From contig NZ_JAFEWC010000001.1 in NCBI RefSeq assembly GCF_017355875.1, positions 124,001 to 188,000 on the forward strand: a stretch of DNA of 64,000 nt, written 5' to 3'. The position numbers and the translations under genes were made by a program. The DNA is from Aridibaculum aurantiacum. Its GTDB lineage: Bacteria; Bacteroidota; Bacteroidia; Chitinophagales; Chitinophagaceae. How positions within the stretch are numbered: the first letter of the stretch is position 1; the number at the start of each line of letters is the position of its first letter. A model generated the notes under the pieces. That model ran no database searches. It worked only from the letters and a program-made list of their open reading frames with translations, and had not been told where the DNA came from. Positions 1 to 64,000 of this stretch are shown piece by piece.

Positions 1-1
1 A

Positions 2-586
2 CGATTAGATGAAAGTGCGAACAAAGTTGTGCAGCTATTACTGCAGATAAAGAAGTACAATGATGAGCATGCTTATGATATTGGTGGTCTCAATCTCTTC
101 TCATCTGTAGACCAGGATTCAAAAAATAAAAAAGCAGTTGACCTGCTAAAACAGCTAGGCAAAGCAGTTGGTGAATACAAAAAAGATTACATAGCCCTGA
201 GCGATACGTTTGAACTGAAGTTTAGAATAGAAGAAAACCAGAACGATACCGGCTGGGTAGAAAAGCTTAGCAATGTTGGTAGTGAAGGAACGGATGTATT
301 GGTGAAAGCTATGATCAACATCATGCTGCTAAATGTATTCAAAGAAGGTGCTTCAAAACGTTTCAAAGACTTCAGGCTGCATTGTATGATGGATGAGATA
401 GGAAAGCTTCACCCGAACAACGTAAAAGGTATTCTTCAATTTGCTAATGACAGGAACATTAATCTTATCAACGGCTCTCCAACCGAAACCAATGCGCTAG
501 ACTACAAGCATATTTATAAGCTGGAGAAAGATGGTAAGCGCAACACTCGTATCAAGCGCATTATAACCAACTACGCTATGGCATGA
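2..586 (+). CDS. SMC-like ATPase, C-terminal part (DUF3584/MukB-like), 5' end outside window
   Basis: The frame is open from base 2, so the start lies upstream of the window; a GTG at 29 is only an internal codon. The last ~195 residues carry the ATPase head of an SMC/MukB-like protein: an ABC-signature-like stretch (NVGSEGTDVLVKAM) and a Walker B motif (LHCMMDEIGKLHP, with the Asp-Glu pair), followed by the D-loop/switch-like NLINGSPTE. Proteins of this type are long coiled-coil ATPases related to condensins and occur in MksB or Wadjet-type plasmid-defence operons. That is family knowledge; the partner genes are not in the window. The stop overlaps the ATG of the next short ORF as ATGA, which indicates translational coupling. 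The assignment to the SMC/RecF-like ATPase group is fairly secure; the exact subfamily is an inference. Confidence 0.65.
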   Translation, partial: RLDESANKVVQLLLQIKKYNDEHAYDIGGLNLFSSVDQDSKNKKAVDLLKQLGKAVGEYKKDYIALSDTFELKFRIEENQNDTGWVEKLSNVGSEGTDVLVKAMINIMLLNVFKEGASKRFKDFRLHCMMDEIGKLHPNNVKGILQFANDRNINLINGSPTETNALDYKHIYKLEKDGKRNTRIKRIITNYAMA

Positions 587-732
587 GCCTACCAATTAAC
601 CTTGTAAAAAAGATCAACGCGATGCTGCAGGGACAACAACTTGCAGCATCGCTGTTAATAGCACTTCTACATCAATATCAAAAGGTTTTAGAGCAGGAAA
701 TATTTATTGATTATGGTATTGCTACCAGGTAA
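583..732 (+). CDS. 49-aa ORF coupled to the SMC-like gene, probably a truncated partner
   Basis: ATG at 583 overlaps the preceding stop by four bases (ATGA), the usual arrangement for coupled operon partners. The product begins MSLPINLVKKINAMLQGQQL and ends after 49 residues at TAA 730-732. The N-terminus is amphipathic and helical; I do not recognise a family. SMC-like defence operons often have a JetD-type nuclease as the next gene, so this could be the remaining N-terminus of such a partner, but that is a guess from position. A further open stretch without a plausible start (roughly 772-921, read in another frame) follows and is rich in Lys/Arg. This fits a decayed longer gene. Confidence 0.4.
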   Translation: MSLPINLVKKINAMLQGQQLAASLLIALLHQYQKVLEQEIFIDYGIATR

Positions 733-939
733 TAATTTCTTAACATAGAAGCTTGGGCGTAAGGCCTGTAATCCTTTGAAAGCCTTTACCAGCAGCACTT
801 TCAGCAGTTGGTAATGTATTTAGGCATCGTGAAAAACAGGAAACATTGGAAAATAGCCGGTTTGAAGGCTAAGTATATTTGTAAAAGAAGATCAGAATAC
901 AGAGAAAAGGTTGCTAACTAAATAAGGAACATAGGGAAA

Positions 940-1073
940 GCAATCGTTAGAATTCAGATGGCAATAATCGTTAGAGGCATTCTTTATTCGTAAAGAGGTT
1001 GTAAATATAGAGGCTCGATCTCACAAAACAAACTTTTTTTAACTTTTTCATATGGCAAGCAATCGTTAGAGGC
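940..1073 (+). repeat. Three copies of the GCAATCGTTAGAGGC word
   Basis: Copies lie at 940-951 (GCAATCGTTAGA), 961-978 (GCAATAATCGTTAGAGGC) and 1055-1073 (GCAAGCAATCGTTAGAGGC). A fourth copy with one mismatch lies 31 kb away at 32526-32544, inside the hairpin between paaA and paaB. Two of the four copies adjoin or lie inside a strong inverted repeat. The function is unknown; it resembles a dispersed intergenic palindromic element. Confidence 0.7.
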
Positions 1074-1105
1074 TGCTCCGTTTCTACGGAGGAGCCATTT
1101 TTTTT
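1071..1105 (+). terminator. Rho-independent terminator
   Basis: GGCTGCTCCGT (1071-1081) pairs with ACGGAGGAGCC (1086-1096) with one mismatch and a four-base loop, followed by eight T residues at 1098-1105. It would end transcription from the SMC-like operon and insulate the ClC gene. Confidence 0.75.
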
Positions 1106-1292
1106 ATAATGCCATTCGTTCTCCTTTTGTAAGACGCCACCTGCATTAACCGGCGCTTATAATTCTTCTATTTTAAGACGTACTTTCTTAAGTAACTATA
1201 GCAAGTAAGGCCGTAGCCAACTTGTTTTCCTAATTTCACTTTTCATTCTCACCCTTCGGCCCTTCTTTCTGCACTTGTACAAACAGCATTGC

Positions 1293-2669
1293 ATGAGGTA
1301 TATTTCTAACAGTTGGCTTTGGATAATAAGACAGGTAAATAAAATAGGGAACGAACGTATCCGTATTGGCTTGTTGCAAGCTTTGCCATTTTGGATAGCC
1401 TCTTTACTGGCTGGCGGAGTAGCTGTTGGCTATGCAGCGTTATTTTCCTTTGCTGAAGATCTTTCAATAAGTATCATAGAACATCGCAAATGGATGATCT
1501 TACTGCTTGCGCCGGTTTGTTTTCTTCTTGCAGCTTTACTGGTAAATGTTTTTGCACCTTATAGCAGGGGAAGTGGTATTCCACAAGTAATGGCTTCCAT
1601 AGAGCTTGCAAATCCACCGCAGAATAATAAGATCAGTAAGCTGCTTGGCTTCAAGATCATTGTTGTAAAAATTATATCGAGCGTATTGTTGGTGTTTGGT
1701 GGCGGCGCTATAGGTAGAGAAGGACCAACCATACAAATAGCCGGATCCGTCTTTTACCTGGTGAACCGGTGGATACCTGCCAACTGGCCAAAGATCACCA
1801 AGCGCAATATGATAATGACAGGTGCTGCGGCCGGCCTGGCTGCGGCATTTAACACACCATTAGGAGGAATTGTTTTCGCCGTAGAAGAGCTTACAAAAAC
1901 GCATATCAGCTACTTTAGAACAGCACTATTTTCTGCAGTTATAATTGCGGGTCTTACTGCCCAGGCTATTCTCGGGCCTTACTTATATCTAGGCTTTCCA
2001 AAGGTAAATGATCTATCGCCATACATCTTTGCAGGTGTGTTGCTGGTATCCATATCTGCTGGTCTTGCAGGGGCTTATTTTGCCAAAGTAATGTTGCAGT
2101 TGTTAGCATGGCGACAAAACCACCTGAAGAAGTTATCGCATCAATACTTGTGGGTGTTGGGCTGTGGCTTATCCATAGCAGTGATAGCTTTTTTTATTCA
2201 TCCTTCTATACTTGGCTCAGGCAATGAGATAATGAACCCATTGTTATTTTCCAACAACAAACAGATGGAGTGGTATGTGCCGCTGTTAAGGATGCTGGGG
2301 CCTGTTATCACTTTTGTGTCAGGAGGGGCCGGAGGTGTATTCGCTCCATCGTTGACCGCCGGTGCTACTATGGGCGCCTTCATTGCAGATTACTTCCACA
2401 TGAGCGCCACCAATGCCAATATGCTTATGCTGGCAGGAATGGTGGGCTTTCTTACCGGTGTTACACGTACGCCATTTACTGCCGCTATTCTTGTGCTCGA
2501 AATGACCGACAGGCATAGCATCATTTTTTACCTGATGCTTGCTGCTATGATAGCAAACATGGTTGCCCTATTAGTAGATAAGCGTTCTTTCTACGATCAT
2601 CTTAAAAAGCAATACCTAAAAGACGTTAATCAATCTGAAGAAAAGAAGGATGAACCTCTTCAGAAGTAG
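1293..2669 (+). CDS. ClC-family chloride channel/transporter
   Basis: Integral membrane protein of 458 residues that exchanges or conducts Cl- across the inner membrane. The three ClC signatures are present in order: GSGIPQ near residue 93, GREGP near 141 (its Glu is the external gating residue) and GGVFAP near 345. Both glutamates of the FAVEELTK motif near residue 198 are kept. In E. coli ClC the second of this pair is the internal proton-transfer Glu, so an H+/Cl- antiporter is more likely than a channel. No CBS domains follow; the C-terminus is a short charged tail. An in-frame TTG lies at 1275, but ATG 1293 is preferred. The gene converges on the antiporter gene with a 14-bp gap. Confidence 0.93.
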   Translation: MRYISNSWLWIIRQVNKIGNERIRIGLLQALPFWIASLLAGGVAVGYAALFSFAEDLSISIIEHRKWMILLLAPVCFLLAALLVNVFAPYSRGSGIPQVMASIELANPPQNNKISKLLGFKIIVVKIISSVLLVFGGGAIGREGPTIQIAGSVFYLVNRWIPANWPKITKRNMIMTGAAAGLAAAFNTPLGGIVFAVEELTKTHISYFRTALFSAVIIAGLTAQAILGPYLYLGFPKVNDLSPYIFAGVLLVSISAGLAGAYFAKVMLQLLAWRQNHLKKLSHQYLWVLGCGLSIAVIAFFIHPSILGSGNEIMNPLLFSNNKQMEWYVPLLRMLGPVITFVSGGAGGVFAPSLTAGATMGAFIADYFHMSATNANMLMLAGMVGFLTGVTRTPFTAAILVLEMTDRHSIIFYLMLAAMIANMVALLVDKRSFYDHLKKQYLKDVNQSEEKKDEPLQK

Positions 2670-2683
2670 CTTCAAGCATTATT

Positions 2684-4825
2684 TTAAGAACCGGTAAAGA
2701 TCTTCTTTACATACTTACCTGCCTTGTCCAGAAGTTCTGCATTATTTTCTAATGGCTTTAAATCTGCATTAGAATAATCCTGGAACTGTGACGGGTAAAG
2801 AATGATAAAGCTATTATTCAGGAAATACTTGCTCAGGTACTTTGGTAGTTTATCTAATTCAGGGATATACGATAAGTAGCCTTTCCTGGAAGAAACAATA
2901 ATGAACAAATCGTCTTGTCTTACCTCGCGGCTAAAAATCAGGAACTCCTGCCAGTCATCAAAGCGTATGAAAGTGATATTAAGTGGAGCGCCATCTTCTT
3001 CATTTAGCTGTTTCATTACGTCAAGCACGTTGGTACTTCCATAAATATGAAGCGGCAAGCCAGTTTCCCTTGCTATTGTTCTTATACGGGTAAACCAATG
3101 GTGAAATCCTTGTTCAAAAACTGCATTGGGTGGAACAGCTACAATAACTCGTTTAAGCGTATTAACCGGCTGCGTAGACTGGTATATATAAATCGTTTCG
3201 TTGGTTCTTTCTAACAGCTTTTCTGCCAGTGGTCCAAGAAAATGATGTCCTTCATGAGCCATATGATGAAGTCCAATAACCACATCAGTGATAGAATGTT
3301 CTTTTATGGTGTAAATGATCCCGTTGGTAATGTTCATGTCGTAACGGGTAAGCGGGATAATTGAATTATCTGTAGCTGCCGCATGACGTGTTACTGTTTC
3401 TAACATTTTCTTACCTACGCTGCTGCTGTTCTCAGCCTTCTCCTGTTCATCTACTACATGCAGTGCATACAGTGGCGACTTACTCTTATGTGGTTGAAGC
3501 AAAAACCCTAGGTCAACAAGGTTGACAACATTCTCAGGATACGCAAGTGATATCAAGATGCGGTCTGTTAGGTTTTTTTCTTCCTCGCTTTCTGTAGCGG
3601 TTTCTAACAAGGCTATTTTCCTTGATGCTTTTTCTACTGAAAAGGAACTAATGGTGCAGGTAACAAGGATCATTAAGATGGTACCATTCAATACATCTTC
3701 ATTCAATAAACGAATGGGATCACCCGTTGGGGTTTCACCAAGTATCACATTATAACCAACCAATACTACCGCCAATGTTGCGCCTACTCTTGCATTGCTT
3801 AGTCCAAATATCAGTTGGCGTTCTTCGCTTCCCAGCTTAAATGTTTTTTGCGTGAACCATGCTGCTATGTACTTGCTGATAACAGCCACCACTATCATCA
3901 CAGCTGCTACACGCAAGGCACCAAGCCCTTTAAACAATACACTGAAATCTACCAGCATACCAACGCCAATAAGAAAAAATGGAATGAACAAAGCATGCCC
4001 TACAAAGTCTATCCGGTTCATTAATGGTGATGAGTGCGGGATGAATTTGTTCAACGCAAGACCCGAAAGGAAGGCGCCAATGATAGCTTCCAAACCTGCG
4101 GCCTCTGCCAGGAAGGAACCAAGAAAAACAAGCGCCAGTACGAATATGTACTGCGATATGTTGTCATCAAATTTCTTGAAGAACCAACGCGCAATGATGG
4201 GAAAAACAAAAAGAACAATGGCCGCAAAAATCACAGAAGCAACTGCCAGCCGTATCCAAAAGGCAGATGTTATATCGCCTTTGGTTGTGCCCACTATGGC
4301 AGCTAGAACAAGTAGAGCAAGTATATCTGTAATAATGGTTCCACCTATGGTAAGTGTTACAGACCGGTTACGAGAAATACCGTAACGGCTAACAATAGGA
4401 TAGGCAAGCAGCGTATGCGAAGCAAACATACTAGCCACCAGAATGGTAGATGGAAGATTGAATGGCAGCAGGTAGTAGACAGCTATGATCCCGAGTATCA
4501 TCGGGACAATAAAAGTGTATAAGCCAAACACAAGGCTCTTTACCCGGTTCTTTTTAAATTCTTCCAGGTCTATTTCAAGACCTGCGGTAAACATGATGTA
4601 CAACAAACCCACGGTCCCAAATAATACAATGCTGCTATCTCGCAACAGCAGGTTGAAGCCATAGGGCCCAATGATAATGCCTGCCAGGATAAGCCCGATG
4701 ATGTGGGGCACCTTGATCCTGTTGAAAAGAATAGGTGCAAAGAGTATAATGAATAACACAAGTGAAAAAATGATCACCGGGTTACGCAAAGGCAGTTCGA
4801 AATTCAGTTCAGAAAGAAATACCAT
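2684..4825 (-). CDS. CPA2-type cation:proton antiporter with universal-stress-like tail
   Basis: 713 residues. The first ~400 form a Na+/H+ exchanger domain with about 12 hydrophobic segments, including VPHIIGLILAGIIIGPYGFN near the N-terminus and GAFLSGLALNKFIP. The last ~300 residues are soluble and resemble two degenerate universal-stress-protein folds rather than the RCK/TrkA-N domain of KefB/KefC. This layout is common in Bacteroidota and probably lets cytoplasmic ligands gate K+ or Na+ efflux. The gene lies 19 bp downstream of the lipoprotein gene on the same strand and is probably the last gene of the operon that starts with the response regulator at 7557. The ion is not evident from sequence. 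Confidence 0.88.
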   Translation of the reverse strand: MVFLSELNFELPLRNPVIIFSLVLFIILFAPILFNRIKVPHIIGLILAGIIIGPYGFNLLLRDSSIVLFGTVGLLYIMFTAGLEIDLEEFKKNRVKSLVFGLYTFIVPMILGIIAVYYLLPFNLPSTILVASMFASHTLLAYPIVSRYGISRNRSVTLTIGGTIITDILALLVLAAIVGTTKGDITSAFWIRLAVASVIFAAIVLFVFPIIARWFFKKFDDNISQYIFVLALVFLGSFLAEAAGLEAIIGAFLSGLALNKFIPHSSPLMNRIDFVGHALFIPFFLIGVGMLVDFSVLFKGLGALRVAAVMIVVAVISKYIAAWFTQKTFKLGSEERQLIFGLSNARVGATLAVVLVGYNVILGETPTGDPIRLLNEDVLNGTILMILVTCTISSFSVEKASRKIALLETATESEEEKNLTDRILISLAYPENVVNLVDLGFLLQPHKSKSPLYALHVVDEQEKAENSSSVGKKMLETVTRHAAATDNSIIPLTRYDMNITNGIIYTIKEHSITDVVIGLHHMAHEGHHFLGPLAEKLLERTNETIYIYQSTQPVNTLKRVIVAVPPNAVFEQGFHHWFTRIRTIARETGLPLHIYGSTNVLDVMKQLNEEDGAPLNITFIRFDDWQEFLIFSREVRQDDLFIIVSSRKGYLSYIPELDKLPKYLSKYFLNNSFIILYPSQFQDYSNADLKPLENNAELLDKAGKYVKKIFTGS

Positions 4826-4844
4826 TCTTGTAAGTTAACGGTGA

Positions 4845-5405
4845 TTATTGTTTTGATAGCTGCAGTGAATAAACAATTCTACAATCGGGCCGTACGATCT
4901 CACGTATACCTTCCATGCTGTTGTTGTTGATCACTGTTATACGCACCACCATTTTGGTAGCAGGCGCTGTAGCAGTAGGCTCTACATTTTCTACCAGTTC
5001 TATTACATTGTTGGTATAAGTGCCGGTATACACACGCACCAGCTTGTCACCAGAAAGTGCTTGTACTATTAGTTTGTTGTTCTCATAGTTAAATGTCCAT
5101 GTCTCATTTCTTGTATCGCCGACTGCACTGCCGGTACAGGTTGTTTCACTGCATACCATTTTTGCAGCCCATTGACCAGGAAGTGCAGGATTGAAGGTGA
5201 TGGCACTATCTCTTGATGTAGAATCAAACTTCCGCTCCTTCTCCAGCATTTGCAGTTCACGTACCTCTATCGATTTTTCTCTTAGCGCCAACTGTTGCTC
5301 ACGCTCTGCTATTTCGGCCTCTCTCTTTTCCATAGCCAACTCTCGCTGTCGAAGGTCGCAACCTGTGAACGTAACCAGTAAAATCAACAACATGATCCCT
5401 CGCAT
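4845..5405 (-). CDS. Coiled-coil lipoprotein of unknown function
   Basis: 186 residues. An N-terminal lipoprotein signal ends in the lipobox VTFTGC, so Cys16 should be lipidated. A highly charged heptad segment (residues ~17-62, rich in Glu, Arg and Gln, e.g. EKREAEIAEREQQLALREK) predicts a coiled coil. The rest is a compact beta-rich domain with two cysteines (CSETTC) and no family that I recognise. Position between a histidine kinase and an ion antiporter suggests a role in envelope or osmotic sensing, but this is inference. Confidence 0.7.
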   Translation of the reverse strand: MRGIMLLILLVTFTGCDLRQRELAMEKREAEIAEREQQLALREKSIEVRELQMLEKERKFDSTSRDSAITFNPALPGQWAAKMVCSETTCTGSAVGDTRNETWTFNYENNKLIVQALSGDKLVRVYTGTYTNNVIELVENVEPTATAPATKMVVRITVINNNSMEGIREIVRPDCRIVYSLQLSKQ

Positions 5406-5452
5406 AATTATTCTTTTTCAATGACTGAAGAAATATATAAAGCAGCAGCTTA

Positions 5453-6853
5453 TCAGCTTTTGCCTTCACTTATAAATTGTTTTGCCCCCGGAAGATGAAT
5501 GGTAAAGGTGGTTCCTTTACCAAGTTCAGATTGTACCTCTACACGTCCTTTGTGCAGGTTGATGATACGCGAAGCTAACGAAAGGCCCAGGCCAAAACCT
5601 TCGCGCTGTTTGTTATCATTTACCCTGTAAAAAGGCTGGAAGATCATTGGCAGGTCTTCTTCTGGTATGCCAATGCCTTTATCTTCCACCACTACCTTTA
5701 GCCCTGCCTCTGTGCTATGCAACCACACTACCGCCTGGTGGTTATTAGAATATTTACAGGCATTCATCACTATGTTTTTTATAGCAGTAAACAACAAGTG
5801 TTCATTACCAAAAACCAGCAGCCCCTCTTCCTCGTCAGGAAGTTCATCAAAGTTCAATAGCACACTATAGCCCTTATTTGCCTTTACCACCTCCGATGGA
5901 AGCCGAAGCAGTACTTCATCTATACGTACCAATGCAATCTCTAAACCGCCGGGTGTTCCCGATGCTTGTGCAAACTGCAGCAGCGTCTGCGTCAGGTTGC
6001 TCATATGCATCACATCCTGGTAAATGGACTGCAGCACTTCTTTGTATTCACCTGCGTTGCGTTCACGCTGCAGTGACACTTCTATCTGGCTCGATATTGA
6101 AGTAAGCGGTGTAGACAATTCATGTGATGCATTCGATATGAATCGCTTTTGTATATCAAAGCTTTCCTGCAGCCTGTTCAGCAGATCATTCAGGGTGGTA
6201 GAAAGATGATGCCATTCATCGTTGGCTGTACCAGTTACCAATCGTCGCGATAAGCTCATTGCAGAGATGTCTTTTACATCTGTAGCTATTTTATTGATAG
6301 GCTTTAGCAACCTTTTGGAAAAATAATAACCACCCAAACCAGCAAGCGAAAGGCCGGCAAGGAAACTTACCATCAAAATATTAAACAAGCTATGCAGGTC
6401 TTCTTTTCCTTCGGCATCTTCTCCTGCAGCTATGGTTACCAGCTCCATTCCGTTGGCCACATACCTGTAAGCCACTGCTTCTTTATTTCCTGCTGTAAAG
6501 GTTATCTTACCACGCTTCCTGGCATTATCTATCAGCTGCTGGCTTACATCTAAACTATCACCCGTTAAACTGCTATAGCTATATATTTTTTGGTTGTTGC
6601 TATTGTAGGCGAGTATCACATTGTTCTTTAAAACAAAAGAAGTAGATGAGTCTATCCTCCTGATAAGTTCATTAGAAAAGATCTCACGTTGACTTAATAA
6701 TCTTCCTACAGTAATGGCACGATTGGTAAGGCGCGTTTTTATAGAAGCAGTGCGTGAATTTTCGAAATAGTAATAGACAAAGACACAAACAATACCCAGT
6801 ATCAACCCGGCAAGTACGGTAAACAGCAGCGTTATGCGGAGTTTGACAGGCAT
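5453..6853 (-). CDS. Sensor histidine kinase (HAMP-HisKA-HATPase)
   Basis: 466 residues: TM1 at ~7-29, a ~125-residue periplasmic sensor loop, TM2 at ~157-178, HAMP to ~232, then HisKA with the phosphoacceptor His244 (FISNASHELSTPL). The ATPase domain shows the N box (NIVMNACKYSN), G1 box (DKGIGIPEEDLPMIFQPFYR) and G2 (GFGLGLS). It should phosphorylate the OmpR-type regulator encoded five bases upstream. The periplasmic sensor domain has no recognised ligand fold. The downstream neighbours, a lipoprotein and an ion antiporter, are plausible targets or accessory sensors. Confidence 0.95.
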   Translation of the reverse strand: MPVKLRITLLFTVLAGLILGIVCVFVYYYFENSRTASIKTRLTNRAITVGRLLSQREIFSNELIRRIDSSTSFVLKNNVILAYNSNNQKIYSYSSLTGDSLDVSQQLIDNARKRGKITFTAGNKEAVAYRYVANGMELVTIAAGEDAEGKEDLHSLFNILMVSFLAGLSLAGLGGYYFSKRLLKPINKIATDVKDISAMSLSRRLVTGTANDEWHHLSTTLNDLLNRLQESFDIQKRFISNASHELSTPLTSISSQIEVSLQRERNAGEYKEVLQSIYQDVMHMSNLTQTLLQFAQASGTPGGLEIALVRIDEVLLRLPSEVVKANKGYSVLLNFDELPDEEEGLLVFGNEHLLFTAIKNIVMNACKYSNNHQAVVWLHSTEAGLKVVVEDKGIGIPEEDLPMIFQPFYRVNDNKQREGFGLGLSLASRIINLHKGRVEVQSELGKGTTFTIHLPGAKQFISEGKS

Positions 6854-6858
6854 TCTTG

Positions 6859-7557
6859 TTATTTATCCTTCAGTATATAACCCATACCTACATAAGTATG
6901 AATAAGTTTCTCTTCAAACTTCTTATCCACTTTATTCCTCACGTAACTAATATACACATCGATCACGTTGGTATTGGTATCAAAATCTATATCCCACACA
7001 TTGATAGCAATATCTGATCGTGCTACCACTTTATTTTTATTGCGCATCAGGTATTCCAGCAGCTGGAATTCTTTTGCTGTAAGATTGATGGCTGTATCGC
7101 CGCGCTTAACTTCTTTGGTATCTACATTCATCATCAGGTCAGCAGCGCGTAATACATTGCCTACAGGCAGGTTTTGCTGCATCGTATGTTTCAGCAGCAC
7201 CCTAATCTTCATCAATAGTTCCTTGAACTGGAAAGGCTTTACCAGGTAATCATCTGCACCTGCATCATAGCCTTCTATTTTATCATCCAAAGAGCCAAGC
7301 GCAGTAAGCATGATAATAGGCATGCCCGGTTGTTTATCACGGATCATCTTACATAGCTCGTAGCCGTTCAGGCCGGGTAAGTTTATATCCAGGATTACCA
7401 GGTTATAATTACCATTATTAAACATCTTCAGGCCAACATTTCCATTATAGGCTACCTCTACAGCATAGCCATTTTCTACCAGGCCAACCTTCAGAGTATC
7501 AGCTATTTTTTCTTCATCTTCTACTATCAAGATTTTTCTTTCTTCCATGATGATCAC
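6859..7557 (-). CDS. OmpR/PhoB-family response regulator
   Basis: 232 residues. The receiver domain carries the acidic pair in IVEDEEKIAD, the phospho-acceptor Asp57 (LVILDINLPGLNGYE) and the conserved Lys in DDYLVKPF. It is followed by a winged-helix DNA-binding domain (NLTAKEFQLLEYLMRN... DVYISYVRNKVD). It is separated by 5 bp from the kinase gene and transcribed first. A second ATG three codons in gives a more usual N-terminus (MEERKILIVED). Divergent from the universal stress gene across a 117-bp gap that may hold promoters for both. Confidence 0.95.
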   Translation of the reverse strand: MIIMEERKILIVEDEEKIADTLKVGLVENGYAVEVAYNGNVGLKMFNNGNYNLVILDINLPGLNGYELCKMIRDKQPGMPIIMLTALGSLDDKIEGYDAGADDYLVKPFQFKELLMKIRVLLKHTMQQNLPVGNVLRAADLMMNVDTKEVKRGDTAINLTAKEFQLLEYLMRNKNKVVARSDIAINVWDIDFDTNTNVIDVYISYVRNKVDKKFEEKLIHTYVGMGYILKDK

Positions 7558-7651
7558 AAAGTTGACGTCCAGGTAAGGTTGAAGCAGTGCCTCTTATTTA
7601 TTCTAATCACATTCTAATGTTCAACTAATGCGCTGCTAATTCCGCACCATT

Positions 7652-7659
7652 AAGTTTGT
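7652..7659 (+). promoter_or_regulatory. Bacteroidota -7 box (TAAGTTTG)
   Basis: TAAGTTTG matches the TAnnTTTG consensus and ends 15 bp before the ATG at 7675. No convincing -33 TTTG element is visible at the usual 19-bp distance, so the call rests on the -7 box and its position in a divergent intergenic region. Confidence 0.4.
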
Positions 7660-7674
7660 ATAAACAAGGGAAGC

Positions 7675-8376
7675 ATGCAAGGCGGGTTCAAAAAGATCCT
7701 TATTCCGGTTCACTGGTCACTGCTACATAAAGTGGCTGTACAGCGAGCCCTGGAATGGGCAGATGCCACTGCATCGCAGATTATTCTTGCCGAAATGCAC
7801 GACCCTTTCTTTGACATCAAAGCTAAACTTTTTAAATGGCAGCAGCCGGAAGTAAGAAAGTATGAAACGGGATTGAAAAATTCCAACACCACTTTCAGTA
7901 CTAGCTATAGTAAATATTATACTACCGCTGAAGCCATTGCCAATAAAGCAAGAGAAGATAAAGCCGACCTGGTAGTAATACCTGAGAATAAGTTCTGGTG
8001 GCCTTCTACAAGCAATGGTTTTCTTGAAAGAATAGCTTCAGCTGCGGGTGTTCCGGTGCTGAAAGTGAAGACCAAAGCTACACGTACCACCTCTGTGGTA
8101 GTGCCGGTGCAGCACGATGTGCAAGGTAATCTACTTGAGCAGGTAAGTGCCATAAGCAGGAGAAACCCTGTAGATGTGCACCTGGTATCCTTCAATGAAA
8201 ACAAGGATACAGAACAAGATGATTTTGCTCCGCTCGGTGCTCTGCAGGCATATCAATGGCTGAAGTCATATGTAAGATGCCCTGTGGCTTTTTCAAGAGT
8301 AAAAGGAGCCAGCGAAGCAAAAGCTGTAAACAACTACCTGCATCATTTGCAGAGCGATGTTTTACTGCTACAATAA
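7675..8376 (+). CDS. Universal stress protein family, tandem degenerate domains
   Basis: 233 residues. The first half is a UspA-like fold (starts KKILIPVHWSLLHKVAVQRAL, with VVIPENKFWW before the last strand). The second half (from ~residue 140, SVVVPVQHD) is a second, shorter copy. The ATP-binding G-x2-G-x9-G-S/T pattern is not evident in either, so it is probably a non-ATP-binding member. Cytoplasmic stress role is inferred from the family. It is followed after 51 bp by a TPR gene on the same strand; a shared transcript is possible. Confidence 0.8.
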   Translation: MQGGFKKILIPVHWSLLHKVAVQRALEWADATASQIILAEMHDPFFDIKAKLFKWQQPEVRKYETGLKNSNTTFSTSYSKYYTTAEAIANKAREDKADLVVIPENKFWWPSTSNGFLERIASAAGVPVLKVKTKATRTTSVVVPVQHDVQGNLLEQVSAISRRNPVDVHLVSFNENKDTEQDDFAPLGALQAYQWLKSYVRCPVAFSRVKGASEAKAVNNYLHHLQSDVLLLQ

Positions 8377-8427
8377 CAAATCGTAGACTGAAACAACATA
8401 AGAACGTTAACCTAAAAAACAGACACA

Positions 8428-10086
8428 ATGAAAAAATTATTAGCAATTGGACTGATGATGGGTTTCGGATTTACACAACTGCAGGCGCAGAGTGTAGAGG
8501 AAGCTCAATCGCATATTTATTACGGAAAATATACCAGCGCAAAAAATACATTGAACCAGGTGCTGGCAAATAAAGCAAAAAATGCTGACGCTATTTATTG
8601 GCTTGGACAAACACACCTGAAAGAAGATGATCTGCAAGCTGCTAAAACAGTATACCAAAATGCAGTACAAAGCGGTATTCAAGCTCCTATACTTACTGTA
8701 GGTCTTGGACATATAGCATTGCTGGAAGGTGATAATGCTAAAGCAAAGCAACTGTTTGAAGAAGCAATCGCCAGCAGTACCAGGAGAAAGAAAGAAGACC
8801 CTGCTATTTTGAATGCAGTAGGTAGGGCAAATGCAGATGGTCCATCTACTGTAGGTGATCCTGCATATGGTATAGCAGTGTTGGAAAGAGCAGCAGCTAT
8901 TGATCCAAACAATGCAGAGACATACATGAACATGGGTATCAACTACCTGAAGATGGGTAACGACAGAGGTGGTGATGCATATGGTGCATTTACAAGTGCA
9001 TTAAGAGTTGATCCTAACCACGCAGCTGCTAAGTACCGGCTGGGAAAGATCTTCCTTACACAAGGCAACAGGGAGAAATTTGAAGGATATTTTATTGGAG
9101 CAACAGAGTCAGATCCTAAATATGCACCTGCATACCTGGAGCTGTACAACTACTACGCTCAGCGTGATGTAAACAAAGCAAAAGAATACCTGGAAAACTA
9201 TATGGCTAACAGTGATAAAGATTGTAACGTAGACTTCTTCTACGCTGACTATCTTTTCCGCGCAGGTAAATACCAGGAATCATTAGATAAGGGTAAGGCT
9301 ATGGCCAACGGTAATTGTAAAGACCTACCTCGTTTGCCGGTATTGTTTGCCTACAACTACGACAGGCTGGGTGATACAGCTAATGCCCGTGCAAGCATAG
9401 AGCAATATTTAGCAAATGCACCAAAGGATAAAGTTCAACCGGATGATTACCTTTTGGCGGCGAATGTGCTGAAGAAAATGCCAGGAAGAGAAGATGCAGC
9501 TATCAATTACCTGAAGGTGGCTATTCAAAACGATACAGTGAAGAGTAACCAATACATGTATATGGATACCATTGCATCGCTATACAAAAAGAAAGGTGAT
9601 TTTGCTAACAGGTTACAGTGGTTGCAGAAGAGCTATGCCTTAAATCCTAGCCCATCTAACCTTGATATTTATAACCTTGGTGATGCAGCACTCCAGGTAG
9701 AGAATTATGACCTTGCAGATAGCATGTTCAACACATATGCTACTAAGTACCCTGAGCAAGTTTATGGTTTTATCGGTTTAGCAAGATCAGCAGTAGCTCG
9801 CGATAAGGATACAACAGCGGGTAGTGCAGTACCAGCAGTACGCCAGTTGATCACATTCCTTGAGAAAGATCCACAAAAGAACAAGAGTATGCTATTGCAG
9901 CAGTACGCATACCTGGTATACGTACAGGCTAATGTGTTTAAAGATTATGCAGCAGCACTGCAAGAGCTTGAAGGAATTCTAAGGGTTGATCCTGAAAATT
10001 CTTATGCTAAACAAACATCTGAACAAATTAAGAAGGTGATGTCAGCCTCCAGCAGGCAGTCGCAGGCATCATCTAAGAAATCATAA
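8428..10086 (+). CDS. Exported tetratricopeptide-repeat protein
   Basis: 552 residues with a signal peptide (MKKLLAIGLMMGFGFTQLQAQS, cleavage after AQA-type site near residue 21). Nearly all the rest is TPR helix pairs, e.g. ADAIYWLGQTHLKEDDLQAA, AETYMNMGINYLKMGNDRGG and AAKYRLGKIFLTQGNREKFE. The C-terminus is a short Ser/Gln/Lys-rich tail. The protein should act in the periplasm as a scaffold; no catalytic motif is seen. A strong terminator 55 bp downstream closes the unit. Confidence 0.85.
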   Translation: MKKLLAIGLMMGFGFTQLQAQSVEEAQSHIYYGKYTSAKNTLNQVLANKAKNADAIYWLGQTHLKEDDLQAAKTVYQNAVQSGIQAPILTVGLGHIALLEGDNAKAKQLFEEAIASSTRRKKEDPAILNAVGRANADGPSTVGDPAYGIAVLERAAAIDPNNAETYMNMGINYLKMGNDRGGDAYGAFTSALRVDPNHAAAKYRLGKIFLTQGNREKFEGYFIGATESDPKYAPAYLELYNYYAQRDVNKAKEYLENYMANSDKDCNVDFFYADYLFRAGKYQESLDKGKAMANGNCKDLPRLPVLFAYNYDRLGDTANARASIEQYLANAPKDKVQPDDYLLAANVLKKMPGREDAAINYLKVAIQNDTVKSNQYMYMDTIASLYKKKGDFANRLQWLQKSYALNPSPSNLDIYNLGDAALQVENYDLADSMFNTYATKYPEQVYGFIGLARSAVARDKDTTAGSAVPAVRQLITFLEKDPQKNKSMLLQQYAYLVYVQANVFKDYAAALQELEGILRVDPENSYAKQTSEQIKKVMSASSRQSQASSKKS

Positions 10087-10141
10087 TAAAGAAGGTTTAT
10101 TCAGTTTTTAGGGTCGTTTTTCATGTTGTCGTTTTTGATGA

Positions 10142-10172
10142 GCAGTTGCCTTTATAGGCAACTGCCTTTTTT
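10142..10172 (+). terminator. Rho-independent terminator of the TPR gene
   Basis: A perfect 10-bp stem, GCAGTTGCCT (10142-10151) with AGGCAACTGC (10156-10165), has a TTAT loop and is followed by a T-rich run. Confidence 0.85.
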
Positions 10173-10216
10173 ACAACTTTTGACTTTAAAAGCTAATTAC
10201 TCCTCAACTATTTTCG

Positions 10217-10251
10217 AAAGCTCCACTGCATTGCAGGGAGCTTTTGTTTTT
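10217..10251 (+). terminator. Second hairpin with T-tract, upstream of paaZ
   Basis: AAAGCTCC (10217-10224) pairs with GGAGCTTT (10236-10243), extended by an inner CTGCA/TGCAG pairing. A T-rich stretch follows. There is no gene between this and the preceding terminator, so it is either a backup terminator or the end of a short untranslated RNA. Confidence 0.6.
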
Positions 10252-10284
10252 TACATACTGTGCAGTTATCTGCACCTTACTTAA

Positions 10285-10292
10285 TAGATTTG
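10285..10292 (+). promoter_or_regulatory. Candidate -7 box for paaZ (TAGATTTG)
   Basis: TAGATTTG fits TAnnTTTG and lies 21 bp before ATG 10314. This also argues against the in-frame GTG at 10260 as the start, since that codon would lie upstream of the promoter. A -33 element is not clear. Confidence 0.45.
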
Positions 10293-10313
10293 CTGACTTA
10301 CAAACGATTGCAC

Positions 10314-12362
10314 ATGCGAAAATTAGAGAACTACGTTTCAGGAAATTGGATAACAGGAGATGGTGACGGCCAGGTATTATATGATGCCGTAAATGGTGAC
10401 CCAATAGCCGCAGCCACTACCAAAGGATTAGACTTTGCAGCCATGCTGGATTATGGTCGTAGAACAGGCGGTCCTGCATTGCGCAAGATGACGTTTCATG
10501 AGCGAGGCAGAATGCTGCGTGCACTGGCCTTGCATCTCACCGAAAAGAAGGAACAATTCTACACCATCAGCTACAAAACAGGCGCTACACGATTAGATAG
10601 TTGGATAGATATAGAAGGTGGAATAGGTAACTTATTTGCCAATGCATCGCTGCGCAGAAAGTTCCCAAATGAACCATTTGCCATAGACGGAGAAGGCCAT
10701 AACCTGAGCAAAGGCGGCAGCTTTATGGGCCAGCATATTCTCGTTCCTAAAGAAGGGATAGCTGTTCATATCAATGCGTTTAATTTTCCTGTGTGGGGTA
10801 TGCTGGAGAAGATAGCTGTGAACCTATTGGCTGGCGTGCCTGCTATTGTAAAGCCAGCTTCTCTTACATCGTATTTAACCGAGGCAGTAGTAAAAGAAAT
10901 TGCTGCATCAGGCATTCTGCCTGAAGGTGCATTGCAACTCATTTGCGGTAGCGCAGGTAATTTACTGGAGCATGTAAACATGCAGGATGTGATCACCTTT
11001 ACTGGTTCAGCCTCTACTGGTTTAATGCTGAAATCGCAGAAGCGTATACTGGAAGAATGTGTGCCGTTCAATATGGAAGCAGACAGCCTGAACTGTATAG
11101 TGCTGGGTGAAGATGTAACACCAGGCATGCCTGAGTGGGACATTTTTATTAAAGAAGTAAGAAAAGAAATGACAGTGAAAGCAGGACAAAAATGTACTGC
11201 TATACGCCGCATTTTTGTTCCGGCTAATAAGCTGGAAGATGTACATATAGCACTGGGTAAAGCACTTAGTCAAACAACTGTAGGAAACCCTACTAACGAG
11301 AAGGTGCGCATGGGTGCACTTGCAGGTAAAGAGCAGGTAGAAGAGGTAAAGAAACATGTGAGAGAGCTGCTGCGTACATCGCAGCTGGTTTATGGAAGCC
11401 TGGATGATGTAGATGTAATAGATGCCGATAAAGAAAAGGGCGCTTTCCTGTCGCCGCTGCTACTGCTCGATGAAAATCCTTTTGATGGAGAAGAAGTACA
11501 TACCATCGAAGCGTTCGGGCCGGTAAGTACGCTCATGCCTTATAATGGAACAGATGAAGCTATTAAACTGGCTAAAATGGGTAAAGGTTCATTGGTTAGT
11601 TCTATCGTGACTGCAGATAACCGTATTGCAAAAGAGTATGTACTGGGAGCTGCTACGCATCATGGTCGTATACTGGTGCTAAACAATGAATGTGCAAAGG
11701 AAAGTACAGGCCATGGAAGCCCGCTGCCTTTGCTGGTGCATGGTGGCCCTGGCCGGGCTGGTAACGGCGAAGAAATGGGTGGCGTACGTGGTGTAAAACA
11801 TTATATGCAACGTGTGGCGGTGCAAGGTTCTCCTTCTACCATTACAGCTATTACAAACGTATACCAGTCCAATGCAAAGCAAACAGAAGATGATGTACAT
11901 CCTTTCCGCAAGCACTTTGAAGACCTGCAGATAGGTGACACTTTAGTAACAGCACGACGCACAGTAACAGAGGCAGATATTGTAAATTTTGCCAACCTCA
12001 GCTGGGATCATTTTTATGCGCATACAGATCATACCTCGCTGGTAGGTACGCTGTTTGAAAAGCCGGTAGCACATGGATACTTTATCATGAGTGCAGCTGC
12101 GGGTCTTTTTGTAGATGCGAAAAAAGGTCCTGTACTGTTGAACTACGGTATTGATGAACTAAGATTTACTAAACCTGTTTATGCAGGTAGCACCATAGGA
12201 GTAAAGCTAACGGTGAAAGAAAAGATAGACCAGGAAAAGCGGGAGCCTGAAGAGATAGCTAAAGGGATTGTGAAATGGTATGTAGAGGTATATGACGAGA
12301 CGAATGAAACGGTTGCTGTTTCTACCATACTAACCATGGTGAAGAAAAGAAACCAGGATTAA
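10314..12362 (+). CDS. paaZ: Bifunctional oxepin-CoA hydrolase / 3-oxo-5,6-dehydrosuberyl-CoA semialdehyde dehydrogenase
   Basis: 682 residues, the length of E. coli PaaZ. It opens the oxepin-CoA ring and oxidises the resulting aldehyde in aerobic phenylacetate breakdown. The N-terminal aldehyde dehydrogenase domain (~1-525) has the catalytic Cys294 (KAGQKCTAIRR) and Glu255 (FNMEADSLN). The C-terminal MaoC/R-hydratase domain (~540-682) has the catalytic Asp and His in NLSWDHFYAHTD. ATG 10314 is chosen because it gives the standard N-terminus and follows the promoter. The epoxidase genes are 20 kb (paaABCD) and 42 kb (paaE) away. A hydratase gene follows on the same strand after 115 bp. Confidence 0.95.
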   Translation: MRKLENYVSGNWITGDGDGQVLYDAVNGDPIAAATTKGLDFAAMLDYGRRTGGPALRKMTFHERGRMLRALALHLTEKKEQFYTISYKTGATRLDSWIDIEGGIGNLFANASLRRKFPNEPFAIDGEGHNLSKGGSFMGQHILVPKEGIAVHINAFNFPVWGMLEKIAVNLLAGVPAIVKPASLTSYLTEAVVKEIAASGILPEGALQLICGSAGNLLEHVNMQDVITFTGSASTGLMLKSQKRILEECVPFNMEADSLNCIVLGEDVTPGMPEWDIFIKEVRKEMTVKAGQKCTAIRRIFVPANKLEDVHIALGKALSQTTVGNPTNEKVRMGALAGKEQVEEVKKHVRELLRTSQLVYGSLDDVDVIDADKEKGAFLSPLLLLDENPFDGEEVHTIEAFGPVSTLMPYNGTDEAIKLAKMGKGSLVSSIVTADNRIAKEYVLGAATHHGRILVLNNECAKESTGHGSPLPLLVHGGPGRAGNGEEMGGVRGVKHYMQRVAVQGSPSTITAITNVYQSNAKQTEDDVHPFRKHFEDLQIGDTLVTARRTVTEADIVNFANLSWDHFYAHTDHTSLVGTLFEKPVAHGYFIMSAAAGLFVDAKKGPVLLNYGIDELRFTKPVYAGSTIGVKLTVKEKIDQEKREPEEIAKGIVKWYVEVYDETNETVAVSTILTMVKKRNQD

Positions 12363-12477
12363 TTCGTTGTGCCAGTTAAGTAATACGAGGTAATAAACTG
12401 CAACTAGTAGATCCACTTTTAAAGAAGTAGATTCACTTATGCTTTTCATACATTAATTCACACCAAAACTTGTCAAT

Positions 12478-13251
12478 ATGATTACAGAATTAAAGGAAGG
12501 CTATGTAAAGACAGAGAGAGAACATGGCATTTCTACCATAGAATTTTTTCACCCGCAGAGCAATTCACTGCCAGGCATGATGCTGGAGAAACTGGCGCAA
12601 ACCATTCACAGCGAATCGCATGATCCTGCTACTAAAGTGATTGTTCTTCGTTCAGCTGGCGACAAAACATTTTGTGCCGGTGCATCATTTGATGAGCTTG
12701 CCGCTATCACAAACGAAAAAGAAGGCTTAGCATTCTTCACTGGCTTTGCAAAAGTCATCAATGCAATGCGCCGGGCGCCGCAGTTCGTCATTGCACGCGT
12801 TCATGGAAAATGTATTGGCGGTGGAGTAGGTTTGGCTGCAGCCGCCGATTATGCTATAGCAGTAGAAGGTGCAGATGTGAAGCTCAGCGAGCTGGCAGTA
12901 GGTATAGGTCCTTTTGTAGTTGGTCCTGCTGTAGAAAGAAAAATTGGTCTTTCTGCTTTTACCCAATTGACCATTGATGCCAGCATGTGGCGATCAGCTG
13001 ACTGGGCAAGACGCAAAGGTTTATATGCTGAGCTTCACCCGGAGAAAGAAGGCATGGAAGATTCTATTAATCGTTTGTCTAATAACCTGGCGCAAAGCAA
13101 TCCTGATGCTATGAAGGAGCTGAAAAAGATATTTTGGAAGGGTACAGAAAATTGGGATGAGTTGCTGGTAGAACGGGCTGCCATCAGTGGCAGGTTAATC
13201 TTAAGTAACCATAGCAGGAACTTCATACAAAAGTTTAAGGAGAAAGTTTAA
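12478..13251 (+). CDS. Enoyl-CoA hydratase/isomerase family (phenylacetate pathway)
   Basis: 257 residues with a crotonase fold. The oxyanion-hole segments are visible as FCAGASFDELAA and CIGGGVGLAAAADYA. The SELAVGIGPFVVGPAVERKIG segment corresponds to the active-site region that carries the catalytic acid in hydratases. Located right after paaZ, it most likely acts as the PaaF or PaaG step. The sequence alone does not separate hydratase from isomerase, so no symbol is given. It ends in a perfect 15-bp terminator shared with the convergent SulP gene. Confidence 0.85.
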   Translation: MITELKEGYVKTEREHGISTIEFFHPQSNSLPGMMLEKLAQTIHSESHDPATKVIVLRSAGDKTFCAGASFDELAAITNEKEGLAFFTGFAKVINAMRRAPQFVIARVHGKCIGGGVGLAAAADYAIAVEGADVKLSELAVGIGPFVVGPAVERKIGLSAFTQLTIDASMWRSADWARRKGLYAELHPEKEGMEDSINRLSNNLAQSNPDAMKELKKIFWKGTENWDELLVERAAISGRLILSNHSRNFIQKFKEKV

Positions 13252-13255
13252 TACA

Positions 13256-13290
13256 TGAAAAAGCCTTTGGATCTCCCAAAGGCTTTTTCA
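13256..13290. terminator. Bidirectional terminator
   Basis: A perfect 15-bp inverted repeat, TGAAAAAGCCTTTGG (13256-13270) and its complement (13276-13290), has a five-base loop and A/T tracts on both sides. It lies between convergent genes and should work both ways. Confidence 0.9.
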
Positions 13291-13308
13291 TTAAATGATG
13301 ATGAGGAT

Positions 13309-14874
13309 TTAATCTTTATTACCATCAGCTGAAGTAAATAACTGATGCATTGGATTATGCGGTGTTTTCTTCACTTCTACGTGTATATCTTTTGCTTTTG
13401 CATTAATGATGAAATTGTTGATCTCTTCAATAATGTCTTTATCAATAAAGTCAGCACGAGTAGCATCAACCACTACAGAACTACCTTCAGGCACAGCATC
13501 AAGCTTGCGTTTGATGATTGGCTTGTTTAGGAAAGAAACGTCTTTACGAAGTCTTACCAGGTAACGGTTATGGTCATTTACCACAAAAACTGATGACCTG
13601 AAATTGCTCCTGATCATAAAGAACAATCCTACACCCAAACCTATGATGATACCAACCAGCAGGTCGGTAAGTAGTATGGCAATGATGGTAACTACAAAAG
13701 GAACAAACTGGTCCCAACCTTTTTTATAATAGTCTTTGAACAAAGAAACTTTAGCCAGTTTATAACCAGTGAAAATTAGAATGGCAGCCAGGGCTGAAAG
13801 TGGTATCAGGTTTAAGATGCGCGGTATAAACATTACCGCTACCAGCATAAACACACCATGAAGAATGGTTGATAGTTTGGTTCGTGCACCAGAAACCACG
13901 TTAGCAGAGCTACGTACAACAACCGATGTAAGTGGTAAACCACCAATCATTCCTGATACAAAATTACCTACGCCTTGTGCTTTTAGCTCACGGTTGGTAG
14001 GTGTTCTTCTACGCAGTGGATCAAGTTTGTCGACCGCTTCTATACTTAGCAAAGTTTCCAAACTTGCAATGATTGCAATGGTACCGGCAGATATCCAGAC
14101 ATCAGGATTAGTAATGTGCTGGAAGCCAGGTAAAGTGAAGAAAGAGATGAATTGCGGCAGGTCTTCTGCCACCATCAGGCTTACCAGGTGCTTTTGCTCC
14201 AGGTTGAAATCAGTAGAGTAAAGTTGAAATGCCTGGTTGAGCAAAACACCTGCTACCACCACTACCAGTGGTCCAGGTATCAGCAACAAGAACTTCTGTT
14301 TCTTGAAAGCTTTTGTTTCCCACAACATAAGGATGAGCAGGGAAACAACACCAATTACAACAGCAGGTGGCGCAATGTAATTGAACATGTTTGCCAGTTC
14401 ACTGAACGTATTCTGTTTATCCAGTTGAAGAAACTTTTCATCGCCGATAAAATCAGCATCGTACCCTACAAGGTGTGGAATTTGTTTTAAGATGAGAATA
14501 AGACCGATTGCGGCCATCATTCCTTTGATAACTGTGTTTGGTACATAATCACCCAATATACCAGCTCTTAAAAATCCAAAGAGGATTTGGAAAGCGCCTG
14601 CCAGTACAACGGCCAATAGAAAAGCGTCAAATACCTTCAGGTTCAGGATAGCTGCAGCTACAATAACAGTAAGTCCTGCAGCGGGTCCACTAACACTCAG
14701 CTGCGAGCCACTTAAAGAGCCTATGACGATACCGCCTACGATACCAGCAATGATACCTGAGAATAAAGGAGCACCTGATCCTAATGCAATTCCCAAACAA
14801 AGTGGTAGCGCTACAAGGAACACAACAATAGAAGCTGGAAAATCAGCTCCAACGTTCCGGAAAAAATTTTTCAT
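13309..14874 (-). CDS. SulP-family anion transporter with C-terminal STAS domain
   Basis: 521 residues. Begins MKNFFRNVGADFPASIVVFL and has the SulP signatures LPLCLGIALGSGAPLFSGII and GSLSGSQLSVSGPAAGLTV. About 12-14 membrane segments end near residue 425. The remaining ~95 residues form a short STAS domain (SSVVVDATRADFIDKDIIEE). The family carries sulfate, bicarbonate or other anions. Short bacteroidete members like this are often proposed as bicarbonate transporters, but no carbonic anhydrase gene lies nearby, so the substrate is open. Confidence 0.9.
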   Translation of the reverse strand: MKNFFRNVGADFPASIVVFLVALPLCLGIALGSGAPLFSGIIAGIVGGIVIGSLSGSQLSVSGPAAGLTVIVAAAILNLKVFDAFLLAVVLAGAFQILFGFLRAGILGDYVPNTVIKGMMAAIGLILILKQIPHLVGYDADFIGDEKFLQLDKQNTFSELANMFNYIAPPAVVIGVVSLLILMLWETKAFKKQKFLLLIPGPLVVVVAGVLLNQAFQLYSTDFNLEQKHLVSLMVAEDLPQFISFFTLPGFQHITNPDVWISAGTIAIIASLETLLSIEAVDKLDPLRRRTPTNRELKAQGVGNFVSGMIGGLPLTSVVVRSSANVVSGARTKLSTILHGVFMLVAVMFIPRILNLIPLSALAAILIFTGYKLAKVSLFKDYYKKGWDQFVPFVVTIIAILLTDLLVGIIIGLGVGLFFMIRSNFRSSVFVVNDHNRYLVRLRKDVSFLNKPIIKRKLDAVPEGSSVVVDATRADFIDKDIIEEINNFIINAKAKDIHVEVKKTPHNPMHQLFTSADGNKD

Positions 14875-14978
14875 GTTAGGTTTATTTCAAAAAAATGATA
14901 AGCCGGGCTGATTATCTACCCGTGCTTGTTGATAATGGTGAAGGATTGAATCTATGGCAATGCAAGTCGGAGAAATAT

Positions 14979-15278
14979 CTACAGGTCTGGAGGAGGAGAA
15001 ACCACATCAATAGAATGGTTGGATGGAATAGTGGAAGATACATGCAGGTGAACCATTGCCATCTGTTCTGTTATCACAGAAATATTAGCATTGGTAACTG
15101 CAGGCAAAAATGGAGAAAGCACCGGTTTCAGGTCGCTTTTACTTCCATCGTTGGTAGTATGAGGAACCTCTTCTGTCCACTGCTCCTGGCTTAGTGTTAT
15201 TCCTATTTGCTTTACAGGAAGCACCTGGATCGTCATGAGCAAACAGAGTAACAAGGATATGAGCCGGAGCATTTTCAT
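14979..15278 (-). CDS. Small exported protein of unknown function
   Basis: 99 residues from ATG 15278 (MKMLRLISLLLCLLMTIQVLPVK, a clear hydrophobic export signal). A TTG-initiated form from 15305 would add nine residues and break the signal. The mature part is short, lacks cysteines and ends in SPPPDL. It sits between the SulP gene (105 bp downstream) and fabG, and a terminator separates it from fabG, so it is its own unit or shares one with the SulP gene. No family recognised. Confidence 0.55.
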   Translation of the reverse strand: MKMLRLISLLLCLLMTIQVLPVKQIGITLSQEQWTEEVPHTTNDGSKSDLKPVLSPFLPAVTNANISVITEQMAMVHLHVSSTIPSNHSIDVVSPPPDL

Positions 15279-15345
15279 AAAGTGGCGAATATAACCTTTA
15301 ACCAATGGTTAAACAACTACTGCAGCGGTAAGCTTAAAATGAAAT

Positions 15346-15370
15346 AAAAAAGCCGGTAATAATACCGGCC
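15346..15370 (-). terminator. Terminator of fabG
   Basis: GCCGGTA (15352-15358) and TACCGGC (15363-15369) form a 7-bp stem. On the minus strand a T-run follows (A-run at 15346-15351 on plus). It ends the fabG transcript. Confidence 0.8.
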
Positions 15371-15435
15371 TTCTACTATTGATAACTAGGCTCTTACAGC
15401 TGTACTTTAAAGCCTTCTTAATGTTTTAAGCACTT

Positions 15436-16185
15436 CTATATATTCAAGCCTCCGCACACGCTTATTACCTGCCCTGTTACATAACTGCTCATGTCGCTTG
15501 CAAGATAAAGGGTGCTATCTGCTATCTCGGCTGCAGTGGCAAAACGTCCCAGAGGAATTTTTTGTAAGAAAGCTTTTGCAGCATCACCTTCCTGCAGGTA
15601 GTGGGTCATGTCCGTTTCTACAAAACCTGGCGCTATTGCATTGCACCTGATGTTGCGGCTACCAAGTTCGTGCGCCATCGATTTTGTAAATCCAATAATA
15701 CCTGCTTTAGATGCCGCATAACTACTTTGGCCTGCATTACCGCGCATACCTATTATTGAACTCATATTTATGATACTTCCTTTGCGGGCTTTCATCATAG
15801 GCTTTATCACCTGCTTGGTCATGTTGAACACACTCTTCAGGTTGATCATCATCACATCATCCCACTGTTCCTGTGTCATACGCAGTAGCAGATTGTCTTT
15901 GCTTATGCCGGCATTGTTCACACATACATCTATCGTATTGAACTCTTTCAGCACATCGTTTACCATTTGCTCGCAATCTTCATATATGCCTGCATTGCTT
16001 TTATATGCTTTCGCATTTACGCCAAAACCTTTCAGTTTGTCTTCCAAAGCCTTTGCTTTTTCATCGCTGCTTACATAGCTGAACGCGATGTGTGCACCTT
16101 GTTCAGCCAGTCTTACAGCTATGGCTTCACCTATACCACGACTGGCACCTGTTACTATGGCAACTTTTCCTTCAAGTAGTTTCAT
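15436..16185 (-). CDS. fabG: 3-oxoacyl-[acyl-carrier-protein] reductase
   Basis: 249 residues, a classical short-chain dehydrogenase. It shows the NADP-binding TGASRGIG near residue 14, NNAG near 92, the catalytic Ser in IINMSSIIG and the Tyr-x3-Lys in SSYAASKAG. The length, the LLRMTQEQWDDVMMINLKSVFNMTK segment and the C-terminus YVTGQVISVCGG are typical of FabG of type II fatty-acid synthesis. No other fab genes are adjacent, so a related SDR reductase with another acyl substrate cannot be excluded. It is 85 bp downstream of the GH3-family gene on the same strand. Confidence 0.85.
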   Translation of the reverse strand: MKLLEGKVAIVTGASRGIGEAIAVRLAEQGAHIAFSYVSSDEKAKALEDKLKGFGVNAKAYKSNAGIYEDCEQMVNDVLKEFNTIDVCVNNAGISKDNLLLRMTQEQWDDVMMINLKSVFNMTKQVIKPMMKARKGSIINMSSIIGMRGNAGQSSYAASKAGIIGFTKSMAHELGSRNIRCNAIAPGFVETDMTHYLQEGDAAKAFLQKIPLGRFATAAEIADSTLYLASDMSSYVTGQVISVCGGLNI

Positions 16186-16270
16186 ACTTCGTTATTTGTG
16201 TTAAGGATGATCTTTATTGATTGCTGGCAAAAGTAAGTGTAATAGCCTTTGAAGAACCATTGCCGCTGCA

Positions 16271-17776
16271 TTACATGTATTGCATGATCTCTTCCAGGTA
16301 CTTCCTGTCGTTGCTTAGGCGAGGGATCTTGTGCTGGCCGCCAAGCTTGCCTTTGGTCTTTAGCCACTGTTCAAAAACACCTTTGGCTACAGCATGTACT
16401 TCAGGCATGCGCAGTGCAATGTCTTTATGACGTTTTGCTTCATAGTCACTGTTCACGCTCTTCAAAGCATTGTCCAATTCATAAGTAAATAGCCCTATAT
16501 CAGATGGAGGATTTTCAAACTCTACCAGCCATTCGTGGCTGCCATTACCTTCTTCGCTGAAGTAGATGGGAGCTGCTGTATAATCATTTACTATAGCGCC
16601 TGTCTTTTCGCAAGCCACAGCTATAGCGCGATCCGAATTATCCACTATCACCTCTTCGCCAAAAGCATTGATAAAATGCTTGAGCCTTCCGGTCACTTTT
16701 ATTTTAAATGGATAAGTACTGGTGAAAGCAATGGTATCGCCCAGCAGGTAACGCCACAGCCCACCATTGGTACTTATGACCATTGCGTAGTTCTTGCCTG
16801 TTTCTACCGCTGCCAATCCAATGGTTTCAGGGTGTGCTTTACCATATTCTTCTACAGGCATGAACTCGTAAAAGATGCCATGCTGTAAAAACAGCAACAT
16901 GCCTTCTTGTGTAGGATCATTTTGCGCAGCAAAAAAGCCTTCGCTTGCATTGTACAGGTCCACGTAATGAATGGGAGCACCAATCAATTTTGCAAACTGT
17001 TCTTTATAAGGCGTAAACGAAACGCCACCATGAATGTATAGTTCCAGGTTAGGCCATACTTCTTTCAAAGTTTGCTTACCTGTTTTTTCAAGTATTCTTT
17101 TTATTAGTACAAGTGTCCATGTAGGTACACCGCTAATGCTGGTAACATTCTCAAGTATGGTAGAATCGGCCAGTCGTTCAATTTTTGATTCCCATTCATC
17201 CATAAGTGCAATGGAAAGATCGGGAGTGCGCAGCCAGTGACCCCAGAAAGGTGTGTTCTGCATAAGCACTGCGCTCAGGTCGCCATACTGGCTTTCTTCG
17301 TTTAGCTTACTTACCTGGTGACTGCCACCTATCACCAATCCTTTTCCTGTAAGCAGATCGCTGTCAGGGTTGAAAGCATAGTAAAGCGTAAGAACATCTT
17401 TAGCGCCTTGGAAATGTGTTTCCTCCAGGCTTTCTTCACTTATAGGAATAAACTTGCTTTTGTCGCTGGTGGTGCCGCTGCTTTTTGCAAACCATGTTAT
17501 AGGTGTATTCCACAAGATGTTTTCTTCGCCATTCATTATTCTTTCTATGTATGGCTTCAGGTCTTCATACTCATGAATGGGTACTGCTTCTTTAAATGTT
17601 TTGATGGTGAACAGAGAATCGAAGCCGTGTTTGCGGCCAAACTCCGTGTACTGTGCAGCAGTGATGAGTTCTTGTAAAACCTCACGTTGCGCCAGCACAG
17701 GGTTCTGTATCCAGTTATCTATTTTTCCCATTCGCAAACGGGCCAAACGCGATATAGCAGGGCTAAGCAGTTTCAT
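16271..17776 (-). CDS. GH3-family (auxin-responsive type) acyl-adenylating enzyme
   Basis: 501 residues of the GH3 auxin-responsive promoter family (not a glycosidase). Family members adenylate a carboxylic acid and join it to an amine. ATP-binding motifs are visible: SSGTTSDKSKFIP near residue 104, YNASEGFFAAQ and WRYLLGDT, then GRLKHFINAFGEEV at the C-terminal-domain hinge. Bacterial members are widespread in Bacteroidota and their substrates are unknown. A perfect 19-bp palindrome lies 24 bp upstream of the start, suggesting specific regulation. Neighbours fabG and an LptB-like ATPase hint at an acyl or lipid substrate. Confidence 0.88.
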   Translation of the reverse strand: MKLLSPAISRLARLRMGKIDNWIQNPVLAQREVLQELITAAQYTEFGRKHGFDSLFTIKTFKEAVPIHEYEDLKPYIERIMNGEENILWNTPITWFAKSSGTTSDKSKFIPISEESLEETHFQGAKDVLTLYYAFNPDSDLLTGKGLVIGGSHQVSKLNEESQYGDLSAVLMQNTPFWGHWLRTPDLSIALMDEWESKIERLADSTILENVTSISGVPTWTLVLIKRILEKTGKQTLKEVWPNLELYIHGGVSFTPYKEQFAKLIGAPIHYVDLYNASEGFFAAQNDPTQEGMLLFLQHGIFYEFMPVEEYGKAHPETIGLAAVETGKNYAMVISTNGGLWRYLLGDTIAFTSTYPFKIKVTGRLKHFINAFGEEVIVDNSDRAIAVACEKTGAIVNDYTAAPIYFSEEGNGSHEWLVEFENPPSDIGLFTYELDNALKSVNSDYEAKRHKDIALRMPEVHAVAKGVFEQWLKTKGKLGGQHKIPRLSNDRKYLEEIMQYM

Positions 17777-17799
17777 GAATTGTATTTGCAGTACGATAC

Positions 17800-17818
17800 G
17801 TTGTTACAATGTAACAAC
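17800..17818. promoter_or_regulatory. Perfect 19-bp palindrome, putative operator
   Basis: GTTGTTACAATGTAACAAC is symmetric about its central base. It lies 24-42 bp upstream of the GH3-family start and just beyond the stop of the ABC ATPase gene. There is no T-run after it on either strand, so an operator is more likely than a terminator. Confidence 0.55.
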
Positions 17819-17823
17819 CATTT

Positions 17824-18657
17824 TTATAAGTTAGTAGATGACGAATCTTCGGTGTCTTCAATAGGTGCAGCAGCATTGGCGGCACGTGTCAGTGCATTGT
17901 TCCGCTCCATATCTATGATCCAGTCTTTACGTTTCAGTTCAAAGTTTGTTCCTAAGTACAAACGTCTCACTTCAGGATCGTCGGATAATTGCTCTGCCGT
18001 ACCATGTTTAAAGATCTTTCCATCGATCAATAAATAAGCACGATCACAAATAGATAAGGTCTCGTTTACATTGTGATCCGTGATAAGAATTCCAATGTTG
18101 CGGTATTTTAATTTGGCTACCACGCTTTGAATATCTTCTACGGCTATTGGGTCTACGCCGGCAAATGGCTCATCAAGCAAAATGAATTTTGGATCAACGG
18201 CCAGTGCACGGGCAATTTCTGTTCTACGTCTCTCACCACCACTCAGGCTATCACCATTGTTTTTCCGTACATGGTGCAGGTTAAATTCATCCAGCAGGCT
18301 TTCCAGTTTTAGCTTTTGTTCCTTCCGGCTCAGCTTAGTCATTTCCAGCACTGCTTTTATGTTATCCTCTACGGTAAGTTTTCTAAAAACACTGGCTTCC
18401 TGTGGCAGGTATCCGATACCCATCTGGGCACGTTTGTACATAGGTAATTTGGTAATGTCCTTATCATCAAGGTACACCTTTCCTTCGTCAGGTTTTATTA
18501 AACCTACTACCATGTAAAAGGTAGTTGTTTTACCGGCACCATTGGGTCCCAGCAACCCTACTATCTCCCCTTGCTTTACATCTACCGAAACGTGATTAAC
18601 CACCGTACGACTACGGTAAGTCTTTACAAGATTGTCAGTATGGATCGTTAGGCTCAA
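17824..18657 (-). CDS. lptB: LPS export ABC transporter ATP-binding protein
   Basis: 277 residues. It shows Walker A GPNGAGKT near residue 36, Q-loop LPQEASVF, signature LSGGERRR, Walker [14 protein letters not shown] and the switch His in LITDHNV. The spacing and motifs [18 protein letters not shown] and [16 protein letters not shown] match LptB, which powers lipopolysaccharide transport from the inner membrane. About 35 extra C-terminal residues (from [13 protein letters not shown]) are hydrophilic and not part of the E. coli protein. Partner genes lptF/lptG are not in the window. Confidence 0.9.
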
Positions 18658-18822
18658 ATTAAATGTTTGTTAGCAAAAATAGGAGAATGAACCTTTTAGG
18701 GGTGAGGGTTAACAAATTAGTTTCCGGTAATGTGGTTGTTCAGGAAAAGTGCTGGTTTATTATAGAGTTCAGAAGCATCAATTTCTATACTTCTGGATTA
18801 AAACCATCTACCGCATCTCGCC

Positions 18823-18919
18823 TCCATCCATCCAGTATCCAGCATCCAGTATCGCATATCCAAGATCCAGCATCCACCATCCGTCATCAAGTATCCAGCA
18901 TCCAGCATCCGGCATTCTC
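18823..18919. repeat. Degenerate tandem array of ATCCAGCATCC words
   Basis: Within the 337-bp gap between lptB and metF, about ten imperfect copies of a 7-11 base word (ATCCAGCATCC, ATCCAGTATCC, ATCCACCATCC) run head to tail. The reverse complement of the same word fills the gap before pheS at 59604-59795. Frames through it give only low-complexity peptides. Confidence 0.8.
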
Positions 18920-18968
18920 CTGTGCAACCGTTTCCGGCAATATCTGCTCTTGTTTCACGTTGCTGATA

Positions 18969-18976
18969 TATGTTTG
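18969..18976 (+). promoter_or_regulatory. Candidate -7 box for metF (TATGTTTG)
   Basis: TATGTTTG fits TAnnTTTG and ends 18 bp before the metF ATG. A TTG lies 16 bp further upstream, slightly closer than the usual -33 distance. Confidence 0.45.
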
Positions 18977-18994
18977 CACCAATTTAGAATCTAG

Positions 18995-19948
18995 ATGAAA
19001 GTTACCGAACACCTGGCCAATGCCAAGGATACCCTGATAACCTTTGAAGTTTTGCCCCCGCTGAAAGGCAAGAGCATCAATTCGATATACGAGCACCTGG
19101 ACCCATTGATGGAATTCAAGCCATCATGGATCAATGTGACCTATCATCGAAGCGAAAGTATGTTCAAGAAAAAGCCAGACGGAACTTTTGAAAAAGTAGA
19201 GGTGCGTAAGCGGCCTGGTACAGTAGGTATTTGTGCGTCTATCATGAACCACTACAAGATAGATGCGGTGCCGCATTTTATCTGTGGAGGTTTTACAAAA
19301 CGCGAAACAGAGGATGCATTGATTGACCTGAACTTCCTGGATGTAGACAATGTATTGGTATTGCGAGGTGATGCTCCTAAAAATGAAAGTTCATTTGAAC
19401 CGGAACCAGGCGGACACGCATACGCTATAGATCTGCTAAAGCAGGTGGTTAACCTGAACAATGGTATCTACCTGGATGAAGACATTCTGAATGGTGGCAA
19501 GACTAACTTTTGCATTGGTGTGGCAGGTTATCCTGAAAAACATTTTGAAGCACCTAATCCTGAAATAGATCTGCAGCGTTTGAAAGAGAAGGTGGATGCC
19601 GGTGGATGTTATATAATGACGCAGATGTTTTTTGACAACGAAAAGTTCTACAGCTTTGTTAAAGCCTGTCGAGATATTGGAATTGATGTTCCCATCATTC
19701 CAGGTTTGAAGCCAATAACAACCAAGAAACAACTATCTGTTTTACCGCGAATTTTTCATGTTGATATTCCTACTGAACTATCGAACGAAATAATGAGATG
19801 TAAGAATGATGCGGACTGTGAAAAAGTAGGAACAGAATGGCTTACTCACCAGAGTAAAGAACTGAAGAAGTTCGGTGTTCCTGTTCTGCACTATTATACA
19901 TTGGGTAAACCTAAAGTGATCTGGAACGTAGTGAAAGAACTGGTTTAA
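18995..19948 (+). CDS. metF: Methylenetetrahydrofolate reductase
   Basis: 317 residues, the usual length of bacterial MetF. It reduces 5,10-methylene-THF to 5-methyl-THF with FAD for methionine synthesis. The N-terminus TFEVLPPLKGKSINSIYEHL carries the conserved Glu strand. NVLVLRGDAP and FCIGVAGYPEKH are the FAD/folate-binding strands, and KVDAGGCYIMTQMFFDNEKFY is the family signature. It is monocistronic, with a promoter-like box upstream and a terminator 23 bp after the stop. Confidence 0.95.
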   Translation: MKVTEHLANAKDTLITFEVLPPLKGKSINSIYEHLDPLMEFKPSWINVTYHRSESMFKKKPDGTFEKVEVRKRPGTVGICASIMNHYKIDAVPHFICGGFTKRETEDALIDLNFLDVDNVLVLRGDAPKNESSFEPEPGGHAYAIDLLKQVVNLNNGIYLDEDILNGGKTNFCIGVAGYPEKHFEAPNPEIDLQRLKEKVDAGGCYIMTQMFFDNEKFYSFVKACRDIGIDVPIIPGLKPITTKKQLSVLPRIFHVDIPTELSNEIMRCKNDADCEKVGTEWLTHQSKELKKFGVPVLHYYTLGKPKVIWNVVKELV

Positions 19949-19970
19949 TTCAATGCTCCATATTATAAAG

Positions 19971-20003
19971 TCCCGCAGCTCTTGAGTTGCGGGATTTTTT
20001 TTT
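19971..20003 (+). terminator. Terminator of metF
   Basis: TCCCGCA (19971-19977) pairs with TGCGGGA (19988-19994), extended by wobble pairs, and is followed by nine T residues. Confidence 0.9.
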
Positions 20004-20101
20004 GATAAATTACTTGTCTTCATTTGAGACAGAAATCATTCAGTGGCTTTGTCTATATTCATCTGCACTTTTACTAAAGAAATTTTATAGATAAGTAGCC
20101 G

Positions 20102-20812
20102 ATGATTGAAAGTCGATACACAATTTCACCAACAGGCGACAGCGCAATCAGCATAAGCTTTGGCAACACAGTGGATGAAGTATTGAATCATAAGGTGATG
20201 CATTTGTTTCATTTCCTGCTGGAACAGAAGCCATGGTGGGTGCTTGATGTTATTCTAGCTTATGCATCGCTTACTGTTGTTTACGATCTGTCAGCAGTGA
20301 AATCATTTAATGGTAGTAGTGCTTTTTCTTTTGTTCATCATTGGCTGCAGCAGGCGGTAGAGCAAGTTGATGTAAAAGCAGATGTTGTAAAGCAAGTACT
20401 GCCAATACCTGTTTGTTATCATCCTTCTCTTGCGCCCGACCTGGAGCTGGTTGCAGCATTTGCCAAGGCTTCAATAGAAGAAGTTATCCATCTTCATACA
20501 TCGCGCATATATACCGTGTATATGATTGGCTTCCTTCCTGGTTTTGCTTATATGGGAAAAGTGCATGAACAAATTGCAGCTCCACGTCTGGCTACGCCGC
20601 GTACTGCTGTGCCTGCAGGAAGTGTAGGAATAGCAGGAATGCAAACAGGCATCTACCCGCTGCCATCGCCGGGCGGATGGAATATCATAGGTCAAACGCC
20701 TCTTGTCTTGTTTAATAAAAACGGGCAGCAGCCATGTTGTTTTCAGCCGGGTGATAAGGTGCAGTTTCAAGCTATTTCAATAGAAGAATATAAAGCGTTT
20801 CAGCAGCCATGA
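20102..20812 (+). CDS. pxpB: 5-oxoprolinase subunit B (KipI family)
   Basis: 236 residues. With PxpA and PxpC it cleaves 5-oxoproline (pyroglutamate) to glutamate using ATP. Family motifs are the N-terminal SPTGDSAISISFG, then LHTSRIYTVYMIGFLPGFAYMG, RLATPRTAVPAGSVGIAG and PSPGGWNIIGQTP. The stop overlaps the pxpC start by four bases (ATGA), so the two are translationally coupled. B. subtilis KipI also inhibits KinA, but the three-gene context supports the enzyme role here. Confidence 0.95.
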   Translation: MIESRYTISPTGDSAISISFGNTVDEVLNHKVMHLFHFLLEQKPWWVLDVILAYASLTVVYDLSAVKSFNGSSAFSFVHHWLQQAVEQVDVKADVVKQVLPIPVCYHPSLAPDLELVAAFAKASIEEVIHLHTSRIYTVYMIGFLPGFAYMGKVHEQIAAPRLATPRTAVPAGSVGIAGMQTGIYPLPSPGGWNIIGQTPLVLFNKNGQQPCCFQPGDKVQFQAISIEEYKAFQQP

Positions 20813-21744
20813 GTGTAACAGTGGTAAAACATGGTTTGATGGATACCATGCAGGATATGGGCAGGTATGGCTACCAACATTTCGGTATCAATCCTGGTGG
20901 TGTAGTGGATCCTGTGGCTGCGGCCATTGCTAATCAACTAGTAGGCAATCCTGCACAGGCTGCGGTTATAGAAATGCATTTCCCTGCGGCATCTTTTCAT
21001 TTTTCTGAAGATGCTGTAATAGCTATTTCTGGGGCTGATTTTTCTGCTGTTGCAGGTGATGAGCACGTTCCTGTACATGCTGCTTTTCCAATTGCAGCAG
21101 GTACTAGTTTGTCATTTAAAAGACCAGTGAGTGGAGCACGTTGTTACCTGGCGGTACGTGGAGGATGGAAAGCTGAGGATTGGTTGGGCAGCTATAGCAC
21201 CAACCTGAAAGTAAGGGCAGGAGGTTACCAGGGAAATCCTTTACGTAAAGGAGATGAGCTAGACATTCAACCCACCACAACTCCCGGTGCAGGTTTACTC
21301 AATCTTGATCTTCGGCAGGTAAACTGTTTATATAATCCAGGTGCTATTCGTGTTGTTTGTGGAGCACAATACCATTGGCTTTTAGATATTTCAAAAAAAC
21401 AATTTACCACTTCTCCTTTCACCATCTCCAGCCAAAGCGATAGGATGGGCTACCGTATGGTAGGAGAGACTTTGGAAACATCTATCCGGGAGGAATTAGT
21501 TTCATCAGCTGTAACAAGAGGAGCCATACAACTGCTGCCGTCTGGACAGTTGGTAGTGCTGATGGCGGATCATCAGACAACAGGCGGCTATCCTGTAGTG
21601 GCGCATGTTATAACAGCCGATTTTCCATCGCTGGCGCAAAAGCAGGTAAATGAAAAGGTGACATTTGAATTAGTAACAATAAAAGAAGCAGAAGAAGCTT
21701 ACATGCAGCAGCACACTTTGTTGAAAAAGCTATTTGATAAATAA
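20809..21744 (+). CDS. pxpC: 5-oxoprolinase subunit C (KipA family)
   Basis: 311 residues of the biotin-dependent carboxylase-like family. Visible motifs are GLMDTMQDMGRYGYQHFGINPGG, ARCYLAVRGGW, SSQSDRMGYRM and LMADHQTTGGYPVVAHV. It works with PxpB as part of the ATP-dependent 5-oxoprolinase. It overlaps pxpB by four bases and is followed by pxpA after a single base, a tight operon. Confidence 0.95.
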   Translation: MSVTVVKHGLMDTMQDMGRYGYQHFGINPGGVVDPVAAAIANQLVGNPAQAAVIEMHFPAASFHFSEDAVIAISGADFSAVAGDEHVPVHAAFPIAAGTSLSFKRPVSGARCYLAVRGGWKAEDWLGSYSTNLKVRAGGYQGNPLRKGDELDIQPTTTPGAGLLNLDLRQVNCLYNPGAIRVVCGAQYHWLLDISKKQFTTSPFTISSQSDRMGYRMVGETLETSIREELVSSAVTRGAIQLLPSGQLVVLMADHQTTGGYPVVAHVITADFPSLAQKQVNEKVTFELVTIKEAEEAYMQQHTLLKKLFDK

Positions 21745-21745
21745 G

Positions 21746-22528
21746 ATGGTGATGGAAAACTTATTAAATAAACAGCAACAGCCGGAAATTGATCTGAACT
21801 GTGATTTGGGTGAGGGCTACCCACATGATCCTGCTTTGATGCCATACATCTCATCAGCCAATATTGCCTGCACTTTTCATGCGGGTGATTATGATACGAT
21901 GGTGCAGACGGTGCGGCTTGCTAAGCAACACAATGTTGCTGTTGGCGCTCATCCAGGTTTTGCAGATAAAGAGAACTTTGGCCGCAGAGAACTGCCGCTT
22001 TCACCGGAGCAGGTGTACGACCTGGTAAGCGAGCAGCTGCGCTTAATCGGGCAGGTTTGCAAAGAAGAAGATATTGTTCTGCAACATGTAAAACCACATG
22101 GAGCATTATACAACATGGCAGCACGCGATGCTCCAATTGCCGCTGCAGTTGCAGATGCTGTATTCAATCATGACAAAGATCTGGTGCTTTACGGGTTGAG
22201 CGGAAGCCAGTTAATAAAGGAAGCGAAGAAGAAAGGATTAAAGACAGCAAGTGAAGTCTTTGCCGATCGTACTTACCAGGATGATGGAACACTTACCCCA
22301 CGATCTGCTGCAAATGCTCTTATACAGGATACTGCAACATCTATCAAACAGGTGCTGCAGGTGGTTCAACAGCGAAAGGTGCAATCAGTAAATGAAGTGG
22401 CCGTAGAGGTAGCTGCAGACACTATCTGCATACATGGTGATGGTGAGCATGCAGTAGAATTTGCTAAAGCTATTCATGCGGCGTTGCTAAATGAAACAAT
22501 TCTCATTCAACCGCCTGCTGTAAAATAA
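21746..22528 (+). CDS. pxpA: 5-oxoprolinase subunit A (LamB/YcsF family)
   Basis: 260 residues. Motifs IDLNCDLGEGYPHD, GAHPGFADKENFGRR, HVKPHGALYN and EVFADRTYQDDGTLTPR define the family. ATG 21746 is taken as start, two bases after the pxpC stop; TTG 21734 would overlap pxpC and ATG 21752 is also possible. It completes the pyroglutamate-cleaving complex. A YcsG-like NRAMP relative, which in many genomes sits next to these genes, is found here 36 kb away at 58399. Confidence 0.95.
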   Translation: MVMENLLNKQQQPEIDLNCDLGEGYPHDPALMPYISSANIACTFHAGDYDTMVQTVRLAKQHNVAVGAHPGFADKENFGRRELPLSPEQVYDLVSEQLRLIGQVCKEEDIVLQHVKPHGALYNMAARDAPIAAAVADAVFNHDKDLVLYGLSGSQLIKEAKKKGLKTASEVFADRTYQDDGTLTPRSAANALIQDTATSIKQVLQVVQQRKVQSVNEVAVEVAADTICIHGDGEHAVEFAKAIHAALLNETILIQPPAVK

Positions 22529-22554
22529 AAAAGCAGGCACCAGTGGTACCTGCC
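22525..22554 (-). terminator. Terminator of the CHRD gene
   Basis: GCAGGCACC (22533-22541) pairs with GGTACCTGC (22545-22553) with one wobble. The A-run to its left is a T-run on the minus strand. It may also serve the convergent pxp operon. Confidence 0.75.
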
Positions 22555-22575
22555 TCTATGGATTAATGGGGAATT

Positions 22576-24645
22576 TTATTGTTTTACAAATCGCTGTTGC
22601 AGTACATGGTCGTCTGTTTTAGCCACCAGTATATACACTCCTGCTCCCAGTCGGCTTATATCTACCTGATGCACTCCGCTTGCTGCAACTCTCTCACTAT
22701 GTATCCGCCTTCCATGCTGATCTATAATACTTACCTCGGTTTTATCTGCTGTTCGCAATCCACCTAAAGTATAGTGTAAGGTGTTCTTTACAGGATTGGA
22801 TAGCAATACAAGTGAAGCTTCCGTGCTCGTGAAATTGATCCTGGCAACTGGTGAATATTCAATACGACCGTCTTTGTCTACCATCTTCAGCCGGTAGTGT
22901 AAATACGGCTGACCAAATTCTGCAGGCACATCGTCAGCTTTATAGGTAGCAGCGCTACCAGCTCCCCTTGCAGTTATTGTCGATTTAAACATCCAGCTGC
23001 CATCGCGGGTATTTTGTTGTTCTATCTCGTAATGCTTTACCTGCTGCTCCGATAACACGTTCCATACCAGTACAACCTTGTTGCGGTCTTTGTAGCCACT
23101 AAACGATTGCAGTTTTACCGGTAGAACAAGGTTTCCCAGCTGCGCTCTGATTTCTCCACCAGTGTAGGTGGTAGAGTGAACATTGGCATAAGTGAAGCCA
23201 TTGATCATCGAATCTACAAGCGCCTGTGTGAACACACCACTTCCTGATATAGTACCTGATGTGCCACCTGTATTAATCAGGGTTAGAATTACTGGTCCAT
23301 TTGCGCCTGTAACACCACGGTGTATGTGCGAGCCGGTGATGTTGGAGGTAAGGCCGGAATAGGTGCCTGTAACATACACTTGCCCAGTAATCCTGTCCAC
23401 TATTGCTGTCACCGTACCCGTAGCTGCAGATGGATTAGCGGGTACTTCCTGTGAAGACGACAGGCCATTCCTGAAGTAATTGGTTTCGCCACTGGTGCCC
23501 GGTATCAATTGAGCCCGTATCTCTCCGCCAGGAAAACTGGTAGAGTGAACATTTACATACATTCTGCCGCTAAGCAACGAATCGCGTTGGTTTTGGGTAA
23601 GAGGACCACTTCCTGAAAGTGTTCCTGTTGTACCTCCTGTATTGGTGAGGGTTACTATCACAGGTCCATTGATGCCTGCGGAACCGAGGTGAATGTGAGA
23701 ACCAGAGATAGGCGAAGAAAGATTTTGATAATCGCCCGTCAGCTCTACCTCGCCTGTTCCGTCATTGTACCGGGCGATCACAGTTCCCGTAGCTACTGAA
23801 CTATTTGGCGGTACTTCGTTAGCTCCAGACAGCCTGCCGCCTAAAAATCGCTGCTGTGAAAATTGAACCAGTTGGCCCCTGATCTCGCCACCCGGAAAAT
23901 TAGTAGAGTGGACGTTGATATAGGTTCGGCTTCTAACCAGCGAATCCATTGCATCAGGACTTATGGTGCCTGCAGCATGTAATGTTCCTGATGTGCCGCC
24001 GCTGTTTACCAGGGTAACAGCTACGGGACCATTTATACCAACGGAACCAATATGCAGGTGTGAGCCGCTGATGGTAGAAGAGAGATTTGAGTAGCTGCCG
24101 GTAATGTAGATCTTGTCGGTGTTCAAGTCAATTAGGGCAGAAACGCCGCCAGTAGCTGTAGAAGAATTAGGTGGTACTTCTTGTGCGCCTTGTAGCCTCG
24201 CATTGAAAAAGAACGACATGAAGTTGGTTGCCTCTACCAGCTGCGAACGTATTTCACCGCCAGGAAACGTTGTGCTGTGCACATTGGCATAAGTGTTACC
24301 AGCCAGCAGCTGTGTTTCGTCAGAAGCGGTCAGCACACCTGATCCGCTTAATGTTCCTGACGTACCACCTGTGTTAGCTAAACCTACGATAACGCCACCG
24401 TTAGTGCCTGCTGCACCAAGATGGATGTGAGAGCCGGAGATAGTACTGGTAAGGCCATTGTAGTTTCCATACACTTCCAGCATCCTGTTGTTTGTATTAT
24501 ATATTGCCAGCACCACACCACTGGCTGTAGAAGAATTTGGTGGAACTTCATTGGCTCCCGATAGCACGCCATAGAAGTAGCGGAATTGGCTAAAGGAGGA
24601 AATACAGAGAAAGAGGCAGATACAGAGCGTAAAGCTTTTTTTCAT
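22576..24645 (-). CDS. Secreted protein with four CHRD domains and a type IX secretion tail
   Basis: 689 residues. A signal peptide (to ~residue 20, SFSQ) is followed by four CHRD (chordin-type) domains at about 22-138, 150-262, 270-383 and 392-505. Each repeats the pattern GA(N/Q)EVPPNSS...SGSH(I/L)H.G..G.NG....L.NTGGT.GT and ends in NVHST.(F/Y).GGEIR.QL. A beta-sandwich of ~90 residues follows (LPVKLQSFSGYKDRNKVVLVW). The C-terminus (SNPVKNTLHYTLGG... GAGVYILVAKTDD) is a Por-type sorting domain, so export by the T9SS and surface display or release are expected. The function of bacterial CHRD domains is unknown; adhesion is a guess. Confidence 0.9.
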   Translation of the reverse strand: MKKSFTLCICLFLCISSFSQFRYFYGVLSGANEVPPNSSTASGVVLAIYNTNNRMLEVYGNYNGLTSTISGSHIHLGAAGTNGGVIVGLANTGGTSGTLSGSGVLTASDETQLLAGNTYANVHSTTFPGGEIRSQLVEATNFMSFFFNARLQGAQEVPPNSSTATGGVSALIDLNTDKIYITGSYSNLSSTISGSHLHIGSVGINGPVAVTLVNSGGTSGTLHAAGTISPDAMDSLVRSRTYINVHSTNFPGGEIRGQLVQFSQQRFLGGRLSGANEVPPNSSVATGTVIARYNDGTGEVELTGDYQNLSSPISGSHIHLGSAGINGPVIVTLTNTGGTTGTLSGSGPLTQNQRDSLLSGRMYVNVHSTSFPGGEIRAQLIPGTSGETNYFRNGLSSSQEVPANPSAATGTVTAIVDRITGQVYVTGTYSGLTSNITGSHIHRGVTGANGPVILTLINTGGTSGTISGSGVFTQALVDSMINGFTYANVHSTTYTGGEIRAQLGNLVLPVKLQSFSGYKDRNKVVLVWNVLSEQQVKHYEIEQQNTRDGSWMFKSTITARGAGSAATYKADDVPAEFGQPYLHYRLKMVDKDGRIEYSPVARINFTSTEASLVLLSNPVKNTLHYTLGGLRTADKTEVSIIDQHGRRIHSERVAASGVHQVDISRLGAGVYILVAKTDDHVLQQRFVKQ

Positions 24646-24964
24646 AACAGTCGTTTTGATGATGAATACTTGACAGTGTCCGGATAGGTAGCAACAAAAC
24701 GAGTTTCAACTGCCAGTGGTTTCTCTTTCAGTTGAGGTCGTTCTTAAAGTTAATACTTAGCATCAACAACTGCAGCATCTAATATGTTCAAATAAACTGG
24801 TATATAAAACAGGAGGTAGTTGGGGCTTAGCCGGCATCAGTAGAGAAACAACTAACGACGATCTAGGTAATGGCTGGAAAGCTCACTTAAAGTAGAAGAT
24901 CAGTTAAAACAAAACAGGCGCAACTCTCGTTGCGCCTGTTACTATAGGTTCATAAAGTTGTCGC
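24646..24964. other. Intergenic region before the CHRD gene
   Basis: 320 bp that hold the typA terminator at the right end and the upstream region of the CHRD gene at the left. On the minus strand a TTTATTTGAAC sequence near 24790 is only a poor promoter match. No ORF worth calling. Confidence 0.4.
24908..24939 (-). terminator. Terminator of typA
   Basis: ACAGGCGCAA (24914-24923) and TTGCGCCTGT (24930-24939) form a perfect 10-bp stem with a six-base loop. A T-rich stretch follows on the minus strand. Confidence 0.9.
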
Positions 24965-26779
24965 TTACGCTAAACTTTCAGCACTCATGCTTTTTGAAAC
25001 ACGCTTCCTGTCTTCTTCGTTCAGCAATACCTTACGCATACGGATGCTTTTCGGTGTTACCTCTATACACTCATCCTGCTGGATATATTCCATACATTCT
25101 TCCAGTGTCATCAAAGTTTTAGGAGCGATACGTGTAGCGTCATCACTTCCGCTGGCACGGTGGTTGGTCAGTTTTTTACCTTCTGTAGCATTTACTACCA
25201 GGTCACCTGGCTTAATGTGCTCGGCAATTATTTGGCCTGTGTAAACTTCTTCACCTGGATCTACAAAGAATACTCCGCGATCCTGTAGTTTATCAATTGA
25301 GTAACCGGTTGTTTTTTCTGTATTCTTAGAAATCAATACGCCGTTGTTTCTTCCAGGAATATTTCCTTTCCAAGGCTTGTACTCAGCAAAACGGTGTGCC
25401 ATTACAGCTTCACCTGCAGTAGCTGTCAGCATGTTTGAACGAAGACCGATCAAACCACGTGAAGGAATTTCGAACTCCAGGTGTTGCATTTCACCTTTGC
25501 TCTCCATTACCAGCATTTCACCTTTACGTTGTGTTACCAGGTCAATCACCTTTCCACTGAACTCCTGCGGTACATCTACCACCAGTATTTCGTATGGTTC
25601 GTGTTTTTTGCCATCGATGGTTTTTACAAGCACCTGTGGGTTACCTACAGTTAGCTCATAACCTTCACGACGCATGGTTTCTACCAATACACCTAAGTGA
25701 AGGATACCACGGCCATAAACAAGGAAGCTATCAGCACTGTCAGTATCTTCTACGCGAAGCGCCAGGTTCTTTTCAGTTTCCTTCATCAGGCGGTCACGCA
25801 GGTGACGTGAGGTTACAAATTTTCCTTCTTTACCAAAAAAAGGTGAGTTGTTGATGCTGAACATCATGCTCATAGTAGGCTCATCCACGCTGATGATAGG
25901 AAGCGCTTCAGGATTTTCGAAATCTGCAATGGTATCACCAATGGTGAAATCTTCTAATCCTACTACCGCGCAAATATCACCGGCCTTTACTTCCTGCACC
26001 TTACGCTTACCCAGTGATTCGAATATGTACAATTCTTTCACACGCGATTTCAGGATAGAACCATCTGCACGTACAAGGCTGAAAGGTTGACCTTCTTTTA
26101 TTTCGCCACGATTTACTTTACCTACAGCTATACGGCCAAGGAAAGTAGAGTAGTCAAGAGAAGTGATCTGTAGCTGAAGATTTCCTTCAGGAACTTTAGG
26201 AGCAGGCACGTGTTCCAATATACCATCCAGTAGTGGAGTGATATCTTCACACTGCTCGTTTTTGCTGTTGAACCAGCCGTTTTTACCAGAACCGTAGAAG
26301 GTAGGGAAATCAAGCTGCTCTTCTGTTGCATCAAGGTTGAAGAAAAGTTCGAAAACTGCATCATGCACTTCATCAGGGCGGCAGTTTGGCTTATCTACTT
26401 TGTTGATGATCACGATCGGCTTCAGGTTAAGCTGCAAAGCTTTCTGAAGAACGAAACGAGTTTGAGGCATAGGACCTTCGAAAGCATCCACCAATAGGCA
26501 AACACCATCAGCCATTTTCAATACCCTTTCTACCTCACCACCAAAGTCGGCGTGGCCCGGGGTATCAATCACGTTGATCTTAACTCCTTTGTAAACTACA
26601 GAGGCATTTTTACTGAAAATGGTGATACCACGCTCTTTCTCAAGATCGTTACTATCCATTATCAATTCACCTGTTTCCTGGTTTGCACGAAACACATTGG
26701 TTTGGTGCAAAATTCTGTCAACCAATGTAGTCTTACCGTGGTCAACGTGTGCAATGATTGCGATATTCCTGATGTCCAT
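24965..26779 (-). CDS. typA: Ribosome-associated translational GTPase
   Basis: 604 residues, the usual TypA/BipA length. GTPase motifs: G1 AHVDHGKTT near residue 9, G2 region [11 protein letters not shown]3 [12 protein letters not shown]4 NKVDKPN. An EF-Tu-like domain II, an EF-G-like domain III/V ([21 protein letters not shown]) and the BipA-specific C-terminal domain ([24 protein letters not shown]) follow. The start is ATG 26779 ([15 protein letters not shown]); the frame is open 60 codons further upstream but runs through the promoter. TypA assists 50S assembly and stress or cold growth. Confidence 0.97.
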
Positions 26780-26839
26780 ATGTATAATTAATGCTGGAAG
26801 TAGACGGATATGAAAAACACCTAATTTATCAGCGGGTGG

Positions 26840-26847
26840 CAAAGGTA
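26840..26847 (-). promoter_or_regulatory. Candidate -7 box for typA (TACCTTTG)
   Basis: On the minus strand TACCTTTG matches TAnnTTTG and lies 61 bp before the typA ATG. It shows that the longer open frame reaching 26959 is unlikely to be translated. Confidence 0.5.
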
Positions 26848-26965
26848 GGCTATTGCAACGGCTTTTCAGACCCATTAACAAAAGAGTAATCTTAATAATT
26901 ACTGAAAATACTGCTGCTGTACTGGCATAATAATTTGGGCTGGTTACTTCAAAAATCACATTATT

Positions 26966-27274
26966 ATGAGCACAGAAAATACAGATCAGAACCGTGAGGC
27001 TATAAGCACTGGCGAAAATGAAGGCAGATCATCAGTCAATCATGAAAATTCCACATCGGCTTCCTTAGAAGAAATTGGCTTGCCAGAAGATGGAAAAAAT
27101 GCCGGCGCGGGTCCTGTGGATATTAATGATGGAGGCGTACCCGGCGAAGCCAAACAGCCTAAAGAACATACTGGTTATATGACGGAAATGGGAGGCGATG
27201 CTGAAACTGCAGCCACCCGTATTCCTGACGATAGTGAAGGAAACAGTAATGGACTGGAAGGCTCGAAAGAATAA
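26966..27274 (+). CDS. Small acidic, disordered protein
   Basis: 102 residues, very rich in Gly, Glu, Asp, Asn and Ser with almost no hydrophobic residues and no cysteine or tryptophan. It begins MSTENTDQNREAISTGENEG. This composition predicts an unfolded, hydrophilic protein of the kind linked to desiccation or osmotic stress, but no named repeat (LEA, KGG) is complete: GGDAETAATRIPDDSEGNSNG is only loosely similar. Divergent from typA across ~185 bp; a weak TAATTTG box lies near 26932. A terminator follows 16 bp after the stop. Confidence 0.65.
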   Translation: MSTENTDQNREAISTGENEGRSSVNHENSTSASLEEIGLPEDGKNAGAGPVDINDGGVPGEAKQPKEHTGYMTEMGGDAETAATRIPDDSEGNSNGLEGSKE

Positions 27275-27290
27275 TTTCCTGGTGTACTTT

Positions 27291-27325
27291 AAGATCTCTG
27301 CCGTAGTTACGGGAGAGATCTTTTT
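27291..27325. terminator. Bidirectional terminator
   Basis: AAGATCTCT (27291-27299) pairs with AGAGATCTT (27314-27322), with an inner CCGT/ACGG pairing. T-runs are on the plus side and A-rich sequence on the other. Its right arm abuts the stop codon of the NarL-type regulator, so the convergent genes share it. Confidence 0.85.
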
Positions 27326-28025
27326 AATGAAACCACTTTAGCTCGTGCGCCAGGTGCATTACCTGCGCTTTAGAATTTACATGTAGCCGCGCATAAATAT
27401 TGGCGGTATGTTTCCTCACTGTGTTCACGCTCAGGCCCAACAGGCTGGCTATGCGTTTGGCATCCAGTCCCTGGATGGTGTGCTGTAGTATTTCTTTTTC
27501 TCTGGCAGAAAGAATGATGTCAACTTCTGATGCAGTGGTAGTAGCTGTTTGATGGAAAGGCTGTGCTTTGCTCAGCATTTCCATGGCTTTGCGTGCAATG
27601 GCCGGGCTCATAGGTACACCTCCATCTACCAATACATTCTCCACCGCATTTTTTATGGCTTCGGCTTTCTCGTGCTTTAGCAGGTAGCCTGATGCACCGG
27701 CACGTATGGCTTCGAATATCTTATCCTCATCGTCAAAAACTGTAAGAACTATAAAATGAATGGCAGGATAAAGTGCTTTAGCAATTCTGATGGTTTGTAT
27801 GCCTTCCATCTGCGGCATTTCCAGGTCCATGAATACTACCTGCGGATGCAGGTGATGTGGCAAGCCTTTTAGTTGCTCCAAAAAGTCAGCTCCATCTAGT
27901 GCGGTGATAACCAACGACAGCTCAGGGTATTGGCTCACCTTGCTGATAAAGGTTTTCCGGTTGATAGCATTGTCTTCTGCAAAGGCGATAAGTGTAGGCA
28001 TAGTAGGAGCGCAAAGTTTGGCCAT
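27324..28025 (-). CDS. NarL/LuxR-family response regulator
   Basis: 233 residues. The receiver has the acidic pocket in FAEDNAINRK, the phospho-acceptor Asp67 (VVFMDLEMPQMEGIQ) and the Lys in YLLKHEKAEA. The C-terminal LuxR-type HTH reads ILSAREKEILQHTIQGLDAKRIASLLGLSVNTVRKHTANIYARL (split here by position, residues ~168-212). An internal ATG at 28001 (MPTLIAFAED) is the more typical start. It pairs with the kinase gene 33 bp upstream. Confidence 0.93.
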   Translation of the reverse strand: MAKLCAPTMPTLIAFAEDNAINRKTFISKVSQYPELSLVITALDGADFLEQLKGLPHHLHPQVVFMDLEMPQMEGIQTIRIAKALYPAIHFIVLTVFDDEDKIFEAIRAGASGYLLKHEKAEAIKNAVENVLVDGGVPMSPAIARKAMEMLSKAQPFHQTATTTASEVDIILSAREKEILQHTIQGLDAKRIASLLGLSVNTVRKHTANIYARLHVNSKAQVMHLAHELKWFH

Positions 28026-28058
28026 ATGCGGGCACAGGCAATAATTAATTTTAATTAA

Positions 28059-29972
28059 TCAGGATACAAGTTCTACAGCAGTTCCTTTGGGCTGCTTACT
28101 TTTTATGATCAGCTGCCAGCCGTTAGCACTTGCACGCTTCTGCATATTTGTCATGCCGTTGCCATGGTTGGTAGCCAGGGTGGAAAAACCAACGCCATTG
28201 TCGGTAATTGCTACAGATATCTTTTCGTTGCTGGTGATACAGATCGTTATCTGGTCGCCGTTGCTGTGTTTGATGGCGTTGTGAAAAGCTTCCTGCATGA
28301 TGCGCAGCATATTTAAAGCATACTCCGGCGATAGCGGTACATCATTATCTATTTCTTCAACAAATTGAACATGAAACTCAGGGTACGCATCCCGAAGACG
28401 ACCCACAAAGCTTTTGAACCGATCGCTGACACTTGTGATCCTGATATTGTTTTTGTTCAGCACCCAGATAGTCTCCCGCAAACTTTGCATGATCTCATCA
28501 GCGTTGTTTTTGATGCTGTCAATCACCGAAACATCTACCTGCCCGTGCGGCAGCAGCAGTTCATCTACATTAGCGGCTATGGCCGAAGCATACGCCCCAA
28601 GATTATCATGCAGGTCTGCAGATATTCTCCTGCGTTCTTTTTCTTCAGCTATCCTTACTGCTTCTTCCGCCTTCTGTTTTTCCTGCTCTTTCACATTCTC
28701 TAGTACCAGCTTCTGCTTTTTCTTGTAGTTGTTCAGGAGTATGGCAGATATGATAACCGCAAAAAACACAATGATGAGCGTTCCATACAGCACCATGTTC
28801 TTTTGATTGATGTCAAGTTTTTGCTGAATGATGATATTCTCCTGCTTTTGCTGGTCGTATTTCAGTCGCAAGGCCGCCAGTTCTGTTTCAGAATTCACCT
28901 GGTAAACGGAGTCTTTCAATGTAATGATCCGCTCCAGCGTTTCTGCATACCTAACATGATCTCCGGCTGCTTTATAGTTCTGTGCAAGCGCATGGTGCAG
29001 GTAAGGCAGTTTAGCCAAAAGGTTATACTTACTTGCTATATCAATACCTTTTTTGCTCGTTTCTATACCTTTCGCAGGTTGGTTGTGGTTTGCATAAAAA
29101 ATAGCAAGCTGGCTCAGGTCAGAAACAATGTAATAAGGATCGCCCACCTTTTCGCGTAAGGCAATGGCTTCCTGTAAAGGTGCTTCCGCCAGGTGAGCTT
29201 GTTTTTTTGCTATCAGGATGTTGGCGTAAATATTCAAGCTATTGCTCAGGAAGAACAGGTTCTCGTCTCGCCGTGCAAGATCAATGGCTTTATCTATAAA
29301 TAAGGCTGCAGAGTCAAGCTTTCCCAGGTCTATGTACACGGCAGCAATGTTGGAGTAAATGTTCGCGCTCTTCTGGTGGATAGCGGGATTATTAGACGTG
29401 TGCATCGCTTTGAAAAACCATCTTAGTCCCTGCGCTGGTTGGGCCATTTCCATATAAACCCAGCCGATGCCTGTTTTGGCTATCACCTGGTTGAGTGTGT
29501 CGTTGTTTTTTTCTGCAATGGCCAACAGTTGGTAGCAATCTTCCAGCCCTTCCTTATACCTGTTGCTTTTTATATGTACCTGCGCTCTCAATGCTATCAA
29601 CTTGCAAAGAGGAGCAATGCCATCCTTCATTTTCTCCAGGCGAGGAATATGCTGGTTGCATACTGCCAGGGCTGTGTCCAGCTTACCTCTTTTTACAAAG
29701 CAGTTGGCACTGTAGTAATCTGACCAGGCAGCATGTATAGGATTTTTAAGTTTGTTACTTATCGCCTTTGCTTCGCTGGCATAACTGCACAATGTATCAG
29801 TGCTGAGAGAGTAGCGCTGTTCGCCAATTGCAAATAGAAACTGTAATCGTTGCTCGTCGGTGGTTGCGGAAGCCAGTTGCTGCTTTAGGTTGTATAGTTT
29901 ATTTGTTTGCCCGGTTACAAGGCATGGAAAGCATAGGAGCAACAAGCAAAGGTGTAACAGGATGCTTTTCAT
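28059..29972 (-). CDS. TPR-containing sensor histidine kinase (HisKA_3 type)
   Basis: 637 residues from ATG 29972 (MKSILLHLCLLLLCFPCLVTG, a signal peptide; an upstream in-frame ATG at 30008 would bury it). The periplasmic part (~25-380) is six or more TPR units, e.g. GKLDSAALFIDKAIDLARRD. A single TM helix at about 388-412 is followed by a coiled-coil linker. HisKA_3 has the phosphoacceptor His in ERRRISADLHDNLGAYASAI, and the HATPase has VAITDNGVGFS and GNGMTNMQKRA. This is a typical bacteroidete NarL-system kinase that probably senses through its TPR array. The regulator gene follows after 33 bp. Confidence 0.93.
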   Translation of the reverse strand: MKSILLHLCLLLLCFPCLVTGQTNKLYNLKQQLASATTDEQRLQFLFAIGEQRYSLSTDTLCSYASEAKAISNKLKNPIHAAWSDYYSANCFVKRGKLDTALAVCNQHIPRLEKMKDGIAPLCKLIALRAQVHIKSNRYKEGLEDCYQLLAIAEKNNDTLNQVIAKTGIGWVYMEMAQPAQGLRWFFKAMHTSNNPAIHQKSANIYSNIAAVYIDLGKLDSAALFIDKAIDLARRDENLFFLSNSLNIYANILIAKKQAHLAEAPLQEAIALREKVGDPYYIVSDLSQLAIFYANHNQPAKGIETSKKGIDIASKYNLLAKLPYLHHALAQNYKAAGDHVRYAETLERIITLKDSVYQVNSETELAALRLKYDQQKQENIIIQQKLDINQKNMVLYGTLIIVFFAVIISAILLNNYKKKQKLVLENVKEQEKQKAEEAVRIAEEKERRRISADLHDNLGAYASAIAANVDELLLPHGQVDVSVIDSIKNNADEIMQSLRETIWVLNKNNIRITSVSDRFKSFVGRLRDAYPEFHVQFVEEIDNDVPLSPEYALNMLRIMQEAFHNAIKHSNGDQITICITSNEKISVAITDNGVGFSTLATNHGNGMTNMQKRASANGWQLIIKSKQPKGTAVELVS

Positions 29973-30008
29973 AGGTTGATCTGTTGTAGACAGGTAGTTC
30001 TTTTTCAC

Positions 30009-30332
30009 TGGTTCATTTGGTCTCTACTAAAACTGCCGGCAAGCCAAAAAAATTGTAAAGCAAATATGATTGGCAGCGACCAGACGCTCAATTAAAATTT
30101 CCAGTACTACTACAAATTGATTATTGGTGATGCGCTACCAGATCGTACATCTTTGATGCTTTTTATAGAGCACCTAAGGTGGGTGGACATCTTGTATAAG
30201 CTCAGCAAGAGAATGAACAAGTGTAGGAGAAGACACAAGAATTTCACAAACATGTAAAGCATGCTGTGAGCAGAAATATTAAACAGGTGGGGGTTTGTTT
30301 AGGGGGCTGTCTCTATAGAGATGGCCTCTTTT
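30009..30332. other. Intergenic region with an orphan plus-strand terminator
   Basis: 325 bp between two minus-strand genes. No ORF is supported. The right end carries a hairpin with a T-run in plus orientation, which serves no annotated plus-strand gene. A TACATCTTTG sequence near 30146 is one or two bases off the -7 consensus. Confidence 0.4.
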
Positions 30333-30334
30333 TT
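30303..30334 (+). terminator. Plus-oriented terminator-like hairpin without a gene
   Basis: GGCTGTCTC (30305-30313) pairs with GAGATGGCC (30318-30326) through two wobble pairs, with a TATA loop and six T residues at 30329-30334. On the minus strand the hairpin follows the paaD stop but lacks a T-run there. Confidence 0.5.
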
Positions 30335-30863
30335 AGTGACACTTGAAGTGATCAAACGGCTCTTTGCAATCATTGCATTGAAAAAGGGCTTTGCAACTTG
30401 TGCTTCCAAACTGGCTCACCAGCTTTGTATCGGTGGAGTGGCAAAGCGGGCATTCTACCTGTAATGTTTCAAGAAAAGCCTGGTCCAAGGCTTTTCCTGC
30501 AGGTGGTGCAATACCAAAAGCCTTTAGTTTCTGTTTCCCATTCTCACTCATCCAATCTGTTGTCCATGCTGGAGAAAGAATAGTATTCAGCTTTACGTTT
30601 ACAAAGCCGTGCTGTAACAAGGTCATTCGAATGTTCATGGCAATCATGTCCATGGCGGGGCAGCCGCTGTAGGTAGGGGTAATATCTATCACCACATGCT
30701 CCTCGTCATTTAGCTGAACAACGGAAACATTTCTAACCACACCCAGATCCACAACAGAAAGTACAGGTACTTCAGGATCAGGTACTTCTTCAAGTATTTC
30801 CCAAAGCTGCTTTACAACTTCAGCATTAGCACTACCTGGTGAATTATTGGTTCGTCTGTTCAT
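30333..30863 (-). CDS. paaD: Phenylacetyl-CoA epoxidase maturation protein PaaD
   Basis: 176 residues. The N-terminal ~110 form a MIP18/DUF59 domain (VPDPEVPVLSVVDLGVVRNV, YSGCPAMDMIAMNI). The C-terminal ~35 hold a zinc- or iron-binding set of cysteines (ECPLCHSTD ... CKALFQCNDCKEPFDHFKCH). PaaD (also called PaaJ) is needed for assembly of the di-iron epoxidase. It is the last gene of the operon, 15 bp downstream of paaC. Confidence 0.93.
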   Translation of the reverse strand: MNRRTNNSPGSANAEVVKQLWEILEEVPDPEVPVLSVVDLGVVRNVSVVQLNDEEHVVIDITPTYSGCPAMDMIAMNIRMTLLQHGFVNVKLNTILSPAWTTDWMSENGKQKLKAFGIAPPAGKALDQAFLETLQVECPLCHSTDTKLVSQFGSTSCKALFQCNDCKEPFDHFKCH

Positions 30864-30878
30864 TATCTGCAGTTAATA

Positions 30879-31739
30879 TTACCAGCTAGCATTAGGATAT
30901 GCTCTTTGCAGGAATTGCATTTCAGCCAGTATAAAACCAAGATGCTCCGAGTGCACACCTTTTTTGCCGCCGCTCTGCAGAGCAGCTGCAGTAGGAACAG
31001 GTAGAGTGGCTTCATCGAAAACTTCTGAAACCTTTTTTTGCCATTCTTCCTTAAAAGCAGCAATGTCTACGCCTATTCCTTCTGCGGCCAGGGCTGTTTC
31101 AAATGGTGCCATTTCAAATAATTCTCCTGTGAACATCCAGGTCTCGTTGAGCGCATGAAGCATCCGGTTGTGGCTTTCTTCTGTGCCATCACCAAGTCGT
31201 ATCACCCAGTCGCTGCTCCAGCGCAGGTGGTAGGTAGTTTCTTTCAATGATTTTTCTGCAATGGCTGCCAGTTGCTGGTTTTTGCTGTGCTGCAATTGGG
31301 TAAACAACAAAGACTGGTATGCGCTAAAGAAGAACTGGTGAAGGATTGTTTGGCCCCAATCGCCGTTAGGCTGTTCCACCAGCAGACAGTTCTTAAAATC
31401 CCACGCATCACGAAGAAATGCAAGATCATCTTCTGTAATTGGTCGCCCTTCAGGCATCTCCGACTTAAGCTGGTGACCGTGCTGGTTTATAAGTTCTGCA
31501 GCATACTGGTACAGGTGACGCGACTGACCAATCAGGTCGAGCGCAATATTGCTGATGGCAATATCCTGTTCAAGTACCGGTCCATGCCCTGTCCACTCGC
31601 TGTTTCTATGGCCAATTATAAGGCTGTTATCAGCGAGGTGGAGGAGGTAGGGGATCAGGTTAGCAGTGACCAGTGATTGGTGGTCAGTGATCTGTTCATT
31701 TTGCGTACTTACATTTTCCTGATAATCTAGAGAATCCAT
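30879..31739 (-). CDS. paaC: Phenylacetyl-CoA epoxidase structural subunit PaaC
   Basis: 286 residues, about 35 more than E. coli PaaC. The conserved part begins near residue 28 (YLLHLADNSLIIGHRNSEWTGHGPVLEQDI) and continues with LDLIGQSRHLYQYAAEL, HFFFSAYQSLLF and TTYHLRWSSDWVIRLGDGTEES. PaaC is the catalytically inactive ferritin-like partner of PaaA. Its first ~28 residues (including ITDHQSLVTANL) are encoded by a repeat-like DNA stretch that resembles the one on the far side of the four-helix-bundle gene. The present ATG is therefore probably a replacement start created by an insertion. The ATG overlaps the stop of that gene by one base. Confidence 0.92.
   Translation of the reverse strand: MDSLDYQENVSTQNEQITDHQSLVTANLIPYLLHLADNSLIIGHRNSEWTGHGPVLEQDIAISNIALDLIGQSRHLYQYAAELINQHGHQLKSEMPEGRPITEDDLAFLRDAWDFKNCLLVEQPNGDWGQTILHQFFFSAYQSLLFTQLQHSKNQQLAAIAEKSLKETTYHLRWSSDWVIRLGDGTEESHNRMLHALNETWMFTGELFEMAPFETALAAEGIGVDIAAFKEEWQKKVSEVFDEATLPVPTAAALQSGGKKGVHSEHLGFILAEMQFLQRAYPNASW
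31655..31700. repeat. Low-complexity GATCACTGACC word, left flank of inserted gene
   Basis: On the minus strand it reads as strings of GATCACTGACCACC, AATCACTGGTCACTG. It lies inside the 5' end of paaC and resembles 32148-32190 (GATCACTAGTCACTGATC). Confidence 0.6.
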
Positions 31740-32119
31740 TATGCAATATTTTTCCGTAAAAAATTTATATACCCGTTTATCAGTCTTTCAATTTCGTCAA
31801 CATGTTCCTTATGTGTCTTCAGCTCCTGCTCAGAAATTAAATGAAGATCGTAAGCATCAATCAAATGATTGAGGCACTCGCTGGCTGAGCCTCTCGCCTG
31901 TATGCAAAAATGAATTTGATCCTTGTATGTGAACCGTCCATGTCCTTCAGCAATGTTTGCTCCAACAGAACGGGAAGCACGAATTAGTTGATCCCCTAGC
32001 CTATACTTTTCTTCTTTTGGAAATTTATTTGCCAGGTTGTACATCTCATTTTTAAATGCCCTGGCCTTTTTCCAGACCTTTAACTGAGTGAAGCTGCCAT
32101 GAACTTTTTCCATGTTCAA
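31739..32119 (-). CDS. Four-helix-bundle protein (23S rRNA IVP family)
   Basis: 126 residues of the S23/four-helix-bundle family (TIGR02436 type): FTQLKVWKKARAFKNEMYNL, LGDQLIRASRSVGANIAEGHGR, FCIQARGSASECLNHLIDAY. In some spirochaetes and proteobacteria such proteins are encoded in 23S rRNA intervening sequences. In Bacteroidota they occur as scattered single genes of unknown function. Here it interrupts the paa operon between paaB and paaC in the same orientation, is flanked by similar low-complexity repeats, and touches the paaC start. No role in phenylacetate metabolism is expected. Confidence 0.9.
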   Translation of the reverse strand: MNMEKVHGSFTQLKVWKKARAFKNEMYNLANKFPKEEKYRLGDQLIRASRSVGANIAEGHGRFTYKDQIHFCIQARGSASECLNHLIDAYDLHLISEQELKTHKEHVDEIERLINGYINFLRKNIA

Positions 32120-32147
32120 AAGATAATGAATGGAATTATTAGGCGCA

Positions 32148-32190
32148 ACTGATCACTAGTCACTGATCAACTGATCAACCAATCAACTTA
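32148..32190. repeat. Low-complexity GATCACTAGTCACTG word, right flank of inserted gene
   Basis: Strings of CTGATCACTAGTCACTGATC, AACTGATCAACCAATCAAC lie between the paaB stop and the four-helix-bundle start. It resembles the stretch at 31655-31700 when both are read on one strand (see finding). Confidence 0.6.
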
Positions 32191-32194
32191 CCAC

Positions 32195-32479
32195 CTACAT
32201 ATGCTTCAGCTCATCAGGTAGCTCGTAAAAGGTTGGATGACGGTAGGCTTTATCATTTGCCGGGTCGTAAAGGCTGCCTGACTCTGAAGGGTTACTGGCG
32301 TGGATGTGTTTGCTTTCCACCACCCAGATGCTGACACCTTCCATGCGGCGGGTGTACACGTCACGGGCATTTTCAATAGCCATTTGTGCATCGGTAGCAT
32401 GAAGGCTGCCTACATGTTTATGGTCGAGCCCTTGTTTGCTGCGGATAAAAACCTCCCATAGAGGCCAATCATTATTCAT
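32195..32479 (-). CDS. paaB: Phenylacetyl-CoA epoxidase subunit PaaB
   Basis: 94 residues from ATG 32479 (MNNDWPLWEVFIRSKQGLDH), the standard size. Motifs HKHVGSLHATDAQMAIENARDVYTRR (residues ~20-45) and SIWVVESKHIHAS are typical. PaaB bridges PaaAC units in the epoxidase. The frame is open 18 codons upstream but that part is repeat sequence. A long inverted repeat separates it from paaA. Confidence 0.95.
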   Translation of the reverse strand: MNNDWPLWEVFIRSKQGLDHKHVGSLHATDAQMAIENARDVYTRRMEGVSIWVVESKHIHASNPSESGSLYDPANDKAYRHPTFYELPDELKHM

Positions 32480-32496
32480 ATGCTTGTTGGAAATAG

Positions 32497-32565
32497 TAGC
32501 GAACGGAGAGCCAGCAATAGAAGGTGCAAGCAATCATTAGAGGCCGGGCCGGCTCTCCTTCGCTA
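32497..32565. repeat. Strong inverted repeat between paaA and paaB
   Basis: TAGCGAACGGAGAGCCAGC (32497-32515) pairs with GCCGGCTCTCCTTCGCTA (32548-32565), with one bulged base and one wobble. The 32-base loop holds GCAAGCAATCATTAGAGGC (32526-32544), the same word as at 1055-1073. A stem of ~18 bp in an operon could stabilise or attenuate the transcript. Confidence 0.8.
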
Positions 32566-32575
32566 CGATGAATAT

Positions 32576-33523
32576 TTAAGCAGCTGCCATAGCAGCTTTA
32601 GATCTTTTTTTATTTGCATGTGCCAATGCAGCTTCGCGTACCCATGCACCATCTTCGTGTGCCTTTTTGCGTGCATCAAGACGCTGTTTGTTGCATGGAC
32701 CATTACCGTTTACCACCTGCCAGAATTCATCCCAGTTGATAGGTCCAAAATCATAATGACCTCTTTCTTCATTCCACCGCAGTTCCGGGTCTGGTAACGT
32801 GCAGTTTAAAAATTTCACCTGCTCTGCGCATACATCCACAAACTTCTGGCGCAGTTCATCGTTGGTAAAACGCTTGATCTTCCAACGCATGCTCTGCTGC
32901 GTGTTCGGGCTTTCGTCATCTTTTGGTCCAAACATCATGATGCTTGGCCACCACCACCTGTCTATAGCATCCTGGCACATTTTCCGTTGCGCATCTGTTC
33001 CTTTACTAAGGGTCAAAAGAATTTCGAAACCCTGGCGCTGGTGAAAACTTTCTTCTTTACACACACGTATCATGGCACGAGAGTATGGCCCAAACGAGGT
33101 ACGGCAAAGCGGCACCTGGTTCATAATGGCCGCACCGTCTACCAACCAGCCTATAGCACCTATGTCGGCCCAACTGGTAGTAGGGTAGTTGAAAATAGAT
33201 GAATATTTAGCTGTTCCGTTCAGCAATTGCTCCAGCATTTCGTCGCGGCTGATGCCAAGAGTTTCGGCAGCACTGTACAGGTACAACCCGTGACCGGCTT
33301 CATCCTGGACCTTAGCAAGCAAAGTAGCTTTACGCCTGAGTGAAGGAGCACGTGTTATCCAATTTCCTTCAGGCAGCATCCCTACGATCTCGCTATGGGC
33401 ATGCTGGCTTATCTGCCTGATGAGATTCTTACGATACTTCTCCGGCATCCAGTCCTTAGGCTCGATCTTTACCTCTGCATCTACCTTTTGTTGAAAAAGA
33501 TTTTCTAACTCCTGAACGGACAT
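32576..33523 (-). CDS. paaA: Phenylacetyl-CoA epoxidase catalytic subunit PaaA
   Basis: 315 residues from ATG 33523. PaaA is the di-iron monooxygenase subunit that makes ring-1,2-epoxyphenylacetyl-CoA. The two iron-ligand E-x2-H motifs are seen in [20 protein letters not shown] and [13 protein letters not shown]. CoA-binding and family segments include [34 protein letters not shown] and [23 protein letters not shown] two codons upstream is not needed. It is the first gene of the operon, with a 14-bp palindromic operator 48 bp before the ATG. Confidence 0.97.
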
Positions 33524-33570
33524 GAGCAAGTGTGTTTAGAGCTGCTAAATTAGTGGTTTTAGAGCAAAAG

Positions 33571-33584
33571 CTAACAATTGTTAG
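33571..33584. promoter_or_regulatory. Palindromic operator upstream of paaA
   Basis: CTAACAATTGTTAG is a perfect 14-bp palindrome, 48-61 bp upstream of the paaA ATG. It matches the site before the tetR-paaE pair (CTAACAGTTGTTAG, 53653-53666) at 13 of 14 positions. This spacing and sharing suggest a TetR-type repressor site. Confidence 0.75.
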
Positions 33585-33657
33585 TTTTTTTATCTTATTC
33601 TTTGATACCGCAGAAAGCTCTACCTTGCCTCCTGAATTGCGCCTAAAGTAGTTAGCT

Positions 33658-34236
33658 ATGGACGATTGCTACCACGCTATAAAACATTTAATCTCTATTG
33701 GTAACGAGCAGGCATTCTCGCAGCTCTACAACAGTTTCTATGCCCGGTTGATAGCGTTTTCTAAATCTATAACGCGCAGCCAGGAGCAGGCAGAAGAGGT
33801 AGTGGAAGATGTGTTTATCAAGCTGTGGCGAAAGCGCCAGCAGCTACCAGGTGTTCAGAACCTGCAGGTATATTTATATGTGGCTACTAAAAATACTTCG
33901 CTCAACGCGGTAGCCGACAAAGCAAAGACTCTCTCTATTCAACCATTCGACGACCTTGATATTGACCTGGACCACCAGGGCATGAACCCTTACGACCTCA
34001 TGATCACGCAGGAAATGCAGATGCGGATGATGCAGGCCATAGATAATCTTCCACCGCGATGCAAAATGATCTTTAAGCTGGTGAGGGAAGACGGACTGAA
34101 ATATAAAGATGTAGCAGAGGTGCTGAATATTTCTGTAAATACTATTGATGCTCAAATGGCCATTGCAGTAAAACGAATTTCCGAAGCCTTGCAGGTAGCA
34201 AAACCTAAAACGACACCATCTAAAAAGCTCCAGTAA
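33658..34236 (+). CDS. ECF RNA polymerase sigma factor (FecI-like)
   Basis: 192 residues. Region 2 is visible as FSQLYNSFYARLIAFSKSI and EEVVEDVFIKLWRKR. Region 4 reads LPPRCKMIFKLVREDGLKYKDVAEVLNISVNTID (residues ~129-162). It should direct transcription of the SusC/SusD operon when released by the FecR protein encoded next. Divergent from paaA; its own upstream region shares the intergenic gap with the paa operator. Confidence 0.95.
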   Translation: MDDCYHAIKHLISIGNEQAFSQLYNSFYARLIAFSKSITRSQEQAEEVVEDVFIKLWRKRQQLPGVQNLQVYLYVATKNTSLNAVADKAKTLSIQPFDDLDIDLDHQGMNPYDLMITQEMQMRMMQAIDNLPPRCKMIFKLVREDGLKYKDVAEVLNISVNTIDAQMAIAVKRISEALQVAKPKTTPSKKLQ

Positions 34237-34297
34237 AATTTTTTCTTCTTCTTAGTAGATGTCTTTGTTTTTACTGTCCTGTGGTGGTAACACCTGG

Positions 34298-35341
34298 ATG
34301 GACAACGAACAAAACGATATTTACCTGCTTATAGCCCGCTGCCTTAGTGGAGAGGCTACCGATATGGAAAGGCAGGCGCTGCACGAAGCCATGAGGAACG
34401 ACGATCAGCTACAACAACAATACGAGCTGATGCAGCGAATGTGGGGTGCAAAAGGCCTTACAGATACCACTGCCCAGCAAACTGAACAGAAGTTAGGAAA
34501 GATCTTCCAGCAGGCAGTGATAGAAGATGTAATTGAAAAATCTGCAAGGCGAAAAGCCTTTACAAGAAAAATAAACCTGGCTGTTGCAGCTGTATTCATC
34601 CTAACGGTATGCGGCACCTGGTTCTTTCAGCAACCTAAACTCCAAAAAAACCAAACTGCTGCTGTACAAATGTTGAAAACCGAGAATGGTAGCAGGTCTA
34701 GGAACGTGTTGCCAGATGGTTCAGTAGTATGGCTAAACGGAGGTTCAACGCTCAGGATACTGCCAAAGTTCAACCAAAGCTCCCGCGAAGTAGCCATAGA
34801 AGGCGAAGGATATTTTGAGGTAGTGAAGAGTAAGAAGCCTTTCATTGTACATGTGCGCGATCTAAAACTAACTGTGCTGGGAACCGCTTTCAATGTAAAG
34901 TTTTTCCCAAGTGATAAAACCATAGAAACAACGCTGATAACCGGCAGCTTAAAAGTGACAAGAACCGGGCAAAAGGAAGTGGTACTGAAGCCAAAGGAAA
35001 AAATTGTTTTAGATGAAGAGCCGGTAGCAGCCAAAGCCAAACCCGCCCTGGAACAATATGTTCAATCATTGGAAATGAATCACCCTTCTGAAATAGTGGA
35101 AACAGCCTGGATCTTCAACAAGCTTGAGTTCAGGGGTGACAATTTTGAAACACTGGCTTCTAAAATGGAACGCTGGTACAACGTGGAGATTACTTTCCAG
35201 GATGAGCGATTGAAGAAGATGTCATTTAATGGTTCTTTCCAGGACGAAACCATAGAACAGGCTTTACAGGCATTGCAAATAGTAGCCCCATTCACTTATA
35301 AAATAGAAGACAATGAAATACTTATTGGTTCACCTAAATAA
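34298..35341 (+). CDS. FecR-family anti-sigma factor
   Basis: 347 residues from ATG 34298 (MDNEQNDIYLLIARCLSGEATDMERQAL); an upstream ATG at 34259 adds 13 residues but spoils the cytoplasmic N-terminus. A cytoplasmic anti-sigma domain (~1-85) is followed by one TM helix (~95-112, INLAVAAVFILTVCGTWFF), the FecR domain (RSRNVLPDGSVVWLNGGSTL, EGEGYFEVVKSKKPFIVHV, GTAFNVKF) and a C-terminal STN-like/DUF4974 domain (FRGDNFETLASKMERWYNV). It relays contact from the SusC receptor to the sigma factor. Encoded 61 bp after it. Confidence 0.94.
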   Translation: MDNEQNDIYLLIARCLSGEATDMERQALHEAMRNDDQLQQQYELMQRMWGAKGLTDTTAQQTEQKLGKIFQQAVIEDVIEKSARRKAFTRKINLAVAAVFILTVCGTWFFQQPKLQKNQTAAVQMLKTENGSRSRNVLPDGSVVWLNGGSTLRILPKFNQSSREVAIEGEGYFEVVKSKKPFIVHVRDLKLTVLGTAFNVKFFPSDKTIETTLITGSLKVTRTGQKEVVLKPKEKIVLDEEPVAAKAKPALEQYVQSLEMNHPSEIVETAWIFNKLEFRGDNFETLASKMERWYNVEITFQDERLKKMSFNGSFQDETIEQALQALQIVAPFTYKIEDNEILIGSPK

Positions 35342-35422
35342 CCTGCATCCGAAGTAGTGAAGCCTCTGCTGCGGATAATAACGACTAAAAATTTTGAGCA
35401 CCAATTATCAATTAAAAAAACA

Positions 35423-38400
35423 ATGAGTAGAAAACTAACGCTTACTAACAGAAGACAAAATTTGCCTTCGTTAGCCATAAGAATACTCTTCATTTTCTTG
35501 CTTGCATTCTCTTCACAGGTTTCAGCAAAAGGTTTTTCTCAAGACCGTTTAAGCATCAGCTTTAAGAATGCTGAGATCTCAAAAGTATTGGCACATATAG
35601 AAAAACAAACGACCTACAGATTCCTGTATAACGAGTCGTTGCAAGGCATAAAGCAAAAGGTAAACCTTAGCCTGCAGGATGCCGACATTAAGCAGGCGCT
35701 GGATGTAATTTTCTCCGGCACCGGCTTATCGTACCGCTTCATGGAAAACAACCTTGTTGTGATACGTGAAGAAGCAGGTACATCTGCTAACCTGCCCGAT
35801 ATTCCTGTAACAGGAAAAGTAACCGGCGGCAGCGGTGAGGCGGTTGCTGGTGTATCAATTACCGTAAAAGGCAGTACCCGCGGCACAAGCACTGACGCGC
35901 AGGGAAATTATTCTCTGGTAGTACCAGACAATGCTATACTGGTTGTTTCCGCCGTTGGTTTCAGTACGCAGGAGATTGAGGTAAACAACAGGCGCACTAT
36001 CAACATACAGTTGGCCGGTAGCACCACGCAATTGGAGCAGGTAGTGGTAGTAGGTTATGGTACACAACGCAAAAGAGATCTTACAGGTTCTATTACCTCT
36101 ATTAGTGGTAATGAAATAGCCAAGCAACCAAACGTAAACCCGGTAGCATCGCTGCAGGGTAAGGTGGCTGGTCTTACCATTGTTAACAGTGGTCGTGCAG
36201 GTGCACAGCCCACGGTACGTATAAGGGGTGTAAATAGTACGAACAACACGGATCCGCTGTACGTAGTGGATGGTGTGTTCCAGACAAATATCGACTACAT
36301 AAACCCGGGCGACATTGAAAGCATGGAGGTTCTGAGAGACCCATCTTCATTGGCCATCTTCGGTCTGCAGGGAGGAAATGGTGTGATCATCATTACCACA
36401 AAACGTGCAGCGCGTGGTACAACACGTGTTAGTTTCCAAAGCACTGTAGGTGTGCAGGTAGTGCAGGATAAAATTGCGCTAACTGATGCAGAAGGTTTTA
36501 AGAGATTATATTCCGCGCAGCTGGCGAATATCAACGCGCAGCCATTCGACTTCAGAAACTATACTGCGAATACCAACTGGCAGGACCTGATCTTCCGCGA
36601 CGCGATCATCAACAATAACACGATGACTATCTCAACCAGTGGTGAAAAAGGATCAACACTTGTCAGCCTTGGCTACAATGTGCAGGAAGGTGTTTTGCGT
36701 AATGACAAATACCAGCGTTTCGTGGCTCGTCTCAACCAGGAGATACGTGTAAATCAAAACATTCGTGTAGGAGGTGACCTGAATGGTACCTACTGGAAGA
36801 GAAACAATGCAGAAGCTAATATCACCAACGCTCTTTGGGCAGCACCCATTGTGCCTGTTCGCTCTCCTGATGGTTTGTATTACACGATGCCGTCATTTCA
36901 GCGTGCGCAGGTAGGCAACCCGGTTGCCCGCCTCGACAGGTTTGACGGAACTGATGTGATACACGGCGTTCGTGCAGTAGGTAGTTTGTTTGGCGAAATA
37001 AAATTCCTCAAAAACTTTACCTGGCGCTCTGCCTTCCTTACTGACTTGAGCTTCAACATCAACAGGGGCTATAACCCACTGCCTTTCCAGGTTATCAACC
37101 TTGGAGAAGGTACAGCACCTACCGATACATTCTACGACAGGAACGTACGCACCTCCGTTACACAAGGACAATCTGAGTTCAGGAAATTCCAGCAAGATCA
37201 CACGCTAACGTTTGATCGCAGCTTTACAGGTGGCCACAAGATCACCGCGTTGGTTGGCTTCACAACGCTTTTCAACGGTAGCTCGAGCCTTAGTGGTACC
37301 CGTCGCGATACTGGCTTAAACGTGCCAAATGATCCTAACTTCTGGTACCTGAACATTATTAGCCCGAACAACCCGACTACTAATGCTGGTGGTGGAAATG
37401 CCGAGTCATTTATGTCGTACCTGGCGCGGGTGAATTACTCCTTTGGCAACAAGTACCTCGTGAATGCCTCTTTCAGGCGTGATGGAAGTTCAAAGTTCGC
37501 ACCAACAAGTCGCTGGGGCAACTTCGGAAGTATTGGTGTGGGTTGGGTGATTAGCGAAGAATCGTTCTACAACTTCAAGGCGATCAACTTCCTGAAACTG
37601 CGTGGCGCATGGGGTACCGTAGGAGCTGCCCTCGGCTTCCCGGCCAACCTTTTCCGCCCGGGATTAACAACAGCTAACGTAGGTGTGTTTGGTGACAACG
37701 TATATGGCTCTGTTGCTCCTGCATATGTTCCCGATCCAAACCTGCGGTGGGAAAAAGTTCGCGGTGTTGATCTGGGACTGGACTTCAGGGCACTGGCAAA
37801 CAGGCTGAATGGTGAACTTACATTCTACGATCGTACAACTGTAGACATATTAACGACAGTAACGCTTCCTGGAGCTGCAGGTAATTATAACTACCGCACC
37901 AACCTGGGAACGATCTCTAACCGTGGCGTGGAACTAAGCCTCGGCTGGAATGACCGCATAGGACGCGACTGGACGTATAGGCTTGGTGGTAACATCAGCT
38001 ACAACAAGAACAACGTGGAATCGATCGGTAACAATATCAACTTCCAGATACTAGGTAACGCCGGTGCCAACCGTACCGTTACCGGCCAGTCGATCGGGCA
38101 CTTCTTTGGCTACCAGCAAGTCGGTATTTACCAATCTGTAGCTGACCTTAATAAGCGACCAAGTTTTGTGAACTCACTTCCGGGAGACATAGCTTACCAG
38201 GATACGAATGGTGATGGCATAATAGACCAGAACGATCGTACTTACCTGGGAACTCCATTCCCGCTGTACAACTTTGGTGCAAGCTTCGGCCTGGGCTACA
38301 AAGGCTTCGACTTCCTGGTAGAAGGACAAGGTGTTGCCGGCAACAAGATCTACGCCCAGCGCCGTACAGAAACATTTGCGACTCTAAACTATGAAGTGAA

Positions 38401-38743
38401 CCGTCTGAACGCATGGACAGTCCCTGGAACATCGAACGTTGAGCCGATAATGGACAACACCCGCGGTAACAACTTCCTGTTCAGTTCTTACTTCCTTGAG
38501 CCGGGTGATTACTTCAGGATAAGGACCCTGCAGGTTGGCTATACCTTCACGCCAACTTCGCTGCGTCGCCTGGGTATGAGCCAGCTTCGGATGTTCCTCA
38601 GTGGACAGAACATTGCAACATTTACCAAAGCTACTGGCTATACTCCAGAGGCCTCACTTGGTAATCCTGTTGCAAGTGGAGCCGACAACGGTACGTACCC
38701 TGTACCAGCCGTTTATTCATTTGGTGTAAATGTTACTTTTTAA
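35423..38743 (+). CDS. SusC/RagA TonB-dependent outer-membrane receptor with STN domain
   Basis: 1106 residues. Signal peptide (LFIFLLAFSSQVSAKG), STN domain at about 38-100 (SFKNAEISKVLAHIEKQTTYRFLY), carboxypeptidase-like beta-sandwich (GKVTGGSGEAVAGVSITVKG), plug (VVVGYGTQRKRDLTGSITSI, ~185) and a beta-barrel to the C-terminal YSFGVNVTF. The STN domain marks it as a receptor that signals to the FecR protein encoded upstream. It imports oligosaccharides with the SusD lipoprotein encoded 19 bp downstream. ATG 35423 precedes the signal peptide; a longer frame exists but is not plausible. Confidence 0.96.
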   Translation: MSRKLTLTNRRQNLPSLAIRILFIFLLAFSSQVSAKGFSQDRLSISFKNAEISKVLAHIEKQTTYRFLYNESLQGIKQKVNLSLQDADIKQALDVIFSGTGLSYRFMENNLVVIREEAGTSANLPDIPVTGKVTGGSGEAVAGVSITVKGSTRGTSTDAQGNYSLVVPDNAILVVSAVGFSTQEIEVNNRRTINIQLAGSTTQLEQVVVVGYGTQRKRDLTGSITSISGNEIAKQPNVNPVASLQGKVAGLTIVNSGRAGAQPTVRIRGVNSTNNTDPLYVVDGVFQTNIDYINPGDIESMEVLRDPSSLAIFGLQGGNGVIIITTKRAARGTTRVSFQSTVGVQVVQDKIALTDAEGFKRLYSAQLANINAQPFDFRNYTANTNWQDLIFRDAIINNNTMTISTSGEKGSTLVSLGYNVQEGVLRNDKYQRFVARLNQEIRVNQNIRVGGDLNGTYWKRNNAEANITNALWAAPIVPVRSPDGLYYTMPSFQRAQVGNPVARLDRFDGTDVIHGVRAVGSLFGEIKFLKNFTWRSAFLTDLSFNINRGYNPLPFQVINLGEGTAPTDTFYDRNVRTSVTQGQSEFRKFQQDHTLTFDRSFTGGHKITALVGFTTLFNGSSSLSGTRRDTGLNVPNDPNFWYLNIISPNNPTTNAGGGNAESFMSYLARVNYSFGNKYLVNASFRRDGSSKFAPTSRWGNFGSIGVGWVISEESFYNFKAINFLKLRGAWGTVGAALGFPANLFRPGLTTANVGVFGDNVYGSVAPAYVPDPNLRWEKVRGVDLGLDFRALANRLNGELTFYDRTTVDILTTVTLPGAAGNYNYRTNLGTISNRGVELSLGWNDRIGRDWTYRLGGNISYNKNNVESIGNNINFQILGNAGANRTVTGQSIGHFFGYQQVGIYQSVADLNKRPSFVNSLPGDIAYQDTNGDGIIDQNDRTYLGTPFPLYNFGASFGLGYKGFDFLVEGQGVAGNKIYAQRRTETFATLNYEVNRLNAWTVPGTSNVEPIMDNTRGNNFLFSSYFLEPGDYFRIRTLQVGYTFTPTSLRRLGMSQLRMFLSGQNIATFTKATGYTPEASLGNPVASGADNGTYPVPAVYSFGVNVTF

Positions 38744-38762
38744 ACTACGAAACGATTAAATA

Positions 38763-40313
38763 ATGAAATACACATTCATCAACTCGCGGAAAATGCTGGC
38801 CATAGCGGTGCTGGTTACCGTTGCAGGCCTACTGTCGGGATGTAAGAAGAACTTCCTGGATAGGGAACCGCAGGGGCAATATACCCTGGAGACTTACCCA
38901 TACCCAAGCGGATCGGGACCTTACGATACCTATCTCTTCGGCGCATACTCTGAGTTGCGCGCCTACAATGTGCATAGTCAATTCTTCATTGCGGCTACCA
39001 GTATACGCAGCGACGATGCTGACAAGGGAAGTACACCAGCTGACGGAGGCGCTAACGTTATCAGCATGGACAACTTCCCGGTGCTACCAGACAACGGCTA
39101 TACCAATGGCCTGTGGACCGGCTACTATACTATGGTAAACAGGTGTAACATCGCCATCGACCAGGTAAGGCACAATGCGGCCATCGAAGCAACACCAGCG
39201 GTGAAGGCTCAATCAGAAGCTGAGGCCCGCTTCCTGCGTGCTTATGCTTACTTCAACCTGGTTCGTTTCTTCGGCCGTGTACCTTTAGTAGATAGTGTAT
39301 TTACTGACGCAGCATCTCAGTCGAACGTACCTCAAAGCCCGCCGGCTGTTATTTACAACTTCATTGAGAATGACCTCCAGTTTGCAGCAGCTAACCTGCC
39401 GCTTAGCTGGGATGCGCAGTTTGTTGGTCGTGCAACCAAAGGAGCGGCCAACGGCCTCCTTGCTAAAGTTTACCTGACACAACAGAAATGGGCGCAGGCA
39501 ATGACTACTGCGGGTATGGTAATTAATTCTGGTGTTTATAGTCTACATCCTTCGTACGACATCCTCTTCAGGGAGCAGGGCGAAAACAGCCAGGAGTCAG
39601 TATTTGAGGTGCAGGCAACGGCTAATGCTACACAGCAAACGGCGTTTGGTGTTCAGTACGCTTCTATACAGGGTGTAAGAGGCGCTGGACAGTGGAACCT
39701 TGGATGGGGTTGGAATACGCCAAGCGAGCAACTGGCATCTGTTTACGAACCAGGTGATCCTCGCCGTGGACGTACGATCCTTTTTACCAGTACAGCAACT
39801 ACACCGGGTATCACCATCTATGGAGAAACTACACCGCAAGGGTTGCCGAACCCGCGTTACAACCATAAGGTGTATACTAACCCACAGATAAGAAGCTCTG
39901 TCAATAGCCAGGCTGGCTATTGGTTCAATATACGCCTGCTACGCTACGCTGACGTGCTGCTGATGTATGCTGAAGCGGCCAACGAAGTGGGCGGAACGGC
40001 TAATACAACAGAAGCGCTGGCTAAACTGGAAATGGTAAGGGCTCGTGCACGTGCAGGTAACAATGCCATCCTGCCGCCAGTTACTACCACCAACCAGGGC
40101 CAGCTTCGCGATGCAATAAGGCACGAGAGAAGAGTAGAGTTGGCTATGGAGCATGATCGTTTCTGGGATATTGTTCGTTGGGGTATTGCACAGCAGGTAC
40201 TACACGCTGCAGGCAAAACAAACTTCAACCAAAACCGTGACGTACTGCTACCAATACCACAGGTGCAGATTGACCTGAGCCGCGGTGTGCTGACACAAAA
40301 TCCAGGCTATTAA
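38763..40313 (+). CDS. SusD/RagB-family glycan-binding lipoprotein
   Basis: 516 residues. Lipobox LLSGCKKNFLD near residue 27. SusD motifs: RNYL-like segment TGYYTMVNRCNIAIDQV, SEAEARFLRAYAYFNLVRFFGRVPL, and RLLRYADVLLMYAEAANEVGG with the C-terminal RHERRVELAMEHDRFWDIVRWG. It binds the glycan at the cell surface and caps the SusC pore. The SusCD pair follows the sigma and FecR genes directly. Confidence 0.96.
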   Translation: MKYTFINSRKMLAIAVLVTVAGLLSGCKKNFLDREPQGQYTLETYPYPSGSGPYDTYLFGAYSELRAYNVHSQFFIAATSIRSDDADKGSTPADGGANVISMDNFPVLPDNGYTNGLWTGYYTMVNRCNIAIDQVRHNAAIEATPAVKAQSEAEARFLRAYAYFNLVRFFGRVPLVDSVFTDAASQSNVPQSPPAVIYNFIENDLQFAAANLPLSWDAQFVGRATKGAANGLLAKVYLTQQKWAQAMTTAGMVINSGVYSLHPSYDILFREQGENSQESVFEVQATANATQQTAFGVQYASIQGVRGAGQWNLGWGWNTPSEQLASVYEPGDPRRGRTILFTSTATTPGITIYGETTPQGLPNPRYNHKVYTNPQIRSSVNSQAGYWFNIRLLRYADVLLMYAEAANEVGGTANTTEALAKLEMVRARARAGNNAILPPVTTTNQGQLRDAIRHERRVELAMEHDRFWDIVRWGIAQQVLHAAGKTNFNQNRDVLLPIPQVQIDLSRGVLTQNPGY

Positions 40314-40340
40314 TATTAATCATTCTATTAAACTAGATAT

Positions 40341-41831
40341 ATGAACCTGATTAAATGTTTAAAATCATTTACCACTGTACTTGCCATTAGTATTATTGGT
40401 TTAAGTGCATGTAAAAAGGATGGCAATCCCAATAAGTTGCCAAATGCAGACAATAGGGAGTTTGCAGACAGAATAAATAATGGCGTTATTAAAGTTTTAG
40501 CCATTGGTAATAGTTTTTCTGAAAATGCTCTTGAAAGCAATTTTTATGATCTAGCAAAAGCCTCCGGAAAGAAAGTAATAGTAGGCAATTTGTTTATAGC
40601 TGGCGCGTCTTTGGATTTACATAAAAAAAATGCACTTGGACAATTATATGCCTATGAATACAGGAAAATAGATGAAACGGGTACTAAGAAAACTTACAAG
40701 CCATTTTCTATTGATGTAGCACTTTTAGATGAGCCATGGGATTATATCAGCTTTCAGCAAGCTAGTCCTGAATCCGGATTATTACCTACAGTCCAGGCTG
40801 CATTGCCAGACTTATACAATTATGTAAAAAGCAAGTCGAAAAACCCGGGTGCAAAGTACGTATATCATTCTACCTGGGCATATGCGCCAGTAACAACCAA
40901 TACGGGTTTTGCAAACTATAATAACAACCAGTTAACCATGTACAATGCCATAGTTAACGTTGCGCAGAATGTAAATACGATTTCTCCCATTGACATGATT
41001 GTACCAACTGGAACTGCTATTCAAAATGCAAGGACTAGCCAATTAGGCGAAAGTTTTACTGTGGCAGATGGCTATCATTTAAATACTTTAGGAAAATACG
41101 TAGCCGCTTGTACATGGTATGAGAAAATTTTTGGCGTATCGGTTGTAGGAAATACTTACACTGGTGGACTTTCAGATTTCGAAGTAAAAGTTGCTCAAAA
41201 TGCAGCACATTTCGCGGTTCTCAAGCCATTTGAAATTACATCAATGTCTAGTTTTGAAGCAGATCCGGTTCAATTAACAAAACCAGTACTTATTGATTTT
41301 GGAAATGCTACCCCTTCACCATCATGGAATCAAATGTCAGGCTTTACTGTTGGTAGTAGAATAAATTTAAAAGATAGTTTAAATGCATTCGTTGGTATTT
41401 CTATAACCGTTATTGAACGCTTTAATAACATTAATACAAACGGAGCGACTAACACCACTACACCTATGAATATGCCAAGTAATGTTTCGGCCCGTAATTT
41501 TTTCGGTAATGCGGCGGGTGTTTTTGGGGGTTTAACAACGCCACAAGGTGTTTTTGAACTTAGGGGTTTACTCCCTTCTTTAACTTACAACTTTAGCTTT
41601 TTTGGTTCAAGAGATGCTACTGATAATAGAGAAACAAAATATACTGTGGCTGGTATGAACCAAGGTTCGGGTACATTAAATCCGTCATCAAACTCAACAG
41701 CTATTGCCACAATAAATAACATTAGGCCAACTGCAGATGGCAAATTGACAATCACGGTTACTGCAGGACCTAATAATGTATCTGCTAATAAATGGTTTTA
41801 TATAAATGCTGCTAAAATAACTTCTAACTAA
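40341..41831 (+). CDS. DUF4886-type SGNH lipoprotein
   Basis: 496 residues. Lipobox SIIGLSACKK near residue 20. The SGNH fold shows block I (VLAIGNSFSENA), an Asn-containing segment (YVYHSTWAYAP) and the Asp/His of block V (VADGYHLNTLGKY). The last ~220 residues form a separate beta-rich module (FEADPVQLTKPVLIDFG...). DUF4886 proteins are presumed esterases acting on glycan acyl groups. Base composition is visibly more AT-rich than in the flanking SusD and GH144-like genes, and a terminator follows 44 bp after the stop, so it may have been acquired separately. Confidence 0.85.
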   Translation: MNLIKCLKSFTTVLAISIIGLSACKKDGNPNKLPNADNREFADRINNGVIKVLAIGNSFSENALESNFYDLAKASGKKVIVGNLFIAGASLDLHKKNALGQLYAYEYRKIDETGTKKTYKPFSIDVALLDEPWDYISFQQASPESGLLPTVQAALPDLYNYVKSKSKNPGAKYVYHSTWAYAPVTTNTGFANYNNNQLTMYNAIVNVAQNVNTISPIDMIVPTGTAIQNARTSQLGESFTVADGYHLNTLGKYVAACTWYEKIFGVSVVGNTYTGGLSDFEVKVAQNAAHFAVLKPFEITSMSSFEADPVQLTKPVLIDFGNATPSPSWNQMSGFTVGSRINLKDSLNAFVGISITVIERFNNINTNGATNTTTPMNMPSNVSARNFFGNAAGVFGGLTTPQGVFELRGLLPSLTYNFSFFGSRDATDNRETKYTVAGMNQGSGTLNPSSNSTAIATINNIRPTADGKLTITVTAGPNNVSANKWFYINAAKITSN

Positions 41832-41874
41832 ACCGTTATTTTTTCAGGTGTAATAAGACCAATTACTAAACACT

Positions 41875-41919
41875 ATGCCTGTTGAAGTTTTTAGAAAAAA
41901 TGTCAGCAGGCATTTTTTT
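41875..41919 (+). terminator. Terminator after the SusCD-DUF4886 unit
   Basis: ATGCCTGTTGA (41875-41885) pairs with TCAGCAGGCAT (41903-41913) with one wobble pair, a 17-base A/T-rich loop and a T-run of seven. It separates the SusCD transcript from the enzyme genes that follow. Confidence 0.7.
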
Positions 41920-42070
41920 AGTCCAAAATATTTTATCGGCTACAATGGTATAAGTAGTAATTGCAATTAAATTATGAGTAAGTGATTTGCTGCTCCGAGG
42001 TAAAAGCAGGAATGCGGACATTAGGTTTTTCTGCTCCTTACCTGTAACAGATAAACATATCAGATAGAAG

Positions 42071-43432
42071 ATGAAGAAAGCTTTATATCCTGTAGTAGGA
42101 AGTGCTGTTGTTTTTTTGCTGGTGCTTGCATGCAATGCATCAAGAAAGATAACAACACAGGTAAATAAAATTCCTGCTGAATATGAAATGGTTTATAACG
42201 AGGTTCAAAAGTCAACCTTCCAATACTTCTGGGATGGAGCAGAGCCAACCAGCGGACTGGCCAGAGAACGTTTTCATGTAGATGATCAATACCCGCAGAA
42301 CGATAAGAACGTGGTGACCAGCGGCGGTGGTGGCTTTGGTGTGATGGCAATACTGGTAGGTATAGAAAGAGGTTACATTACGCGCCAGCAAGGATTTGAC
42401 AGGCTGAAAAAGATCGTTAGCTTTTTGGAGACAGCCGATAAATTTCACGGCGTATGGCCACATTGGTGGAATGGTGAAACAGGTAAAGTAAAACCATTTA
42501 GCAAGAAAGATGATGGAGGTGACCTGGTTGAATCTTCATTCATGATACAAGGATTGCTTACGGTGCGCCAATATTTTAAAGATGGCACTGCGCAGGAAAA
42601 AGAACTGGCACAACGCATAGATAAGCTTTGGAAAGATGTAGAGTTTGACTGGTACCGCAACGGTAAAAATGTATTGTACTGGCACTGGAGTCCTAACTAT
42701 GGCTGGGACATGAACTTTGCAGTTACAGGCTACAACGAATGCCTGATCATGTATGTACTGGCGGCCTCGTCGCCTACACATGGTGTGCCTGCCGAAGTAT
42801 ACCACGATGGATGGGCAAGAAGTGGTAAAATAAAGAATGGTACAAGCAAATATGGCTATACCCTGGAGCTGGAACACAATGGCTCTAAAGAATATGGCGG
42901 TCCATTGTTTTGGGCTCATTATTCTTACCTGGGGCTTGATCCACGAGGATTGAAAGACAGGTATGCAGACTATTGGCAGGAAAACAAAAACCACACACTC
43001 ATCAACTACAATTGGTGTGTAGAAAATCCAAAGAAGTTTAAAGGCTATGGACCGAATAGTTGGGGGCTTACCGCAAGCTATTCTGTAAAAGGTTATTCTG
43101 GTCATGCGCCGGGAATGAACAGGGACCTTGGTGTGATATCACCAACTGCTGCGCTTTCATCTATGCCTTATACACCTACTGAAAGCATGCGTGCCATGAG
43201 CCATTGGTACAATACACTTCGCGATAAAGTGTATGGCCTTTATGGCTTCTATGATGCTTTTAGCGAAACAGCAAATTGGTATCCTAAAAGATACTTAGCC
43301 ATAGACCAGGGACCAATAGTAGTAATGATGGAGAACCATAGAACAGGCTTGTTGTGGAACCTGTTTATGAGCTGCCCCGAGATACAACAAGGGTTGAAAA
43401 AATTGGGCTTTCAAAGTCCGCATTATAAGTAG
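42071..43432 (+). CDS. GH144-like glucoamylase-family lipoprotein (putative endo-beta-1,2-glucanase)
   Basis: 453 residues with lipobox VLACNASRK near residue 18. The fold is an (alpha/alpha)6 barrel of the PF10091 type: FQYFWDGAEPTSGLARER, VTSGGGGFGVMAILVGIERG, GVWPHWWNGETGK, DLVESSFMIQGLLTVRQYF and YLAIDQGPIVVMMENHRTGL. GH144 endo-beta-1,2-glucanases of Chitinophaga have this length and these motifs. That activity is the best guess, but PF10091 also holds proteins of other specificity. Presumed outer-membrane or periplasmic lipoprotein working on oligosaccharides brought in by SusCD. Confidence 0.8.
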   Translation: MKKALYPVVGSAVVFLLVLACNASRKITTQVNKIPAEYEMVYNEVQKSTFQYFWDGAEPTSGLARERFHVDDQYPQNDKNVVTSGGGGFGVMAILVGIERGYITRQQGFDRLKKIVSFLETADKFHGVWPHWWNGETGKVKPFSKKDDGGDLVESSFMIQGLLTVRQYFKDGTAQEKELAQRIDKLWKDVEFDWYRNGKNVLYWHWSPNYGWDMNFAVTGYNECLIMYVLAASSPTHGVPAEVYHDGWARSGKIKNGTSKYGYTLELEHNGSKEYGGPLFWAHYSYLGLDPRGLKDRYADYWQENKNHTLINYNWCVENPKKFKGYGPNSWGLTASYSVKGYSGHAPGMNRDLGVISPTAALSSMPYTPTESMRAMSHWYNTLRDKVYGLYGFYDAFSETANWYPKRYLAIDQGPIVVMMENHRTGLLWNLFMSCPEIQQGLKKLGFQSPHYK

Positions 43433-43437
43433 CAGTT

Positions 43438-43515
43438 GGAACCACGAAGGCACAAAGCGCACGAAGTTCCACTAAGTCTTCGTGAGCCTTTGTTTACTTG
43501 GTGTCTTGGTGGTTC
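43438..43515. repeat. ACCACGAAGGCAC-type inverted repeat
   Basis: GGAACCACGAAGGCACAAAG, continuing GCACGAAG to 43466, pairs imperfectly with 43478-43515 (CTTCGTGAGCCTTTG ... TGTCTTGGTGGTTC). Words like AACCACGAAGGCACGAAG are common dispersed repeats in environmental bacterial genomes; this is one copy. Coding frames through it are not real genes. Confidence 0.75.
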
Positions 43516-43544
43516 AAGAGAAAAGTTTAAACCAAGTATTACAA

Positions 43545-43566
43545 GTACAAGTGTGCGACGCAACGA
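43545..43566 (+). repeat. 22-bp dispersed repeat, copy 1
   Basis: Contains ACAAGTGTGCGACGCA and differs from the second copy at 51789-51810 by one base out of 22. The two copies flank the enzyme genes of the glycan locus in direct orientation. Confidence 0.75.
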
Positions 43567-43601
43567 TGTTAAAGAGAAATACAAAAGCTGGAAACATAAA
43601 A

Positions 43602-45320
43602 ATGAAGATCGCTCTCGTTACATGTTTGATGATAAGTACGTTGCTTGCTACTGCGCAGCAAACGCAGATGAGTACGTACTGCAACCCGCTGAATGTTGAC
43701 TATACGTATATGATCTACAATGCCCACAACGGCATATCGTATAGGTCAGGTGCTGACCCTGCAGTGGTGAAATTCAGGGGCGAGTATTACATGTTCGTGA
43801 CACGCTCGTTAGGTTATTGGCATTCTACTGATCTGCTGAACTGGCATTTTATTGAACCAGAGAAATGGTACTTCCAGGGATCGAATGCGCCGGCGGCTTT
43901 CAACTACAAAGACAGCGTGCTTTATGTAGCTGGTGATCCGTCAGGCTCTATGAGTATTTTGTATACAGACAATCCTAAGAAAGGTGATTGGAAAGCAACA
44001 CCTGCCATACTGAACAACCTGCAGGACCCTGCCTTGTTCATTGATGATGATGGAAAGGGATATGTGTATTGGGGTTCATCAAACGTGTACCCGATAAGAG
44101 CGAAAACATTAGATAAGAACAGAAACTTCAAGCCTTCTGATACTACTTACCAGCTCTTCAATCTTGATATGAATAAGCATGGTTGGGAACGCTTTGGAGA
44201 AAATCATGGTGATACTGTTTTAGGTGGTTATATGGAAGGGCCGTGGATGACGAAGCACAACGGAAAGTACTATTTAGAATATGCTGCACCAGGCACTGAG
44301 TTCAATGTTTATGGTGATGGTGTGTATATAGGTGATTCGCCATTAGGTCCTTTTAAATATGCGCCTAACAATCCTGTGTCGTATAAACCTGGTGGTTACA
44401 TGAATGGAGCAGGTCATGGAAGTACAGTGGTAGGGCCGGGAAGTAAGTACTGGCATTTTGCCTCTAATTCTGTGTCAGTGAATGTGAACTGGGAGCGCAG
44501 GTTGTGCATGTTTCCTTCGGGCTTTGATGCTGAAGGATTGATGTATACCAATACCTACTTTGGCGACTACCCTCATTATGCGCCGGCAGTAGCTGGCAAG
44601 CATGGCGACTTCAGGGGCTGGATGTTATTGTCGTATAAAAAGCCTGTTCGTGCATCGTCGCAACTAGGGCAATATGCTGCAACTAGTGTGACAGATGAAA
44701 GCACTAAAACATTTTGGGTAGCTGAAGCCAATGATGATAAGCAGTGGCTGGAGATCGATCTTGAAAAGCCTGCAACGGTGCATGCATTGCAAGTGAATTA
44801 TCATGATCATAAGTCCAACATGTATGGCCGCTATCCTAACCTTTACCATCGATATACAATTGAAGGTTCTGTAGATGGTAACAACTGGACTGTGCTGGTG
44901 GACAGGCGCAATAGCTATAAAGATGTTCCTAATGATTACGTGGAACTGGGCGAGCCAAAGCTGGTTCGTTATATCCGTTACAACAACATTAAGGTTCCTA
45001 CGCCACATCTTTCCATATCAGGTCTTCGTGTGTTTGGCGTGGGACAAGGTAAAGCACCAGTTGCTGTAAAGAACTTCCAGGTAAATAGAAAACTTGATAG
45101 ACGTGATGCAATGATAACATGGGATAAAGTACCAGGTGCACAAGGCTATAATGTGCTATGGGGAATAGCTCCTGGTAAACTGTATAGTTCGTGGTTGGTG
45201 TATGATGATAATAAGCTGGACATGAAAACGCTTACAGAAAATCAATCTTATTATTTCTCCATAGAAGCGTTTAATGAGAATGGAGTGGGTGTTCGAACTA
45301 AGCCAGTGAAAGTGGATTAG
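43602..45320 (+). CDS. GH43-like glycosidase with discoidin (F5/8) and FN3-like domains
   Basis: 572 residues from ATG 43602 (MKIALVTCLMISTLLATAQQ, a signal peptide). A five-bladed beta-propeller at ~40-345 has the catalytic base region SGADPAVVKFRGEYYMF, then FIDDDGKGYVYWGSSN and the acid region GGYMEGPWMTKHNGKYYLEY. An F5/8 type C domain (~360-480, WVAEANDDKQWLEIDLEKPATVHAL and WTVLVDRRNS) should bind carbohydrate. A fibronectin-III-like tail follows (VKNFQVNRKLDRRDAMITW). The role is probably trimming side chains or ends of the glycan; the sugar cannot be told from sequence. Confidence 0.85.
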   Translation: MKIALVTCLMISTLLATAQQTQMSTYCNPLNVDYTYMIYNAHNGISYRSGADPAVVKFRGEYYMFVTRSLGYWHSTDLLNWHFIEPEKWYFQGSNAPAAFNYKDSVLYVAGDPSGSMSILYTDNPKKGDWKATPAILNNLQDPALFIDDDGKGYVYWGSSNVYPIRAKTLDKNRNFKPSDTTYQLFNLDMNKHGWERFGENHGDTVLGGYMEGPWMTKHNGKYYLEYAAPGTEFNVYGDGVYIGDSPLGPFKYAPNNPVSYKPGGYMNGAGHGSTVVGPGSKYWHFASNSVSVNVNWERRLCMFPSGFDAEGLMYTNTYFGDYPHYAPAVAGKHGDFRGWMLLSYKKPVRASSQLGQYAATSVTDESTKTFWVAEANDDKQWLEIDLEKPATVHALQVNYHDHKSNMYGRYPNLYHRYTIEGSVDGNNWTVLVDRRNSYKDVPNDYVELGEPKLVRYIRYNNIKVPTPHLSISGLRVFGVGQGKAPVAVKNFQVNRKLDRRDAMITWDKVPGAQGYNVLWGIAPGKLYSSWLVYDDNKLDMKTLTENQSYYFSIEAFNENGVGVRTKPVKVD

Positions 45321-45360
45321 GAACAGGTTGATCGGCTATAGCAAAACAAATAATGACAGA

Positions 45361-46344
45361 ATGAGAAGGGTAGCTTTTATATGCTTAAGTATATTGGCAG
45401 TAGCATGCAACAGCAAGATGCATACTGCCCGCATCGTGTTATTACCCGATACGCAAACCTATGCTGAGAAGTTCCCGCACATACTTGACACGCAGCTTAA
45501 TTGGGTAGCGCGTAATGCAAACAATATTGATTTTGTTTTACAACAAGGCGACCTTACTCAAAACAATAATGATAAAGAATGGCAGGTAGTTAAAAATGCC
45601 TTTGCACGAATAGATCATAAACTGCCTTATGTGCTGGCACTTGGTAATCATGATATGGGAAGTACACCGGGTAAGTTTGCAGACACACGCAATACTGAAC
45701 TTTACAACCGTTACTTTCCTTACCAGAGCTTTTTAAAACTGCCAGGCTTTGCCGGTTCATTTGATGCAACCACAACAGACAACGCCTATTACCTGCTGCA
45801 AACAGGACGCGTAAAATGGTTGGTGCTTACGCTTGAATTTGGTCCAAGAGATACGGTGCTCTCATGGGCAAATGATGTAGTAAGCAGGTATCCCGACAGG
45901 CTTGCAATCATCAACACACATAGCTATATGTACAGCGATAGCACCAGGCAAGGGCCCGGCGACTACTGGCGTGCGCATGGTTATGGAGTAGGTAAAGACA
46001 CCGGTGATCATAAGGTGAATGATGGAGAGCAGATGTGGAATAAACTGGTGAAGAAGCATGCAAACATTCGCTTTGTTTTCTCGGGTCATGTTTTGAATAC
46101 AGGAGTAGGAACACTGGTCAGCATCAACGATGCAGGGCTGCCTGTGTACCAGATGCTGGCCAACTACCAGGAAGGCGTAAAAGGCTCCATCAATGGTGGC
46201 AATGGTTTCCTGCGGATACTGGATATGAACTTCATGAAAGGAACAATGAAAGTAACCAGTTGGTCGCCTTATTCCAATGAGTACATGGACAGGCCAGGAC
46301 ACAATTTTGAAGTAAAGCACGTACTATATAAACCAGCGTTATAG
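45361..46344 (+). CDS. Calcineurin-like metallophosphoesterase lipoprotein
   Basis: 327 residues from ATG 45361; lipobox LAVACNSK near residue 16. The metal-binding motifs occur in order: LPDTQTY (modified D-x-H), LQQGDLTQNN, ALGNHDMG, NTHSYMY and FSGHVLNTG. It should hydrolyse a phosphoester in the periplasm or at the surface. Within the locus it may remove phosphate decorations from the glycan. The stop is immediately followed by the ATG of the next gene. Confidence 0.85.
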   Translation: MRRVAFICLSILAVACNSKMHTARIVLLPDTQTYAEKFPHILDTQLNWVARNANNIDFVLQQGDLTQNNNDKEWQVVKNAFARIDHKLPYVLALGNHDMGSTPGKFADTRNTELYNRYFPYQSFLKLPGFAGSFDATTTDNAYYLLQTGRVKWLVLTLEFGPRDTVLSWANDVVSRYPDRLAIINTHSYMYSDSTRQGPGDYWRAHGYGVGKDTGDHKVNDGEQMWNKLVKKHANIRFVFSGHVLNTGVGTLVSINDAGLPVYQMLANYQEGVKGSINGGNGFLRILDMNFMKGTMKVTSWSPYSNEYMDRPGHNFEVKHVLYKPAL

Positions 46345-47001
46345 ATGAAGAAAATAACATTTTTCCTACTGTTGTTTATGCTAACGAGTAGCTACCAGCT
46401 ACTAGCTCAGCAGCGACCATTTTGGAACGAGATACAAAACTTTAAAAAGCAGGACAGCATACAGGCACCGCCTTCAAATGCTATCCTTTTCATTGGCAGT
46501 TCTTCCTTTACCATGTGGAGAGATGTAAAGGATTATTTCCCCGGCCACACAATTATCAACCGTGGTTTTGGTGGTAGCTCGCTGCCGCATCTCATCACTT
46601 ATTTTGATGACGTGGTAAAGCCATACAATCCAAAGCAGGTTGTTATTTACTGCGGCGAGAATGATCTAACTGTTGATACTGTTCAGCCGCATCATGTGCT
46701 GCAGCGTTTCACACAATTGTTCAATATGATAAAACAAACTTATCCTGCTGTTCCCGTTGCTTTTATTTCTATAAAACCTAGCCCTAGCAGGGCCAACCTG
46801 ATGCAGCGGATGGAGTTAAGCAACCAATTGATAAGGCTGTTTCTTGCAAAGCAGGCAAACACTCATTACATCAATGTTTACAATGATATGCTGGTGAATG
46901 GAAAGCCTGATCCTAAACTTTTTATTGGCGATAATTTGCACATGAATGCAAAAGGATATGCCATTTGGCAAAAGCAAATAGAACCTCTATTAAAGAAATA
47001 A
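46345..47001 (+). CDS. SGNH/GDSL-type hydrolase, exported
   Basis: 218 residues with a signal peptide (MKKITFFLLLFMLTSSYQLLAQ). Blocks I-V: ILFIGSSSFTMW (catalytic Ser), GFGGSSLPHL (oxyanion Gly), YCGENDLTV (Asn) and FIGDNLHMNAKGY (Asp, His). Probably an acetyl esterase that removes acyl groups from the glycan. The ATG directly follows the preceding stop and the next gene starts after one base, so the three are one unit. Confidence 0.88.
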   Translation: MKKITFFLLLFMLTSSYQLLAQQRPFWNEIQNFKKQDSIQAPPSNAILFIGSSSFTMWRDVKDYFPGHTIINRGFGGSSLPHLITYFDDVVKPYNPKQVVIYCGENDLTVDTVQPHHVLQRFTQLFNMIKQTYPAVPVAFISIKPSPSRANLMQRMELSNQLIRLFLAKQANTHYINVYNDMLVNGKPDPKLFIGDNLHMNAKGYAIWQKQIEPLLKK

Positions 47002-47002
47002 A

Positions 47003-49309
47003 ATGAATAAAATGAAACGACTAAGCTGGTTGATTGTAGCCGTAATAGTATTTGGATGTTCTCAGACTAAACAAGCACAAACGTATAGCTCAGGTGATGT
47101 GGAGATGGATCGCTTTGTTGGCGACCTGTTGAGCAAAATGACAATAGAAGAGAAGATAGGTCAGCTTAACCTGCTAACACCAGGTGGTGGTATATTGACA
47201 GGATCTGTGGTGAACCCCGATGTAGAGCAAAAGATAAAAGCAGGAAATGTAGGTGGTTTGTTTGGTGTAATTGGTGTTGACAAGATAAGAAAGGCGCAGG
47301 AACTTGCTGTTACGCAAAGCCGGCTCAAGATTCCATTGTTGTTTGGTTCTGATGTCATTCATGGATACAAGACTACTTTTCCTATACCGCTTGGTTTATC
47401 GTGCAGTTGGGATATACCAATGATTGAGCGCAGTGCTCGTGTAGCGGCCAATGAAGCCACAGCCGATGGATTGAACTGGGTGTTTTCGCCAATGGTAGAT
47501 ATAGCCCGCGATCCACGCTGGGGTCGTGTAGCAGAAGGTGCCGGTGAAGATCCTTATTTAGGTGCGGCTGTATCTGCAGCAATGGTACGCGGCTACCAGG
47601 GAACCAACATGGCTGCTGATACCACACTCATGGCTTGTGTAAAGCACTTTGCTTTATATGGCGCCGCCGAAGGTGGACGTGATTATAACACCACCGACAT
47701 GAGCCGCCTGCAGATGTATGAATATTATTTTCCTCCTTACAAAGCAGCAGTAGATGCAGGTGTTGGAAGTGCTATGACTTCTTTCAATGAAATAGATGGA
47801 ATACCTGCTACCGGCAATCGTTGGTTGTTGACTGAACTATTGAGGAACCAGTGGGGTTTCAAAGGCTTCGTTGTTACTGACTATACAGCCATCAACGAAA
47901 TGATAGATCATGGTTCTGGTGACCTGCAACAGGTATCGGCACAGGCGCTGCGTGCAGGAACAGATATGGATATGGTGGGCGAAGGTTTTTTGAAAACGCT
48001 GAAAAAATCATTGGACGAAAAAGCAATCACTGAAGCAGAGATCACCCTTGCTTGCAGAAGGATACTAGAAGCGAAATACAAGTTGGGCTTGTTCCAGGAC
48101 CCGTACAAGTATACCAATGCGCAACGCGCAACAAGGGAAGTTTTAAGTGCTGATAAAAGAGCCGCAGCAAGAGAGTTTGCAGTTCGTTCAAGCGTGTTAT
48201 TGAAGAATACAAACCAAACGCTTCCGTTGAAGAAAACCGGCACTATAGCCCTGATTGGTCCCCTGGCAAATGATAAGAACAATATGCTTGGTACATGGGC
48301 TGTAAGTGGCGACAAAGATCTTTCTATTCCTGTTTTAACCGGAATGAAGAACGTAGCAGGCGCAGGTGTGAACATCATTTATTCTAAAGGAGCCAACATA
48401 ACAGATGATACAGCACTGGCTAAAAAAGCCAATGTATTTGGAGAAAGAGCGAGCATAGATTCTTTGTCACCTGCCAGACTACTGAGTGATGCAGTAGCTA
48501 CTGCCAACCGTGCTGATGTGATAGTTGCTGTAGTGGGTGAAGCTTCTGAGATGAGTGGTGAGGCAGCAAGCCGTAGTGACATCAATCTACCTGGCAACCA
48601 AACAGCTTTGTTGGAAGCACTGGCTAAAACAGGTAAACCACTGGTGGTTGTGATGATGAGCGGAAGGCCACTAACCATAACCCGTGAAATGCAGCTGGCA
48701 ACATCTTTCTTACATGTATGGTTCCAGGGACATGAAGCTGGTAATGCCATAGCCGATGTATTGTTTGGCAACTACAATCCTTCAGGAAAATTGACGATGA
48801 GTTTTCCTTACAATGTAGGACAGATACCTGTGTACTACAACCACAAGAATACAGGTCGTCCGCAAGGTCCTGGCCCTACTCAAAAATTCCGTTCAAATTA
48901 TTTAGATGTAAGCAACGATCCTTTCCTTCCGTTTGGTTTTGGATTAAGCTATACCACTTTCACTTATGGAGATGTTCGTTTGGACAAAACTACTATGCAG
49001 GCAAATGAACAGTTGCGTGTAACTGTTCCTGTTACCAATAGTGGTCGCTTTGCAGGAGAGGAAGTGGTTCAACTATACATTCATGATAAGGTGGCTTCTG
49101 TAACACAGCCGGTAAAAAAATTAAAAGCTTTTCAAAAGATCATGATACGTCCAGGCGAATCAAGAGAGGTTGTTTTCAATCTTTCTGTTGAGGATCTGAA
49201 GTTTTACAACAGCGAATTTAAATGGGTATCTGAACCCGGTGAATTTACCGTGATGGTTGGTGGCAATTCACGTGATGTGAAGCGTGCTGACTTCACATTG
49301 AGAAATTAG
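47003..49309 (+). CDS. GH3-family beta-glycosidase lipoprotein
   Basis: 768 residues. Lipobox VIVFGCSQTK near residue 19. The GH3 N-terminal barrel has GVIGVDKIRKAQELAV, DVIHGYKTTFPIPLG, MVDIARDPRWGRVAEGAGEDPYLG, CVKHFALYGAAEGGRD and the catalytic nucleophile Asp in GFVVTDYTAI. A C-terminal alpha/beta sandwich (SSVLLKNTNQTLPLKKTG) and an FN3-like domain (EEVVQLYIHDKVASV) follow. It likely releases glucose from the oligosaccharides made by the GH144-like enzyme; exo-beta-1,2-glucosidases with this architecture are known in Bacteroides. Confidence 0.93.
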   Translation: MNKMKRLSWLIVAVIVFGCSQTKQAQTYSSGDVEMDRFVGDLLSKMTIEEKIGQLNLLTPGGGILTGSVVNPDVEQKIKAGNVGGLFGVIGVDKIRKAQELAVTQSRLKIPLLFGSDVIHGYKTTFPIPLGLSCSWDIPMIERSARVAANEATADGLNWVFSPMVDIARDPRWGRVAEGAGEDPYLGAAVSAAMVRGYQGTNMAADTTLMACVKHFALYGAAEGGRDYNTTDMSRLQMYEYYFPPYKAAVDAGVGSAMTSFNEIDGIPATGNRWLLTELLRNQWGFKGFVVTDYTAINEMIDHGSGDLQQVSAQALRAGTDMDMVGEGFLKTLKKSLDEKAITEAEITLACRRILEAKYKLGLFQDPYKYTNAQRATREVLSADKRAAAREFAVRSSVLLKNTNQTLPLKKTGTIALIGPLANDKNNMLGTWAVSGDKDLSIPVLTGMKNVAGAGVNIIYSKGANITDDTALAKKANVFGERASIDSLSPARLLSDAVATANRADVIVAVVGEASEMSGEAASRSDINLPGNQTALLEALAKTGKPLVVVMMSGRPLTITREMQLATSFLHVWFQGHEAGNAIADVLFGNYNPSGKLTMSFPYNVGQIPVYYNHKNTGRPQGPGPTQKFRSNYLDVSNDPFLPFGFGLSYTTFTYGDVRLDKTTMQANEQLRVTVPVTNSGRFAGEEVVQLYIHDKVASVTQPVKKLKAFQKIMIRPGESREVVFNLSVEDLKFYNSEFKWVSEPGEFTVMVGGNSRDVKRADFTLRN

Positions 49310-49396
49310 TATAACCCCCAGGTAAGAGTGGCTGCGGCTGGTGCATACCGGCTGCGCCACACCTTATTGATTTTCCAAAAGATCTAAAGCACGTTT

Positions 49397-50866
49397 ATGA
49401 AAATAGTTTATAATGCCATTAAAATACTGTTTTTTACCTGTCTTATCACTTCACCTGCCTTCAGCCAAACAGAAGGACCGTTAGGTGATCTTTTCATGGC
49501 TAAAGAAGGTGCCTTGGCACACTACTCCAGTTACGACAGTACTGGTGGTAATGCAGATTTTAAACGCATAGAACCAGGACAAACCTTGGTACTGGCTAAT
49601 CATAAAGGAGCAGGTGTTTTAAGAAGATGGTGGCTAACCATTGCGCCATGGAACCTGGTAGATGTACATCGTTCGCTTATTATCCGCTGTTACTGGGATG
49701 GTGAAAAGGAGCCTTCGGTAGAGGTGCCAGTATCAGATTTCTTTGGAATGGGCTTTGGTGAATGGAAAGACTTTCAGTCTACGCCGCTTAACATGACCAG
49801 TGGTGGTTACAATTCTTACTGGCCTATGCCATTTCATAGAAGTGCTTATATAACGGTTGAGAATCGTGGTACCACACCTGTTTCAAGTTTCTACTATAAC
49901 ATCGACATCAGGACTTATAACAAGCTGCCTAAAGATGCCCTGTATTTTCATGCGCAATACAAGCAGGAAAGAACAGTAGCTGGTAAACCACTTACCATTC
50001 TTCAAACCACCGGCAGAGGACATTATGTGGGCACGCTGATTTCTATGCAACCGCGCCAGGGAAACCATCTTGGTTACTTAGAAGGTGACGAGATCATCTT
50101 CATTGATGGCGAGAAGAACCCTTCTATAATTGGAACGGGTACAGAAGATTATTTTTCATCAGGCTGGTACTACAATACAGGCGAGTACAGTGCGCCTTAC
50201 CATGGTGCTACGGTAAAAGATGATTCAGGAAGGATCAATACTTATCGTTGGCATATAGAAGATCCCATTCCTTTCAAGAAGAGTTTCAGGTTTGATATGG
50301 AGCATGGCGGTACGAATGACATGCCTGGAGTAGAATATACTTCGGTTGCTTATTGGTACCAGGATCATCCTGGTCCTTCTTTCCCGGCTTTGCCTAAAAA
50401 CCTGATGCCTCATTCTCAAACCATGACACCATCTATAGAAGGAGAAAGTTTGTTAACGCAAGCAAGGGTAACCGGCGGCCAGCTACGTGTGCAGGAGACG
50501 AAAGGCTTCAAAGGAACATGGGGTAATGATTCACATCTATGGTGGGTGGAAGCAAAACCTGGTGATAAACTAACCATTCCTATCACCGCACCTGAAGCAG
50601 GTACTTACGAGCTTATTGGATTCTTCACCCAGGCAAGAGATTACGGCATTTTCAGAACTTCGGTAAATGGCAAATTAGCCGGTCATTTGTTTGATGGTTT
50701 TAGTACCGATGTAGTACCCTCTGGTCCTATATCATTTGGTACTGTACCCCTGCAAAAAGGAACCAACCAGGTGGTGATAGAGATAATAGGTAAAGACGCA
50801 AGGTCAGCAGGATATAGTGATGGTTATCTTGTAGGTATAGATGGTTTTCATTTGGAGAAACAATAA
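49397..50866 (+). CDS. GH172 (DUF2961) family exported protein
   Basis: 489 residues with a signal peptide (IKILFFTCLITSPAFSQ). The DUF2961 core runs from EGPLGDLFMAKEGALAHYSS through GAGVLRRWWLTIAPW, VPVSDFFGMGFGEW, YNSYWPMPF, GTGTEDYFSSGWYYN and YRWHIEDPIPFKKSFRFDMEHG. A C-terminal module (WVEAKPGDKLTIPITAPEAG...) resembles a carbohydrate-binding jelly roll. GH172 members cleave furanosides (fructose dianhydride, arabinofuranose, galactofuranose). Its presence suggests a furanose decoration on the target glycan. Confidence 0.85.
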   Translation: MKIVYNAIKILFFTCLITSPAFSQTEGPLGDLFMAKEGALAHYSSYDSTGGNADFKRIEPGQTLVLANHKGAGVLRRWWLTIAPWNLVDVHRSLIIRCYWDGEKEPSVEVPVSDFFGMGFGEWKDFQSTPLNMTSGGYNSYWPMPFHRSAYITVENRGTTPVSSFYYNIDIRTYNKLPKDALYFHAQYKQERTVAGKPLTILQTTGRGHYVGTLISMQPRQGNHLGYLEGDEIIFIDGEKNPSIIGTGTEDYFSSGWYYNTGEYSAPYHGATVKDDSGRINTYRWHIEDPIPFKKSFRFDMEHGGTNDMPGVEYTSVAYWYQDHPGPSFPALPKNLMPHSQTMTPSIEGESLLTQARVTGGQLRVQETKGFKGTWGNDSHLWWVEAKPGDKLTIPITAPEAGTYELIGFFTQARDYGIFRTSVNGKLAGHLFDGFSTDVVPSGPISFGTVPLQKGTNQVVIEIIGKDARSAGYSDGYLVGIDGFHLEKQ

Positions 50867-50950
50867 GTAAATGAAGAGCATCTAAAACATTAGGATCATG
50901 TACCAATGTTCTCCTGCTCATCGATGATCAATCTCAATAAGTATATATAA

Positions 50951-51754
50951 ATGAAGAACAAGAGCAATATGCAGAAGCTGTTAGTGATCGTGATGTTGTT
51001 TATCACTTTGCCCGTATTAGCGCAGGATAAGTCATTGTACCAAAAGCAGTGGTTTATACAGAACGGAGATACGATGCCTTATCGCATCATGTTCCCAATC
51101 AACTTCGATTCATCTAAAACATATCCTGTAGTATTCTTCTTACATGGTCGTGGCGAAAGTGGCAACGATAATGAGAAGCAATTAACGCATGGGTGGAAGT
51201 TTTTTGCCAACGACAGCGCCAGGAGAGAGCATCCCGCCATCGTAGTATTTCCGCAGTGCGACAACAAGAGCTATTGGGCTAATGTGCAGATGATAGCACA
51301 TGAAAAAAGCACCGGCAAGCGGACCTTCTATTTTGTACCGGACGGTCCGCCCTCAGTGCCTATGACTATGTTGATGCAACTGGTCGATAACATCATGACA
51401 CGCTTCAAAATAGATGAAAGACGCGTGTATGTTGGCGGACTATCAATGGGTGGAATGGGCACTTATGAACTGGTACGTCGTAAACCAAAAACATTTGCTG
51501 CAGCATTTGCTATATGTGGAGGTGCACATCCGGGTACGGCAAGAGAGATACGTAGAACAAAATGGTGGTTGTTTCACGGGATGAAAGATGATGTGGTGCT
51601 GCCGGAGTATACGCAGCAAATGGAAGCTGCGCTGAAAAAAGCTAGGGCTGATGTAAGAGCAACCTATTATCCCAATGCTAACCACAATAGCTGGGATCCT
51701 GCATTTGCTGAGCCGGGATTGCTGGATTGGTTATATGCACAAAGGCGGAAATAA
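50951..51754 (+). CDS. Alpha/beta-hydrolase (dienelactone-hydrolase/CE1-like esterase), exported
   Basis: 267 residues with a signal peptide (MLFITLPVLAQDKSLY). Fold motifs: VVFFLHGRGESGNDNE (oxyanion turn), nucleophile elbow YVGGLSMGGMGTYE, Asp in GMKDDVVLPEYTQQ and His in YPNANHNSWDPAF. It is similar to polysaccharide-locus esterases/phospholipases of the PHB-depolymerase type. It closes the locus; no terminator is evident directly after it, but a dispersed 22-bp repeat follows. Confidence 0.85.
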   Translation: MKNKSNMQKLLVIVMLFITLPVLAQDKSLYQKQWFIQNGDTMPYRIMFPINFDSSKTYPVVFFLHGRGESGNDNEKQLTHGWKFFANDSARREHPAIVVFPQCDNKSYWANVQMIAHEKSTGKRTFYFVPDGPPSVPMTMLMQLVDNIMTRFKIDERRVYVGGLSMGGMGTYELVRRKPKTFAAAFAICGGAHPGTAREIRRTKWWLFHGMKDDVVLPEYTQQMEAALKKARADVRATYYPNANHNSWDPAFAEPGLLDWLYAQRRK

Positions 51755-51788
51755 TAGCTGCAGCATGCATGCTGCTATGCTTGATGCC

Positions 51789-51810
51789 GTACAAGTGTGC
51801 GACGCAGCGA
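51789..51810 (+). repeat. 22-bp dispersed repeat, copy 2
   Basis: Contains ACAAGTGTGCGACGCA, 21 of 22 positions identical to 43545-43566. It lies 35 bp after the last gene of the glycan locus. Confidence 0.75.
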
Positions 51811-51958
51811 AAGTTTAAAAAAGTACTACTGCTGACCATTAAAAAAGAAAAAAACTACTTGTGAAAGATCTCATAGCTGATATGGTAGATCCTTGGTTTG
51901 TTTATGTACTATAGCACCGCCCTTCACTATCGCATGGAGAAGGGAAGGGGATGAGCCG

Positions 51959-53035
51959 TTATTTCACATCAAAGTCAACCACCACCTTCTCGGTACGCGG
52001 GTGCGACTGGCAGGTGAGGATGAAGCCATGCTCTATCTCTTCCTGCTCGAGCGCATAGTTTACATCCATATCTATTTCGCCTTCTACCAGTTTGGCGCGG
52101 CAGGTGCTGCACACGCCCCCTTTGCAGGCAAAGGGAAGATCTGCACCTTGCTTGAGCGCGGCATCCAGGATGCTCTCGCCCTCGAAGCCAAGATCAAAAT
52201 CAAATGAGGAACCATCGAGCTTGATAGTGATCTTGCTCTTCACCTCAGAACTTGTTTCGTTCTTGTTAGTTACTACTTTTTTCTTGCTACTACTTGTTGT
52301 AAACAGCTCAAAATGGATCTTCTTTTTATCTACGCCTTTTGCTTCCAGGCAGTCGCGTACACTGAAGATCATCTCTTCGGGTCCACACAAGAAGATCTCA
52401 TCAATGGTGGCAATGTCAATCGCTTTGTCGAACAGGTGCGTGCACTTCTCGCTGTTGATCCGCCCGAAGTTGATGGGTGCATCCATCTTCTCGCGGCTTA
52501 AGATATGTATGATGCGAAAGCGGTTGATAAAGCGGTTTTTCAGCGCTTCCAACTCTTCTTTAAAAATTACGGAATGGCGGTTTCTATTGCCATACACCAG
52601 GGTAAAATTGCTGTTGGGCTCTGTGAGCAAAGTCGTTTTGATGATGGACATAATAGGCGTGATACCACTTCCTGCAGCAAATGCCAGGTAGCTTTTCTTT
52701 TGCGAGGCATCAAGCTCTGTATAAAATTGTCCGACCGGCGGCATGGCTTCCAGCGTATCGCCCTTGCGCAGTTGTGTATTGGCATAAGTAGAAAATACAC
52801 CTTGGTCAATCTTCTTTACAGCTATGCGCAATTCATCATCTAAAGGGCTGCTGCAAACGGAATAGGAGCGGCGGACTTCTTCTCCGTCGATGGTGGTTCT
52901 GATGGTTAAAGATTGACCTTGCTTATAGATGAATTGCTCCTTTAGTTCTTCAGGAACATCAAAGCTTATAGATACACAATCAGGCGTTTCGTGCCTTACC
53001 TCTTTTACGGTTAATGTGTGAAAATGGATTGACAT
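51959..53035 (-). CDS. paaE: Phenylacetyl-CoA epoxidase reductase PaaE
   Basis: 358 residues. An N-terminal FAD-binding ferredoxin-reductase domain (RRSYSVCSSPLDDEL is the R-x-Y-S motif) is followed by the NAD domain (FAAGSGITPIMSIIKT, LCGPEEMIFSVRDCL). The C-terminal [2Fe-2S] ferredoxin domain has cysteines in FACKGGVCSTCRAKL and LTCQSHP. It passes electrons from NAD(P)H to the PaaA di-iron centre. A Ser/Lys-rich linker (~240-260) precedes the ferredoxin domain. It is 12 bp downstream of the TetR gene and far from the rest of the paa operon. Confidence 0.94.
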   Translation of the reverse strand: MSIHFHTLTVKEVRHETPDCVSISFDVPEELKEQFIYKQGQSLTIRTTIDGEEVRRSYSVCSSPLDDELRIAVKKIDQGVFSTYANTQLRKGDTLEAMPPVGQFYTELDASQKKSYLAFAAGSGITPIMSIIKTTLLTEPNSNFTLVYGNRNRHSVIFKEELEALKNRFINRFRIIHILSREKMDAPINFGRINSEKCTHLFDKAIDIATIDEIFLCGPEEMIFSVRDCLEAKGVDKKKIHFELFTTSSSKKKVVTNKNETSSEVKSKITIKLDGSSFDFDLGFEGESILDAALKQGADLPFACKGGVCSTCRAKLVEGEIDMDVNYALEQEEIEHGFILTCQSHPRTEKVVVDFDVK

Positions 53036-53047
53036 AGGTTGCTCTTG

Positions 53048-53638
53048 CTAATTTTTAAGACCACTGATAAGTATAGTGATCATGTTTTCTTCCAGCGCCT
53101 GGGGATCGATCTTGCGTTTTGACCGGTGCCACGACTCGATGCCACTAATGGCGTGTAGTAGTATGAGTACTGCGGTAGGCGCATCAATGGGTTTTATTCT
53201 TCCTGCAGCAATACCTGCTTCTATAAGCATGGTAAACTGCTGCCGGTAATTGCGGCGCATAGCCTTGTAGTCTGTTAGTTGCGGTTCAGATAAATGCCGC
53301 CATTCACGGTCACTCACATATACCTCATCATATCGCTGCACCATTTCCTGTATATGAAAACGAAGAATGGTCTCAAGCTTTCCTGATGGATCTTCAGCAC
53401 TCGCCATCACTGCTTCCATTTTAGAAAAAAAGCGTTGTGCTACCTGTAGGCAAATGGAATGGAGCAATTCGTTTTTAGAAGAAATATGGTTGTACAAGCT
53501 GGCGGCCTCTATACCCAGCGCTTCGGCCAGGTCGCGCATGCTGGTGGCTTTAAAACCTTTTTCTTTAAATAGTGAAGCAGCTTTTTCAATGATCAATTCT
53601 TTACGTGAAACATGCTGTTCAACTTTCATCCTGGCCAT
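53048..53638 (-). CDS. TetR-family transcriptional regulator
   Basis: 196 residues. The N-terminal HTH reads LIIEKAASLFKEKGFKATSM and RDLAEALGIEAASLYNHISSK, and the C-terminal ligand domain is helical. It shares a transcript with paaE. A near-perfect palindrome (53653-53666) 15 bp before its own start is repeated upstream of paaA, so autoregulation and control of the epoxidase operon are likely. Its ligand is then probably phenylacetyl-CoA, as for known PaaR repressors; this is inference. Confidence 0.9.
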   Translation of the reverse strand: MARMKVEQHVSRKELIIEKAASLFKEKGFKATSMRDLAEALGIEAASLYNHISSKNELLHSICLQVAQRFFSKMEAVMASAEDPSGKLETILRFHIQEMVQRYDEVYVSDREWRHLSEPQLTDYKAMRRNYRQQFTMLIEAGIAAGRIKPIDAPTAVLILLHAISGIESWHRSKRKIDPQALEENMITILISGLKN

Positions 53639-53652
53639 GCTGCGAAAGTAAG

Positions 53653-53666
53653 CTAACAGTTGTTAG
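53653..53666. promoter_or_regulatory. Palindromic operator upstream of tetR-paaE
   Basis: CTAACAGTTGTTAG, symmetric except for the central GT pair, and 13/14 identical to the site upstream of paaA. It lies 15-28 bp before the TetR start. Confidence 0.75.
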
Positions 53667-53797
53667 TATTCAAATTGTAGTATAGGAGTGGGGCAAATTA
53701 CTTCTGCAGGTGCTAAAAAAGAGTATTCCGCTACGTAAAATCCTGTAACAATTGATAAGGTTAATATCTTCTGCGCGGCAGCACTGGCGGCTATTCA

Positions 53798-53830
53798 TTT
53801 TGGTGCTGGTGTATTTTTACTTTAGTTTCG
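53798..53830 (+). promoter_or_regulatory. Bacteroidota promoter for the PfkB gene
   Basis: TTTTGG (53798-53803) and TAGTTTCG (53823-53830) are separated by 19 bp, the standard -33/-7 distance; the -7 box differs from TAnnTTTG by one base. The start codon is 25 bp downstream. Confidence 0.55.
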
Positions 53831-53854
53831 CCCCCCGATAACAAACCTTATAAT

Positions 53855-54778
53855 ATGTCTTTAGTTGTGGTCGGGTCAATGGCTTTTGATGCTATAGAAA
53901 CTCCCTTTGGTAAGTCTGATAAAATAATTGGTGGCGCCGGAACTTATATTGCCTGGAGTGCCAGCAATTTCTGCAAACCAATCAAGCAAATCTCTGTAGT
54001 GGGTGGCGATTTTCCGCAGGAAGAACTGGATGCCCTAACGGCGCGTGGTGTACAGCTGGAAGGTGTGCAGATAAAGAAAGATGAGAAGACTTTCTTCTGG
54101 AGTGGCCGCTACCACATGGATATGAATACCCGCGATACGCTGGATACGCAACTGAATGTACTGGAAAATTTTCAGCCTGAAGTACCTGAAAGCTACCAGG
54201 ATTGCGAATTCCTGATGCTGGGAAACCTGGTGCCTGCAGTTCAGCGTAGTGTGATACAACAAATGCGCACACGTCCAAAACTTATAGTTATGGACACCAT
54301 GAACTTCTGGATGGAAATAGCCCTTGACGACCTGAAAGATGTGTTGACAATGGTGGATGTATTGATGGTAAATGATAGCGAAGCACGTGAATTGAGCCAT
54401 GAGTATAGCCTGGTAAAAGCAGCAAAGAAGATTATGGACATGGGACCAAAATACCTGATCATTAAGAAAGGTGAGCATGGTGCGCTGCTGTTCCACGAAA
54501 ACCATGTGTTCTTTGCCCCGGCTTTACCGCTTGAAGATGTATTTGATCCGACTGGTGCCGGCGATACTTTTGCAGGTGGCTTCATTGGTCATCTTGCCAA
54601 GACCAAAGACATCTCATTTGATAATATGAAAACTGCCATCATCATGGGTAGTGCTATGGCTAGTTTCTGTGTAGAAAAATTTGGTACACAAAGGCTAACT
54701 GAGATCACTAAAGATGATATAGATGCAAGGCTGGAGGAATTTGTTCAGCTGGTGAATTTCGATATTGATCTGGTATAA
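53855..54778 (+). CDS. PfkB-family carbohydrate/nucleoside kinase
   Basis: 307 residues of the ribokinase fold. N-terminal GSMAFDAIETPFGKSDKIIGGAGTY and C-terminal signature DPTGAGDTFAGGFIGHLAKT (catalytic Asp in the GAGD motif). The rest lacks features that fix the substrate (no fructose-6-phosphate or adenosine specificity motif that I recognise). It is monocistronic with a promoter and terminator of its own. Confidence 0.9.
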   Translation: MSLVVVGSMAFDAIETPFGKSDKIIGGAGTYIAWSASNFCKPIKQISVVGGDFPQEELDALTARGVQLEGVQIKKDEKTFFWSGRYHMDMNTRDTLDTQLNVLENFQPEVPESYQDCEFLMLGNLVPAVQRSVIQQMRTRPKLIVMDTMNFWMEIALDDLKDVLTMVDVLMVNDSEARELSHEYSLVKAAKKIMDMGPKYLIIKKGEHGALLFHENHVFFAPALPLEDVFDPTGAGDTFAGGFIGHLAKTKDISFDNMKTAIIMGSAMASFCVEKFGTQRLTEITKDDIDARLEEFVQLVNFDIDLV

Positions 54779-54798
54779 CATCATTTGATATTTTTGAA

Positions 54799-54828
54799 AG
54801 TGCCGAAGTGAAAGCTTCGGCATTTTTT
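54799..54828 (+). terminator. Terminator of the PfkB gene
   Basis: TGCCGAAG (54801-54808) pairs with CTTCGGCA (54815-54822) and is followed by six T residues. Confidence 0.9.
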
Positions 54829-54926
54829 GTTTTGGAAAAATTTGTTAGAGAGCTAAATAAATTGGAGAAAAAATAAAGGTTACCTTAATGTTACACATCA
54901 TCCAACAATTCTAATTCAGAATAATT

Positions 54927-55591
54927 ATGATAATGAGGGTTGTTGTTATTCTTGTAATTTTTACTTTTTCTTTATGTACATCAAACCGGGACAATCTTAA
55001 GGTTAGGGCTCAGTTCTATTTTGATAAAGGTGAATACTATAGATCTTTGGAACTGATTGAACGTGTGTTGGTTTCCGATACACTTGAGCCAGAGAATTTT
55101 ATACTGAAAGGAAAAATTCTTTTGCAGCTAGATAAGCATATGGATGCTTTATTAAACCTTTCCAAGGCTATTGATTTAGATAACAAAAATATAATTGCCT
55201 GGTATGAAAGAGGGATTGGGTGATATCATTTAGATCAATATCCTAAAGCTATCAATGATCTTAATTCCGCAATTAAATTAAAGGGAAGAGACTCCATATT
55301 TATAGACTTTAATAGAGAATTAGGGCCAGGGTTGATTTTCGAAGTGCCAATGGTAGAAATCAGGTTTTCTCGGGGATTAGCATATTATTACAACGATCAA
55401 TTCAAAGAAGCACTTGCTGACTTTCGTTTTTGCGCGGCTTTTGACTACAAACTTGATGAGCTATTCTTGTACATTGGAGATATATATATATAGCATATAA
55501 TGAAAATCATACAGGTTGTTCCTTTTTAAAAAAGTCATCTAACTTAGGTAATCCTATAGCTAGAGGGAGATTAACGAGGTATTGTAAATAA
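54927..55591 (+). pseudogene. TPR-protein pseudogene with a nonsense codon and a TA-slippage frameshift
   Basis: The frame starts at ATG 54927 with an export-like N-terminus (MIMRVVVILVIFTFSLCTSN) and TPR sequence (KGEYYRSLELIERVL, KHMDALLNLSKAIDLDNKN). It breaks at TGA 55221-55223 inside a TPR helix (ERGIG*YHLDQYPKAINDL). The same frame continues with good TPR sequence (GLAYYYNDQFKEALADFRF) to TAG 55491-55493, which lies in a TA microsatellite (55481-55492). Removing one TA there restores a plausible C-terminus (AYNENHTGCSFLKKSSNLGN) ending at TAA 55591. Two independent lesions support a dead gene. Confidence 0.8.
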
Positions 55592-55988
55592 TCATATTTC
55601 ACATTCGGTTATTGTCCTTCCTACTTCGTCAAATGGTTTGGTCTAGCCGGGGTCTCCTGAAAGGGACCCCGGCGGATGAAATTAAACTGCGGCTAGCTTC
55701 GATTGCTTCTATATCTTTTTTACCTTGGTCTAGCCGTGGTCTTCTAAAAGGGACTCCAGCGGATGAAAATAAACTGCGGCTAGCCTCACTTGCCTCTATA
55801 GCTTTTTTACCCTTCAACAAAGCCACACGGTATTCAACCAGGCTCCATTGTTCCAATCGTTTGTTATCTTGTTGGTGGAACATTGGGAGGATTATAAATG
55901 TAGCAGAATGCCGGCGTCCCTTGGCTACCCGCAGAGCCAGGAAAGGAAACCCCAGCAGGCAAAGATGAATTTATGAAATTGAGATAAA
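55592..55988. other. Gene-free interval of the accessory island
   Basis: Almost 400 bp that hold the tandem repeat and, at 55900-55985, a further stretch ending in ETPAGKDEFMKLR before a TAA, without a start codon. The latter looks like the C-terminal remnant of a gene. Confidence 0.5.
55640..55852. repeat. Tandem 87-bp units with GC-rich hairpin and TPR tail
   Basis: Two head-to-tail units start at 55640 and 55727. Unit 1 contains CCGGGGTC and GACCCCGG, an 8-bp palindromic stem. On the minus strand each unit encodes a TPR-like tail (KGKK.IEA.EA.RSL) before the hairpin. The right half (to 55852) also matches the copy at 57464-57580. The frame across both units on the minus strand is only the repeat read through. 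Confidence 0.75.
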
Positions 55989-56870
55989 ATGAAAATATTT
56001 TTAGTATTATCTGCTTCAATTTTTTTCTTTCTTGTTTCATCAGCTCAAACTGATGACAAGAAATTAGGAGCCTTATTTGATAATACATCCAATACAAAAG
56101 ATTATGCAATCATTTTCAATAATTCTAAAAATGAAAAATCTTTTATTTGGAGTAACCTATTAATTAAGGCTTTTGAAGCTAGAGGCACTAGCCGGCATAT
56201 TTCAATTCAAAAGATAAAGCAAAAGCTACTTAATAATGATACTTTCAATATTCCTTATAGTGATGATATTCCTTTTGCCAAGATCAATAGGTCGAAACTT
56301 GAAGTTATTAATCAGTATAAAAATTTGGACTCTTTTTTTGAAGTCTATTTCAATAAAGATCAACTGAAGGCTGATTATTCTGAATATTTCAAAGAGGTGG
56401 CGTATTTCCTATGGCAAAAAGGTGTTCATGTTCATGTAGGATTCAATTGTGGAAGCCTCCCCTGTATCGGGACGCCTGTTAAGTACGGAAATAAAGTTAT
56501 TGAAGATGACACTTTACAATCAGGAGTGAAGCAAGTAGATAAATATTTCTGTTTTGACGATTATAAACTCTATCTAGAGGCCGAAAGACCTGATACTTCT
56601 ATTCTGAAACTTAGAGCAAATAGAACAGATGTTCAATCACTTACACATAATCATTACAGTGGTGAGTTTCACTTTGCTAAATTCACTGTTGATAGCAAAC
56701 TAAATAAAATCATTGTTGAGTTATATGATTCGTCGAAGAAACTTCAGCAAAGAAAGAAGTATATATATAGTAATAATTTTCAGCTAAAAGAAGAACAATA
56801 TTATCATAGCCTCACTTCAGATATTGAAACAGTTAGAAGAATGGTAGTAATCCCCTATCCATGTGATTAA
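55989..56870 (+). CDS. Exported protein of unknown function
   Basis: 293 residues with a signal peptide (MKIFLVLSASIFFFLVSSAQ). The mature protein is Lys/Asn/Tyr-rich, with one pair of cysteines (FNCGSLPC), a further Cys in YFCFDDY and a C-terminal PYPCD. The N-terminal third resembles no known repeat. Strongly AT-rich codons and the location among pseudogene debris suggest recent transfer. No family recognised. Confidence 0.7.
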   Translation: MKIFLVLSASIFFFLVSSAQTDDKKLGALFDNTSNTKDYAIIFNNSKNEKSFIWSNLLIKAFEARGTSRHISIQKIKQKLLNNDTFNIPYSDDIPFAKINRSKLEVINQYKNLDSFFEVYFNKDQLKADYSEYFKEVAYFLWQKGVHVHVGFNCGSLPCIGTPVKYGNKVIEDDTLQSGVKQVDKYFCFDDYKLYLEAERPDTSILKLRANRTDVQSLTHNHYSGEFHFAKFTVDSKLNKIIVELYDSSKKLQQRKKYIYSNNFQLKEEQYYHSLTSDIETVRRMVVIPYPCD

Positions 56871-56934
56871 ACTTCATGTGGTGGTTATAAGACACCCCAG
56901 CCGGACAAGAGACCAATAAAAAACAGAAGCTAGA

Positions 56935-57447
56935 ATGAAAAAGTACTTTTTGATCTATTTTATCAGCGGTTTAGGTTTCTTGCAATGTACTGTACAAAAA
57001 CGGGAGAAAATCATCGTTCAAAGAGGTGTATTATTTTTATCGGCTTCCTATGGGAAGATTTTAGATACCTTGGAGTTTACTCATTCTATCAATTCCATCT
57101 ACGTGCCGGATGTTTTTATACCAATTTCAAGTGGGAGTTTGGAGTTGAGCAAGTTTTTAAATGCACCTACACAAAATGGACTTGCTCTTTTTATGCTTGA
57201 AAAGATGAGAAATGATCTATTGGTTAAAAGCGTTAATCTAAGAAATGAAAATGTGCAGGACAAATGCTACCCGGGCTCTTCATATAAACTCGCTTTAGTG
57301 GAATTGCATTACAAAATCATTGGTAAAGGCAGCGCAATCGTTCCTTGTGATGGACCAATTAATCTTGAGACTGAGGGTAAGAAAGTTGAAATAAAATATC
57401 ATGCTAAACATATTGAAATAATGTCTATAAACAGTATCTCACACTAA
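56935..57447 (+). CDS. Lipoprotein of unknown function
   Basis: 170 residues. Lipobox GLGFLQCTVQK near residue 16. The mature part is a beta-rich domain (LFLSASYGKILDTLEF, YKLALVELHYKIIGKGSAIVPCDGP) with two other cysteines. AT-rich and 64 bp downstream of the preceding unknown gene on the same strand; the two may form a unit. No family recognised. Confidence 0.65.
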   Translation: MKKYFLIYFISGLGFLQCTVQKREKIIVQRGVLFLSASYGKILDTLEFTHSINSIYVPDVFIPISSGSLELSKFLNAPTQNGLALFMLEKMRNDLLVKSVNLRNENVQDKCYPGSSYKLALVELHYKIIGKGSAIVPCDGPINLETEGKKVEIKYHAKHIEIMSINSISH

Positions 57448-57463
57448 ATAAATCTAGTTTAGG

Positions 57464-57580
57464 CAGTGGTCTACTAAAGTGACCCCGGCGGATCAAATTA
57501 AACTGCGGTTAGCTTCGATTGCCTCTATAACTTTCTTACCCTTAAACAAAGCCACGGCATTCAACCAGGCTTCATTGTAA
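57464..57580. repeat. Third copy of the TPR-tail/hairpin unit
   Basis: On the minus strand the DNA encodes HPSYNEAWLNAVALFKGKK and EAIEANRSLI followed by TGA, an ordinary TPR ending. The sequence corresponds to 55727-55852. This is the least decayed copy and shows that the repeats derive from the 3' end of a TPR gene. Confidence 0.7.
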
Positions 57581-57664
57581 GATGGATGGATTTGTTCCGG
57601 TGCATTACAAAGATTTGAGATAGGAATACTTAGCAATTGGAGGCGCAGGACAAAGACTCTATAA

Positions 57665-58204
57665 TCATTGAGTTGAATTTTCCAGGATTGAGTTTAAAAA
57701 TGCAGTTATTGAGTGAGCATGCTTTTCCTTCGAAAAATCTGTAACTTTTACAGCAGCTCCATCTTTCATTCTCATGTTTATAGTATATCTAGGTACAGCT
57801 CTGTTGAATAAATTTATTTTATCATCGAAGAAGTGATCTACTTCTTGAAAAGAATAATGACTTATTCCTGTAAATATCTCTTGAATGGGATTTTTTGAAA
57901 CTAGTCTGATCTTTTTTTCTTTTAAATCTATAGTGACATAACTTACAAATCTGAAATCTCGCCAGGTCTTAATTAAAATTAAAAGCCAAAGAATAATAAG
58001 AAGCTCTACGTCTTTATCCGTCGTATAGGTTAGATAAATACATAGCATTAACGCCAAATAATCAGCTACCAAATTGAAGTTCACAGGTATAGTATCAATA
58101 GTAATGGTACTTGATCCTATTTTTATTTTAGGATTTTTTATGTTTTGATCCTGGAGATAGTTTTCCAGTTCAGCAAGGACTTTTGTTAACATGGAAGAGT
58201 TCAT
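57665..58204 (-). CDS. Small membrane protein of unknown function
   Basis: 179 residues. A charged N-terminus (~1-40) is followed by two adjacent hydrophobic segments (FNLVADYLALMLCIYLTYT and VELLIILWLLILIKTW). The C-terminal ~90 residues have alternating strands (FVSYVTIDLKEKKIRLVSK, YTINMRMKDGAAVKVTDF), reminiscent of a PH-like domain. AT-rich, single gene on the minus strand in the island. No family recognised. Confidence 0.6.
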   Translation of the reverse strand: MNSSMLTKVLAELENYLQDQNIKNPKIKIGSSTITIDTIPVNFNLVADYLALMLCIYLTYTTDKDVELLIILWLLILIKTWRDFRFVSYVTIDLKEKKIRLVSKNPIQEIFTGISHYSFQEVDHFFDDKINLFNRAVPRYTINMRMKDGAAVKVTDFSKEKHAHSITAFLNSILENSTQ

Positions 58205-58398
58205 TAGCCGGCTATTGTCTAAGGATTATGTTCTGTTAATTATGTCTCCTTCTTACGTTTCCCTTTCTTGCCTGAGCTGATTAGGCTAACAACAATTTAA
58301 TTAAAATTTTAGCTTCCATCATTAACTAAGAACTGTAAGCAGCTAATAATTAATTATGTCATTGTCATTAGGGGAGGTGCTGTTTCCTTATTTTCTTT

Positions 58399-59580
58399 CT
58401 ACAAGATCCAACTCCTCAGTAAAAGCATACTCAACCAACTCATTATCCCCACTACCAGCCAGCCGCTTACCTGCATCCATACAGGATGATGGTAATTGCC
58501 TGTTAAGCGCGACTTTCTTGAAGCGATAAGTATGACAGCTAGTGCAATGGGTAAAATAAGTCCATTGAGTGCACCAGCCAGTACGAGTACCTGTACAGGT
58601 TTACCTATGAACACAAAAACAACGGTAGAAAAAATGATCAGTAATGCCGTTACCAACCTTTGATGCTTCTCAATAAGCGGGTGAAATGTTTTGATGAAAG
58701 TAACAGAAGTATAGGCTGCCCCGACTACAGATGTTATGGAAGCGCACCACATGACAATGCCAAAGAAGCGGTAGCCAATGTTGCCGGCAGCTATTTTAAA
58801 TACCGAAGCCGGTGGATTGGCAGCATCTAACGAAGCACCGCCGGCTATTACACCCAGTGCTGCCAAAAACAAAATGCAGCGCATCACACCTGTAACCACT
58901 ATTCCTGTTACCGCGCTTTGATTTACTTGCGGCAGGTTTTCCCTGCCACTTATACCTGCATCGAGCAGGCGGTGTGCACCAGCGAACGAAATATAGCCGC
59001 CAACAGTTCCGCCTACAATGGTTACAATGGCTGTGGCATCAATGGTAGCAGGAATAATAGTTTGCTGTGCAGCTTCCAGCAATGGTGGATTAGAGCTAAA
59101 GGCAATGTACAAGGTGAGTATGATCATCAGGATGCCCAGCAGCTTGGTAAAAGCATCCAGGACAGCACCTGCATCTTTTAAGCTAAAAATGAATAATGCC
59201 ACCAGGCAACTGGTACCTGCGCCAATTGCAGGATCTAAACCAGTTGTCACCTGTAGTCCTAAGCCTGCGCCGGCAATGTTGCCTATGTTGAAGGCAATGC
59301 CACCCAATACAATAAGTGCAGCAAGAAAATATCCCAGGCCAGGCAGAAGCTTGTTGGACAGCTCCTGGGCACGAAGCTCCGTTACCGCTATCACCCGCCA
59401 AATGTTCAGCTGTGCAACGATATCCAGCAGTATGGTAGTAAGAATGACAAACCCAAAGCTGGCCGCCAGCTGTTGGGTAAATACAGTTGTCTGGGTAAGA
59501 AAGCCCGGACCAATGGCAGAAGTAGCCATCAGAAATGCGGCGCCCAATATCGCTCCTTTTTTAACTGTTGGTTTGGTCAC
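58399..59580 (-). CDS. NRAMP-related transporter, YcsG-like
   Basis: 393 residues with 11 predicted membrane segments of the LeuT/NRAMP fold. It starts with GTG 59580. The TM1 metal-binding motif DPGN is replaced by AIGPGFLTQ, and the TM6 M-P-H is AGAHRLLDAG, so canonical Mn2+/Fe2+ ligands are absent. This matches the YcsG branch, which in many genomes is encoded with the PxpABC 5-oxoprolinase genes. Here those lie 36 kb away. Transport of 5-oxoproline or a co-substrate is an inference from that linkage. Confidence 0.85.
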   Translation of the reverse strand: MTKPTVKKGAILGAAFLMATSAIGPGFLTQTTVFTQQLAASFGFVILTTILLDIVAQLNIWRVIAVTELRAQELSNKLLPGLGYFLAALIVLGGIAFNIGNIAGAGLGLQVTTGLDPAIGAGTSCLVALFIFSLKDAGAVLDAFTKLLGILMIILTLYIAFSSNPPLLEAAQQTIIPATIDATAIVTIVGGTVGGYISFAGAHRLLDAGISGRENLPQVNQSAVTGIVVTGVMRCILFLAALGVIAGGASLDAANPPASVFKIAAGNIGYRFFGIVMWCASITSVVGAAYTSVTFIKTFHPLIEKHQRLVTALLIIFSTVVFVFIGKPVQVLVLAGALNGLILPIALAVILIASRKSRLTGNYHHPVWMQVSGWLVVGIMSWLSMLLLRSWIL

Positions 59581-59603
59581 AGGCTAAATGTAAGGGATAG
59601 TAG

Positions 59604-59795
59604 TGATGCTGGAGGTTTGATGTTGGGTGTGGGATGTTAGATGTTGGAGGTTGATGCTGGATGCTTTTTGGTTTAGGCGTTAGTGGTTAGGCCGTAGGGG
59701 TTAGATGGAGATGCTGGATTCTAGATGCTGGATCCATGCGGGCAGGATGATGTCGGAGGTGATGATGTCGGATGTGCGATGTCCGATGTTGATCG
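59604..59795. repeat. Degenerate GATGCTGGAT/GATGTTGGAG word array
   Basis: In the 339-bp gap before pheS, about a dozen imperfect copies of GATGCTGGAT, GATGTTGGAGG and GATGATGTCGGA occur in direct orientation. They are the reverse complement of the words at 18823-18919. A second word array (AAATCCGAAATCATAAATCC, about 59855-59897) follows just before pheS. No ORF or promoter is clear. Confidence 0.8.
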
Positions 59796-59919
59796 AACTA
59801 TTTGGTGTTCAGCTGATGCGGGCAATATCGTTGAAATCGAATTTTTGCAGTTCTAAATCTTAAATCCGAAATCATAAATCCGAAATTTCAAAATCCTTCC
59901 TCGGTCTTATCTTCGCCGG

Positions 59920-60951
59920 ATGGAAGAACTGTTGCAACAAATAGAACAATACAAACAGGAAATTGCCGCCACTACTGCAGCCAATGCAGAAGAGCTGGAA
60001 ACTTTCCGCATTAAATATTTAGGCACAAAAGGGATAGTAAAGGCCGTAATGGGCGAGATGAAAAATGTGCCGGGCGATCAAAGGAAGGAATTTGGCCAGG
60101 TGCTGAATGCTTTTAAAATATTTGCCGAGGAAAAATTTGCCACGCTTAAAGATTCAATTGCAGCAGGTGCACAAGCTACTGGTTCTTCCATAGATTGGTC
60201 GCTGCCGGGCTCAACTATTCCTGTAGGTACGCGCCACCCATTGTCTATCGTTCGCAACCAGATCGTTTCCATTTTTAAGCGTATTGGTTTTGCCGTAGCA
60301 GAAGGACCGGAGATAGAAGATGACTGGCACAACTTTACCGCGCTCAATCTTCCTGAAAACCACCCTGCACGCGATATGCAGGATACATTTTACGTAAACC
60401 AAAGCCCAGACTACCTGCTGCGTACACATACCAGTAGTGTGCAGGCAAGGGTGATGGAAAAACAAAAGCCACCGATCCGCATCATCTGTCCCGGCCGCGT
60501 GTATCGCAACGAAACCATCAGTGCAAGAGCACACTGTTTCTTCCATCAGGTAGAGGGGCTGTATGTTGACGATAATGTAAGCTTCGCCGACCTGAAGCAG
60601 GCACTGTACTTCTTTGTACAGGAGATGTTTGGAAAAGATGTAAAGGTGCGGTTCCGTCCGAGTTATTTTCCTTTTACCGAACCTAGTGCCGAAATGGATA
60701 TAAGCTGCAGCGTATGTGCCGGCGAGGGATGTAGCCTTTGCAAACACACCGGCTGGGTAGAGATACTGGGCTGCGGTATGGTGCATCCAAAACTGCTGGA
60801 AAACTTCGGCATCGATAGCAACAAATACACAGGCTATGCATTTGGAATGGGTGTAGAAAGAATTTGCCAGCTGAAGTACAAGGTGAATGACCTTCGATTG
60901 TATTCGCAGAACGACGTCCGCTTCCTGCGGCAGTTCACCAGTGCGTTGTAA
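59920..60951 (+). CDS. pheS: Phenylalanine-tRNA ligase alpha subunit
   Basis: 343 residues, the usual length. A coiled-coil N-terminus (~1-90) precedes the class II core: motif 1 region PVGTRHPLSIVRNQI, motif 2 RIICPGRVYRNETISARAH, FFHQVEG, FRPSYFPFTEPSAEMD, CCxxC-like SCSVCAGEGCSLCKHTGW insert and motif 3 GFGMGVERICQLKY. It charges tRNA-Phe with the PheT beta subunit, which is not encoded here. Expressed alone, with a terminator 20 bp downstream. Confidence 0.97.
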   Translation: MEELLQQIEQYKQEIAATTAANAEELETFRIKYLGTKGIVKAVMGEMKNVPGDQRKEFGQVLNAFKIFAEEKFATLKDSIAAGAQATGSSIDWSLPGSTIPVGTRHPLSIVRNQIVSIFKRIGFAVAEGPEIEDDWHNFTALNLPENHPARDMQDTFYVNQSPDYLLRTHTSSVQARVMEKQKPPIRIICPGRVYRNETISARAHCFFHQVEGLYVDDNVSFADLKQALYFFVQEMFGKDVKVRFRPSYFPFTEPSAEMDISCSVCAGEGCSLCKHTGWVEILGCGMVHPKLLENFGIDSNKYTGYAFGMGVERICQLKYKVNDLRLYSQNDVRFLRQFTSAL

Positions 60952-60970
60952 ATAACCATCTGATAATACA

Positions 60971-61001
60971 AAAGCCTCTCCCAGTCAAGGAGAGGCTTTT
61001 T
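60971..61001. terminator. Terminator of pheS
   Basis: AAAGCCTCTCC (60971-60981) and GGAGAGGCTTT (60989-60999) form a perfect 11-bp stem with A and T tracts on either side. It can serve the convergent AIM24-like gene as well. Confidence 0.9.
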
Positions 61002-61013
61002 ACGTTTGAATGG

Positions 61014-61042
61014 CATTTTCAAATTGCCACATTTTCAAATTG
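61014..61042. repeat. Direct repeat of CATTTTCAAATTG
   Basis: Two exact copies at 61014-61026 and 61030-61042, followed by a partial third (TCAAATTA). Another of the intergenic word repeats of this genome. Confidence 0.6.
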
Positions 61043-61047
61043 TCAAA

Positions 61048-61839
61048 TTAATACCCATCCCCATCCAGCATATTGCCCAGTCCGCCCAGTATGCTTCCTT
61101 CTTCTTTTCTTTTTACCGTACCATACTGCAGTATACGGCTGGCCAGCCTGCTAACAGGTAATGTCTGTATCCAAACTCTTCCTGGTCCGCGAAGGGTGGC
61201 AAAGAACAATCCCTCACCGCCAAAAATGCTGTTGCGGATACCGCCAACAAACTGAATATCGAAATCCACCGTTTGCGTAAGTGCCACCAAACAACCGGTG
61301 TCTATCTTCAGCAATTCGCCGGCTTGAAGTGTTTTTTCAAACACGTGTCCGCCAGCGTGTACAAAGGCCATCCCATCTCCTTCCAGTTTCTGCATGATAA
61401 ATCCTTCACCACCAAAAATGCCGGTACCTAATCTTCTCTGGAAGGCGATACCTACACTTACTCCTTTTGCCGCACACAGAAAAGCATCTTTCTGGCAGAT
61501 CACTCTTCCGCCCAGTTCAAACAGGTCTAGTGGTATGATCTTACCCGGGTAAGGAGAAGCAAAGCTTACCTGCTTTTTGCCATGACCAGCATTGGTGAAC
61601 GCAGTCATGAACAAGCTTTCACCTGTTAGCAAGCGTTTGCCGGCACCTAATAATTTTCCCAGTAAGCCGGTGTGCTGCTGGCTGCCGTCGCCGAAGATTG
61701 TTTGCATCTGGATGCCATCATCCATCATCATAAAGCTGCCTGCTTCTGCAATGGCGGTTTCCTGTGGGTCTAGTTCTACTTCTACATACTGCATTTCCTC
61801 TCCGTGTATGCGATAGTCTATTTCGTGGTTCGTTCTCAT
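61048..61839 (-). CDS. AIM24/TIGR00266-family protein
   Basis: 263 residues with a repeated beta-helix-like pattern of glycine turns: MQYVEVELDPQETAIAEAGSFMMMDD, FTNAGHGKKQVSFASPYPGK and FGGEGFIMQKLEGDGMAFVHAGG. Homologues (bacterial TIGR00266, mitochondrial AIM24) have a double-stranded beta-helix and no known catalytic activity; a structural or membrane-associated role is presumed. No signal peptide. Confidence 0.9.
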   Translation of the reverse strand: MRTNHEIDYRIHGEEMQYVEVELDPQETAIAEAGSFMMMDDGIQMQTIFGDGSQQHTGLLGKLLGAGKRLLTGESLFMTAFTNAGHGKKQVSFASPYPGKIIPLDLFELGGRVICQKDAFLCAAKGVSVGIAFQRRLGTGIFGGEGFIMQKLEGDGMAFVHAGGHVFEKTLQAGELLKIDTGCLVALTQTVDFDIQFVGGIRNSIFGGEGLFFATLRGPGRVWIQTLPVSRLASRILQYGTVKRKEEGSILGGLGNMLDGDGY

Positions 61840-62055
61840 AATTTAAAATTTCAAGGCATAAATATACCATGCGTAACAAATTGTAAAGCCTGTTATGCAT
61901 CAGCGAGAATTCAAGGCAATGAACGGCTGTAAAGAATACATTTCTTACTTCCATAGCTAGAAAACAAGATGTTCAACCTTTACTTTTTCTTTTAACCGAT
62001 CAGCAAGAAAGCGGAAGCTATTTTACCTTAAATTGCCCGATAGCACTATTAAACT

Positions 62056-64000
62056 ATGCACATGAAAAGAATATTGATTACCTGCCTGGTGGCATCCAGT
62101 ACCCTTCCTGCTATGTCGCAGGGAAAGTCTGCCGCAGCCAAAGCAAAAGCTCCACAAGCAAAATCCAGTGCTTCTGTGGGCCAGGCTAAGCTGGTAGAAA
62201 AAGTAACGCCTAAGGGCGATGAGTTTGTGATCCCTTACGAGAAGTATGTTTTGCCAAATGGCCTTACGGTGATTGTACATGAAGACCGCTCTGACCCTGT
62301 TGTTCACGTAGATGTTACTTACCACGTAGGTTCTGCGCGTGAAGAGATAGGGAAAAGCGGCTTTGCACACTTCTTCGAACACATGATGTTCCAGGGATCG
62401 GATAACGTGGGAGACGACCAACATTTTAAAATAGTAACTGAATCAGGTGGTACGCTTAACGGAAGTACCAACCGCGATCGTACCAACTACTATCAAACCG
62501 TTCCAAGCAACCAGCTGGAAAAAATGCTTTGGCTGGAAGCCGATCGTATGGGTTTTCTACTAGACGCGGTAGACCAGAGAAAATTTGAGAACCAGCGCTC
62601 TACAGTAAAGAATGAGCGTGGACAGAACTACGATAACCGTCCTTATGGGCTGGTAGGTGAATTCACTTCTAAAAACCTTTACCCATACGGCCACCCATAT
62701 TCATGGATGACCATTGGCTACCTGGAAGATCTGAACCGCAGTGATGTAAACGACCTGAAGAACTTTTTCCTTCGCTGGTACGGGCCAAATAATGCTACGC
62801 TTACAGTTGGTGGGGATGTAGATGCCAAAGAAGTAGTTCGCCTTGCGCAAAAGTATTTCGGTTCAATTCCTCGTGGACCAGAAGTAAAGTCGATGAAGCT
62901 GGACCCGGTAAAGCTTGAAAAGAACCGCTACGTAAGCATGGTAGATAATTATGCACGTACACCGCAGTTGCAGATCGTTTATCCTACTGTTCCATCTTTT
63001 CATAAAGATGAAACTGCATTGGATTGCCTGGCCGAAGTACTGGGACAGGGAAGAAATTCTATCCTGTTTCAAAACATGGTGAAGAACCAGAAAGCAAGAG
63101 CTGCATCTGCCGGCAACCGCTCCAGCGAGCTGGCAGGCGAATTTGTTTTTTCAGTAAGTCCTTTTCCTGGCAAGTCGCTGGCCGAAATGGAAAAACTGGT
63201 AAATGAAGCGTTGGCTGATTTTGAAAAACGTGGTGTAACTGATGATGACATCGAGAAGTTTAAAAGCTCCAACGAAGCATCAACCATCACACGTTTAGAA
63301 AGTGTTTCTAATAAAGTGTCTCGCCTGGCGGCTTACGAAACTTTCACAGGAAATCCCAACAAGATCAAAGACGAATTGCAAAGCATCAGGTCGCTTACCA
63401 AAGCAGATGTAATGCGTGTATACAATCAATACATCAAGGGAAAGAACAGGCTGGTGGTAAGCGTGCTCACCCAGGGAACAGAAGAGCTGGTAGCAGCACC
63501 TGATAACTATACCATAGATACTACCAATTACAAACCCATAGATCACGGTTACAAAGGGCTGACGTATGTAAAGGCGAAAGATAATTTCGACCGCAAGAAA
63601 ATGCCGGGTAATGGTCCTAACCCTGTGGTAAACCTGCCTGCAGTTTGGAAAAAGGAATTGCAAAACGGCATGAAGGTGATCGGTACAGAGAACACTGAGG
63701 TGCCGGTGGTAACGCTACAGATCTCACTGAAAGGTGGTAAGCTACTGGAGGCAAAAGATGTAAGTGAAGCAGGATTAAGCAGCTTGTTCGCCAGCATGAT
63801 GAATGAAGACACGAAGAACTACAGCAGTGAAGACTTCAGCCTCGAGTTGCAAAAACTGGGAAGTTCTATCCGCGTATTTAGCGGAACTGATGCTATTGTT
63901 TTTTCCGTTCAGTCACTTAAGAAGAATTTGGATAAAACACTTGCTTTACTGGAAGAAAGAATGCTGCGTCCAAACTTCACTGAAGAGGATTTTGCAAGGG
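62056..64000 (+). CDS. M16-family zinc metallopeptidase, 3' end outside window
   Basis: At least 648 residues; runs off the window. ATG 62056 or 62062; a signal peptide follows (MKRILITCLVASSTLPAMSQ). The M16 zinc motif HFFEH is found near residue 106 (SGFAHFFEHMMFQGSD), with the distal Glu ligand in STVKNERGQNYDN. The second homologous half, the inactive clamp, begins around residue 540 (VWKKELQNGMKVIGTENTEVP). Predicted periplasmic insulinase-like peptidase; substrate unknown. Confidence 0.93.
   Translation, partial: MHMKRILITCLVASSTLPAMSQGKSAAAKAKAPQAKSSASVGQAKLVEKVTPKGDEFVIPYEKYVLPNGLTVIVHEDRSDPVVHVDVTYHVGSAREEIGKSGFAHFFEHMMFQGSDNVGDDQHFKIVTESGGTLNGSTNRDRTNYYQTVPSNQLEKMLWLEADRMGFLLDAVDQRKFENQRSTVKNERGQNYDNRPYGLVGEFTSKNLYPYGHPYSWMTIGYLEDLNRSDVNDLKNFFLRWYGPNNATLTVGGDVDAKEVVRLAQKYFGSIPRGPEVKSMKLDPVKLEKNRYVSMVDNYARTPQLQIVYPTVPSFHKDETALDCLAEVLGQGRNSILFQNMVKNQKARAASAGNRSSELAGEFVFSVSPFPGKSLAEMEKLVNEALADFEKRGVTDDDIEKFKSSNEASTITRLESVSNKVSRLAAYETFTGNPNKIKDELQSIRSLTKADVMRVYNQYIKGKNRLVVSVLTQGTEELVAAPDNYTIDTTNYKPIDHGYKGLTYVKAKDNFDRKKMPGNGPNPVVNLPAVWKKELQNGMKVIGTENTEVPVVTLQISLKGGKLLEAKDVSEAGLSSLFASMMNEDTKNYSSEDFSLELQKLGSSIRVFSGTDAIVFSVQSLKKNLDKTLALLEERMLRPNFTEEDFAR

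Follow-up and report, generated by a model that had tools for sequence, protein, structure and literature searches.

The window, a 64,000-nucleotide stretch of the Aridibaculum aurantiacum genome, contains the phenylacetate genes paaABCD, paaE and paaZ, together with a gene for a putative repressor of the TetR family (Table 1). This tetR gene is linked to paa genes in the window, since it adjoins paaE as tetR-paaE. The roughly 20 kb between paaE and paaA are an insertion at the junction of the two, a place that varies among relatives too; tetR and paaA are less than 1.8 kb apart in 19 of the 36 family genomes that have both on one contig. In the inserted block, the sigma gene was assigned by Pfam and the remaining names come from reading the ORFs. 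The block is outside the regulon described below.

Table 1. Genes, operator sites and possible promoter elements in the window.
Feature	Position	Strand	Evidence or remark
paaZ remnant: degenerate operator upstream of paaZ, CTTACAAACGATTG	10297..10310	+	3 mismatches; 5.2 bits; window rank 22
paaZ	10317..12362	+	TIGR02278, 917 bits vs cut-off 563, scored on longer frame from 10260
paaD	30333..30863	-	TIGR02159, above cut-off
paaC	30879..31739	-	TIGR02158, above cut-off
Four-helix-bundle (23S rRNA intervening-sequence-type) gene between paaB and paaC	31739..32119	-	TIGR02436, PF05635
paaB	32195..32533	-	TIGR02157, above cut-off
paaA, epoxidase catalytic subunit	32576..33523	-	TIGR02156, 535 bits vs cut-off 280
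Possible -7 element of paaA promoter, TAATTTAG	33545..33552	-	by eye; 1 mismatch to TAnnTTTG; weak
Operator palindrome upstream of paaABCD, CTAACAATTGTTAG	33571..33584		exact copy
Inserted block between paaE and paaA	33658..51754	+	ECF sigma gene, then FecR-like, SusC/SusD-like and glycan-active-enzyme-like ORFs
paaE, epoxidase reductase	51959..53035	-	TIGR02160, 477 bits vs cut-off 421
tetR, putative PaaR-type repressor gene, 196 aa	53048..53638	-	Pfam TetR_N and TetR_C_24
Possible -7 element of tetR promoter, TACTTTCG	53643..53650	-	by eye; 1 mismatch to TAnnTTTG; weak
Operator palindrome upstream of tetR-paaE, CTAACAGTTGTTAG	53653..53666		exact copy; CTAACAACTGTTAG on coding strand

The first-pass annotation had proposed that paaABCD and tetR-paaE share a palindromic operator, and the palindrome is real and exact at both places. 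The 4.86 Mb genome holds just these two exact copies of CTAACANNTGTTAG (shuffle mean 0.00), each preceding a paa operon, and no exact copy at an unrelated place. Site scoring ranked the paaA operator first (23.2 bits) and the tetR operator second (21.8 bits) among all window positions. At the sequence level, the general form CNAACRNNYGTTNG is therefore represented by two exact sites, upstream of the genome's own tetR operon and of its paaA operon. TAnnTTTG-like elements start inside the operator at 14 of 36 tetR, 21 of 52 paaA and 11 of 16 paaZ sites across genomes, against 6, 9 and 4 in the largest column of the shuffled control.

Weaker matches did not extend this set. Eight sites in the genome differ from the palindrome by one mismatch; six are inside ORFs, and of the other two, one precedes a deacetylase-like gene by 118 bp and the other a putative secreted-protein gene by 3 bp. 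None is linked to paa genes, and we rejected all eight as regulon members. A half-site before pfkB, earlier put forward as related, scored at chance level (1.87 bits, rank 56). Searches for paaG, paaI, paaJ, paaH and paaK all fell below the curated cut-offs, so these names denote the best match only. The 9 kb holding paaG-like, paaI-like and hexapeptide-transferase genes (L297) had no site with two or fewer mismatches, and the stretch with the best thiolase (L298) had a single two-mismatch match, 1.4 kb upstream and within another ORF. Predicted control in this genome thus seems to cover the epoxidase alone. A CTAACA half-site is found 22–35 bp upstream of the tetR operator in 9 of 36 relatives, at five different offsets.

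The gene paaZ had been described as lacking a site and as being controlled otherwise. It does lack a good site, but the degenerate remnant occupies the same place as the paaZ site of one relative (G135), with a score far below the 14.1 bits or more of the relatives' 68 tetR and paaA sites. Separate control fits this genome, where paaZ looks to be outside the predicted regulon or weakly inside it. It is no rule for the family, in which a paaZ site with no more than one mismatch survives in 15 of 46 genomes.

Conservation was counted as a match to CTAACRNNYGTTAG with at most one mismatch, no more than 120 bp upstream of the gene, in the host family; the letter shuffles used in this count preserve base content alone. 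Sites preceded paaA in 32 of 47 genomes and tetR in 25 of 45. Control genes of the family had none (paaB 0/17, paaC 0/5, paaD 0/11, paaZ-adjacent hydratase 0/29), and the reversed motif gave zero in all gene classes. Among family genomes having both genes, 14 of 39 tetR upstreams and 7 of 39 paaA upstreams were without such a site. Overall we counted 61 of 122 genomes for TetR, 65 of 145 for PaaA and 52 of 91 for PaaZ. Coverage of the host family was 45/45 for TetR, 47/48 for PaaA (G129 left out) and 46/47 for PaaZ (G119 left out, its gene being split over contigs). Beyond the host order, CNAACRNNYGTTNG was found within about 3.5 kb in 17 of 21 TetR loci, the genomes outside the family being hand-picked from score-ordered lists. 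A divergent PaaA is present in 55 of the 145 PaaA-bearing genomes, 54 of which lack any match to PaaZ, and the same operator was seen at all 12 divergent-PaaA loci examined.

The site and the TetR gene also occur together. In family genomes where TetR was undetected, the paaA site was found in 0 of 8, compared with 32 of 39 with TetR, and paaZ sites were likewise missing in those eight. The tetR site was found in 0 of 6 family genomes where paaA is absent and in 25 of 39 with paaA. Fisher tests that ignore relatedness gave p = 2e-5 for paaA, 0.04 for paaZ and 0.005 for tetR. Counted on supported branches, there was one tree-independent loss pair in the PaaA tree and three in the TetR tree, numbers at which significance is unreachable. 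The mutual-loss figures thus reflect few independent events (1–3 pairs) and are not significant. The six family genomes without paaA have intact TetR genes, so TetR may have another role there.

TetR_N and TetR_C_24 both exceed the Pfam gathering scores in the window TetR, and no NCBIfam model reached its cut-off, so that no model names this TetR. Pfam gave TetR domains only; the GntR-type winged helix of PaaX, a repressor released by phenylacetyl-CoA, is absent. The predicted structure (pLDDT 91.4) has PfmR, AibR (with isovaleryl-CoA) and KstR2 as its nearest solved folds, with query TM-scores of 0.76–0.88 in the top rows, and PfmR is the closest solved relative by single sequence (3vpr, 7e-18). 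As modelled, the protein resembles acyl-CoA-responsive repressors. The more remote TetR matches need not be PaaR, since a Deinococcus match (L220; plasmid relatives) adjoins urate genes and has no paa genes beside it. We also looked at covariation between the recognition helix and the operator in 70 genomes with TetR and a site, 58 of which had a clear T or G as the second operator base (12 mixed genomes were excluded). Residue 46 was A or P with T in 38 and with G in 0, vs S with T in 1 and with G in 19. We rejected this as independent proof because the tree shows a single change of operator type and non-helix columns split too.

Taken together, the sequence comparisons point to a genuine regulatory circuit of a type that was to be expected. 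The TetR regulon originally predicted for tetR-paaE and paaABCD gains support from the conserved sites, their absence where either partner is undetected and their Thermus-like form. We consider it very probable that an autoregulated PaaR-type repressor covers the tetR-paaE and paaABCD promoters and is released by phenylacetyl-CoA. A TetR dimer would bind the 14-bp palindrome at both promoters and, because the operators apparently lie on or beside the core promoter, would exclude RNA polymerase. Accumulated phenylacetyl-CoA would then bind the C-terminal domain of TetR and the dimer would leave the operator. Reductase and oxygenase subunits would be co-produced despite the distance between their operons; in this genome, paaZ and the lower pathway would fall under the repressor weakly or not at all.

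Chance coincidence of two palindromes is a negligible explanation. Matches with two or three mismatches do occur only at background frequency, both in the window and genome-wide, but the two exact sites far exceed the shuffles, and dozens of genomes keep them in the same position, most controls giving zero. It is also improbable that the palindrome belongs to a different regulator, for instance a TetR encoded elsewhere or some global factor, while the adjacent TetR controls something else. The persistence of TetR genes without paaA would fit this, as would two further TetR-like matches in the genome, both weak (20% and 28% identity). Against it, the paaA and paaZ sites are missing where TetR is undetected, tetR itself is preceded by the palindrome, and the Thermus PaaR site has the same form.

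Somewhat less unlikely, though still the minor reading, is a cognate TetR with an effector other than phenylacetyl-CoA, such as a different CoA thioester or an intermediate further along the pathway. The fold neighbours bind varied ligands, isovaleryl-CoA for AibR and steroid-derived CoA thioesters for KstR2, and the same TetR and operator accompany the divergent PaaA class where PaaZ has no match in the genome. However, the regulated genes use phenylacetyl-CoA as substrate, and Thermus PaaR reportedly responds to this compound, going by the title of a 2011 paper.

If the phenylacetyl-CoA-responsive repressor is accepted, Bacteroidota would gain a defined, testable phenylacetate regulon with the sequence rule CNAACRNNYGTTNG. 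That rule additionally picks out a PaaA class that lacks an accompanying PaaZ and would share this kind of control. In a more speculative and less likely reading, one TetR/operator type controls two Bacteroidota epoxidases, PaaABCDE with PaaZ and the divergent PaaABCD without detected PaaZ; the second would oxygenate a CoA thioester, feed a different downstream route and be sensed by a repressor of the same kind. In the same proposal, the regulon of this genome has shrunk to the epoxidase and paaZ has escaped through operator decay; the enzyme that removes the reactive product would then be present before the epoxidase is induced.

The literature searched, in which few subscription journals were covered, contained in its available parts no description of this regulator or operator in Bacteroidota. 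Among solved structures, PfmR, AibR and KstR2 belong to the TetR family with 22–27% identity to the window TetR and regulate other pathways; AibR structures contain isovaleryl-CoA and operator DNA. PaaX of Escherichia coli and Pseudomonas represses the same phenylacetate pathway, according to PMC9493321, and is a GntR-type protein whose fold is unrelated to the window TetR. The same source describes Burkholderia cenocepacia PaaR as a TetR-type repressor of scattered paa loci. Its operator, ACCGACCGGTCGGTT, differs in sequence from the window palindrome, and it also represses the paaZ and paaH promoters (PMC9493321), whereas the good sites in the window concern the epoxidase only. Closest is PaaR of Thermus thermophilus HB8 (TTHA0973), a TetR-family protein encoded with paa genes, which in PMC6651687 was shown to bind such 14-bp palindromes, with the consensus CNAACGNNCGTTNG, at two promoters, that of its own paa operon and another. 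That consensus falls within the general form CNAACRNNYGTTNG; the window differs in its arms (CTAACA/TGTTAG) and in having its operons split into tetR-paaE and paaABCD. The repressor logic predicted here is the one proven in Thermus.

The two operators before paaA and tetR (see table) ranked first and second when the window was scanned with a matrix built from 68 tetR and paaA sites of relatives, host genome excluded (23.2 and 21.8 bits; next position 11.5). Their placement is also kept in relatives, which bears out the first-pass annotation's proposal of a shared operator. Sites were scored within 120 bp upstream of a gene, allowing at most one mismatch to CTAACRNNYGTTAG, and the counts cover the host family's relevant loci except two, plus a chosen set of other loci. 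Such sites were present upstream of paaA in 32/65 cases (host family 32/47), tetR in 32/61 (25/45), paaZ in 16/52 (15/46) and paaE in 5/46. The same test of control genes gave none for paaB (0/17), paaC (0/5), paaD (0/11) or the hydratase adjoining paaZ (0/29), and 2/30 for pfkB, which many genomes carry in divergent orientation to tetR. The reversed motif had no match in any gene class in these upstreams, and letter-shuffled upstreams gave a site rate of 0–0.24%. In 9/36 relatives (G077, G098, G148 and G180, with tetR promoters of the L134–L180 locus type, and five others), the tetR operator has an extra CTAACA half-site 22–35 bp upstream of it.

Features of the window discussed in the text
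Feature	Position (strand)	Remark
paaZ operator remnant	10297-10310	CTTACAAACGATTG; 5.2 bits, rank 22 in window
paaZ	10317-12362 (+)	
Four-helix-bundle gene	31739-32119	23S-intervening-sequence type; between paaB and paaC
paaA operator	33571-33584	
Glycan-use-like block between paaE and paaA	33658-51754	ECF sigma gene and ORFs
tetR	53048-53638 (-)	
tetR operator	53653-53666	

Of 198 genomes of the order, 122 had a TetR match (E ≤ 1e-20), 145 a PaaA match (E ≤ 1e-60) and 91 a PaaZ match (E ≤ 1e-100). Within the host family, the paaA site occurred in 32/39 genomes with TetR and in 0/8 with paaA but no detected TetR; the corresponding values for the paaZ site were 15/38 and 0/8. The tetR site was found in 25/39 genomes with paaA and 0/6 without it. 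This co-absence, which rests on few independent events (one to three tree-independent pairs), supports a link between TetR and the operator but is not proof. The operator's outer base tracks TetR clade and residue 46 of the recognition helix, as a single event on the tree. Conserved sites before tetR and paaA, tied to the presence of TetR, argue for the single TetR regulon predicted for paaABCD and paaE. From these comparisons we infer that the operators and TetR are a real, conserved PaaR-type regulon, of the kind expected. One genome of the same genus (G170, locus L137) has no PaaA or PaaZ match, yet carries an intact TetR (47% identity) adjoining a pfkB gene that is 93% identical.

The distance between TetR and paaA in the 36 host-family genomes having both on one contig was <1.8 kb in 19, 1.8–12 kb in 12 and >12 kb in 5, the last including Aridibaculum aurantiacum; the paaA site was present in 15/19, 12/12 and 4/5, respectively, and in 1/3 further genomes with the two genes on different contigs. 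Because both halves carry an operator, their co-regulation may survive the separation. The intervening block holds FecR-like, SusC/SusD-like and glycan-active-enzyme-like genes (named by reading ORFs). Extra DNA at this junction also occurs in G158, where a sigma gene likewise adjoins paaA, and in others. Relatives (L142, L143, L167, L170, L275) have a four-helix-bundle gene of this type at varying points in or near the paa cluster, namely in the paaA–paaB gap, in the paaB–paaC gap or after paaD, as if it had been inserted repeatedly.

The claim that paaZ has no operator held in that a good site is absent, but a remnant is present. At its position the best-matching paaZ relative (G135) has CTAACAAACGATAG (14.7 bits), whereas the upstream test gave no site in other close relatives (G158, G101, G146, G083, G133); paaZ therefore looks like a weak, often lost regulon member. 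The weak remnant fits the proposed separate control of paaZ in this genome, but such control does not hold throughout the host family, in which 15/46 genomes keep the site. The remaining pathway is dispersed (the end of contig 4 holds paaG-like and paaI-like genes, and contig 3 carries a thiolase), with no good operator site near these genes, and the regulon is predicted to be restricted to the epoxidase in this genome. Since the best host match to phenylacetate-CoA ligase scored 75.8 bits against a cut-off of 646, another route may supply phenylacetyl-CoA, such as a 2-oxoacid dehydrogenase acting on phenylpyruvate.

A divergent PaaA (50–57% identity; e.g., G031, G058, G060, G051, G005, G102; loci L181, L182, L186–L189) occurs in 55 of the 145 PaaA genomes. 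TetR was found in 48 of these 55 and a PaaZ match was missing in 54; PaaZ was present in 89/90 remaining PaaA genomes. Eleven of the 12 TetR promoters read in this class have CNAACRNNYGTTNG upstream; in the twelfth (G007) it lies 6 bases beyond the alignment-mapped start. At L186, a tetR-paaABCD cluster is flanked on both sides by housekeeping genes, with no paaE adjoining. We consider this apparent class, with tetR and the common operator and without PaaZ, a lead rather than a result.

The TetR structure model (mean pLDDT 91.4) has Thermus PfmR, AibR with isovaleryl-CoA, and KstR2 as its nearest structures; CoA thioesters are effectors of both KstR2 and PfmR. Elements resembling TAnnTTTG, the Bacteroidota -7 box, start within the operator itself (offset 11) in 14/36 tetR, 21/52 paaA and 11/16 paaZ sites of relatives, counting sites with at most one mismatch (largest column in shuffled controls: 6, 9 and 4). 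Other paaA sites of relatives have such an element 21 or 33 bases on, and the host genome's candidate -7 elements, assigned by eye, have one mismatch each. Because these elements begin in or near operators of relatives, repression by promoter coverage is likely: a repressor on the operator would cover the promoter.

In f14, a different family of this order, the sites found before paaA or paaE are mostly CGAACRNNYGTTCG. TetR was found in 31/296 sampled genomes of the phylum (E up to 1e-15), 22 of them outside the order; 21 of the 22 yielded a locus, and 17/21 carry CNAACRNNYGTTNG within ~3.5 kb (background, 19 sites in 4.86 Mb of host genome). An annotated Saprospira grandis str. Lewin plasmid carries tetR, a thiamine-pyrophosphate enzyme gene, paaE, paaABCD, lower-pathway genes and paaZ. 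Its tetR is separated from the gene that follows by a stretch containing CGAACATTTGTTCG, the paaE–paaA gap contains CGAACAAGCGTTCG, and a third match, CGAACAGATGTTGG, falls within a thioesterase gene. Complete phenylacetate pathways are described as uncommon in Cytophagia and Flavobacteriia in PMC13186573. The literature compared, including the accessible part of PMC9493321, yielded no description of this regulator or operator in Bacteroidota, and as far as these searches reach the PaaR-type regulon is new for the phylum. The Bacteroidota form CNAACRNNYGTTNG encompasses the site consensus given for PaaR of Thermus in PMC6651687, CNAACGNNCGTTNG.
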